From: Paramacrobiotus metropolitanus
Taxonomy: Eukaryota; Tardigrada; Eutardigrada; Parachela; Macrobiotidae
Assembly (NCBI RefSeq): GCF_019649055.1
Contig: NW_026570386.1
Location: 62,001-126,000 of the forward strand
DNA length: 64,000 nt
Reading direction: 5' to 3'
Under the pieces are notes generated by a model. That model was given only the letters and a program-made list of their open reading frames with translations. It searched no databases and had not been told where the DNA came from. A program made the translations under genes and the position numbers. Numbering within the stretch: position 1 is the first letter of the stretch; every line of letters starts with the position of its first letter. Positions 1 to 64,000 of the stretch are shown in pieces.

Positions 1-1
1 G

Positions 2-2868
2 GGTGTTCTAAACGATTCATCCTGTCACGCTCCGCCGTCAGTGGCGTCATTTTCTCCCTGTGGGACACATGTTGCGGTGGGCCACAACGACGGCACGATT
101 TTGCTGTACAATACTGGTTCCCGCCAGATGGTTAAATCCTTCCGCAGCGGAAAATTGAAGTCGGTGTGGAGGATAGCCTGGAATCCGGCTCGAAATGTGG
201 CTGAATTTGTCTTCTGCGACCGGGAAGGATATATTTCTTTGGTAAAGGAAGCTTTTCTGCCGTCGGAGAACAGAGAGAACAGTACCAACAATTTTTCGGA
301 TGGTGTCACACCAGAAGCGAAAGCCCCTAAGTCACCTACTGGCAAACTGGATATTGACGAAAATTCCAACAAGGGAAGTGGACACTTTAACGATAATTTC
401 GAGTTCGATGATGATCAGATTGATATCGTATCAGTCTCTGATTTTGCTGCAAAAAAGACGAAACCGGCAGTTCCCTTCATTCCACGGACAAAAATGCAAA
501 AACATTTTCAGCCGGGAACGACCTATGGACATCGGCATCGCTTTTTAGTGTGGAATGATATCGGGTATATGAAAACCTATGTTGGTGAAGACTCAGATTC
601 TTTTCCAGCCATTGATATTATTTTCCATAATTCATCTCAACATCGTCCAATACATGTGACCAATATGGAGAACTTCACTTTGGGAACGCTTAATGATACG
701 GCATATCTCCTGGCTACGGAAGAACCTGATAGGCAGGAAGAGACTGATGTGCGCCGCAAGAGCAGTATGGTTAGACTGGTCATGATTGGAGACGGGAAAC
801 AGTGGACGCTACCGCTGAACGATGATGAATGGATTCGGGGAATTGCGCTGGGAGGGAATTTGTGCTATCTGGCGACTAGTCGCCGAATGGTCAGAATGAT
901 TACGCATTCGGGATTCCAGCAGTATATTGTATCGTTTCCCGGACCATTTGTATCATTAGCAGCCCGGGCAAACTTGGTAACTGTTGTGTACCACCAAGCG
1001 GAACCCTTTAACGGTAAATAGTGAATTTTTTCAGTTTTACACATTTTACAAATGCCCGATGCGAACGGTAAGTTGACTACAAATAATTAATGATAAATTG
1101 TTTTTTTTCTAGATGATCAGTGCCTGGGTCACTCTTTGTACCAGATAACTACAAGAGGACTGGACCTGATCGAATCCGACAGAAGATTACCTCTTTCGCC
1201 CAAAGCGGAACTGGTATGGGTGGGTTTTGGTTTGCGTGACACGCCTTGCATTGTGGACAATGCTGGCATTGTACGGGTGTATCAGTGCAGTGGTCCGCTG
1301 GCCAAAATCTGGTCTCCTTGTCTGGATTTGCGCTCCCGAATCAAGAACAAATTTGATCATTACTTTATTGTGGCACTTGACGAAGTCAGCCGACAAATCC
1401 GGTATGCCTGCTGAAACAGCTGCACTAATAAGTTTAATCTGGAAATTTTATAAGAACGTTTTGATTTACTTTTTAGTGCCATTTTTTGTCGGGGATCTTC
1501 ATACCCACAGACAGTTCCGATTCCTGTTCAGTCAGTGATACCCTTGGAAACCATGCAAGTCGATATGACGGAGGACAACAACAAGAAAGAAGCCGATTTG
1601 ACTCTGAGGCGTCTGTTTCCTTCTTTTGCTGATCAAAATTCCAAGATCTCCGCTGAAGTTTTGCGGCTTTTCGCGGTAAGGTTACGTCTGCGCGGTTGTG
1701 TTATTCCGGAAGTTTGCACATATTGCTTTTTCAGACTTACAGTGCGAATTCCGAAGAAAGGCGGGCTGTAGATATCATGCAAGCTCTTGTACCAGAAGTG
1801 AAGGACCTGGCTGTTTTCCGGAAATACGCTCTTTCTGCGTGCCGCAAAGAATTTGCCACATTGGTGGAAGAGATCATTGAGCAGATGCACCGGGACGAAG
1901 ATGCAGACAGTATTCCTCGACCGCCTAGGTTTGCCCTTTTGTAGATTTGCTGTAATTGACTTGCTGTTGATACCCGCTAACCGTAACCTATAATGGCATA
2001 ATGATTTTGCTTTCGTATTGTAACTTGTTTAAGATTTTTACTTGTTTTTGTAGCCCGGATTTGTACGGAGGAACAGCTTCAGCAACTTCCACTCCGGCGG
2101 CCAGAACTGTCACGCTCTCTAAAAGCAGCACACCGAAAACGACAACTCTTTCACATTTTAAGCCGGCCCCATCCAGTCGTATCAGCAACGGCTCGGTTAA
2201 TGCCTTGAGCAGGTTCAACAAAGGTGAAACGGAAAGAAAAACACAGCTGTTCAGCGACAGCGAAGATGAGGATGCGCCGGTTAACCGTGGCTCAAAAATG
2301 GTAGGCTCCGATGCTGAGGATGCTGGGGACGACGATCGTGGATATGATCTTCAGGAAGATGAAGCCGATTCTCTCATGGGTCGGCCCACAGCGGCTTCGT
2401 CATCCGATTCCAATGGAGAATCCACCATGTCATCGCAGACGTTGATGCTTGAAGAAAATCATCCCCATTTCCGTTTATCGAATGGTACTGCTGAGAAAAC
2501 TGCTCCGGACAACATGTCATCGATCACCAGTACACCCGGAAACCCCTTCCGCAAGTTCGGCAGCGAGCGTCCGGAGGTCATGCGCGGGATCTCATCAATG
2601 GAAGATTTAACCAAAGGCACGTTCCTCCGAAAAGAACGGTATGCGCTCGGTTATGAAAAATGGTGGCAGCGAAAAACATGAAGCATCAAAAAAGCGCGGA
2701 AGAAAGGCTATAGAGGACCTACCCGGAAAGAAGAAATCCAAGCCAGAAACCACGAAAGTATCTGCTGAAAAAGATGGCAAAGCTAAACCGGCAGTGGAGG
2801 TAACCCCTCAGAGCAAACCGGTATTTGCAGGACTGGCGAAGTATGGCTTCGTGAAAGAAAATAAGTAA
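2..2868 (+). CDS. WDHD1: WDHD1/AND-1/Ctf4 replisome adaptor, 5'-truncated
   Basis: Trimeric replisome hub that links the CMG helicase to DNA polymerase alpha; nuclear. The 5' part, with most of the WD40 propeller, lies before the window. Visible are the last WD40 blade (SPCGTHVAVGHNDG), an acidic linker, and a SepB-type propeller beginning near HRFLVWNDIGYM and running through FNGDDQCLG. A helical bundle and a charged Lys-rich tail ending at GLAKYGFVKENK follow. Supported exons are 2-1013, 1113-1401, 1477-1675, 1735-1928 and 2054-2638, with phases matching at every junction. The last segment (2670-2868) is in another frame. It can be joined through a 31-nt GT-AG interval (2639-2669), or by removing one A from the A-run just before it. 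Order and spacing match metazoan WDHD1 as I recall it. An AATAAA follows at 3054. Confidence 0.88.
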
Positions 2869-3552
2869 GGTATGATGCTTGATACCATTGTTTCGCGTAT
2901 CTTCCATACCGTAATGATTCCTTTTTGTTAAGCTTTAGTTATGATAAAGCGTTGTAAAATCATGAATATTTATTGCATTCTTTTCGTGCGGCTTTATGTA
3001 AAGCCGCTTTTAATATATAATATTGGACTGTAACAGATGACCGACAATTACAAAATAAAATTCAGCGGGAAAAATACTCGTATCAGTTGGGCGATTCCGG
3101 GAAAGTAATGTAGAGTTTTTTCCTGTGCTCTTTGAATATATTTCTTACTTTTCAGCTGGATTGTTACTCATTGTTAGTGCTTAAAAGTATCCCTAGATTA
3201 CCTGCTAAACTGTTGAAACATTAGGCAAATAAGCATGGAGAGAACTGATGCAGTTTGCCACATGTTGCAGTCGTGCAAGCTTACTCCGGCATGCGTCGTT
3301 TTGATTGTGAGTGCAAGCGTTAAACGCGTCCATATGTAAGTAAGCAAACCGGAAGATGAGAGTCAGTATAAACTGGCTTGGTTGATGTCCCTGACATAAT
3401 AATTGTGGTCAAGGATTCACGCTGTGTACTGCCGCTTTAACATACTGTTCCTGCCTTTACGTACGGCTTTACCTTAATAGCGAAGTCGTCAGCTGGTCCG
3501 GTGCAATATCGTAAATGCAGTTTCTTATTACGGTACGGTGCTTACTTTATAA
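2869..3552. other. Intergenic stretch between WDHD1 and LAMP-like gene
   Basis: No convincing coding sequence was seen. It holds the WDHD1 3' UTR and presumably the promoter and first exon of the LAMP-like gene, whose readable frame has no ATG. A donor-like GTAAGTAAGC lies near 3336-3345, but I could not connect it to a start codon. Confidence 0.4.
3054..3059 (+). promoter_or_regulatory. Polyadenylation signal for WDHD1
   Basis: AATAAA lies about 190 bases after the WDHD1 stop codon on the same strand. It is the first canonical hexamer seen downstream. Confidence 0.5.
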
Positions 3553-4423
3553 TATGGGACAAAATTTGTGATAAAAACTGGGATTTTCGATTTGACATGG
3601 GCGAAAGCGGAATACCCATATGTCGGAAATTATTTTACACTTCTCTTTCATTTGTTGCTGACACTGTTGACTGTTGGTGTATCTCATCAATCTGAACAAA
3701 TCGATTGTTTACCTGAAAATAACCAAACCAAATCTACTGCATTCTATCGTTTACATGATGAGACGGGCAAGATCTGCTTATTAGCTGAATTCGGTATCCA
3801 TATTACCGAAATAATTCCCGGTGGAAAAGTATCCGAGGTCATCCACTTAATTAATGGAAGCGCGGATGTTGTTCACTCTCGGTGCGATGATACAGCCGCT
3901 CTACTGGTTGTTGAAGGCAGTGTGCCGTTTCGTTGGCTACTCAGATTTCATTTTCTCAAGGACGTGGATGTCTGGTATGTAAATTCATTGATTCTGGAAC
4001 TGGCACGGTGGGACAATCAATCCACGCTTCCGGTATCCGAATATATTTGGACTGATTATAATAATGCGACGTCAACCGATATACATTCAAAAACTTTGAC
4101 GGCTGTTAATTACCACAAGTGGACAACCGTAGACAACGGGCACTCATATCAATGTGATAGCGATAAATGGATATTTGAGAGAATCGAACAATACACGCGA
4201 AAAAGAGAGAACGTTTGCGTTCTGTTTAACGAATATTCATGTGGATCCTTTTGTGAAAGCGGGAGATTTCGGTTCTGCTGAATCTTGCTCGTTTTTACTG
4301 GAGCAGTTGTACGATCAAAGCGATGATGTGTCGCTTCCGGTTGGATGTGCGCTTGCACTGCTTTGTTTGGCAGTAATGACGATTTTTTTCATTGGTCTAC
4401 GTCGGAAACGATTGACAGTATAA
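3553..4423 (+). CDS. LAMP-family lysosome-associated membrane protein, start unresolved, frame broken
   Basis: Type I glycoprotein of lysosomal or endosomal membranes. The frame opens after a stop at 3550-3552 and contains a hydrophobic leader (YFTLLFHLLLTLLTVGV), but no in-frame ATG precedes it, so a short upstream exon is missing or the frame is damaged. The luminal part has LAMP landmarks: the cysteine segment KICLLAEFGI, several N-glycosylation sequons, and YQCDSDKWIF. The C-terminus is FGSAESC, a single TM helix (ALALLCLAVMTIFFIG) and a short basic tail RRKRLTV. The two halves are in different frames. The switch falls between about 4180 and 4212, where a run of five A (4200-4204) would need one base fewer. 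The tail lacks the vertebrate GYQTI sorting signal. An AATAAA is at 4684. Confidence 0.68.
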
Positions 4424-4585
4424 TTACTGCATAAATACGAAATATGATGTGAAAATCAGCATTTGCACGATTTTTGCGAATTAGAACCAAATCTTCAAGC
4501 AGAATTGCAATCGTACGATCGTATGCTTAATAGTTAATACTATAAACGTAGCAAAAGTGTCTGCATGAATTTTCTTTAAATCCGG

Positions 4586-4658
4586 CAACAAAGGTATTTC
4601 TAAATTCCCTGCAACACTTCCTGCAACAAAGTATTTCTAATTTCCTGCAACACTTTCC
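4586..4658. repeat. Imperfect tandem duplication, unit about 36 bp
   Basis: Two adjacent copies of a segment beginning CAACAAAGGTATTTCTAA and ending in CCTGCAACAC(TT), differing by small indels. It lies in the 3' flank of the LAMP-like gene and is non-coding. Confidence 0.6.
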
Positions 4659-4683
4659 AGTGCCACAGTTATGTATTTTTAGA

Positions 4684-4689
4684 AATAAA
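4684..4689 (+). promoter_or_regulatory. Polyadenylation signal for LAMP-like gene
   Basis: AATAAA about 260 bases downstream of the LAMP-like stop on the same strand, just before the convergent zinc-finger gene ends. Confidence 0.4.
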
Positions 4690-4846
4690 GCAAAAGTACA
4701 CTGCAGAATAACAAAACACATCGGCCATGTAGCGAACATCGACATTTAAAAAGTCTTTTTCAGAACCACCGCTACCAGTTCCAGTAAAGAGTGTCTTCAG
4801 TACATACCAGAGATCATGAGACAAATGCGAAAGCACAACAATAACG

Positions 4847-7800
4847 TCAAGGTGGAAGAGTCGTGATGTCAATCTCCGGATGTTTATTGCGAACATGCTG
4901 CACCCATCTTCCTCGTTCTATGTAACCGCACAAACACGTCTCGCACTTATAAGGGCAGTCGTTATACTTCGCTGGTTCGTATGCTTTCCCTTTTCGTTTG
5001 TTGGTCTTTTTCTTTTTAATGCCCAAGTGCAACTCATCAATATGGTTGCGCGTTTCCGCCAATTGTTTGAACTTTTTTCCACAATGATCACACGAATAGC
5101 GGTAATTGTTGGAATGTACCCACATATGGGAGCGCAACTTCCTCGGCGATCCACACACTTTCCCACATTCTTTACAGGTAACGGGGTATATGTTTCGATG
5201 TGTGGAATCAATGTGTACCCGCAGTTTCGTCAAAAGTGGATACTTACGCTCGCATTCAGGACACTGATAACACCCATCCGCGCCGCAATGTGTCGGCAAA
5301 TGGGCATGATAGGCAGCTCTTTTCTGGAAGCGCTCTTTACAGAATATACACACCATGCGCTGAACTGGCCCCAATCGGCGCCTTTTCCGAGGCTTGGAAT
5401 CAGGCTTCTTCAACGGTTCCGAACTTGGTGAAATCGCATGCGTAAGAACGTGCTGCATTAAATCATCAAAATCCTCTCCGTCATAACCGCACATCGCACA
5501 CTGCAAATCGTCAATGCTGGACCGTTCCTCTGGCGATTGATGGGATAACCAGTGTTGGTGTCTCACGTTACGACCGGGAAATACAACCGCACACACTCCA
5601 CATTTGTATTTCCGCTGAGGGCTGTTTGGAACGATTATACAAAATTCCCTTCTCAGTCTGCTGTTCCAAAAATTCTTGTACCAGTTTCAAAAATGATGCG
5701 TCTTTGCCTGAAGACAGATTAGACTGAAACTTGGAATACTCAAAACAGATATTTAAAAAAAACGAGACGCAATCATGGTCTTCATTCAATCTACCTATAA
5801 ATTTGCCGGTAACTTCCGGGCAGTGCTTCTGCTGCAAATGGCGAATGAGTTTAGCATACGCATCAAATGTTTTTCCACATTCGTCACATGTAAACCCCTC
5901 AGCTCCACGATGACATTGAACGTGATCACGTAATTCCATCCAACTGGCAAACACCTTCTGACAGATACGACAGTCCCGATTCGTTCTTTTCTGGTGAACC
6001 TAAAATGGATGACAACTTCAACATGCACGATTTAGAATAACAATGGCAACAAAGTTTTTATACACTCTTTTCGTGTAAATGAAGACCCTTTTCCGTGGGA
6101 AACTTTTCTTTACACGTCTGACATTGTAAAGTCCATGTGCTCGCCATATCACGAAAGACGTCCGGATGAGACATCTGGATATGCTCCCTGGGATGAACAG
6201 CATTTCCGCCGCATACGGGGCACGTTCGCATTTTATACCGCCTGACCATTTCATTTGATGTGAGACCGTGTTGACCAACATGTTGGATAAGATCGGCAAA
6301 ATTCTGCCCGACATATTCACAGCCCACACACTGCATACTGACGTGTTCCTGAACATAATCCTGGTGATCCAGAACATGCAGATTAAGCAGCGCTTCACTG
6401 CGGAAATTCAGCTCACATTCTGGACAGCGATACTTGAAAGTATTGGTCAACGTGGGCTGTTTAAAAGGTTTGGGACAATAAATTCTAGACGAGATCGTAG
6501 GCACAGAATCAGGTCTATCTACGGTTGACAGTACAGAAAGACCATTGTCCTCTACTTCAGGGGTACATGAATTCAAAGTCTTTCCAAGATTCTGGTCATT
6601 CTCGGAGCAGAACGTCTCACAAACATCCTGGGTATTATCAACAAGGTCGCAATGCAAGGCAATGTCGCACAATTTTCTCCTTTTACGGGCTGAAATTTAT
6701 TAATAAGCTGAGTTACCTCAGCCCTTAACCATATAGCGAAAAGAAAGAAAAGCAAACCCTGACTTAACTCGATATTATACCGTTCACATACCGTTTTGCA
6801 ATGTCCAAGAGTACTTTTCAGAATAACCAGCCTTCAGCTCCATACCCGGAGGAATCAGTTTTGTGGCAATAAAGTACACATCTGACTCACGCAGACACAC
6901 GGATAAATTCTGATCTTCTGGCTTGATAGCAAATCGAATGTGTTTCATCCAGTTACACTGGTGATCACTGTCGAGCTGAAGAAAGTTTTCTTCATTTCCA
7001 CCAACAAACTGGGATTGTTTATGCGATAAAGGGGCTACGAAGGGGCCAAACATGGTTTGCGGAAGAATCATAGACTTCGTGACAACTCCTGCAGCATATG
7101 AGTACAATAAATACAGATTACCATAACCACCACAAACACATAATCGACAACCAACCTGCGTTCTCCTTATCAAACTCCAATATGTTCGGCAAGCTGGTTA
7201 ACGACAGAGGAAGAACATGTGTATCTTGCACATGCCTCATATGAGTCCAGCAGGGTTCATCACCCACATCCTGGCACACACTGCAAGCTGGAAAAAGAAA
7301 AGGCCTTATCGCGGCGTGCTAATTGTCAGTAAATCGGTCAAAAAAACTTTAGTAAAAGGAACAAAATACCTAATCACAAATACGGACTTAATTTATAGGC
7401 AGGATCTAAATGGGTTAACTGAACGGGTTAGTAAGATGTCCAGTTATTAAAAATGCAGCAAAATGCTGTTAAATTTTAACTCACAGAACGGCTCCTTTTT
7501 AATTGCGACATTGCAGTCCTCTTTCGAACTGCAAAGGTCCACATGCATGGAGTCATCCGTTTTCGACATTTGCCTCACAGCAACATTTCGCACTGACAAT
7601 CTGACGGACGGCTGTGAAGCTTCCGGAAGAGCTTCGGAATCATACATCCACGAAAACACCTGCGGCACGGGAACAGCCCCCTCCGACAAAGTGCACCGGG
7701 GTCGGGCCGGATCTGGCGCCAGCGCGTGTGCTCCAAACGAGATCAAGTGCACTAAAGTGCAAATGACAGATACGGGCCCCTTCCAAGGGCTCAACGGCCG

Positions 7801-7992
7801 TGTGGCCGCCGACGGCAACCCACTGCTGGAACAGTGGACTATCTCTTGAGGAAACCGGAAATAGTGCCGAGGATTTTCCTCATCCACGACAGATTCCTTG
7901 AGGTCAACATCACAGCCCGGCATCCAGCATTTAAGGCCTTGCTGCTTCGCCGTTGGCAAGGAAATATGGGAATCAGAGCTCTGTGGCAATGA
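4847..7992 (-). CDS. THAP-like, PR/SET and C2H2 zinc-finger transcription regulator (PRDM-type)
   Basis: Nuclear chromatin or transcription regulator of PRDM architecture. Exons in transcript order are 7992-7485, 7287-7156, 7088-6792, 6689-6064, 5999-5682 and 5614-4847, and all downstream junctions are phase-compatible. The first exon holds a THAP-like C2CH module (CWMPGC, HYFRFPQE, then LFQQWVAVGG and RICHLHFS). Its two halves are in different frames, which meet near 7841-7846. A cysteine cluster (CSVCQDVGDEPC) and a PR domain follow (TMFGPFVAPL, CNWMKHIRFA, LIPPGMELKAGY), resembling PRDM10/15. A KRRK basic patch and about 13 C2H2 fingers come next, seven of them in the last exon. No ATG precedes the first zinc ligand in the first listed exon, and a TAG abuts its acceptor, so at least one 5' exon is missing. 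The MH1 exon upstream is phase-compatible. Confidence 0.75.
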
Positions 7993-8167
7993 CTAAAAGT
8001 ATAACATCAGTATACGCTCTGGCGCAAAACTCAAAGACTGTACAACATCCATATGTATTCTAGCCCAATAAGATTTCAACAGTGCAAAGTCCGTGATGTA
8101 TGCTTTCAGATAGAAAGAAAACAATCAAAATATTTAACAGAAAAAGTTAAAACATAACAGAAAAATC

Positions 8168-8998
8168 TCAGATGTCGCACACCCGTCCATTCAAACACCT
8201 ACTCCAAAACTCAAAATATTCATCTAATTTGACGTTAACTTTACGTACATGAAAGACCGGATCCCCCTGCACTGACTGCGAAGATGCGTCCATTGGAATT
8301 GGCTGACTAGCTATAGATCCATTACACAGAAATATCGCGCTGCTGTCGACAATCTCGCCGTCTCCATTTTGCATGTCTTGAAAACGTGTCCTCTTTTTGT
8401 AGTGGAACGGATTGATGCAAACACTTTCAGGCCCCACCGTACATGTAACCCAGGAAAACAACTTGGAGGCCTGCCACCAGCGAAACGTCCGCACCACGGC
8501 CACATGTGGTGGATGTTTCTTCCCACTGATCTGTCGAAAAACAAATAATTTTTCAAAATAAAAAAATTGCCGAATAATCACTAAAACAGCAGTAAAATAC
8601 TAGCATAAAAATGAGAGGACCATTAATTTTGGTATTTCAACATCGTATTTCAAACTTTTCTACTGATATTCGGATTGCTGCAAGGTTGCTTTATTTTAGA
8701 ATAATAATTACTATTATAAAGCAGCCTGCAACAATCCGACCGCGTCACTTTAAGCAGCTTGCTAAAGTTTTAGGTGAAGCAACAGGAACTGCTGGGTGCT
8801 TACAATAATCGGTTGTGGATCAAAAGGAAGGCATTCCGTCATATGCGCACCACCCAGATCAAGAACACTGGCTAGTTTCCGCAGCGTTTCAGAATCTCTT
8901 CCTAGAGTGTGAATTAAATAATCCACAACCACAGAAGCATACTCCACCTTCGTGTTATAGTAGCGATGGCTTAGCAGGCGTTCTTGAATATCGTCCAT
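8168..8998 (-). CDS. SMAD-type MH1 domain protein without visible MH2
   Basis: DNA-binding MH1 domain of SMAD4 type. Exon 8998-8804 starts at a genuine ATG and gives LLSHRYYNTKVEYA and DLGGAHMTEC. Exon 8530-8168 gives KKHPPHVAVVRTFRWW and VGPESVCINPFHYKKR. The 273-base intron joins phase 0 to phase 0. The zinc ligands of MH1 (GAHMTEC, VTC, SVC and FHY) are all present, and ungapped alignment to SMAD4 through the first half is clear from memory. The DNA-contacting hairpin is altered (PQPIIISGKK). No MH2 domain, the TGF-beta effector part, occurs downstream. Either the protein ends at TGA 8168-8170, or a donor at 8182 splices in phase 0 to the THAP exon at 7992. The frame stays open upstream of the ATG for at least 14 codons, so an earlier exon is possible. 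Confidence 0.72.
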
Positions 8999-8999
8999 A

Positions 9000-10555
9000 A
9001 TGATGTGAGTCGCTTGCAGTTCCAGGATTTTACTACAATAAAAATACAGAACTCGTTAGACACCCTAAGTTACTAGCACGTAAATTGGTAAATATGATTT
9101 GCGCGTGTCGTACAGCTCAGACAACAGCGATGCCTACGACCAAATCCGAAAGTTCTTCCAGACCAAAAGTGGAAAGCCTGTAGAGTTTCAGCTGCAACTT
9201 GGGTCTTCCGCTGGGAGAAAAAATAATGACGGCTGCACATCTGTCAAAGGGTGTACAGTGTACACCATCTAATCACACCTATAAATAAGTCTTAAAGATA
9301 GTTCTTATTTTCAAATCTGACTGATCAGTTTTATATGGAACAGTTTTCGTCTGCTCCGTAAATAAAAGTAGCAATTGTTAAGAAAAATCGAAAAAGCACT
9401 TTAATAATTGGGTTGTGAAGAGCAAAATAAGCAGACCAACGTAACCGCTGTCTGGGGAGAAAGCATTATGGCTGGCTGTTGACCACGGTCCAGAACTTGG
9501 CAACCGCACAAGTACTCCAACTACGATGGTGCTGGGTGCTTAATCACCGGAAGCTCACGAATGCAGTCCAGTTTATGCAAAAAGATGTCCTCTTCCGGCG
9601 AAGATACGTCCAGCTGTTTTGCGTGTTTTTTTGGGCGGTGTATTAATGTATTAGTATTATTAGATTCTGATGACTAATATTGCGTCAACCATTAATATTC
9701 CTTTAATAATAAAAGTATGCAAGTGTCACGAAGGAACTTTTTGGGTCGATGCTGTGAAATTTTGAATCCGAAAATTATGTTTATGTAGCATCCGAATATC
9801 GGTGAATAAAACCTGCAGGCACGGCACGCAGCGGAAACATTTTGATGATACGAAAGGCGCTTAACAACATCAAGCTACACACTGTAAACACCAGAAAACC
9901 AAAAATTATAGTAAGTACTTAGTACTTACAATTTGTCACACACCCGCTCACCATATACAAAAACAAAAACTCCAACAAAGAATACATGTGCACAGCGCAA
10001 CAAATTGCAGAATGCAGACTATGTTGACCTTCACCTTTCAAATATTCCAAAACCAACAAATTAATCAAAACACCACAATAAAATTATAACTAACAATAAG
10101 TACCACAGTTCCAGTCTTAATACAAACTAAGGTCAAAAAGAATAACAGACCGCGGAAATTTTAACGATGCTCTAAAAAGTGTACCGAAAAGCTGTTTTAC
10201 ATAAGTAATCCAGATCAAAACACTGAAAACTTAATACGTACGTACTATGTACAATACAAACTTTACACTTACTGGTTAGGTTTAAAGCGAACTTCAAAAA
10301 TATGCAGCATAAAGAATCAGTCAAATGACTCAAATCGAAAGGTGGCAACATACACTGTTAATATTCGTACATAATGACAATACAATATAACGTTAATATT
10401 CGCACATATGGCAGTACAATATATCGTTAATATTCGTACATAAAACAACATCTGTACTGACGTATGCGAGTAAAAGTACTACATGCATAAAAGTACTACA
10501 TGCATACATATAGAATATTATATACAATAATTATTATATGCAGTACGATTAATAT
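9000..10555. other. Mostly non-coding stretch with weak coding-like patches on the - strand
   Basis: No recognised gene. On the - strand two patches look faintly coding. One at about 9535-9620 contains the peptide EEDIFLHKLDCIRELP, followed by a possible donor. One at about 9120-9215, after a good acceptor (TTTTTTCTCCCAG), contains GRPKLQLKLYRL. They could be 5' exons of the MH1 gene or chance. From about 9640 the sequence is AT-rich with short direct repeats. Confidence 0.3.
10357..10442. repeat. Short tandem repeat, about 35-40 bp unit
   Basis: Two and a half imperfect copies of a unit containing GTTAATATTCGTACATA and CAGTACAATATA. AT-rich and non-coding. A separate 17-base direct duplication, AAAAGTACTACATGCAT, follows at about 10472-10506. 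Confidence 0.6.
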
Positions 10556-11298
10556 TCAGATAGTGTATCGCTTCCCACATTGCAGACCCTCTCCCGCATT
10601 TTGCACGCTGCCCACAGATTCAATCAGGACGTTCACGGTTACACTTGTACTAACACTGCCGGGCATTTCATTATCCGCGGAAGCCTTGGTCATCGAAATC
10701 TCCTGCAGGTGAAAATATATACGAGCGCAAATCGCCACATCCGCATCCGCGCGATGCAGAATTCCACTGGGCTCCTCACCAAAACACTCTTCATACACCG
10801 CCGCCAATTTTCCATTGCGGCCACTGGGCATCACACTCCTGCCCATCTGCATGGTACACGCTTTCGGAATGCTGGAAAACGTACCATAAAGTGTTGCATT
10901 GCCATGGGCCCGGTAAATTTCCGATAAGACCACTTTCTCATCGAACTGTATGTTATGTCCTACGATGACGCCGGTGGTTTGCAGGTCGTCTTCCAAATAC
11001 TGCAAAATCTCCTCGATTGCTTTTCCTCTTTCTTGGTCATTTTTCGTGTAATACCGTGCACCCGGGCCGCTCCTGGCGAGATGCGGATGCCGGTTTCCAG
11101 CTTGACAATGTGCTGTTGTTGAGCCACCAGTTTACCCGCTTTGTTGTAGATGTGCCAGGCTATTTCCACCATGCGGCATCTATTCCACGCACGCAGATGA
11201 GAAAACGGCGCACCGGGCGGGAATCCGGTGGTTTCGGTGTCCAGGACCATGACGTACTGATCGTCAATGCTGCCATCTGTGAGTTGATAACTCAGCAT
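10556..11298 (-). CDS. DEDDh 3'-5' exonuclease (TREX/DnaQ-like), frame broken once
   Basis: RNase T/DnaQ superfamily exonuclease that removes 3' nucleotides from DNA or RNA with two metal ions. It starts at ATG 11298. Exo I is VLDTETTGFP, Exo II is GHNIQFD and Exo III is HRADAD, so the five catalytic acidic and histidine residues are encoded. The N-terminal 90 codons and the rest are in different frames. The switch lies at the A-run complementary to 11029-11031, where one A appears to be missing. With that base restored, spacing matches the intact paralogue at 12994-13788. Unlike that paralogue, the readable C-terminus (after HLQEISMTKA) has no membrane helix and ends after a polar tail. It is either a decayed or error-containing copy, or a soluble isoform. 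Confidence 0.65.
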
Positions 11299-11376
11299 TA
11301 AAAAGCAAAATGGCGAGCAAAATATAGGTAAAATACAAGTTACAATATATTAAACAAATTCAGGTGCGCGCCTGTA

Positions 11377-11640
11377 TTAAAGTGTATCAAAACTTCCAAT
11401 ATATGCAATCGAAAATAAGTAAAGCGTTATGCACCACATAATTATTTTCTTTAGCAAGAAAATAGGTATATCTTTGCTGCTAATACTATATATAACAGGT
11501 ACGTATATCTTTCGTTTTGCTTGTTTAAGGAACCGGTTACTTGATGATGATTCTTGCGGGTTTGCTCCTTGCGGAATATTTGCGGCCTTCGGTTTATCCG
11601 CTTTTTTTGCGGACTGTCGTTTCTTTGCAGGTTTGTCCAT
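11377..11640 (-). CDS. Small Lys-rich ORF, unknown
   Basis: Begins at ATG 11640 with a basic stretch (MDKPAKKRQSAKKADKPK) and continues into a hydrophobic AT-rich tail that looks like read-through of an intron. A donor-like GTACCT follows the codons for KRKIY at about 11505, so only the first 45 residues may be coding. No family was recognised. It lies upstream of the exonuclease at 10556-11298 in the same orientation, but its phase does not join that gene's first exon. It may be an unrelated exon or chance. Confidence 0.2.
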   Translation of the reverse strand: MDKPAKKRQSAKKADKPKAANIPQGANPQESSSSNRFLKQAKRKIYVPVIYSISSKDIPIFLLKKIIMWCITLYLFSIAYIGSFDTL

Positions 11641-11744
11641 TTTTCGTTATTACTACCTACTTTCCTTAAGCCAAACAAAATGGAGTTCAAGCACAACAAT
11701 CTGAAGAGCGCATTAAATTGCATCCCGACCAAATTACAGCGCAT

Positions 11745-12993
11745 GATTAATTGATTAATATATAGATATATATAGTGATATACTTATGATGTCTATTATT
11801 ACCTTATAATGTCTGTAATTGACATAACTGTTGCTTTACATAATATCGCATAACATAATATTTCATAGTTAAAGTAATAACTCCATGGCGTTACCTGATT
11901 GCTGACAGAAAAGGAAAAGTTAACGTAACCGTAATCGGTGGTTCTGTTGTCTTCCCGAAATTCCCGAGCGGTAAACCTTAATAAAATTAATATAGTCCTC
12001 CGATTCCGATATATGCATGTGACAGTACTAGCAGCAACATCCAAGTTTCAATAAAAAAGAAAGTAAATACAGTTTCTGTATTTTTTAAAATCAGATTTTA
12101 CCGATGTATATGTTACACAGAAAAATTTCAAATTTGTATGAAATTTCCATCAAAGAGTACAGCCAAAGCGGCCAAAGATACTAGCTGGCAGGCAGCTGAG
12201 TGTTGCAAGTTTCAGTAGTATCTTCTCGAATTCGAAGGATAAAGGGACGGTGATTAGAAGCAGGGAAGAGAAAGTGACTTTGTGCTGCATTGTCATAAAT
12301 ATGGCATGGGTCTGACTTTCACGAGGATCGATTTGCAACCGATTCGAACTTCGAACAGCTAGAGACAGGCTGTGTGTTTAACAGTAAATAAAAGACCGTA
12401 GTTTGCTTTGCAACGTTTCCCGCCATTTTGTTAATCGAATACGAATTTGCAGCCTTTATTTCTCCCCGCGCTGTTGCAGACAGTTTGGCCAGTGTACAAT
12501 AGATACTAATATCTATATGACTACCGCGCTAAACGAAGTAGAGATTACGATAGCGTTTCAAGCTCACAACAGTTTGAAGTCCATTGTTGTATTAATAAGA
12601 TTTTATCCGATTTATATACTTTCACGAAGCTTCTAATAATTATAGTCTAAAAGCTGCTGCCAATTTGACATACTGAAACAGTATCAACAAAATTAAGTCA
12701 AGAACATCATCTGAAAAATTAACGCAAATTACACACAACAACGGCATTTTTGTCAACAAATTAATGAATACCAATACTATAATTAACTGCCACTTGAGCC
12801 ACACTAATAATTTACCCATACAATCGTTCAGTAGGAAAGGTTCGCAGCCAGGAAGCTTGAGCAATTTCGGTTATCCGAAAAAACGAGGCAAAAACCATAA
12901 ATTATAGACAAAACCGATTTCCACAGCGCACTGTTAAATTACACCGATAACAGGAAGAACAAGATCATCTGAGATAACAAAAGGATTGTTTGC
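11745..12993. other. Non-coding stretch between exonuclease paralogues
   Basis: AT-rich, with stop codons frequent in all frames. Short ORFs on both strands look random. It contains the 3' flank of the second exonuclease gene. Nothing else was seen. Confidence 0.45.
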
Positions 12994-13788
12994 TTAACAA
13001 AACAGCACATACGCGACTGCCACAAACCCAACCACTGCAGCTGCAAGTCCGATTTTCCAATAAAATACGGTTTTCCTTTCCAGATTTTTCCCCATGGTCA
13101 AAGGAATAGCGCTGCCATCGCCTGACACTGCCGGAAGTTTAAAGTCACCGTTAACCCCATCTCCTGAATCTTCCCGTAGGATCCTGATACCATCCTGAAG
13201 CATGAAGTACACGCAAGCGCAAATCTCCACATCCGCATCCGCGCGGTGCAGCACTCCACTCGGAGCTTTGCCAAAACACTGTTCATAAACGACGGCCAAT
13301 TTGGACTTTCGTCCGCCAGGCGTGATACTCCTAGCCATCTCCATTGTACACGCTGTGGGAATTTCGGAAAAGACCTGGAACAAGTCCGTTCTGTTTGCTC
13401 GGAACATTTCAGCAAGGATAACTTTCATATCAAATTGAATGTTATGGCCGACAACTACGGAAACATTATCCAAATCATTTTCCAAATATTGCAGAATATC
13501 GCCAATGGGCTTTCCCATTTGTTCAGACATTTCCCGAGTAATGCCGTGAACACGAATTGCTTCTGCAGGCATGTAAACGCTGGTGTCAAGTTTCACGATG
13601 TGTTGTTGCTTGCCCACAAACTTTCCTTTATTTGTGTAAAGATGCCATGCAATTTCGACCATACGGCATCTGTTCCATGGAAGAAAGTCCGAGGGTGGAG
13701 AATTTGGAGGGAATCCGGTCGTTTCCGTATCCAGCACCATTACGACACCGTTCTTTCGGACATTTCCTGAAGGATAAAGACTACACAT
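12994..13788 (-). CDS. Tail-anchored DEDDh 3'-5' exonuclease (TREX-like)
   Basis: Intact single-exon ORF of 264 residues from ATG 13788. Exo I has D20 and E22 in VLDTETTGF, Exo II is GHNIQFD with D120, and Exo III is HRADAD with H181 and D186, giving a complete DEDDh site. A C-terminal hydrophobic segment at about 242-263 (WKIGLAAAVVGFVAVAYVLF) after a basic ERK suggests a tail anchor facing the cytosol, as in vertebrate TREX1, which sits on the ER. The catalytic domain is closer to the general DnaQ/RNase T group than to TREX, so the parallel may be convergent. It is paralogous to the gene at 10556-11298, in the same orientation and about 1.7 kb away, which indicates tandem duplication. Confidence 0.8.
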   Translation of the reverse strand: MCSLYPSGNVRKNGVVMVLDTETTGFPPNSPPSDFLPWNRCRMVEIAWHLYTNKGKFVGKQQHIVKLDTSVYMPAEAIRVHGITREMSEQMGKPIGDILQYLENDLDNVSVVVGHNIQFDMKVILAEMFRANRTDLFQVFSEIPTACTMEMARSITPGGRKSKLAVVYEQCFGKAPSGVLHRADADVEICACVYFMLQDGIRILREDSGDGVNGDFKLPAVSGDGSAIPLTMGKNLERKTVFYWKIGLAAAVVGFVAVAYVLFC

Positions 13789-14019
13789 ATTCCACCGGAT
13801 GTTAAGATTACTCTAAAAAGATTTTAAGAACATAGTGATCGCACTGAAACCTGTTCTTGCTGATTAAAAGCGGATCTGTGAAAACCGAAGAGAAATGAAT
13901 TTATGCGAGAAAACATCGAGAAAAAACTACTCAATGACAGCAGTCAAATCCAAAAATCTAAATGTTTAAAAATTTTTTAACCGTAGTGCCCGCGCTTGCA
14001 CTTTTAGTTATTCTGATGG

Positions 14020-15041
14020 CTATTCACTAAAAACAAGGAAAAAATACATACCATTTGCTTCAGGAGACGATTCTTTCACTTTGTGTGTTTCTTTGATGGA
14101 TGTCTTTTTATGACTTTCTCCATTAAATCCATTTTGATGCTGAGATTTCCTTTCCGCGCCTATAACCAAAACAATTTTAAACGTGTCGCTAAACAAAATC
14201 CGCAAAACCGCTTGAACACAGAACGAACCGCTTAAATAATGATAAAAATAAACAAGGTTAATGATCATACTTTGCAACTGTTTTATTTGGAGAGCTTTCG
14301 AGAAGTCGTTATGGTTTTGTGTATCTGCACAACCATGTTCAACAAGTTGCAACAAGTTGCAAAAAACACCTCCTACCTGTAACACGACTTCTACTTATTC
14401 CAAATTTGGAAACGTTCGAGTATTTTACTGAAAAACACCAGTTTGCAAGGAAATAAAATTTTAAATTTGAACGAGATTATTTAGTCCTTACTTCTTGTCA
14501 CTGGACCGTCAACTGAATCCACAGAAAGGTTGTAAAGAGATCGCGTGTGCTGGAACTTGTCTCCACTGGATTCGCCTCCAGATTTCTCCGTAAAAGAGCG
14601 CTGCTGTTCAGATTGCTCATCCGATTTATAATAAATCATACGCGAGTCTGGTGGGAAGGCTGCGATCAATTTTTGCCCAATGCCGAGAACAGCTGTTTCA
14701 TCATGTGCTGGTCCGCAGTGGAAAGCAAAAGCGTGATCGTCCTTCGCGTCTTGATATCCTGCTCCTCGAGGCATGGCGGTGCTCACTCGTACGCGTGCAA
14801 TCCCAGGGAATTGTCCTCCAAAGTACGCGTCCTTGACCATCTGCCACTTTTCATCGATGACCGTTTTAGAAAAGAACATCAGCCATTTTCCATTGGCATC
14901 GTCGTACAAGAAATCCTCCGATTCAGCAACGAGCCACGGATGACTTGTGCAAAGCGAAGGCTTGGCATCGCGATGAGGTGGACCAGAATTGGAGCTGTTG
15001 TTGCACTGGTTCGCACTGTGAACGGCTGTAAAGGCAGCCAT
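14020..15041 (-). CDS. UPF0696/C11orf68-like protein (DUF1917)
   Basis: The main exon is 15041-14492, starting at ATG 15041 (MAAFTAVHSA); the readable frame extends slightly further up to a TTG. The core resembles UPF0696/BLES03: HPWLVAESEDF, then GKWLMFFSKTVIDEKWQMVK, ARVRVSTAMP and a segment ending MIYYKSDEQSE. The family has an eIF4E-like fold by literature, with unclear function. A donor GTAAGG at 14491 joins in phase to a second exon, 14159 down, encoding a Ser/Lys-rich low-complexity tail (KKTSIKETHKVKESS). Read straight through, the second exon stops at 14020. A 25-base GT-AG interval (14027-14051) would give the alternative end VNSHQNN at 14004. Family assignment rests on remembered motifs. 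Confidence 0.55.
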
Positions 15042-15850
15042 GATCAAACGCAAGGATTTAACGGTTTAAAAATGTACGAATCGGATGTGAAGGACTTTTA
15101 AAACAGTATGAAAATTTGACCAATATGTACCGAATACCTATGTATACAATACACCCGCAAACTTATCTAGCAGAAAAATTCAAATTTCACCAGTAAACTC
15201 TAAATCACAGGGCCCCTCCACTGGAGTGGCTGTTCTGTCTGAGAAATTTCCTTAGCCATGTTGGTTCCATGGACAGTGGGCAGTGTCGCAATACACCCCC
15301 AGCGATATACGGAATGAGCTAAAAGTTTTGCCGCCAAAGCAAAGGATATCACTACCCTATGCTTTAAGTCCAGATTTGCAGGAGAAGCCGGATCCAGTTT
15401 TCCTTATTTGTAACTTTAAAGTTTTAACACAACACAAAGCGAGCATCCGTTTTAGGAATTCACTGTCCGCCGATGGGCCATTTGGCCAGACAGGTAGACC
15501 ATAAATTTTCATCACTGAAATTTTCTGCAATTTGATTCTTCCGGTTATGCGGTATATTTCCGCTGATCAGAGTAATGATTGGGAAAGTTTATATTAGATC
15601 AGCAAATAACAGATCAAAATAATCAACAGGCTGTTTGTGAGCATAGACAGGAAGATAAGATAACAGTAAAACTGATCATGGCACTGTTATATAAGGCGGG
15701 TAAATTGCATGCTAGCCGTTTACATGGTGCTTTCTCCTCATTTGATATCCACCAGAGCCAGATAATAACGCTTCCGCTCAATTCGTAAGAGTTGTTAGCT
15801 TTCCCCACCAGTTGACCTTATTATTTGCCTCCTAAACCTACCTCCCAGAA
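15042..15850. other. Intergenic, divergent promoter region
   Basis: Lies between the divergently transcribed UPF0696-like gene (-) and PMP3-like gene (+), so both promoters should be here. A 74-codon + strand ORF at 15283 looks random. No conserved element was recognised. Confidence 0.4.
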
Positions 15851-16209
15851 ATGACGCTTCGACAGATCCTGGCAGTGGTGTGTGCCTTCTTCATACCGCC
15901 GTTGGCAGTGATTTTACAGCAGGACACAATCACCAAGGATTTCTGGATAAATCTTTTGCTGACAATTCTGGTTTTCGTACCAGGTAATATAATTCTCTTA
16001 CTGTACACTACGCAATTTTACTTCAGCGTAAACAAATAAAATTAAACTAGCAATAAAGTTTTTTGTGCCACCTGTTGGCCAAATAGTCTAAATATTTAGC
16101 CAAATTCACTAGCTAGATCAGCCTAGATGTGCATTGTCATCGTTTTAAAGTCACCATTTTGCGTTATTTAGGAGTAATACATGCGCTATGGATAATCTGT
16201 CGAAGCTGA
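15851..16209 (+). CDS. PMP3/UPF0057 small hydrophobic membrane proteolipid
   Basis: Two exons, 15851-15983 and 16172-16209, joined in phase (G|GA) across a 188-base intron, give a 56-residue protein. It begins MTLRQILAVVCAFFIPPLAV and ends PGVIHALWIICRS. Two TM helices flank a short polar loop (TKDFW), and the PPLAV and PG.IHALW signatures are diagnostic of the PMP3/RCI2/UPF0057 family. Yeast and plant members sit in the plasma membrane and affect membrane potential and salt or cold tolerance; the animal role is poorly known. Reading on without splicing gives a non-family tail, which supports the intron. An AATAAA is near 16470. Confidence 0.9.
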
Positions 16210-19200
16210 AAGCAGCAATAACTCCGGGGTCGACCGCGGGAAGGTGCACCTTCATCCAAATGCTGCGGCACTGGACGAACTTACAATGCTGATACATGTC
16301 TGTACGGAAAATTAGAGACAACCTTTCACCGTACACACCGGCTTATGTTGTTTTGCAATTATTATTATGTTGTTAAGTTTTTCTACGGTACTTGCATGCT
16401 GCTAAACATGCAAATCTTCCTTTGCTGTTAAATCGGTGTCGCTTGCTACTGCATTCACACTCAATTAACAATAAAATGGCTTAATCCAGAACGTTTTACA
16501 GCTTGTAACACTTGTCCGCTTACTATTCACTTGTAAGAAGCGCATAAGTTTATCTTTTACAAATTATTAGCCTTTCCGTTGTCCGGCGAAAGAGCGAACG
16601 ATCGAAGACACTTGCAAGGAATTATATGGACACTGCTATTATCCCGATCTGCAGTACAGTAGCTGCCAACTGGACGGTAGCTAGTTTGAAATCGCACTGG
16701 ACAGCCGCATTTGCTACGTTTAATACTGCAAATTTGAAACGCAATTTTTTTATTTTGGTGATATTGATAGCAACTCAAAACGCCGCCGATCATGTAATTA
16801 AAAACAAAACATAAACTTCAGCCGTACTCAGGTAATTTTATAATGTCCAGAGTGGCTGACAATTGCGTAAGAAACACCGGTATGCGTGCGGCTAGCCACA
16901 CAAACGAAGAAGCGCAAATTTATTCCTAATATAATAGCAACTCTTGTTTGTATTTACTGTGTTTCAAGAAATTTTGAGTGTGTTGAACTCTGATGGCTTA
17001 CATATAAATTTGAATTCTCCTATAGCTGCGGCTGTAAGTTTGCCTGTAAACAACCTACAAGGTGGCGCGCAAGCTGTTTAGCCAAGGAAAACTGAAACAT
17101 AATCGCATCTTCGGGATGGGGTATGTTAGAGGTTAAGGAAAAATGAGACCATCACTGGTTCTGCCATTGCGCGTCGGTGTATTTTTAGCAATCAAGCATG
17201 CATCTGCATGTAAACTGTCTCATTCAACTGCATGTGATGCTGAGTAACTGTTAGGACGAAGATTTCCCATTTCTCGTAGCTCTGCTGAGAAACGGAAGAT
17301 GATATGCCCTAAACCGAGCATACACCAAAAATATTTCTCACAGACCAAATTTTCTTCGGCATTCTGATTGCCGGATGCGCTGCACTGTACTGTACGCGGT
17401 GGCAACATTCCACCGGACGACAACATGCAGATGCGCCTGCGTCCGTGATGCCATGCACAGTTACGACGTTGAAGTTATAAACAGTAATTAGACCAAGCCA
17501 GCACAGCTTTGCGAAGAATGGACATGAACGTTAATTTATAATACAGATTTTCGTGTCCTTTCTTGAAATCGCCCTACTGCCGGCATTGTGATATATAGGC
17601 CTTGATAGGAAATCGCGGTGGGAAAGCGAGCGATAATTGCCAGAACAGTTAGCCGGTATCCGCATTCTTTAAATACACATTGGCTTCCTGTGAGCAAGAC
17701 ACATGAGCCCTAGCCGTCTTTCGCCGGTCTAAACAGGAGCCAATTTCAGCAGTTTTACAGTGGCACGAAAGGGAAAATACATATCTTGACGTGCCGTGGC
17801 ATCGAAAAGCATATGGGCGACACACACACAAGCGACGTTTGTGCTCCCGCGTCGCTGTCGATGTTATCGAACTAGGGAGGGGATTTCTGTATACGCGGCA
17901 AGCGAAGAACGTGGCCGCCAGATGCTGGTTATGTGTGTATGCACTAATTAACGACTTGGTCGGCGCTGGTCAGTTGTGGACTTGTTGATGAGGAGGATGT
18001 TTAGCGGAATGGCGGTTTAGCGTAAATGGGAGTGGACAGTGTCTTGTTTGTATTGGATCTGTCCAGAGGGAAACGACGAGATGCTGATGCGACTGTTAAT
18101 CATTAACACCAGTCTATCCTGATAGGATCATCTTTTATCGATAAATTGCGAAGGATCGCGTGGGCATACTCAATACTGGATTAAAAGAATATAATCGCTG
18201 ATCATCTCCAGCCTCTAATGAATAGCACAAGCTGGAGTGGAGGGCTTCTTATATTGCACTGTGCCGGTATTTTTGGCGTGTAAATGTCGCTTGGACATTT
18301 AGTCGACGCGGATATCCTCTGGTGAATCCCGATAAATCATAGTTAGCGGTTAAGCTTGCACATCACCTGGACAACTAAAGCATCTCTAAGTATAGTGGCA
18401 TATATTACGGTAAGGCAGAGTATGGACTACAACGCAATTTTCGTGATATTTTAGCGATAATTATTGGTTATTCGGGTTCTATTGCTTTTAGGAATTTATT
18501 ACGCACTCGCGTAATTTGTGTTCGGAATGCTTAGTGCGTGTGTGGCCTAATATTAGGTAAGCAGCGGAGTCAAACTTCTACTTCATTTTAACAGTAGTAA
18601 CTACCCTGTATTCACAGTTTAATTTAAAGACTTGTACATGAGGTCACTAAATTTAACTGGTTTAATACGTTACACTGTCCTGACGCTGGAAAATCAAAAC
18701 GCGCAGTTGTGTGTGCCTTGTTGTTTGTTTAATTTGTGTCATATATTATATTATTAGCAGTATAAGCGAAGCCTACAGATACCTATAATCTTAACTATCA
18801 ATTTTTAACTGCTAGATAAAGTGTTCAATAATATTACGCGGTATTTATGAAAACACAGTCAGTGTTCCAGCATAGTACAGACAGATACATTGTGTGTTAC
18901 AATAATTTACTTGTTTATGTATAATGTTATGAATTAGTGCTAACTCGATTCAATATGTTTTTTACGTACTTATATTGTAAGCACACACGACTTACTTGCA
19001 TACTCTGTACGATATGTCGAAAAATGTATTTTCTATGCAAAAAAAACATTAAAAAGAGATTCGGTTTGCTTTCGATCGAATCAAAGCTACCTCACGTGGG
19101 CGTGATTAAAAACACAATCCTTCACGTCAGAAGGAGCGGCGCTGGTGGAATTAAAACATTCATGTGATTTATTAATAATTAATTAAAGTACATATGGATC

Positions 19201-19694
19201 ATCTTAGTTCTTCCTAACTTGATATTAATTATGAATTTTTTAATTTTTGGCTCAGTTGGAAGGGAACAGTTACAGTTTGACCATATATAGTATACAGATC
19301 GAGAGTAGCAGTACCCTCAGTCACAAGCCTCGCTTCTGAATGCTGTTCAGTTTTCATTTATTACCCATAATTTTTTTAGAGGCGCGCTTTTATTTTAGTT
19401 TACTTAAATAAAGAAAACGTTAAGCCTGGATCATTTCAAACATTTATTAATTTTTATATACAAAATTAATTATTCTCAAACACGTCGGCATGTTTCATAA
19501 ATCGTAACATTACAGGCAACAGTTCCTAGTACGGATTTTATGGGCAAACAAAGTTGGTAACGTGCGCGGGATGCGTATCAGCCTGTTCTTGTGAACGGCT
19601 AACCTTTTAAATTAATATAATAGGTTCTCCTGATGAAATTCATTTTTGGCAGGTTCATACTGTAAACGCGACATAATACGAATACTTAACGTAA
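16210..19694. other. Long non-coding stretch upstream of the receptor kinase
   Basis: About 3.5 kb with no supported gene on either strand; all ORFs are short and AT-driven. It probably contains the PMP3 3' UTR and the promoter or enhancers and 5' UTR of the FGFR-like gene. It is the longest gene-free interval in an otherwise compact window. Confidence 0.45.
16470..16475 (+). promoter_or_regulatory. Polyadenylation signal for PMP3-like gene
   Basis: AATAAA about 260 bases after the PMP3-like stop codon on the same strand. Confidence 0.4.
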
Positions 19695-24783
<5,089 letters not shown>

Positions 24784-24825
24784 CGATAATTTGTACATTG
24801 GTTTTTTACCGTATCGACGCATTAA

Positions 24826-24831
24826 AATAAA
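24826..24831 (+). promoter_or_regulatory. Polyadenylation signal for FGFR-like gene
   Basis: AATAAA 43 bases after the receptor kinase stop. The convergent TRPN copy ends about 520 bases further on. Confidence 0.7.
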
Positions 24832-25347
24832 GTTTTTTGTGCTTTATTTCAACAAGACAACATATTCTGAATAAATTTTATTCCCGTACTTGATCAATAA
24901 GGCGATTTTCATTTTTTTAGTTCTTACTGACGTTGTTTGAATGGATTTATTTATGTTTTTTGCCTGCGGCTTATTGTTAGCATCCTCCTCTCTTTGTTCC
25001 CGGTTAAAGTGTACATCTTTTACTACAGTACCGATAGATACCAATAGCTTTCTCACGAGTAGGTAGCGGAATAGTACGTTTGTGTTGTGTGCACCACAAG
25101 ATAAAGTAGTTAAATTCAAACTGTTAAACTAGGTAAATATGTATTCACGGTTTACTGAAAGTGTACTTCTACCCGTATACTATAAAAAACGCAGATTATG
25201 ATTTTGTCAATTATTCATGCGATGCCATCACATATAAAATCTACAGAACGCTTTATTCTGTTATGTTACGAAATATTGTTAGATAAGAAGTGTTCTTGCG
25301 CACTAAGGTTAATGATAATCAATGGAGTTTTCTTCTGTAAGTCTTCT

Positions 25348-28300
25348 TCAGTAAGTAGCCCTGCTTAAATAGCGTTGGTGAAAATCAGCTACGACGGACT
25401 TCCAGTCAACGCAGTCTTGTATCCTTCCGGCGTTGCGGATCCGTCGAGACCACTGACGGCTACCTGCGAAAATTGTTACAAAACAATGCTATAACCTTTG
25501 AAACTTATTAGTTTCTAACGTGTCGCGCTGTACCAAAAAGGGTGCGTTAACACCTAAGCTACTCATGCACTGCTATCTCACCTATTGCCATGACATGAGT
25601 CGCGCTAGCAATACTTTTACGTGACAAGTGATGACCATGAATAAAATGAGAGCCTTCACTGTGTAAGGATTTGGTGGAGCCCGAAGATTTTGATGACAGA
25701 ATCGTTTCCGATACGGAGGGATTTTCTGTAATAAGAAATGGGATTAGTCGATTTTGCTTATCCGTAAAGTCATAGTTCGTGCATCTCAAACATGTGGAGT
25801 GGGTAATTATCTGCTGTCAATATTCGTATTTAAAAAACTTTTCAAATCTTCAACTGAGTTCAAAATGCATGCATACAGTGCCACCACAGGTAATTCCAGC
25901 AACTAAAAAGTGACCTGTTGCATTTTCAAGCTTTTGTACGAGTACGTTTCTGTTTGATTTGTACAGTGTCTTACCCTGGTGCTGTAGTACAGTAAAGAAT
26001 AAAATCGGGAGAAGGAGTAAATTAAGAGGCGGGGGAGTTAGCAGGGATTTTTCAGTATTGAGCACAAGCGCTGCACGCCCGTGTTTCCACTCCATATCCG
26101 AACGCGACTGCACTCTTTTGTAAGTATTGGTAAATGTGGCCACCAGGATTTTTAGAATTACTGCCAAAACGAAGCAACATTTCAAAACAAATCAATTTTT
26201 TTCTTGATGCAGAAGTGCGCCTTCCTACCGATGACGGCCACTGCAACAAAGAAAAGAATTAGCATCTGGTCTTCCCTTTAAAATATTACCCGAAGATGCA
26301 TTTACTCATTAAATAAGTCATATGGAAAATTTCGATTAAAGTGTCGGCGAACACTGGTCCATCGTTGGCCGCTGCGAACTCTGGCTCCGTTATGCGATCG
26401 TACAGAGAAAAGTATAGTTTGCGAATAATTTGGGCTATGTCGAATTCATGCTCCTCGTGTCCGATCGGCGTAACCTCAGTGGAATTTACAATGTGGTGAG
26501 CTCTGGAAGGGCGTGGTTCCTTAGTTTTAACGTAGAGAGCTGCGCACAGAAACGTGCATCCGAACAAGAACGGAATGAGTATCCCAAAGAATTGTATAAG
26601 ATCCCAGCCAAGTTCCGCAAGAAGAATGCGCATTGGTCCAAATGTGGGATGGAATACTAAATAGCTACAGAAAACAATAAACATTATCCATTATGGTTAT
26701 GTGTATTTATTGTATTAAACGCATCGCCTACTACTCGTGTTTTTTAATTAATCATTAATACATTATTCGTTAACGGTTTATCGTCCACTGCACACACAAG
26801 AAACACATACCGGAAATCATATGCATTTACGCAAAATTTTTAGGTTTGACTGGTTTCTCCGAAAAAATTCTTCGTATTTCGCACAATTATAATATTCTGA
26901 AACAATATTAGGAGACGGTGTTAATGTTAGGTGCTGACCCCAGAATCTGTAATGTGGAAACAAGAAAGGCCAAAGCCAGAAGTTCATTCCGGACGTAGAG
27001 CACAATGGGAAACACATGATCGCCGCGGACAAAAGCACCACCCATATGCACAATGACCGCCGCAACGCATATAACCACCACGGTTTTCCTCAATGCACCT
27101 CCTTCTCCTTTAATTTTCCGAACCGTAAATTCGTACATAATTTTTCCCGCTATCCATACTAACAAAATTATTTCCTCCGGCGTAGGTGTTCGATAATTTG
27201 GGCGTTCGTATAAGGGAATAAAGGTGACATGATGGTTATTGCCAAAATGACCAGGAAGTACAAATGGCTAACCAAATTACAAATGTACTTCATCAAAGGA
27301 ATGTCGGCATACTTATACCCGAGTGGTAATGAAAAGATAATCCATAATAAAGGACACACTAGCAGCGCCAAAAACACTATTCCAATACGCAGCCAACTCC
27401 ATGCCTGAAAGCCTAGCCAGACTTTCGTGACGTATACCTGCAGTTCCGGCAAAGCCGCCAAATGTTTGTGGTCGCCATCGAGTATCAGATCGGCTAATGG
27501 ACGAAGTTGAATATCGTATGACTGGAAAACAACGGCAGGTGTGTGTTTTGACAAGCAATTTGTAGAAGATCATACGTCAGAGCTGAGCAAAAGTAACTGG
27601 AATGTGCTAAATCGTGCTCATATTCGCGATCCATCGTCGCGGCTGTGCGGTAGAATTCCGTGACCTTTAAAGCGACCTCCACGGGAGACTGCGCATGGAT
27701 GATAAATTCTTCCAGCGGACGTTGTCGAGCAAGTTTACTACATATCATTAAATTGTACAAAAATTCTCGATCTTCAGCCAACTCTGTGCTGTTGTACGGC
27801 TGTTTCAGAAGAAACCGGACGGTGTCCAGTTGACGAGCACCCACAGCCACCTTTAGCGGGGTTTTTCCAGCTTTTGTGCGGCATTCCGGTTGTGCGCCAT
27901 GGTCCAGCAGCTGTTTAACTAAATCTAATTTGCCGGTAGCTGCAGCAAAATGCAGCGCAGTGAATCCGTTCTGGATAGTAGAAATAAAACAAAAGTTAGG
28001 TTAGTGACGTGTTAATCTGTTGTAATTCTAAATTAAATAAACGAAAATCTAAATCTGATTTAACCTTTTAAAAGATCCGGCGCATACATAACGGAAGCGA
28101 TAAAATATGCCATTTACGATAAATTATAACCTGGTCTTGCACAAGGACATCGACGTCGTGATCCATCAGCAGTTTACAAAATTCCATATTTCCGGCAATG
28201 ACAGCAAACATCAGCGTTGTTCGTCCTTTGTGATCGGCAATGTTGACATCCGCTCGGCCCATCAGTAGGTTAGCAGCTGCGATATTCCCACTTCTCGCGG

Positions 28301-31300
28301 CAAAATGGAACGGAACCGCGCCGGTCGTCGTGCTGGTGGCATCGGGATCACATTCGGGAAATGTCAGCAGCAAACGGATCACATCGTCCTGCCCCGCTTT
28401 ACAAGCCAGATGTAGTGCGGTCAAACCGGGTTCAGCAGCTGTCTCTTTGACAAAAGCATTGTTCACCGTCGGCTGTTCGGATTTTGTATCCACAGGGACA
28501 TGTTCCAGTACTTCCCGGAGAAAATTCATTTGACCATAATATGCCGCTATGTGTACTGCGTTCAAGCCGATCTATAAAATTAATAAAATTATTTCCTTCT
28601 GTACTCGTGTTTATGTGTTCTCCAGGTAATCGGCCTTTTAAAGTTTGACCCACTTATAAACACAAACCAAACCCTAAAAAATGTACTCATGATTTTTCGT
28701 GTTTACAGTTAGTACCTTCATGCTGCACGTCCTCAGGGTTAAGTAATTCTGCAATACCCGAAATCCACTGATGTTACCAACCTTGGCGGTTAAATGTAGA
28801 GGATTGAAACCTTCCTGCATAGAACATTCATGTCGGATGTAATAAATTATTTACATATCTGTGAGTAGTAAACAATAACTGAAAGCTAGCTTTTATCAAA
28901 GCACGGAGGAAATAAATTTTATCACATATTGTCATGAATTTCTTACTCCGACCGGTACCTTGTTTTCTTGTGTGGCGTCTGCACCATTTTCCAGGAGAAC
29001 ACGAAGAACCTCCGCGTGACCATTAATAGCTGCTAAATGCAGAGCGGTTGAATCCGTTCCCTGGAAAGTGGAAACAAAGGCGGCATATGTTTTTTCATTT
29101 TTCAGTTTGTAAAAGGTAACTAGAACCTGAATTTTGGAGGATACGACCAGGTGACGATCAACATCCAGCAGCCTTGTTATTACTCGGATACTGCCCTGCT
29201 GTGCGGCAATATGGGCTATATTGAGTCCATTCTAAAATTGACAAAAATTGTCTATTCGGAGAACGGACTACAGTGTGCGTTAATGCAGAAAAAATAACGT
29301 AGAAAGACGCAGATTCTAAAGGGCCTAAGCTATACCCAGTCGGTGGGAGTCAAAAGTTTCAGTCCCGCAGGAAGACCCATGAAAAGGTCGAACACACCGT
29401 CTTGATCGGCATGAGCAGCAAGGTGTAGTGGTGTTTGACCATACTGAAAAATGAGGATATAGTTCTATCAATAATCAACGGACACCTGCAGTATATAATA
29501 CTGATTACTTCATCTTTAGCCGCTGGATCCGAACCCATTTGTAACAACTGTTGGCATACGTCGATGCTCCCAAATTCAGCCGCATAATGCAGTGGTGTTT
29601 TCTTGTGCTATGGAGAGAAAGGGAAGCTGCCAATCTTTTGCACTAGCATAAAATGAAGGCAGAAGTTCATGGTGATGTACAGTAGTGTAATTTTGCAGGA
29701 GCGTATTTTGGTCGTTAGTCGACTGCAGCGAAATGTATTTTCGGCAGTTACTTGTATTATGGGAAAAAATTTAACTTGATGGATACCAAGAAATTTTGCT
29801 GTTGATAAATTAATTATTTGCCCACTTACAATGGACATGGTGTCCTGGACTGCAGCATGATCTAGGAGCAGATCTACAATATCTTTGGATCCTCGTCGGG
29901 CTGCCAGATGCATAGCCGTTAAGCCGGATTTTGTTTTGGCGTTAACGAAAGCTCGGTATCGCAACAGAAGATAGACGATATCCCGGTACCCGTGAGCCGC
30001 AGCCAGGTGCAATGCTGCTCTTCCTTCCTAAACAAAAACCATGTCAACAGTGCGCATGCCTGATTGGCAGAAAATTATTCGCTTGTACAGTAAAATCTTT
30101 GTAACTTAAATTAAAATTTTACCTCGTCAAAGACGTCAGTTCTTGCCTTCCTTTCCAGAAGTAATTCTACAATCGCTACATTTGCCAACTTCGGACGCTA
30201 ACATCAGCGGCGACAGTCCTTTCTGTATATATGTGATCAGAATTTTATTTTTGAAACTTTTCTATCGTGCATTTCATTTAATTCTTTTCTTCATTCCCGC
30301 AGCGATGCCACAAAAAATGGAATTTAAATTGAATAGTTTTACAACCTTTGTGCGCATGTGCAGCGCGGTATGTATCGCATGATAGGGAAGATTGTTCAGC
30401 AAAGCCACGAGGACACCGTAATTTCCAAATTCAGCCAGGTAATGAAACGGAGTTTTCCAGTCCTGGGAAAATACATTTTCGGGAAATATTGTTTTACCGC
30501 GGCTACCGCGGCTACCGCCGCCAATTTGCCAGGTTAGTATAGCGAAAAGGTGAAGGTTATAGCTATCATATAAGAAAATCAATAAGTGACCTCAGTAGTT
30601 CGAGCATTAACAATGGCGCCACGATCCAACAGGAAGACAGCTAGACCAGCCACATCTTCCGTTCTGATACTGCGTTGTTTTTGATCTGCATCACAACGGC
30701 AAAGACCGTGTAGCGGTGTTTCTCCAATCTACAAGGCGCACAATGGCTATCATGGCAAATGGTATTACGAACTTAACTTTACTTTGTTTCTCATATGAAG
30801 CACCGCCGAACGGATACCGGTAACGTTGTTGTTTTCGACGGCATTCCCATACTTCAGTATCACACGGGCAACCTGAACATTTCCATACAAGCAAGCAGTG
30901 TGGAGCGCCGTATTGCCCTCCTGGTCGACGGTATGAAGCAAAGCGTTTTCTTCCAGAAGTAGTTCGGCAACTGCCGCATTCCCCGACGCAGCCGATATGT
31001 GCAGCGCGGTTTGTCCCAGTGAATTTTGCAGGTTTAAATTTGCGCCCGATAATACAAGGTTGCGTGCCGGTAAAAATTCCTTTGGTAACTTAGCGGCCAA
31101 ATGTAAGGGAGCCTCACAAAGAGGTCCTCCTGTCCGGCAATATAGTTTAACAGTACAATTATGTATGTTATTTTGTTCTTCGTTATCCTTTGCCGCCTGT
31201 GTACTGATTTTGCTGTAGCAATCGGTTCGTCAGTAAATTTAAGGAAAACCTATTTACTGAAAATTTTTGCTAAATATGGTGTTTTATTTTGCAGTAACGT

Positions 31301-33964
31301 ATTGCAGCTGAGATAATTACAGAAAAACATTGTTTATACCGTTCGCGTCAACACTGGCTCCGTGTCCTAAAAGGATGTCTATAGCGTCGTGCTTGCCTTC
31401 CATGGCCGCCAACTGTAGAGCGGTGTACCCGTCTTTGGTTGGGATATCAATAAAGGACACAAATTTGATTATTGCCAAAATTGTTGTTTCGTCTCCTAAA
31501 TCGGGTTACGGCACAAGGATAAATCAATACACTGGGACATTTGGAAATTTTAGCACTGCGAGGATAATTATACATGGCTACTAGTTATATATATATTAAA
31601 GTACTAATCGCTACAGCCGGCGCAGCACTAGGACGGCACTTTTATGCAGATCGCAGTGTTGAAATATACAATTCCCATCATTTCTAACCGGTGAGAACAG
31701 CCACGTGTAATGGCAGACGTCCTGCTTTGTCCGGAATGTTGAAGGACAATCCGTTTGACTTCAAGACTTTCAAAACTTCCACATAGCCTTTCGCCGCAGC
31801 GAGATGCGCCATTGTCTGGCCACTCTGCAACCAGAGAAGATAATTCTATCCAAATCAGGAAGATAAAATCCGCCAATAAAGGTCAACTTTCGGCATTTCG
31901 AACGTACATTATACAATTAAAGATAAACGTACCTCGGTTCTTTCGTTAAGGCTTACTTCCAAAAACATTGCCAGATACTGCTGTAAAAATTCTGCTTGTC
32001 CATTTAAAACTGCGGCTTGTAACGGTGAACATCCATTCTGAGCAAAACAAACTAATTTGTGAGATAAACAATCGCAATTTAAAACCGGCGTCAAAAAACG
32101 CAAACCTTAAAATCCTATATCAATGTTATTTTCTTGAGTATCTTAATTAAGTTGATTATTCTTGTGAGAGATTATGCGGAACAGCGGAAATTATTTGAGC
32201 TCGGCAATGGTAAAGCAGAAATATCAGCAAAAGCCTGCATGCATAATGCAAATAAGCATGTGCGTAATAATTATATGAAAAAACAAACAATACTCGTACA
32301 ATAGAAGCACTCTACTCTAGGTATCGTACAGCACCTGCCTCATCCTTAATGTCTGTTGTAACGTGAAATCTCCTGAACGATTCCAGAAGGCTGCTGTTTC
32401 CGGTGGATGCCGCAAGATGTAACAATGTTTCGCCTTTGTTCTATGCAGCCAAAAATTAATGATTCTAAGCTTGCAGATAAACGTTACAGAATAACTACAT
32501 GGTCGTAGATGTTGCCGATAAAGTGTTACAACAGTGCTCACATTCTGCAGATTTAAAGGAGTTCCCGATTCAATTAGCACCTTGACCATTCCGGTTTCTT
32601 GATTCCGGACAAAGAGATGTGCTAAAGTATCGCCGTCTAATTGCTAAAAAACGTATTTACCGAAAAATGTAAGACATAGCGGCAGAAATTTCGCTTGTGT
32701 AGTCATTACCATGTTCTGGTAGGATAGTTGCTCGTCGGCCTTTTCCGAAAGGAGCAGTCTTAACAAACTCGTGTTCTTCTTCCCTGCCGCTAACCAGAAA
32801 GGAATGTATCCTTCCTGAGCAAAGTTATGTAATGGTTCAATTAGCTACAATTGGCGGCTGAGAATATAGAAAGATACGATCATAAGAATTCATAATACCT
32901 TGTCACATATAAGGCGAGCGTTCTCGCCGGAAACTGGAAACAGGAGATTGATCAATGCGGTAGCCGCATCCGAGCCGCGCATGCATGCTATGTGTAGCGC
33001 CAAACGACCATCCTATGCACGGCCGTAAAATCACTTTAATAGCGGTAAAATTCGTACAAAACTGAGATGTCTACAGTATAATATGTTCGCTTTGCTTCCG
33101 AAACAGTTCATGTGCCGTTGTTGCATGTCATGTTTGCAATATAATCAGATTACAAACAGCATGTACAATTTAAAAAATGCTACAAAGAAAATTACCTTGT
33201 CTACAATTGTTCCATCTGCTCCGTGCGATATTAGAAATGTCATCATGTCTGTGGACTGAGAATCCATGCCACATTCTGCGCATGCGTGCAATACAGATTT
33301 TCCGTGCTGCAGTTCATACAAATTTCTTAAATTAATTAATCTCGCTAATGTTGAACTCCCAAGCAGCAGGTTTACGCAGGACTTATTGCTTGAGGGTTAA
33401 ATGTAGAGGCCGATATTATGGAGAAGGTGTGATTTCGCTAAGCACAAATCTTACCTGGTCGACGGCATTTACATCTACACCGATTTCCAGAAGAGTTGCT
33501 ACTAAATCAAGTTGTCCGTGCAGAGCACAAATATTTAGCAAAGGTGACTGTTTATCCTACAGAATAAAAATGTCTACAGAAAATTACTTAAAAGTTTGCA
33601 AGGTTATTCTTACCCCGAGGACAACATTTGCTGCATACTCCTTTGCGCGTTCCGCTTTTGCCGGGTTTAACTGCCAGATCTGGATAATTTCCAGATATTT
33701 TCGTAGCAGATGCCACTGCTTAGAAATAGCCGCTTCTCGTAAACGTTCTGAGATACCAGATGGTAGATCCAGCAGGTTGTCGGCAGAGATTGCAGTTAGT
33801 AACGATCCATGACCATCCTGATTGCTGCTATTGTTTGCATCCAATCTGATGGCGGTAAGTTCCGCCACGTCGGTATTATGCACTTGTTTTATTCGAACAT
33901 CCCGCACGGAATTGTCCTTTTCGGATGGCGAAAGACTGATATTTGGAGCCTCCAGGGAATCCAT
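25348..33964 (-). CDS. TRPN (NOMPC-type) channel, array copy 1, divergent and frame-broken
   Basis: Starts at ATG 33964 (MDSLEAPNISL) and stops at 25348. Ankyrin exons, mostly one repeat each and phase 0, run from about 33.56 to 27.84 kb. The TRPN linker follows at about 27.85-27.42 kb (RPLEEFIIHAQSPVEVALK), S1-S4 at about 27.42-26.9, and S5 plus pore at 26.66-26.29. The S6 micro-exon is 26229-26240 and the TRP-box exon is about 26.19-25.97 (FTNTYKRVQSRSDMEWKHG). Two tail exons end near DCVDWKSVV. Three frame breaks are visible against the paralogues: an extra A in an ankyrin exon (about 30181), an extra CA in the linker (27539-27546), and one T missing after S2 (27220-27222). The pore helix lacks the usual FG (KLYFSLYDRI). 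Either a decaying copy or uncorrected sequence indels. Confidence 0.75.
26229..26240 (-). other. 12-nt micro-exon in S6, TRPN copy 1
   Basis: TGGCCGTCATCG between an AG acceptor (26241-26242) and a GT donor (26227-26228). With one base from the preceding exon and two from the following exon it restores the S6 reading M-AVI-V before ILKILVATFTNTY. Confidence 0.75.
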
Positions 33965-34832
33965 GGTTTTTCTTTCGATAATGTTCCCCAACACAAACAA
34001 TGCAGTAAATACTTAGCGGTTAGCTGCAATAAATTATGTCGTTTATGGCGTCAGTCATATAATTATACGAGTTCTTCTATACGACTTACGTACGTGTTAT
34101 GCCATTGAAACTATGAGTATTATTTGTCACCAGTTGTCGGTATCACTGCGTTTTGCAGGAAATATTCAGATTATTTGACCTAAACTGACAGCTCTTTTTA
34201 TACAAAAAATCATGGCGCTTAGCTATATTAAACCGTCTTACGCACGATTTGCAATGTGAACCAAATTTTATAAGAAGAAATGTCAAGGAAACTTGACTCT
34301 TTTATTTATTCGCGCACGTCGATTGTCTACTCTAGGCCATCGATTTTTTGGTTGCAATCCATCAAGATGCTCCTTATTGTTAGTATTTTAGCCGTTCAGT
34401 ATTGCCTAAATTTAAAGGGGCACAACAAAACCGTAGTGTGTACTCTGAACGAACTGGGATTTTACCGTCTTCAACCGAAGGAGAGAGCAATGCACTGCAT
34501 ATTCTTCAAATTCCTTCTTTCCTCTTTATACTGTTTTTACTCACAATAATGTGTACCTCGTACTCAATAAATACCTGCACACGTATGTGGGAATCAGTGG
34601 GATGGAGCCGGTGTTTTGATTCGAACTTCGTTTCTCTCTCCATCAATTTGACAACATACCGAACGCAACAGTCATACTAAAACAGGGTTTTAGGTATCTG
34701 TCCAGTTGGTGGTTAAATTAGAAATTTTGTCATATCACACACATACTGCAATCCACAAAGAGACCAGGGAAGGGCGAGAATATAGGTATACTGTACAGCT
34801 TTTCTAATTAAGAGTGTTAATTAAATAATCAG
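33965..34832. other. Spacer between TRPN copies 1 and 2
   Basis: About 870 bases that must hold the promoter of copy 1 and the 3' end of copy 2. Two overlapping + strand ORFs near 34280-34680 look random. No other feature was seen. Confidence 0.4.
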
Positions 34833-37800
34833 CTATTCTTCGTCAACGTGCTGGAATTCATCCACATCCGATAATCCAAAGTCTTCTCCTTTCTTCTCAT
34901 ACGCGTCCATGGTTTCTGACCATGGTACTACGTCGGTTAGCTTTTGTCGCACAAAGGGATCTGCACGCGGCTTTGCAATTTCAGACAAACCTGTGAAATA
35001 TGTAATAACCATTTAAGCATATTTATATTTGGTACAAACGAATTATGTACGCAGAAAACATAATTATTACAGCGTCTGGGCACATCAGTTCTAATTATTA
35101 CAGTGGTAAGAACTAAGAGATTGTGTTGCGACTATAATAAAAAAAAGTAAGCTGTCTTTTGTAATGAAACTTACGGCCGAACCCTTTTTGGAGGTATGAT
35201 AATCCCAACGCAAGGATATTAATGGGTGGTGGACTAAGTGGGCTGTGTTCCATGCTTAATATAATTTTAGCCCTCATATATTTCCATTCAAGATCGGACC
35301 GTGAGTTAATTCGCTCATAAGTGTTGGTCAGCATTGCTGTCAGGACATGTGTTAAAACTGGACATAAAAAAGGAAAAATTGATTGGTTAGAATAAATACT
35401 TTAACTGACACAGTGGCTGGTCGGCCCACTTCAACGTTCCGTTATCAAACACCTTACCAATAATCACCGCTGAAAAGACAAAGATGTTAAAGTTAAATCC
35501 GTTTGACTTGTTGCCCACAAAATTAGCTTTACCGGTTAAATATGCTCCGTTGACGACCCATGTTAGATAGTCAGCGAACGCTGGACTTCTGGTCGGTTTT
35601 GGGTACCACTTTTCCGGCTCAGCGTGGTCAAAACGGTTAATCAAGAGAAAGAAGTTTAGGCCCATGAAGTACAGGGATCCCAGGGGATCCAGCACCATAT
35701 CCGGCATCAGTAGGTTGTTGATGTTTTCACCCGGAACCAGCTTGCTTTCTTCATGACTGGCTTCTGCTTCCCGTTTTTCTATATGGTGAAATGATACTCC
35801 CGGTTCTTCTGACAAAGACTCGGCGTGACCTTCTCCGGATCCGTGTTCACCAGCCGGTGCCGGAATTACCGATTCATACAATGCGGAAAAGCTGAAGGTG
35901 AAGCCGACAATGAACAAGGATAATAAAACTAAAAATCGTGCTGCATCCATCATCAAATCTCCCAACATAACACCGAATGGGCCGAAAAGTTGATGGAATG
36001 ATAAATATCTGTAAATATACGTGCACCATGGTGTAATGATGGATGGAATTGGACGCATCAATTTACTGTATGGCCATAAATTCATGCGTTACTGACACTA
36101 GACCGTCATTTTACATGTGTTACATGGTATACATAGTTCATAAATTAAAAACCCCCGATGAGCATTTTGCGTTGACTCTTAAATAATTATTAAGCTAGAA
36201 TGTTTGGGAATTTAGTTTTGCACGCTACCATCTCGTTATATCGGAGTTTTTGTTAAACTATGCCAACGGAAAATTAAAGCGCACCCTGGCGCCAGGTGTT
36301 AATTTTGTGCTTATGATTAGTATACTTACGATAACAGGCGGATGTCGGCGAAGAAGCAAGCAGTGGCTAGTAATTGTGACCTTACATATAGCAGGGTCAC
36401 ATGTCGTCCATCAACTACAAATATCGCTGCGACATGGATAATGATGGCCAGCAACGAGAAAACCAGGATGAGGACTTTACTGGTTTCCAAACCTCGCCCA
36501 CTATGATGCGTTACAATATCCGCTACAAAATTTCCAAACAGCCACAACAACAGCAGCCACTCTTCCGGCAGTGGCATCAGGTCATTTCTTTCATACAGCG
36601 GCTGAAAGGGTGTCATAAAGACCAGTACGAAGAGTATGATAAAGTAAAGGTCACTGGTAATATGTAAGACCAGCTTTAGAAAAGGAGTTTTGCTAAATGG
36701 AAACTTGCAGGGAATGGAGAAAATTAGCCAGAGGGGCGGAAAACAGAGAAACATTAAAAATATCAATACAATCTGCCATTTCTGCAGCGGCGTTCCGCCG
36801 TACCATAAACGACCCAAATGGGCCTGAACGGCCGGAAGCGCCACCACTTTCTTATGGCCAAAATTCACTATAAGCTCCAGCAATGTCGCACTGTGACGAT
36901 CAACAGCACTTAACAGATCACTGTTATCGAATCGCAAGCAAGCAAAGGAAAGAAATTTCCCGGCGGTTTGTTCACAGAAATCGGACGCTTGGTAAAGGTC
37001 AACAGCATTCAGTTTGTCCCGCACAGATTGGTCTCGGAAAAAGTTGGCTAATTTGAGAGCGAATTCTACGGGACAAAGGGAATATCTCATAAAATCATAC
37101 AGTGGCTTTCCACCGGGCTGTGGTTTGGCACATAGCATGAGATCCGTCAAAAATACATTATCGTCCAAAAGATGATAGCTGTCGTATTTCTGTTTCAGTA
37201 GTTGATAAACAATATCCAGCCTTTCCTTAGGATCGTAGTTGACACTGCCATGAACTTGAGAATGCACCGCATAACACAAGGGAATTTTCTTATCTTTGGA
37301 GAATGCTGACACGTTTGCACCTTGAGCACATAGCAGGTTGACTATATTGCCCTTTCCGGCAACCGCAGCACAATGCAGAGCCGTCCATCCATCCTGCAGA
37401 ACGTACTCGTATGCAAGAGTATCGTACTTTACAATACTCTTGGATGGATCATGATTAACTACATAATTATGGTCTGATAATACTTAAACTTGATCTTGCA
37501 AATCAAATCAGAAAAGTATAAAAATCTTTATTGTAAATCAAAAAAATTCCAATAGATTTTCCACTAACAAATGTGTAAGGGCTAGTTAAGATTTTCCACT
37601 AACAGATTTTCCACTAACATGGCTACGGCTAAGATTTTCCACTAACAAATGTGTAAGGGCTAGTTGAAAAACATAATAATGAAAACTTTTGGAAAAATTA
37701 TTCAAATCGTTGTGAAAGCACAGAACAATTCAGTTTTTCTTTACTTCAGGGCTCTAAAACACTGCATATACATTCAGTTTTGATCCAATGGCAAACGGTT

Positions 37801-40800
37801 CACCTTAATAAAACTGAAACTAATCACTGAAGCAGTAGCCGTTTTGCTTACATCATTACTAACGTCCAGATGTGCGCCTTGTGATATCAGTAAGGTCGCC
37901 ATCTCCAGTCGTCCGTTCAAGCTGGCCAGCATCAGTGGCGTTTGACCTTTTTTGTCCTTAACATCCAAATCGATCCCCGATCGGGTAAGCAAAAGAACCA
38001 CAACGTTTACGTGCCCATTAATGGCTGCCATATGTAAAGGACAATATCCAGACCCTTCAGCTACCGCATCAATTTCCGCGCCGGGATAGTTTAACAGCAT
38101 TCGTACCACCTCGTCTTGTCCGGCTCGGCATGCCAGATGCAGAGCGGTCAAGCCGGCTTCGGCTCCGGTTTCGGTGCCAATGGTTGTCTTGGAAGCGGGG
38201 ACGGATGAACGAGTTCCCGCTGGTACAACCGGAAGGAGTTCGCTCATGATGTTCGTTTGACCCCAGTATGCCGCTAGATGTAGAGCATTATATCCATTCT
38301 AAAAAACGAAGATCGTTGTATAATCGTATCGATTAATCATTTGCGGGAACTGGTGTACTTTAGCCGTACTTGAGCTCAATTTTCTATAGAATAATATATA
38401 TGGTCTTTGACCCAAATTTAAACTTGTAAAACGAACATGTCGTACGGACCTTGATACTGGTGGCCTGTGGTGAGAATGCTTGGTAAAGTATCGCCATTGC
38501 ATCCAGATGTCCGTTTTTGGCCGCTAAACTGAATGCATTCAATCCATCCTACCGAAACGCACAACAGAAATTCACATTACGTTTTAAAATTTATGCATTA
38601 CGTATTGATGCGTGACTTATTAATACTTATAAAACGAAAAGAGTAAAGCACATATAGTTTACTCGTGCTTTTATAAATTTTCGCTATGTTATTTTGCTAG
38701 TGTATCAATTTAATTTAAGTTTCAAATTTGCTGTAAAAAACTAGAAAAATTTCAGGCATTTTCAAATCTTTTGATAAATATTATATTTATAGTCGTATCA
38801 TGAGCACAAACGTTCTTTCTCAGCCAATGCAGCCCGACAATGCGTATCTGCACCGGATTTTTATTCCTACCGTATTTTCGCTTGTATCGGTGATGCCGTG
38901 GTCCATTAGCAGTTGCAGAAGTTCTGTGTGACCACCGGTAGCAGATAGCTGAAAAACGGTATTTCCATCCGCATCCAGAGAATTTATTACGGCATTCTTA
39001 TCAAATGACAGCAGTTCTTCGATCACGGCTGTGCATCCATTTTTTGCAGCAATTATCGCAGCAGTTTGACCTCTCTAAAAATTCTCACGTATAATGCGCA
39101 CAAATCTCAAAGGAGTCTAAAAAAGGAAACTGACTGCATCTCGCAACGATAAAGGATCTCGGTCGGCCAGTTTGCTTAAAAACAGTTTGATGATTCCCGG
39201 CTTATTATACTCCGCCGCCAAATGCAAGGATGTGCTACCTCTCTTTGCGCAAACAACCAATTAAATTATTATGCATTACAAAAAGAGAAATAAAGCGAAC
39301 TTACATTATCCATCGCCAAAGGGTCCGCATTGAGGGAGAGCAGACATTCGCAGACATTCACAGTTCCATACTGAACAGCGAAGTGTAGCGGATGTTTCAT
39401 GTCCTGTACAATTATTTCGTGGGAAAATTAGACGCACTTTACAGTATCCATAATTCTATGCTAAACTAAAATAATTATTCGTATCATTCCGGAACGCGCC
39501 TTAACGCACTCTGCTAAGACAGTCTTATAACGCGCCTTAACAAATAGTACGTGTTTGAAAACGGGAATGATTAGTATCGTATGGAATTAACAATTTTAAT
39601 GAATAGTGCACCTATGACTTACATTGGTGTTTGCGTCAACGGAAGCCGCATACTTTTCGACCAAAAGCCGGACGATATCTTCGTAACCTTTCATCGATGC
39701 CAGATGTAAAGGTGTAGCTCCAGTTCTAGTGCGGGCATTTATGAATGCCTTTTTTCTTGCTAATACATCAACCACCTCCAAGTGGCCGTTTTCAACAGCA
39801 ATGTGCAAAGCAGTCCTTCCCGTCTACGACCGGTTCAGTCTTATATTGTTAAAAATTGGCTATCCCATTTAAGGTGACAATTTGTTAACCTCGTCAAAAA
39901 TGTCTGTCCTTGCATGATTTCGTAATAGGGTTTTGACAATGGCCGCGTCTCCACGCTCGGATGCAGTCAGGAGCGGCGACCACCCATTCTTTGTTTGTCG
40001 GTTAATAGCCGCCTGAACAGCATCGGGATCAAGATTGGCTAGGAGAACCGCCAGCATCTGGGAATTCCCATTTCTAGCACAGTAATGCAGCGGGGTCTCG
40101 AACGTCTATTCAATATTCGAACGTCTATACGGCGCTATAGTGTATCTGTATGTATCTGTTTTTATGATACCGTTTTTGAGCACATACCAGCCTGGTCTGA
40201 TTTGTAACGTTTGCATGGTGGTCTAAAATTAAATGCAGCAACTTAATGTGTTCTTCCGGAAAATGGGTCATTTCAGGGTTTGTTTCTGCAACGAAGTGCA
40301 TTACGGTTTCCCCTTCCTGCAAATTGTTACATAATAAAGCTCAACAAGTTACGAAGTAGGGACTTTGCCCCTGTGCGCCCTTGTGAACGTTTTATAAAAA
40401 TAATAAAAAAATTAACAAAACAAATATTATATACCCAGTATGATAGTATAAGTAACGTCACAAAGCAGATGCTTCTCTACTAATACTTGTATTTATGCAT
40501 TATACAGTACGAGTACTATATCGTAATACTACAGTGGACACCGCAAATGTGGTTACACCGATAGCTGTATGCATGCATAGCGCTATCGGTTATCGGTGTA
40601 ATACCACATTTATGGTGTCCCATTGTACCTTGTATTCTGCTCTACCTTGTTTGCCGCGGCAACAACAGCGTTGGCCTCATACTTTCCAAAATGTTCAGTT
40701 AGGTGCTCGATCAATATTTTTGCCACTTCATAATGACACGATCGGCATGCCAGGAGGAATGGTGTTTCTCCATTAAAGTTTTTTGCCACAGAATCGGCCT

Positions 40801-43159
40801 TTTCTTGCAGAAGTATTCTGACCATTTCCTTGCCTCCCGCCCGTGCAGCGAGATGTAGTGGAGTATCTTGGTTATCCAGTTTTGCGTTAACATTGGCACC
40901 CGATTTAATTAGACTGACAGCCGCCAGGACGCCATTTGGCAGTTTTGCCGCAACGTGCAGCGGCGTTTCGCCCTGTGTACCGCCTATAATAAACCTCAAG
41001 TTATAAGAACATAAGCTCGTTGTTCCTTTCGCCTCAAAACCTTTCGTATGCGGAGATGCTCCAGCTCCCAGGAGTACCTCCACCACGTTGACCTTTCCAA
41101 ACTCCACGGCTAAATGTAAAGCCGTGTAGTTTTTTCTGGTCTTTGCATCAACGAACGCATTTCGGGTGGATAAAATGGACTGAATGACCGAAGCATGTCC
41201 TGGCAAGTAAAATGTGGTCGCAGGTAAATACAATTGCACGATCATGCAGGTAGCGAAAATAAAAATATCGAGCTTTTGACTTCCGGAAATATCATTATAA
41301 AAGTCTAACTTACCGGGTGAAACGGGACGATTGCATTTGTTTACCTGCTCGTGCGGCAGCGTGGAGCGCTAATGCGCCGGACTTATTAGGCATATGCGGA
41401 TACACGCCACGCTTTAGCAGCGTCACCATCGTTTCTGCGTGACCGTACAAAGCCGCAATGTGCGCCAAAGTACTTCCGTCCTGACAAAATCACTTAGGGA
41501 TAGTTGTATTTTGGATAAAACCCCAATGCAGTTTCATGCGCACTTACTTCTGTCCGGACATGGATTGATTCGGGATAATGCGTTATAAGTTGGTCGATAA
41601 CAGTGCTGGATCCCCGTTCGACCGCCAGTTGTAGAGGAGTGCGATCATACTACAAAGTACAAAGTACAATTCTAATCCAAACAGTACGCGTCACGAATTC
41701 CTTAATAGCGATATGATATTATGTCGTTGCTGGTGTTCCTTAATTATTTTTTATAACTCTATATCAATCCTTCCTGCTGAGAACCACAAAAGTACTTCCA
41801 GTATTTCACATTTATTGATCAGGCGGACAATGATCACTAACTTTATCTCGCAAATTAGCATTTGCATGGAATTCGTGGAGATGTGTTATGGCTTGAACAT
41901 TATTCATAATAACGGCCACATGAAGCAATGTTTGATTCAAGATCTATAAAATAGATTCAAAACCTTATATGAATGACTATAGTCGATAGAGCTATTCTTT
42001 TAATATGAGGACAGCGTTATTGGTCATCTTACATTCATTTCATTGACAGGCGCTCCCGCTTCGAGAAGGATGCGGAATATGTCTGTCTGGCCCAGTCGAA
42101 GTGCAAAATGTAAAACCGTATCCCCATCCATTTTCTACAAAATTAAAGCTAATTATTATTGTTATCACATCCCGGCGGTTCAGCAGCAGCAAATAAAGTG
42201 ACTAAACGCACAGCATTATGATATGTTAGTTGCGCTGTAGTATTACTGGACAGCAATTCCTTCACTGCCCGGGCACTTGATCTTTCCACCGATCTAAATA
42301 ATGGGATGTATCCCTCCTACAACAAACTGGTGAATGCCTTATATATTTTGACCAAATCTGACAAAAAAGTAATAATCTTGTTTTGCTTTGTGCATACAAA
42401 AAATCATACATTATCCACAGTTTCCAGAGATTCTTCCCCGGAGACCATTTTTAAAAACCGTATGATAGGAAACGCAGCTGTTAACCGTGAACAAGCAATG
42501 TGAAGAGGAAGCTGATCCAGTTTCTATATAAGACACCGATAGTGGCAAGGGCAGAATTTTGAAATGTCCATGCCGAAGCGACTCACTCCGCCTTTTGTCA
42601 CAGCATCCCCTCCGATTAAAACAATTTGCTCCACAGTATCTTCTTTTTGTGTCGCAGCCGCATAATGGATGGCGGTTGAGTTATTCTAGCAAAGAACGTC
42701 CTTCCTTAATGATGTGACATTATGTTTGGCATGTTGGAAGATACCGACAGATTTGTACTGTACCATATCCTTCATGTTGATATCGGCTCCCAACTGGACT
42801 AGTTGTTCTATGAGATGTATTTTGCCCTTGTACATACACGCTGTAATGGGGGTCATGCCAGTTTTCTGCAATTAAACAAAGGACCTGTATGGTCTCTATA
42901 GGCACGGTGTGACCATCAGCTTTAATTTCAAGTTTACCGTGCTATATGAATTGAGCTCGGTCACCAAGTCAATGGATTCCCGCGTGACAGCAGAAATGGT
43001 TGACTTGTCAGTCCATATCCGCTCAATCCGGCGCAGGAAACTTTCAGCCTGGATCCATTTTTCTTCCTCGCACAACCGCAGGTAGTATGCACCGAGATGC
43101 TGTGGTATTTTGTTGGAATCACTGCCGTCAAGATCATTGTCTGCATTAGTAGACGACAT
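34833..43159 (-). CDS. TRPN (NOMPC-type) channel, array copy 2, with long pore-turret insertion
   Basis: Starts at ATG 43159 (MSSTNADNDLDG) and stops at TAG 34833. N-terminal helical segment, then ankyrin exons from about 42.87 to 37.3 kb. One large exon (about 37.31-36.33 kb) carries the linker and S1-S4 in a single frame (FLKLVLHITSDLYFIILFVLVF). The S5/pore exon is about 36.0-35.53 kb, starting YLSFHQLFGPFGVMLGDL. Between S5 and the pore helix is a charged His/Glu/Ser-rich insertion (about 35.70-35.88 kb), absent from the other copies. The pore reads YFMGLNFFLLI. The micro-exon is 35458-35469 and the TRP-box exon about 35.37-35.18 (SRSDLEWKYMRAK). The tail ends KLTDVVPWSETMDAYEKK and an acidic terminus. 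I saw no frame break in the exons I checked. Likely an ankyrin-tethered cation channel at the membrane. Confidence 0.82.
35458..35469 (-). other. 12-nt micro-exon in S6, TRPN copy 2
   Basis: CGGTGATTATTG flanked by AG (35470-35471) and GT (35456-35457). It joins S5/pore to S6 as A-VII-V before LTHVLTAML. Confidence 0.75.
37552..37665. repeat. Short tandem repeat in an intron of TRPN copy 2
   Basis: Four occurrences of AGATTTTCCACTAACA. The first and last are extended by AATGTGTAAGGGCTAGTT, so the 35-base extended unit occurs twice. It lies between the exon ending near 37400 and the ankyrin exon at about 37.8 kb. Confidence 0.7.
40536..40620. repeat. Intronic inverted repeat (MITE-like hairpin)
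   Basis: Left arm beginning GGACACC and containing AAATGTGGT and TACACCGATA. Right arm 40582-40620 is its near-perfect reverse complement, ending GGTGTCC, with a few small indels. The spacer contains TGCATGCA. It lies in an intron of TRPN copy 2. The size and terminal complementarity suggest a small non-autonomous element or a structured RNA. Confidence 0.65.
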
Positions 43160-43921
43160 CTTGAATCATTAAGCTCAGTGAAAAACGTTCTAGCAGTTAC
43201 TTATACATCCAGCTGCAAGAAACTGTAATTCAACGGTAACACATTAATGCGAAAGGAAATCACAAGGAACAGGAAAGTTTCTGTTTTGACTTCGGAGGTT
43301 TGGACGCTTCGACGTTTCCAGAGCTTCTTGCAAGGATACTGGTGCCTTTTACGTAGCGCTACATACAATACTGTAGCTCGCCTGGCGCAAGATGAAATAC
43401 GAGAACTAGTCACACACCGGCGTACTGCTTTTGATAAGAGCATAAGCGAAATGCGCGCTCATCACTGAATTGCACTGTACCAAGTTTGTAGTACCAGGTA
43501 CGTGGCGCGATCGATGATGTTTCCCAAACATACGGAAGATTTTATGAGGGACAAAAATTATTTACAGACAACCAATGATTTTTATTATAAACCACTGCTC
43601 GACAAATGACTTAACTGTTGTTGCGCTTCCAAACAAATCAGATAAAAAATCTGATACTGATAAATACTATTCAACATCGACAGTCGACGGTTAATTAATG
43701 GCTTAAATATTGGGAATTGCTTATTGTGCCACTTGCGCAGTCAAGAAACAAGATGCTTTTTTATCCTATTGCCATAAAACAATGTAACCAAAATTACGAT
43801 GAACGAAAACATCCATACGGAAGTCAGCCACATTGTATTGTATGATAATTTGTAACAGGCCTGTCAAGCAAAATTGAAGAAGGAACAATGCAAGCAGTAA
43901 ATTTGGAGGAAGTGTCGGCTT
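43160..43921. other. Spacer between TRPN copies 2 and 3
   Basis: About 760 bases with no supported gene. It contains the promoter of copy 2 and the 3' UTR of copy 3. A + strand ORF at 43247-43468 overlaps the probable 5' flank and has no recognised domain. Confidence 0.4.
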
Positions 43922-46900
43922 TTAGCTGTCAATTTCGTTTTCGATCTCTTCGTCCAGGTCTTCGTCGTCAAGGAGGTCACTTGTGACATATCCGGCAACA
44001 ACTGCTTTCCAGTCGCAGCATTCAGGAAGCTTCCGAATCGGCATATTTCGGAAAAGTTGTTGCTCGCCTTTAGATTCAGAATTAAGAAAAACAGTGCATT
44101 AACAGACATAAGACAGAATAAGAAAGCAGGTGTGCGTACCTTCGTCGCTTTCGTGGGTGCTTTTACTCCATGTCCTCACTGCTTCCGCATGACTGGTTGT
44201 TGATCCCATGGACACTCTTTCGTGCAGCCCATCCAGCTTTTCCATATTGTGTCTCGAATCTAGGATAGCAAAATTTGAACAATAGTAATCCTTTGATTTA
44301 TAACTGAAATTACCGTAAGATTGTTTTTATTCTTAGGTTTTCATTGAGCGCGTATGCCGATACCTTGAAAATGCGCGTAAAGTTTTGCAGTTATTATGGT
44401 CAAGGTATTTAGTGGTGGCGGCGTAATCGCCGATTTATCCATATTCATGACCAGTTTTGCTCGTCCATATTTCCATTCAAGATCCGACCGGGCCTGGATT
44501 CTTTGATACGTATCGGACAACATAGCGATTAGCAGATTAATCAAAACTAAAAACAATAAACATGTTAATCCCATGCGACCTTAACGATGTCGAAAAATAA
44601 CGGAAGGCCGCTGCAGTGTTCCAAGGCCACAGAACTGACTTACCAACCATTGTCACTGCAACGAAAAGACTGCATTACATAAAATTCCTGTCAATGTAAA
44701 ACTGTTACGGGTTACCCATCAAATAAACTCCGTAAACAATTTGCGTCAACGCTTCAGCGAATGCCGGACCAAACGGCGGCGCGTCAATATCTGTGGGATT
44801 GACCAGTCCAAACATGGCAAAGTACAGTTTTTTAAAGCTTTCCAGTGGATCCAGTGCCATATCCATAACAACCCACTTTTCATGGTGAAATCCTTCGGGT
44901 GGCCTTAGGACATCTTCGTACAGGGAGGATAGCAAGAACGTAAAACCAGTCAGAAATAAAACAAGAATGACGAGAAAACGTAGTAAATCGATAACCACAT
45001 CGCGAATAATGATAGCGAACGGTCCAAACATGTAATGGAAGGAAAGAAAGCTGCAAAGGGCAAAAATATCATTTGCTGATATGAGCATGACGCTTACACT
45101 GTAGAACGGAATGTTATTTTATTGAATAATTATAATAGATTAACATGTTTACCTGACAATTTGGATGCACGCGAAGAAACTGGATAACGCAAAAATTTGG
45201 TTTCTGACGTATAAAACCTCGGTTTCCACCGGTGGGTCGAAGGCGAATGCAATAAAGTGCAGAATAAAAGCCACAACACAAAAGACAATAATAAGCACTC
45301 GAATCCATCCGAGCCCGCTTCTTTCCTCAGCTGTTGTCAGTTCGCCAGAAAATTTACCAATAACCCAGATAATCAGAATAATTTCTTCCGGTTTTGGTGT
45401 CGCGTCATGGCGCTCGTATAATTGTTCAAAAGGTGACATAAACACCAGAATCAGAACCAGAATGAAGAATAAATGGCTGACGATGTGACAGATCAATTTG
45501 ATAAAAGGAATATAATTATATTTGTGTTCCAGAGGTAGGCAAAAAATTAACCAGACCGGTGGACACAGTAAGAAGACCATAAAGATGAGGAAGCTCTTCG
45601 TGCCGGACCAAGCTTGGTTGCCATGCCACACCTGGGTTAAATATCGCTGGACGGCGGGCAGTGCAACAACATCTTTGTGTTCTCCCTATAAAGGTCACGA
45701 CGACTACATTCTGTGTAAATATATGTTGGAAAACACTTTACAGAAACGATAACACCTGGGACCATAATGGCATGTATACTTGTATGGCATGGATTATTTC
45801 ATTATTCACAGCAATACATAAAGTCAAAGGTGGATATGGCTGAAGCCCGAATTTACAAGGCTTGTCTTTTTACTTAATGACTTACTTCGATCAGTATGTC
45901 CATTAAGGATTTGTCGTGATGGTCAACCGCGCGCAGGATTCCAGCCGGACTAAACTTGTTGCAAGCCAGAACCAGCAAATCGTTTCCAAGTTGCTCGCAG
46001 AATTTGTTGGCCAAGTTAAGGTCACGTTCCCTTTCTTTCTCCCGCCCTGAAACTTCCGAGTAGAACCTTGCCAACTTTAGCGCGACTTCAACAGGCGATG
46101 GCGATGTGATGATAAATTCCTGAAGCGGCTTATTTTGGGCGGTCTTACTGCACAACATCAGATCGAGCAGAAACACCTTGTCGTCCATCAGCGAAAAAAC
46201 ATCATGAGGTTTCGTTAAGAGGTACAGTACAACAGCAGTTTTCGAGGCATTGGCACAGAGACACAAAGGAATTTTGCCATCGCGGTTTTTTGCCACTGTC
46301 GAAGCGTTGCTGTCAACTAAGACTTTGACAACCTTTAAGTGACCTGCTACCGCTGCATGATGTAACGGAGTCCAACCATTCTATAAATTTAAATGTTGCA
46401 TTGCACAAATTCTGCAAAGTACAGTCGTATATGTATTAGTTGAATATCGAAATTCGTTCTTAAAACCTCAGTGCGCAAGGCTTGTTTTAGCAACTGAGCT
46501 AAGTTAAATTGACGGAACCGGTTAAGGCAATAATTATAAATAAATGCACCGTTATTATTTCATGATACATGTCGCTGTGGTCAAATTTATTGTACCAGCT
46601 CACATTATCTTCAGCAGACAAATCCGCACCCTGACCAATGAGCAGCGTGACCATTTCCGTGTGACCATGGAAGCAGGCCGACATAAGTGCAGTCCGCCCT
46701 TTAGCGTCACGCTTGTCAATCTGGGTTCCCAGTTTGCTTAGTAGCAAATTGACAATGGACAAATGCCCGTTGATGGCTGCTTTTTGCAAAGGTGTCGTCC
46801 CCGACACATCGCTGGAGGCATCGGTGTTGACACCAGGATAATTAAGAAGCACCCTGACCATTTCTTCTTGACCGGAATGGCATGCCAAATGAAGTGCTGT

Positions 46901-49900
46901 TAGTCCGGGTTCGGCACTGATGTGCTTGACCATGGCGTTGTTGACCGTTGGTTGCTCGGTTACAGTGGTGACCGGAACAGTGGTCAGTAGTTCCCGCACA
47001 AAATCTACTTGCCCGGTAAACGCTGCTAAATGCAGCGCGGTGAGTCCCGTCTGAAAAATGCATAATGAACTGACTTCGAATTCAGTAACAAATAATTAAT
47101 AAAGGGGATTAGTTGACTTACTTTAATGCTGCACACATTCAAAGAAACAGAATCTTTAAGGCACTCCAGGACCTTTACATGGCCATATCGAGCAGCAAGA
47201 TGTAAAGGTGTAAGACCCTCCTGCAAATATATGACACACACATTGCAGTTAGAAAGGATGTGAAGCATTGCCTAAAATACTTAATCGAAGATTGCCGGTA
47301 CACTGTACACCGTACCTTATTTTCTTCAGTAGCTGGGGCACCTGACTGGATTAACAGTTTGACAATTTCGTCATGTCCACCGGCTGCTGCCAAGTGTACG
47401 GCTGAGGCTTCGGTTGACTGTTCCATAAAATTGTGTTAAACAGCAATAGGCGCAATTATTAAGAAATTTCAAACCTTGATTTTTGATTTTATGACCAGGT
47501 CTTTGTTATGATTTAGCAGCAGCTGAATGACTTCCAGGCATCCATGTTTAGCGGCGGTGTGCGCAACGTTCAGTCCTTTCTGAAATACACGACTTACAAA
47601 AATTAATAAACAAACTGTTCATTATTAACAGACTGTTCATTATAAAACCAAAAAATTTAAATGTAGGTTTTTCCTTGTCAACCGAAGAAAAAGCTACTTG
47701 CTTGCAGGATATTGAGATGGATACCGATACCAACTAAGTAGTCCGTACCTGATCTATTATGGTCGCTGGATCGAGTTCACCTTTGTGCTGTATGAAGAGC
47801 TGTACAATTTGGGCGTGGTTATGGGCTGCTGCGAGATGCATCGGAGTCTGTCCTTTCTAAAAAGAACACCGTATAAGTGATTATGTATCAAATGATTAGA
47901 CGATGTGCTTCAGTATATACTTACTTGATCTTTCGCCCAAGCGTCGGCTCCCAACCTTATCAGCCGCTCACAGATACCCCATTGTCCTGCTTGTGCTGCC
48001 AAATGTAGTGGTGTCTTTTTCGACTGCAACAACGCACACACGTAGTTTTTCGTTTGTTGCGTCATGCAGAGTTAGATTTATATATATCCAGCATTGTGAC
48101 CCCACCAGTGATAAGACATCTGTATTGGCTTGATACTTTTCCACCAGTAGTTCGACAATATCCGCCGCCCCTCTTTCGGCGGCCAAATGAGCCGGTGTGA
48201 CACCATCTTTGTTTTTGGCGTTAACGAAGGCTTTATGCTGCAGAAGCAGGTCCACAACATCCAGATGGTCCTTCTCGGCTGCCAAATGCAAAGCGGCTCT
48301 ACCTTCCTGTGAACAAAGGCAGCATGGAAATAAAAGAGACTCGATTGCTATCAATTTAGAGAACTGCACTGACCTCATCGAAAACATCAACGCGTGCGTT
48401 GTTTCGTAGTAAAATATCAACAATGTCCGCATGACCTTCATCACACGCCGTCAGCAATGGAGACCATCCGTTCTATAAACAGTTATTAAGCAAACTGTAC
48501 CAGATCGTCAAAAACCTAAAAATACTTTTTGTCCATACGAATGATACCTTCGCAAGTTTGTTAAGTCCCAACACCAGTCGCTCAGGTCCTAGAAACCTAA
48601 TTATTGTGCTAAGAATTTCATAACACCCATAGCGTGCACAGTAATGCAGAGGAGTTTCCAATGTCTAAAAATTTACGATCCATTGTATTGATAATTTATG
48701 GTACTGTGTTTATGTGAAATGTATGTGTGTACATGTACCTCTTTCGTTTGTAAGTTTGTATTTCCGTTGTAGTCCAAAAGCAGTTGTGCCAGCATGGAAT
48801 CTTCACCTGAAAAGTGCACCATGTCGGATGTCACCTGTGCCACCAAGTGCACTGCTGATTCTCCTTCCTGTATTTAAAGAAATCATGTACTTCGATTCCA
48901 GACTATTTCAACTTTGGTACTAGAAAATCGTACCAAGTTCTGAGTGTTTACAGCATTTGATGCGGCATTCTGTGATTCATGTCGGCTGATGTGATCCAGT
49001 ATTTCTCGTGCCACATCATACTGGCAATTGCGAACTGCCAGATGGAGGGCCGTTTCCCCTTCGTTGTTGACAGCGGATACGTCGACGTTTTCAGACAAAA
49101 CAATTTTCAGCACCTTTAACGACCCATGTTTGGCGGCTATGTGCAGGGCAGTTTCGCCACTCGTGGTTTTCAGGTTTGGATTGGCTCCGGATTTAATCAG
49201 CGTTTCGGCCATTATATGCCCATTAGGATTCCTCGCCGCAATGTGCAGCGCAGTCTCTGATTCTTTTCCTCCTGAAACAAAATTCGTTCACGTTATTGTA
49301 AGTTATTACGTTATTGTTACAGTTACTGTTACGTTATTGTTCACGTTATTGTTACGTTCGTTATTGTTAATTAAAAATCTTGAGAAAAGATGGTGTCGAT
49401 ATGCTGCGCACTAATTATAATGCTTCCCTTGTTTTCGGTACAGTACTTCCTTAACTGCAAGGCACATTTTTGACTTATTCACATGCCGTAATACCCGATC
49501 AGCCACATGCATACCCAAATGCCTCTGGCTGATGACGTGTGCCGGAAGAGTTATTCAGGAAATTCAGCACAGTAATACTAGTACCTGTAATATTGACGGC
49601 AGCGCCTGACCCGATCAGCACATCCACCATGAGAGAATGTCCGTTTTCCACCGCAATATGTAATGCGGTGTAATTTTCCTTCGTTCGTGCATCCACAGGA
49701 GTTCCATTTGCCAACAACTCGGATGCAACGTTCGCGTGACCTTTGGGTATTTTGCAGCAGTTAGTTGTTTGCACGTGCTTAATAGCCCAGAAGTCTGCTC
49801 ACCGTATTGAGCAGCAATGTGTAGTGCCAGCTGTCCGGATTTGTTCGGCATGCTTATGGGCACTCCCCGCCGGATCAGGAGCATTACTGTTGCTGCGTGT

Positions 49901-52631
49901 CCAGATCGTGCAGCGATATGCGCTAATGTGCTCCCGTCCTATGAAGCAAAATAAGTATGTGAACGTTGGTTTAATCTACGGTGAACCTGTCGACCGTGAC
50001 CTTTGCTCTTGTTTTAAGTGATCCCCGGAAGCGTTCCACTAGTGTATCAACAACATTCGTGAGGCCTTGCTCCACAGCTAAATGCAAGGCTGACCGCCCC
50101 ATCTGTCATAACCAAAAAGAACGTGTATATATATCCCACGCACGAAAGACCTTTTTCTATTTTCTAGCGCTTCTATTTTCTAGCGGAAGAAAGTCACGTG
50201 AGACACAAGCATGTACTTACCACATCAATTAAATCCGGATTAGCTTTTTTTGTCGTGCAGCATACTCACAGCATCCCCGTTCTTAACCATCGTGGCAACA
50301 TGCAGCAATGTCTCACCTTCACTCTGCATGCGTAAGTACCCGCATAGTAACATTCAGGTTGTAAAAAACATTAATTGTGCACAATTAAAATGACTTTCAA
50401 CCTTAAAGTTAGATGAATAATTTATATTGGTTACAACTGAATCTCGGTTAATTAATCTCGGGCATATAAAGGTGTGGAGCTGAACTTACGTTTTGTATGT
50501 CAACGGGAGTATCAAATTCCAGTAAGATCTTAAGAACTTCGTTGTCATGTCTGCGGATAACAAAATGCGCCAGGGTGTCGTCATTCATTTGCTGCAATTT
50601 AAAATTAAAATGTGGCAAAGTTGTAATTTAAAGGCTGCTAACCATAAGCAGACACTGGACGAGGTATATTCAAAACTCTGGATATTAAAATTACGTAGAA
50701 TGCTAGTTCTGGTATCATCGTCTGCGCTCATGTATGCATATGAATCAATATTCACTACTTAAGCATCAACCATATATAACGAATCTGTGTAACTACAGAC
50801 TTGCTTAATTTATTGTACACCGCTGGAAGTTTTTTTAAACGTTAGTAGGTGTTAACTGACTTTATTCTGATAGGACAATTGCTGGTGGGCTTGGTCCAAC
50901 AAAAGCTCTTTCAGTACATGCAGATTAGCAACATCCGCCGCCCTCCAGACCGGAAGAAATCCTTCCTGAAAAATAGTACGTCGCCGCAAAATGCAAATAA
51001 TGACATTCCTGGTCGCGACACATTAAGATTCTCGGTCAATATTCCCGGATGCTTACTGCGTCAGATATCATTCTGCATTCCGGTCCTGACAGAGGAACCA
51101 AATACTGAACAAGCGGCCATGCACCAAATTTCCGCATGCAACTGCAGAAAACAAACGGGTCGTGTTTAAGCCAGCATACTGCTTCCGCTTTCGCAGTGAG
51201 GTGTATAGAAAACGCATTGGTAAAAAGTGCACTCACGCTAGATGCAGTGGAAGCTGCTTTAGATCCTGAAATGAATAAAGAGTTTAGTTGAAATTTACAA
51301 AAACTACTACGGTACCACCTCCATGTCTTGCAAAAGTGGACACAGAATAACAGAAAGTACAAGTTACCCCTCCAATAATCGTGGGATCTGCGCCGTATGT
51401 AACGAGCATCCGGACCATTTCTTCCTTTGCATCCCGTACCGCGAAATGTAAAGCAGTTTCCCCATTCTAAAAAGATTTGCTTTTAACCGGCTTGAAATAG
51501 TAGCTACACTACCTCAAGAAGCATCCGATTCACAAACGAAATTTACAAACTTGGTCATGTAATTCCCTTCAGAAGTCATTGGGTTACAGTTTCGCAATCT
51601 TTCTAAAATCTATATCCGCAGTATTAAATTTATATATTGCGTAATCTTACGTTTTTTTTAACCCAGTAAAGTCAGCCATATTTGAAAACGACCACTTGCC
51701 TCGGTGGCTGTATTGATCTCCGCTCCAAGCTTGAGAAGCTGGTCCACGAGACCAGCTCTGCTTTCTTTGGCACATAGCATTAATGCGGTGACTTTTGTGC
51801 CCTGTAACAGCAAACAGGCGCTGGTTAAAGAATTTTTCCAAAGAATAGCAAAATTTTAAACTTAACAGTTTAGCAAAGCTGTTTTAGAATAAAGCAAGTT
51901 TAATTTTAGATCTTACTGTCAAGCACTGATCTTTACATTAACACTTTCACTGGTTAACTATGTACCTCTTCCGCCGCATTAACCGCCTCCGTCACCTTCG
52001 AACGCTTTTCGACGACCCTGGCCGCTTTTTCTAACAGGCGCAGCAAACTTTCCAACGAACTCCAGCTATTAGTCTTACAAGAATCCAGGATCAAACTGCC
52101 CGTATTATCTGGTAATTCGATTCGTTCCAGCATCGGTTTCGGAGAGATTGATCTTGACCGTGAATCCTGTGGTTGACCGTCGAATATTTCCTCCACGTTG
52201 TGTGGTGGATCAGGTGACCTTTCATTTCTAATAGCCGGTACGTAATCTTGTGGTGTGGGTGAGGGTGTCGGTGCACTGGAACTCGGAAGTACATCCCGCA
52301 ATCCTTTAGGTAGCAGCCTCTCGGGTGGTTTGGAGGTGGATGCGTCAGAAATTAATTGCCGCTGCTTTTTGGGTGGCACCGGTTGCATGGACTGCTGCGT
52401 GGAGATTTTTGGCAGATCCTGTTTGGGTTTGAAAAGTAGTGATGGTTGCAGGTTGCGATTGTCATCATGATCTTCGGGCACCGGTGTGGGAAGAGGTGGA
52501 GGCGGCGGAAAATCATCAGAATCCGCTTCGGGGAAACCGGTTTGGGAGGGCGGCTGGTTAGCGGATGGAGGGAGCGGTGGAAGAACACGCACGCCCAAGT
52601 ATGTTTTACTTTGCATAACGCGCGAAATCAT
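43922..52631 (-). CDS. TRPN (NOMPC-type) channel, array copy 3
   Basis: Starts at ATG 52631 and stops at TAA 43922. The first exon (52631-51966, 222 codons) is a Pro/Ser-rich disordered segment ending in a conserved helix (SCKTNSWSSLESLLRLL). Ankyrin exons follow to about 46.3 kb. The linker exon (46296 down) reads NKPLQEFIITSPSPVEVALK. S1-S4 are at about 45.68-45.15 kb, and the S5/pore exon at about 45.06-44.71 holds the pore FAMFGLVNP. The micro-exon is 44644-44655. The TRP-box exon is NLLIAMLSDTYQRIQ then SDLEWKYGRAKL, the NOMPC signature. Two tail exons end near KLPECCDWKAVVAGY and an acidic terminus. The second exon ends with a GC donor at 51699. No frame break was found. In flies and worms TRPN channels gate mechanically in sensory cilia. 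Confidence 0.86.
44644..44655 (-). other. 12-nt micro-exon in S6, TRPN copy 3
   Basis: TGACAATGGTTG between AG (44656-44657) and GT (44642-44643). It supplies V-TMV-V before LINLLIAML, matching NOMPC S6. Confidence 0.8.
49290..49372. repeat. Degenerate ACGTTATTGTT repeat in an intron of TRPN copy 3
   Basis: At least six partial copies of GTTATTGTTAC or CGTTATTGTT in tandem just after an ankyrin exon boundary. Non-coding and probably a young minisatellite. Confidence 0.55.
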
Positions 52632-52732
52632 TTTTCAAGAGAGCTAGAGACGCATTTTGTAGATAAAGTGATTAAATTCCAATTTGAAAAGCCCCTTTAA
52701 ATTGCACGTAAAAATGAAAAAGTTCAGTTTTA

Positions 52733-53077
52733 TCATGAACTGCACAACTGCACGTAAAAATAAAAAGGTTCAGTTTTATACGCGAGCACGTCCCACTTCG
52801 ACCTATGTGGACAACGGGAGATAAGAAACAAGATAAAAATGGTGAGTGCACACAAAATAATAAAGTAGAAACAGAGGCGCAGATTTATTTCTAATAGGGA
52901 GCACAGCAATAAGCAAATCAAGCTAAGCCAGTTTTGGCAAACAGCGTTGAATATTTCTTTATAACCATCATAATCCAGGACATTATTGTAAGGCATGCGG
53001 CCGTTTCCGGTAAACTGCTCTTTGTCTCGTTTGCGTATCCGTTTGTCTTTCGGGATTTTAAACCGATTCTCCAACAT
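52733..53077 (-). CDS. Possible small membrane protein, unknown
   Basis: A 114-codon ORF from ATG 53077 in the wide spacer between TRPN copies 3 and 4. It opens with a basic segment (KIPKDKRIRKRDKEQ). A hydrophobic stretch follows that could form two TM helices (WLSLICLLLCSLLEI and FIILCALTIFILFLI). AT-rich sequence easily yields such hydrophobic ORFs, and no family was recognised. It also overlaps the probable promoter of copy 3. Confidence 0.2.
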   Translation of the reverse strand: MLENRFKIPKDKRIRKRDKEQFTGNGRMPYNNVLDYDGYKEIFNAVCQNWLSLICLLLCSLLEINLRLCFYFIILCALTIFILFLISRCPHRSKWDVLAYKTEPFYFYVQLCSS

Positions 53078-54377
53078 TTGTTTATTCTAAAGCTGAAATG
53101 CGTTGACGCGCCATGTTTTGCTTGTTCTCGAACGACCGGCGGTACCAGTATTGACCCGCAACGGCCTGGTACTGCTGCCGGCGGGAGCGGAAGTGGTACG
53201 CTGTTATCTCAGATGCATGTGCACATCCTGTGTATTAAATTATACGGTCATACCTGCGTATGGTTAGATTGAACGAAATTTTTCTGTTATAGTTTAGCGT
53301 GTTTTTTTTTTCTTCAAATTGGTGTATTGAGGCATTGATTTGACCAATAAAGTACCTTCACGATAAGTCGTGTTGCTCGCTGTCTTTGAGTTTTGCTATG
53401 CATATGAACAGTACCAGTAAACAATTATGTACTCTGCATCCAAGATTCTGTCTCTGCATGACTCCCTGCGTACGCGTTTTAGACTTTCAGAAGTGAAAAG
53501 GCGTGGAATTAAAGATAGGCATCTAGAGACAGAATAAGAAAAAAAGCAGCCGAAATTTGCGATTGCTTCATTGGGCTAATTCTTTCGAAAACGGCTAGAA
53601 GCAACAACATTCCACTTCCCAAGCCCGGTTACTGCGAGACGATATTCGAGCTGTGGAAAAAATCGGGTATCCAGTCGATATATAGCTACCCGGTAGTCAC
53701 TCTCATTGTCAGCCACTCTAGCCTTAAATACAGGACAATGTACCTCCAAGCTATTCATGGTATTCAAGATATCCTTCATGATATACTTCTCACCGTTGCC
53801 GCATAAACGTATTCAAGTTCAGAAATTCGGAGACGTAACACACAACTGTTTTCAGCTGGTGCCCGCTGTCGTGCAAACTGCGATAGATTTTTTTTAAACT
53901 CTGCTGATTGGCCTTTACGACGCGGTCCATTCATTTGGGCTAGTGCCAATAAAGTACGATATTAGTAGCATATCTTTTGTACGTAATGCTACATATCCCC
54001 GACCATTTCCAGAAATTAGTTCTAGGTTTCCTTGAAAACTAATGCAAGGCTACGATCGACCTAGGTATATTTTGAATGAAGCAAGCTGATTTTCCATGAA
54101 ATATTTTTCCTCGAAAAGTAGTGCATGAAAAGTGCATCGTTGCTTGCTGCAATATTAAAGGTGAGAACATCAGCAATGCCGTATAAAATGCCGTTATTGC
54201 AAACTAGTGTTGTAATCATATTATAACAAAGTGCGTTCATCACGCACCGTTTACAACCATTATGAACCATATGATTGCTATTTCATCACAGTTTTACCCA
54301 AAGCACATTAATTTCGAAAACCTGAACATACAGATACTGAAGTATAAAACTGTAGCTGACAGCCAGTAATCGGCAAA
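53078..54377. other. Remainder of the spacer between TRPN copies 3 and 4
   Basis: Gene-poor. A 67-codon - strand ORF (53779-53576, starting MKDILNTMNSLEV) has an ordinary amino acid mix but no recognised domain, and may be an orphan exon or chance. This spacer, 1.75 kb from 52632, is about twice as long as the others in the array. Confidence 0.35.
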
Positions 54378-57300
54378 TTAATTTTCGTGTTCCAGTCCCA
54401 ATAAAACGCTGGTATTTGTATCGGGTTCATAATCGGTAGCTGATCCACCGCGATAAGCAGACACGATGCCATCCCAGTCTATCACGTCGACTAGTTTTTT
54501 TACCGGTATTTTTCTGAAATTCTGCGCAGCTCCACCTAATCAAAGTACAAAAAGAAATAACTCATTATATTACAGCTGCTATCACTGATTCATTTTTTTA
54601 CGATGATGGTTAATACACGCGGTCAGATTTACAGTATCATTTTAATTTGTTCTCTATGTATAAATTGTGCCAAAAAAATACCTTCGGCCGCGCCATGAAA
54701 GCTGTTGCTCCAGTTTAACACGCGAGAGCCTTCGCGGCTTCCCTTGCCGCTTGGTGCCAGTTCTTCCGTAGATTCGCTCTTACCGCGTTTCCGAGCAGCG
54801 GACACACATGCTACAATCAAGTTCATATATAGTTTTAAATAATAATAGTTTGCAACAAATATTTCGTCGACCAGACCGCAGGAAAGGTCTTCTAATATAG
54901 CAAAAATGCAAACACAGACGTCAGATTTGCGTGTTTGTTATGAAATCCTCTTTCAAAAGTATGCTTGCATAGTACAGTATTTAGAATTAGTGTGCTGCAC
55001 TTGATTATGGGCTTACACAAAACGCTGCTGCACTTCGGTTAGCTAATGCATAATGCTGCAACATGTAACATCCTCTTCTAGTTTAAATACCTTTTGTTCC
55101 CTGAATTAAATAGGCACCGGAAACGGTAATCAGGTTAACTGGTGGCGGACTAATTGCTGATTTATCCATATTCATAATCAGTTTTGCGCGGCCGTATTTC
55201 CATTCTAAATCTGACCTAGCTTGTATCCTTTGGTATGTATCCGATAACATGGCGATCAACAGGTTAATAAGCACTGTATAAATTGGAAAAAATTGATTAA
55301 CACCGAATCTTGCGCGGCGTACCGCTTCATGTCTCAAGAGGAGTACTCACCGACCATGGTCACTGCAAAGAGCAAAAAGTGTTATCACAATCCGTAAGGC
55401 AGCAGAACAGCAAACGTCTTACCCATGAGATAGATCATGATTAAAATTTTAATCAGCGTTGGGGAAAATTCCGGACTGTGAGGAGGGAAGGGAATTTTTG
55501 TGGGGTCAACCAGACCGAACAGCGCAAAATATAAATACTGGAAACTGTCTAGCGGGTCATACGATAAATCCATCATCGGCGCAGTTTTATTGTAATGCCA
55601 TCCGTCAAAGGTAGGCGACTCTTCCGTGTCCAAAAACATTGCTGAATGGCTAAAGGAAAATCCAATCATGAAGAGCGCTAAAACCACTAAAAACCGCAAA
55701 AGATCCTTCACAAGGTCACGAATGATTATGCCCATTGGTCCGAACATATAGTGGAAGGAAAGGTAGCTGCAAAAACAATAATTAAGTATTCAGCGCAGTT
55801 TTCAAGCTAATTTGCCCCTAACTTTTTTTATCCGTCTCCGTCACGAGTGTGTTCATTTACGAGCATACGAACATCGAGCCGGTCTATAATCATATAAAAA
55901 AGAAACCTACTTGACAATCTGTACGCAAGCGAATAAACATGCGGTGGCAAACAGTTGATTCCGTACATAGAGCAGTGTCGTTTCTACGGGCGGATCAAAT
56001 GGAAAAGCTGCAGCATGAATAATAATCGCTAAACCACAGAAAACTAATACAAAAACCCTTATCCATCCCAGTCCTTGCCGCTCTTCTGCGGTGTTGAACT
56101 CGTCCAAAAATTTTCCCAACAACCATGCCAGTAAAACCCATTCGCTCCACCGTGGAAACGCATCGTGGCGATCGAAGAGTCGCTCAAATGGCGACATAAA
56201 AACCAGAATCAAAATAGTAATGAAGAACAAATGACTAACAATGTGGCACAGCAACTTCATAAAAGGAACATAATTGTATTTGTGGCCCAGAGGAAGGGAA
56301 AAGATGAACCAGATAGGCGGGCATATGAGAAAGGACAGGAACAAGGATATGCTTTTGGCATCACTCCACTCCTCGTTTCCGTACCACACGTCGGTCAAAT
56401 AACGCTGAACCGCCGGATCCGACACAACTTCCTTATGGCTGCCATCGATTAAGATGTCCATTAAGGATTTATCGTACTGATCGGTGGCACGAAGCACCAA
56501 AGCAGGATTGAAACGGTTGCATGATATGGTCAACAAATCGTTTCCTAAGGTTTCACAAAACTTGCTGGCTAAGGTCAAGTCGCGCTCTAGCTCTTTCTCC
56601 CTAAAAGACTGCTCTTTATAAAAACGAGAGAGTTTTAAAGCAATTTCCACGGGTGACGGGGAAGTGGTAATGAAGTCTTCCAGCGCCTTCTGGTGGAACA
56701 ATTTACCGCAGTTCATCAAATCAAACATGAACGCTTTGTCTTCCAGCAAAAGAAAGCAGTCGTGGTCTTTTAAGATGAGATAAGTGAGTACGTCGGTTTT
56801 CTGAGCACTAGCAGCGTAGCATAAGGCAATTTTTCCGTCTTTTGTTACGGCTGTCGGGGAGGCACCCGCGTCGATGAGTAATTTGATGACCTTTAAATGG
56901 CCAGCTTTTGCAGCATGATGTAAGGCGGTCCACGAGTTCTATACCAACATTCACAATAATTTTTAAAATGCTCGAATCACCACATTCGCTTTGAAAAAGT
57001 TGTAATTAAAGTACAAACCTGATCAATCTCAATCTTTTCTGCGAAAAGAGTCGGTAGTATTTCGTAATTTTTATTACTTGCTTATAATTACGTACCTGCT
57101 AAGAGCAACACTGACACAAACGTACAGTACTGTATTGTACTTCGACTCACGTTGTCTACAGATGTGACATCGGATCCTTGACCAATCAGCAGCGCCGCCA
57201 TTTCTTCATGCCCAGCTGCGGCCGCTAACATTAGCGCGTTACGGCCTTTTTTATCCCGAATATCCAGTTGCGTTGCTGATTTACTCAACAGAAGACCGAC

Positions 57301-60300
57301 GACGGGCAGATGACCGTGCATTGCAGCCATGTGAAGCGGAATCATTCCAGTGTTTTCTGCCGCTGCATCCACTTGAACTCCGGGATAGTTCAGTAATAAC
57401 CGCACCAGGTTTTCTTGACCAGAGAGACTAGCCAGATGCAGTGGCGTCAGACCGGGTTCGGCGCCAATTTCCCTAACAATCGAATTGTGAACAGTGGGCT
57501 GTTCGGAGACAACCGTAGCTGGGACGGACGTTAACAATTCCCGGGCAACGTCTACTTGTCCATAGAAGGCCGCAAGATGCAGTGCCGTAAATCCAGTCTG
57601 TTGTTATCAAGACGTCTAACATTTGACATACAGAAACAATCTGTAAATTCGGTTAACCTTGATACTGGAAACTTTGAGTGAAACGAGGTCTTTTAACACT
57701 TCTAAGACAGAAAGGTGACCATGTTTGGCAGCCAGATGGAGCGGTGTCATTCCATCCTAATAATGCATAAATTTTATTTATTAAAATGGTGATGGAAAAA
57801 ATAGGGCTCCATGAAATTTTACCCCGTTTTCATCTACTGGAGAAGCTCCGCCTTCTATTAAGCTCTTGACCACTTCCGCGTGACCGCCTGCCGCCGCTAG
57901 ATGAACAGCTGTGGACTCGTCCGTCTAGATAATATGCGCAAAACGTAGAAAACAGCGGTCCAGAACCCGGTTCACATCAGTCACAATCACCTTGGTTTTT
58001 GCATTAATCACTTGTTCCTTCTGGTGATCAATGAGAAGTTTGACCACGGCGTTACTCCCATTCTTGGCTGCTATGTGTGCCACAGTGTATCCATTCTGTA
58101 GTCATAATAAGTTACGGCATGTCGTAATCGATGGAAACCTGAAGCCTTCAAAAAAAGCCTGTATACCTCATCCACCATTGACATTGGATTGGTGTCCGCC
58201 AAAGATTTTAGGAATAACTCCACAATTGCAGCGTTGTCTGTCTCAGCTGCCAGGTGTAATGGGGTTTGACCTTTCTGAAAATATCAGATCTTAAATATCA
58301 GAAATGTGCGTACATCGTCACATTTGACATAAAACCTTATAAACTTGAACTTTATCTACCTGATCTTTTGCGTTTGGGTCCGCTTTCATCCGCAAAAGTA
58401 CATCACAAATATCCAGTTTTCCGTATTGCGCAGCCATGTGAAGCGGTGTCCTTTTCGCCTGCGCCAAACAAAGTGGTCTGTCAAGCAAAGGTCATTTTTC
58501 GTAATCAAGCGTCAGCTGTACCAATGACAAAGCGTCAATGGAAGCTTCGTATTTTTCCACCAGCAGTTGAACGATCTCGGTCCAGCCTTTCATTGCTGCC
58601 AGATGAAGCGGTGTTACTCCTAACTTGGATTTGGCGTTGACAAAGGCTTTGTGGCGAAGAAGATAATCAACAATGTCAGCATGACCGTTTTCAGCAGCGA
58701 TGTGCAGAGCAGCTTTTCCTTGCTGTATGCCGGCAGATTTCATAATTATTCAGTACGCTGCATAAAATATATTATGTGTTTAGTGTTACACTCCAATCAC
58801 ACCCACCTCGTCGAAAACATCCACCCGAGCATTGTTTCGCAAAAGCTGTTTGACAATTTCCTCGTGACCGTGTTCCGACGCTGTCAACAATGGCGACCAT
58901 CCATTCTAATTGTAAGGTAGAAATGCTTTCAACACTATTTATCATATTAAAGGTAAAGGTAAAGTTATTGATTCCCTCTCGTTGCCATATTTCTGAATGA
59001 TTTCAAAATTGTTTTTACCTTCGCTTGTTTATTGACAGCCAGTTGGAATTTAGCAGGTCCTAAGTACTTAACGATCGCCGTAAGTATTTCGACGTTTCCA
59101 CATCGAGCACAGTAATGTAGAGGCGTTTCTAAACTCTGAAATTACGGGTTTGTCAGCACCGTTTCCTTGATTCGTGAGTGAAGAGTAACGAGGCAGTAGC
59201 TGCATGTTCATTGCTTACCATTTTTGTTTGTATACCAATTTCGGCGCTGAAATCCAGCAAAAGCTGTACCAGTTTCACATCTTCGTGCTCGAAGTGGATC
59301 ATATCTGGGGCCAGTTCTGCCGCATAGTGCATAGCTGATTCGCCTTCCTAGAGTAGGTTAATCGATCGAAAACATTTAGTAAAAGATAAGTTCGGCAAAA
59401 GTTAAATTCAGTCTCACTAGATTCTGGGCATTGACCATCCCCGCCGCATCCGATTTGGATCTTTGACTGGCCGACTGTTCCAGCAATTCTTTGGCAACAT
59501 AGTAATTGCAGCTACGGACAGCCACGTGCAGCGGCGTCTCGCCGCCTTTGCTTACGGCCGACGTCTCGGCTCCCTCGGCCAACAAGATCTGTATCATCCG
59601 CAGTGCTCCATACCGCGCCGCCACATGGAGCGCTGTTTCTCCGTTCTCCATTGTCGCATTCACATCCGCACCTGATTTGATTAGCATTTCCGCGCACAGC
59701 TCACCATTAGGTACTCGAGCAGCAATGTGCAGCGCTGTCTCTTCCGCTGCACCCCCTGCGTCAACGACAGTCACTGGTTGTAATCGTGCACTGATCCTGA
59801 CAATAAATCAAACAGTCAGAAAGCAGCAATGATTTGAGTTTGACCTTTGATATCAACGGACGCTCCGTATCCCAGAAGCGCTTCCGTAACTTGCGGTTTG
59901 CCATATTCCACAGCCAGATGTAACGGTGTATAATTGTCGTTGGTCTTTGCATCAACCGGCGATCCATTTTCAATTAAAATTCCGATAACTTTTGCGTGAC
60001 CTTAGATTATCATGCGATGTCATTAAAAATTGTCGTTTACGTTCTTGATATGCAGCACTAACTTTCCTCCAGAAGTGGACTCTTTAATATGTACGCTTGT
60101 TTTTAGCTTACCTGCTCGAGCTGCTGCGTGTAACGCCAGTGCACCGGCTTTGTTAGGCATGTTAAGCGGCACTCCTCTCCGCAACAATGCTAATGTGGCT
60201 TCTGGATGTCCCGTTAGCGCAGCCAGATGCGCTAAGGTACTTCCATCCTGTGATGCCATAAGCGGTATTTATGATATTTATACAAGAACCGAGTATTTAC

Positions 60301-62609
60301 GTAATTTGCTGTGCGCACTGGAATTTTAACGAAACACTTTGCGCTGGTGCGCTACTTACAGCTGTTCTGGCCATGATTGACCCTTTGAATTTTTCAGTAA
60401 GAACCTCTACGACTGTTGTGCTTCCATTTTCGACCGCTAAATGCAGCGGTGTTCTTTCGAACTGCAAAGAAAATTTTGAAATTACTTTGATTTATGCAAC
60501 GGGCACGAAAATAAGTATGGAAGTACTTATATTATAACAAAACAATATAGTCCTTGCTGATGAATTTTCAGCACCATTTCGTATTCGGATAATGTTATGT
60601 GTAACAGGTGAAATAATAATAAATTGGTGTATAGTAATTAAGCAATATGCAGTCTGCCGTTTTAATTTATGGTCATTATCGTTTAAGGTCATGGAGTTGG
60701 GATACCGTATATTGTTACAATACATTCTGCCATGCTACGAAATAGGTAGTTGCCTCTAACCCTATCAACAAGTTCCGGATTGGCTCGGTGGTTATGCAAT
60801 AACGCCAGTGCAGAGTCATTATGCGTTTGGGAAGCAATGTGGAGAAGGGTCTGTCCATCGAACTGTAAAGCAAATATTGATCTGCTCCCCGCGCCAGATT
60901 CAGTTCACACGGAAGTTACCGCGAACGGCATGGTCATACATTTTGAATGTCAACGGGTGCGCCTGCATCTATTAACACCCGTAGTGTCTCCGTATCCTTT
61001 CGTCGCAGTACGAAATGCATTAAAGTGTCACCATTTTGTTGCTGTAAAATATCGACATGTTGTTTGCGTAGGTACGGCCTACCACGCCAGCAGCGTAATC
61101 AAAGACGGCAATTACCTTGTTTTGGTAGGTCAGCTGCTCCATTATGAGATCCGTAAGGAGTTCTTTCACAACATGCACATTAGGCTCCAGTGCAGCACAC
61201 CAGACCGGAAGATATCCGTCCTGTTAAGACCAGTTTTAGCACAGGTCAAAACTGAACTCTTAATTTATTCGCTGACCTTGTCTTCAGCCAATCGACCTTC
61301 TCTTCCAGAATGGGGTATCAGAAACTGTACCAAGGGCCAAGCAGCGATCTTTCTTAGACAGGCTGCAGCGATTACAAGTAACAAATGTCAACTGAACAAG
61401 GCCAAAAAATTTAGCCTGCACGCTTGGGTTAAATTTTTTCCCTTACCCATATGTAACGGCAGCTGGCTTCTTTTCTGAAAAGCATAACAAAAATAAGACA
61501 TCAACAAATATTTGGTTTTGCTTGAGAATCTAAAATTTTCATTACAATTTGCTAAGCAGAAATACTTACGCCATCAGGAATTGTTGCATCGGCACCAAAG
61601 GTTACGAGTGATCGGACCATTTCATCTTTGGCATATTGTGTTGCAATATGTAATGCCGTCTCTCCTGCCTGTAACTCAAAAGATTGGTCAGAATATTATC
61701 TTGCTTTTATTGAGATATTTGTTTTTCGAAACAATTACATACCTTAGAAACAGCATTTATCTGTGCTCCGAATTTCACTAGCACTGCAACATCGCCCATT
61801 TTGCTCTCTTTGGCGCATAACATTAGCGCTGTGTAGCCGTTCTCCTAAGAAATTGTCAACAACCCTGAGTTAAGCGCTGTTGTCAAATGGACAAAAATGA
61901 TTACAGCCAATCAGCATACGATTACCTCGTCCGCAAGGTTGACAGCCTGCACAATGTCATCCCGCTTCCCATCCTTACGAAAAGCCTTGTCCAGAATTTT
62001 TAGCTGGTTCTCCACCGATGTCCAGCTGCCCGTGAGACAGGATTCCAGCAGGAAAACTCCTGTACTTCCCGATACGGGAACATCTTCCTCGGTAACATCC
62101 ACGACAGGGACGTTGGAAAACGAGGCCGCACCGGGTGCATTACTTTTCGCAGCGTTATTCATGGCAATTAAATTAACCACAGGAATACGTGGTGAAAACG
62201 TAGACTGCGCTTTGTTTACTTCCGGTTCGGGATTATCGCTGGGGATAATAACATCCGATAAGCTTAATGGTGGGCTGGGATTCAATGTCGGCGCATCGCC
62301 TTCGTTCCCTGTATTCAATCGCCCTCTTTTACTGGGATAGACTGGAATGTCCTCTTCTGGGATGGTTTCTTCGATGACGGTCTGGAGGCCGTTGGATTCC
62401 GACGGATCCCACAATGGTCTGACATCTTTGGAAGACTGCAGGCGATTGCGTGGACGGATGAGTTTAACAGGAAGCGCTGCGGGTTGCGTGGAATATGGAG
62501 ATGAAGTATCCATTTGTAAATTTGGATTATGACGACCACTGCTACCGGAAGTTGACTTTTGTTCTACGGGCAAATGTTTCCGCGATGACGGTGTCGCAGG
62601 ATTGGACAT
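54378..62609 (-). CDS. TRPN (NOMPC-type) channel, array copy 4
   Basis: Starts at ATG 62609 (MSNPATPSSRKHL) and stops at TAA 54378. The first exon (62609-61926, 228 codons) is disordered and ends in the helix SCLTGSWTSVENQLKIL shared with copy 3. About 28 ankyrin repeats follow, down to about 56.8 kb, close to the 29 of fly NOMPC. They include the conserved loop SEQPTVHNSIVREIGAEPGLTP (about 57.4-57.5 kb). One exon (56749-55911) carries the whole linker plus S1-S4 (SPSPVEIALK; ICPPIWFIFSLPLGHKYNY). The S5/pore exon is 55.75-55.43 kb with pore FALFGLVDP. The micro-exon is 55351-55362. The TRP-box exon starts at 55273 (SDTYQRIQARSDLEWKYG). The tail ends KKLVDVIDWDGIVSAY. No frame break was found, and this is the cleanest copy. 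Confidence 0.88.
55351..55362 (-). other. 12-nt micro-exon in S6, TRPN copy 4
   Basis: TGACCATGGTCG between AG (55363-55364) and GT (55349-55350). It restores LM-V-TMV-V-LINLLIAML in frame. Confidence 0.8.
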
Positions 62610-63560
62610 GACGATGTAACAAAATGCGTTGGATGCTCATAAAACCAACTGTCCATGCAAACCGTTGACTGCAGTGATCGATCTGCGGTGAAGCGATGCT
62701 GTTGGTACAACTTTGGAATGCGAAGGTTAGCTGACAAAGAAATTTGTGCGATCACGATCGGCGGGCCAAAGGGATCACGTTCGATTCCTTTTGCACGACT
62801 ACGAACGTACAGACGTTCGCGCAAGTCATTTCCGGCTATGCTAAATGACGCTAATCGCCGGTGCACGCTGAATGCCAGAAAACTCTCTGGCCAAAAAGCC
62901 ATGTTGACTCAGCTCACCTTTTCAGTAGTGCGTTTTACTTGTTCGAATCAATAACAGGATCCCGCTTGTCTTCTCGGGGACGACTTGTCCTTCTTATCTT
63001 CGATCGTTCTCAATCTCGACAACGTATACGGTATCTGTACGGACTAACTTTATACTCCCAGAGTCCCAGTCTGCTTGTTATCGGAAGCAGCTTATCGAAC
63101 ACGTGCCACTGTCTTGAAAATTGATTGTCTGTTGCACAGTGCACACAAGAGCATCAGGAGCAATTTTCGTAATTCGGTCTGATCTTATTGATGGTCGGCT
63201 TAGTTATTCCTCAACCATAGTTTTGCAAAAATATATATATAACCCTTTTCAGTGATACCGCCCTTGTATTACTTATTAAATCCTGCTTTCAACATTTATT
63301 GTGGCCATGGGCTTCGTGAGAATGTTAAGAAATTTACGGTCAAGTTTGTGTCTTTTTTATTGGCAAAGCAATATACATACTAAACAGACAGAAGTAATAC
63401 ACATAAGGTCAGAATCAAAATCTGTGTGTGTAACATCGATTCTATTTTAACTGTTCAATGATTAACAGTAAAAATGAAAAGCAAAATTGTACCAATAGGG
63501 TAGCAGGTACGGCCAAACAGTTTTATCATCTGTTGGTCAATCTGTTAGTCGATCTGTTAG
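62610..63560. other. Spacer between TRPN copies 4 and 5
   Basis: About 950 bases holding the promoter of copy 4 and the 3' flank of copy 5. ORFs on both strands at 62564-63124 show no recognisable domain. Confidence 0.4.
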
Positions 63561-64000
63561 TTAATCATCGAATCCCCCGAGATCTTCCAGTTCTTCATAG
63601 GCTGTGATAATTTCCGACCAAACGGCAACATTCGTGAGTTTCTGAACAGGGGCATCTTCTTTCAGCGCCGGAGTCAAACCGTGAGCTGACCCTGTAAATG
63701 ATGCACTACTTTAAAATTAATACAGCACTAAAATTTGTCGCTCGCTCTTTACTATTTTTTATGAACTGACCCCGAATGTCGTCTACTAAACTTTTTCTCC
63801 ACCGACGGATTTTAGAAGCCTGAGTGTAGTCCTTTCCAAGTAATTTATCGGTGGAGTCCCGAATGCGGCGGACAGATCTTCGCTCCAGCACAACTAGAGA
63901 ATAAGCAATGTATTCACCGTAACAATAACTGCCATATTGGAGAGACATCACATTCATGTAAGCAATACAATATGCTTACGAAGAATCCCTTTCAAAGCAT
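63561..64000 (-). CDS. TRPN channel, array copy 5, C-terminal tail only
   Basis: Three exons of the 3' end are visible: up to 64000-63980 (codons for ALKGIL after the TRP box), 63893-63771 (a basic segment with ERRSVRRIRD and KIRRWRK) and 63691-63561. The last exon reads KLTNVAVWSEIITAYEELEDL and stops at TAA 63561. Junctions are GT-AG and in phase. The terminal segment aligns with copy 2 (KLTDVVPWSETMDAY) and with the DW-x-x-V-V tail of copies 1, 3 and 4, so this is a further paralogue in the same orientation that continues beyond the window. Confidence 0.72.

Follow-up and report, generated by a model that had tools for sequence, protein, structure and literature searches.

How does a tardigrade come to carry five genes of a channel type that bilaterian animals are reported to carry only once? 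A 2015 survey finds exactly one TRP-N in all Bilateria except Amniota, where the gene has been lost (PMC4494053), and a 2024 review likewise gives one TRPN in bilaterians (PMC11526382). The single gene was kept even after whole-genome duplications, which has been explained by tight constraint on the ankyrin superhelix (PMC4494053). The single-copy norm that a preliminary description of this DNA had assumed is thus in print. The stretch of DNA analysed here (the window, 64,000 nucleotides) covers bases 62,001-126,000 of contig C166 and comes from Paramacrobiotus metropolitanus. Very probably it exposes a five-gene tandem TRPN array, which goes back to ancient duplications of a single TRPN gene with introns and has since evolved mostly under selection on the protein, and we propose channel roles for its members.

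The TRPN (NOMPC-type) array lies on the minus strand at window positions 25,348-64,000, which hold four full-length genes and the 3' end of a fifth. All five genes have the same orientation and follow each other in the order E, D, C, B, A in the direction of transcription:

25,348-33,964 (-): TRPN copy A, 1,697 residues, three frame breaks each counted as X (exon models; NOMPC 195 bits)
26,229-26,240 (-): copy A, 12-base micro-exon inside S6 (exon model)
26,306-26,664 (-): copy A, exon with S5, pore loop and start of S6 (exon model and pore alignment)
34,833-43,159 (-): TRPN copy B, 1,658 residues, no frame break seen (exon models; NOMPC 233 bits)
35,458-35,469 (-): copy B, 12-base micro-exon inside S6 (exon model)
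35,533-36,008 (-): copy B, exon with S5, pore loop and start of S6 (exon model and pore alignment)
43,922-52,616 (-): TRPN copy C, 1,778 residues, one frame break counted as X (exon models)
44,644-44,655 (-): copy C, 12-base micro-exon inside S6 (exon model)
54,378-62,609 (-): TRPN copy D, 1,826 residues, no frame break seen (exon models; NOMPC 345 bits)
55,351-55,362 (-): copy D, 12-base micro-exon inside S6 (exon model)
55,911-56,938 (-): copy D, exon with the last ankyrin repeats, linker and S1-S4 (query of the first whole-genome search)
63,561-71,637 in window numbering, C166:125,561-133,637 (-): TRPN copy E, 1,644 residues, no frame break seen (exon models)
63,561-64,000 (-): copy E, 3' end inside the window (last 440 bases; the rest continues beyond the window on contig C166)

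Gene boundaries were set by hand from homology and splice sites. An automated first prediction had merged all genes into one chain of 288 exons, and two homology-weighted runs split genes; both approaches were discarded. Start codons and C-terminal tails are predictions that lack transcript support, and the least certain exons are the last two of E and the next-to-last of D. The models contain 132 introns, 131 with GT-AG borders and one, in copy C, with GC-AG borders; this count is not independent evidence, since exon boundaries were picked with the GT-AG rule in mind. Nor did we use as evidence the AATAAA signal found at most 400 bases from the stop codon in three of the five copies (E, C and A), for which the expectation is 0.36 per 400 bases.

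The exon structure tells us what was duplicated. An exon of 136 bases recurs in all five copies, an exon of 338 bases in four (347 bases in A), and every copy has a 12-base micro-exon within S6. Hence these are copies of an intron-bearing gene and not retrocopies. Exon fusions differ from copy to copy, and copy B has an insertion ahead of the pore. The first exons of C (51,966-52,616, 651 bases) and D (61,926-62,609, 684 bases) are long compared to those of E (264 bases), B (222 bases) and A (351 bases); the long N-terminal exons could possibly encode a tether or a targeting region.

These models bear out the head-to-tail array of at least five TRPN genes on one strand that the preliminary description had proposed. 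Its spacers of about 0.8-1.75 kb agree with the modelled 762-1,761 bases (951 between E and D, 1,761 between D and C, 762 between C and B, 868 between B and A). Copy E extends beyond the window to C166:133,637. Of the claim that four complete copies and the tail of a fifth are present, the four full-length models and the 3' end of E stand, but "complete" has to be qualified for A with its three frame breaks and for C with its one. The ankyrin region, linker, S1-S6 and TRP box occur in all five models. The linker motif SPSPVE is exact in C and D, but reads CPSPVE in E, AQSPVE in A and SLCPVE in B.

The rest of the window holds other genes. A WDHD1/Mcl1 homologue lies at 2-2,865 on the plus strand (Mcl1_mid E 1.5e-36, frame 2-1018). 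Two adjoining RNase_T-type exonuclease frames at 10,559-13,812 on the minus strand match Pfam with E 1.5e-4, just below the cut-off, and 2.4e-13; over 179 bases the two share 74% identity, which makes them a further tandem duplication, smaller than the array. Beside the array, frames with Ig-like and kinase-like sequence at 20,255-24,000 on the plus strand give one weak kinase match (E 6e-4, below the cut-off) and resemble an FGFR-type receptor.

The sequences support that all five genes belong to TRPN. When transmembrane parts are compared to solved structures, fly NOMPC ranks far above the next channel: 345 bits against 96 for TRPC4a with copy D, 233 against 79 for TRPC5 with copy B, and 195 against 45 for TRPM2 with copy A. 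The transmembrane parts of C and E were compared by alignment, in which they are 41% and 39% identical to NOMPC and 26% each to TRPC4a. The ankyrin region of copy E matches NOMPC residues 123-1189 in a single stretch of 966 bits, and NOMPC is the sole solved structure at E 1e-150. TRPN channels typically have some 28-29 ankyrin repeats ahead of the channel domain. In NOMPC there are 29 (PMC5951680). Over NOMPC 123-1091, the five copies have 972-983 residues compared to 969 in NOMPC, and none of the five alignments has a gap run of five or more; therefore the length of the ankyrin spring, compared as one region and not repeat by repeat, is kept in all five. At a threshold of 0.001, Pfam ankyrin models match all five copies and Ion_trans matches three; on copies A and B, Ion_trans finds no match even at E 0.1.

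Whole-genome searches, covering 169.8 Mb in 533 contigs, returned to the same place. The transmembrane exon of D gave nine matches and the transmembrane part of copy A gave 19, all on the five array loci. With the transmembrane part of fly NOMPC we obtained 18 matches on these loci, with one exception: a 44-residue stretch of S6 and TRP sequence on contig C2 (E 3e-4). We thus count five TRPN loci in the genome, all on contig C166, which departs from the one-locus rule of Bilateria. A further copy, more diverged or unassembled, could still exist. In the literature, our search found no paper about TRPN in tardigrades and no paper giving TRPN copy numbers in crustaceans, with most subscription journals outside its scope; tardigrades are named in connection with TRPS (PMC9242649).

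Searches with other domains left a few observations in the same genome. Ion-transport domain matches are dense at C132:106-117 kb, C47:349-355 kb and C4:3,051-3,061 kb, which could be four-domain channels or other channel arrays. HSP70 matches cluster at C72:194-242 kb and C13:580-655 kb and suggest a tandem HSP70 expansion. Two of five DM-domain matches, at 2.135 and 2.163 Mb, lie on contig C5; a DMRT pair has been described from scaffold 5 of P. metropolitanus between 1.96 and 2.37 Mb (PMC11191345). Searches with PF00061 and PF14651 for a SAHS-type lipocalin led instead to an ordinary fatty-acid-binding protein, encoded in a single open frame (L004, 1483-1899, plus strand), which has ReP1-NCXSQ as its closest solved structure.

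The five copies are far apart from each other. Full-length identity between pairs is 34-55%, and identity to fly NOMPC is 35-46% in the ankyrin part and 28-42% in the transmembrane part. Where two copies share the amino acid at a four-fold site, their third bases match in 0.23-0.35 of cases in all ten pairs; chance alone would give about 0.25. Silent sites are saturated, and therefore the duplications are old and not an artefact of the assembly. Second codon positions differ least and third positions most in ten of ten pairs, including those with copy A, as expected if selection had maintained the five proteins through most of the time since they arose.

For the tree, we took the five copies, fly NOMPC and zebrafish TRPC4a, and used both the channel data and the joined ankyrin and channel data. 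Two pairs emerge, B and E with supports of 99 and 98, and C and D with supports of 85 and 61. The free tree from the channel data groups the five copies with a support of 55; the free tree from the joined data places NOMPC beside B and E with a support of 37. Three constrained trees all fall within the confidence set (AU p 0.19-0.78), so that the data fit NOMPC inside as well as outside the five and do not fix the place of A. That every duplication happened within tardigrades goes beyond what these trees establish.

What else could produce such a locus? The copies might be ankyrin-rich channels of another family, TRPA or TRPC, which merely resemble TRPN. TRPA1 and many other ankyrin proteins do match the copies through the repeats. 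Yet on the transmembrane part alone NOMPC leads the next solved channel by 150 to 249 bits in the searches with A, B and D, and the 60 best matches listed for each of these three contain no TRPA chain. On this ranking we reject membership in TRPA or TRPC, and the TRPA placement that the preliminary description had named as one danger fails with it; we regard another family as extremely improbable. Head-to-tail repeats are a usual place for assembly errors, and the array is such a repeat. The copies could then be a single TRPN gene that the assembly shows several times, as haplotypes or as duplicates. We give this next to no credence, because the silent sites are saturated, which rules out an assembly duplicate; the identity of 34-55% and the copy-specific exon fusions also speak against it. 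The collapse of all copies to one gene, the other danger named in the preliminary description, fails on the same identities and on four-fold sites that agree as by chance. A quite different history would place part of the duplications before the origin of tardigrades, with the extra copies lost in other bilaterians, and would make A the relic of a second ancient TRPN. Copy A, the most diverged, is nearly as far from its neighbours (34-39% identity) as from the fly (35% in the ankyrin part, 28% in the transmembrane part). The tests do not reject a NOMPC nested among the five, and the joined data, analysed without constraint, yield such a tree, though a weakly supported one. However, A lies in the same array and has the same exon pattern and micro-exon, and a long branch explains its distance. 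Of the three constrained trees, the one that groups the five copies has the best likelihood on both data sets. An origin before the tardigrades thus appears improbable.

Alternatively, only some of the copies may work. Copy A, and perhaps C, would then be a recent pseudogene, and the live family would have three or four members. The frame breaks are the reason to consider this: A has three, at about 30.19, 27.55 and 27.22 kb, and C has one, at about 50.25 kb; none was seen in the gene models of B, D and E. Copy A also scores lowest when each copy is checked against the columns that do not vary among the remaining four, keeping 334 of 486. Four breaks in about 26 kb of coding sequence are about twice the rate of our HSP70 yardstick, where 88 matches over 59.6 kb, with 69 of 130 candidates scored, contain four frame changes that leave no space for an intron. 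Against this, all four breaks adjoin single-base runs of three to seven bases, although at two breaks the run has just three bases, a common length, which makes the link to sequencing error weak there. The published assembly was made with Canu from nanopore reads (PMC11191345). Since the HSP70 genes of this nanopore assembly show such breaks, we consider sequencing errors likelier than decay, even if some of the HSP70 matches could be pseudogenes. These HSP70 frame changes lie on C72 (two), C2 and C6 and may be either sequencing errors or pseudogenes. Furthermore, the model of A runs over 1,697 residues without a stop in the chosen frames, the frames after each break having been chosen by fewest stops, and substitutions in A are mostly at third positions. 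Copy A may possibly be a young pseudogene, but a family reduced to three or four live members seems rather unlikely to us.

We return to the reading of five old, constrained TRPN genes and ask what the copies might do. Pore residues are numbered here by NOMPC, and all pore predictions rest on an alignment at the level of single residues. The residues W1260, G1427, A1555 and W1572, the last being the gating tryptophan of the TRP box, are kept in all five copies. At the filter position G1506, C, D and E retain the glycine, which is replaced by leucine in B and by aspartate in A. At S6 position 1551, C, D and E have asparagine, the fly chain glutamine, B histidine and A lysine. At position 1554, isoleucine is shared by C, D, E and the fly; B has threonine and A valine. 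The S6 motif VLINLLIAMMSDTYQRIQ is an example of the motifs identical in all TRPN orthologs of the 2015 survey (PMC4494053); C, D and E depart from it at one or two positions, B and A depart strongly, and the fly chain of 5vkq also differs from it at one residue. Of the 12 TRP fingerprint residues, C, D, E and the fly chain have ten, and A and B have seven; at least nine are reported in 95% of TRP channels (PMC9242649).

With these residues, C, D and E would be ordinary NOMPC-like force-gated cation channels. In these three, the ankyrin spring would pull on the linker and the TRP helix, which would open the lower gate. In B and A, the spring and the coupling parts are retained, but the filter ring and the lower S6 are changed. 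They are probably subunits with altered conduction, acting by themselves or joined with C, D or E in mixed tetramers. The array would thus provide several types of touch channel from a module that other bilaterians use once, and the copies may form a mechanosensory family with distinct uses.

A more specific version, combinatorial mechanotransduction, we offer tentatively, as possible but doubtful. Here, C, D and E would act as force-gated NOMPC-like channels, and B and A, with the gating spring retained but a leucine or aspartate filter ring and a rebuilt lower S6, would vary ion selectivity or gating between touch cells through mixed tetramers. Copy A would be a TRPN subunit whose acidic filter is of the type listed for TRPV5 and TRPV6, and it might favour calcium. 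TRP channels differ in their filter residue, and the filter glycine G1506 of NOMPC is tabulated among them (PMC5951680, Table 2); we therefore do not regard this glycine as exclusive. Aspartate filters are listed there for TRPA1, TRPV5 and TRPV6. Because the aspartate-filter channel TRPA1 is not calcium-selective according to the same source, a calcium-favouring copy A is only one possibility.

Five old and constrained tardigrade copies break the one-copy rule of Bilateria. They amount to a natural experiment, in which the length of the spring is fixed in all five, and the pore, the N-terminus and the tail vary. The array also makes it testable whether TRPN forms mixed channels.

How does the array compare to known systems? 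Drosophila NOMPC (TRPN1, 5vkq) resembles the tardigrade copies in its ankyrin region, which is in register over the whole compared length, and in the linker, S1-S6 and the TRP box; with C, D and E it also shares the filter glycine and the S6 isoleucine. In contrast to the single fly gene, there are five tardigrade copies in tandem, of which B and A are without this glycine and isoleucine and C and D have long N-terminal extensions. TRP-4 of Caenorhabditis elegans is an ecdysozoan TRPN mechanoreceptor as well, but is present in a single copy compared to the five described here. Cnidarians have TRP-N paralogs, four in Hydra and two in Nematostella, with evidence of divergent roles in Hydra (PMC4494053). 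The five tardigrade members sit in one array, and with the Hydra copies they are compared by number and not by genomic arrangement. In both cases a full-length TRPN has multiplied within one animal lineage. The tardigrade array, however, belongs to a different phylum and lies inside Bilateria, for which the survey reports one copy (PMC4494053).
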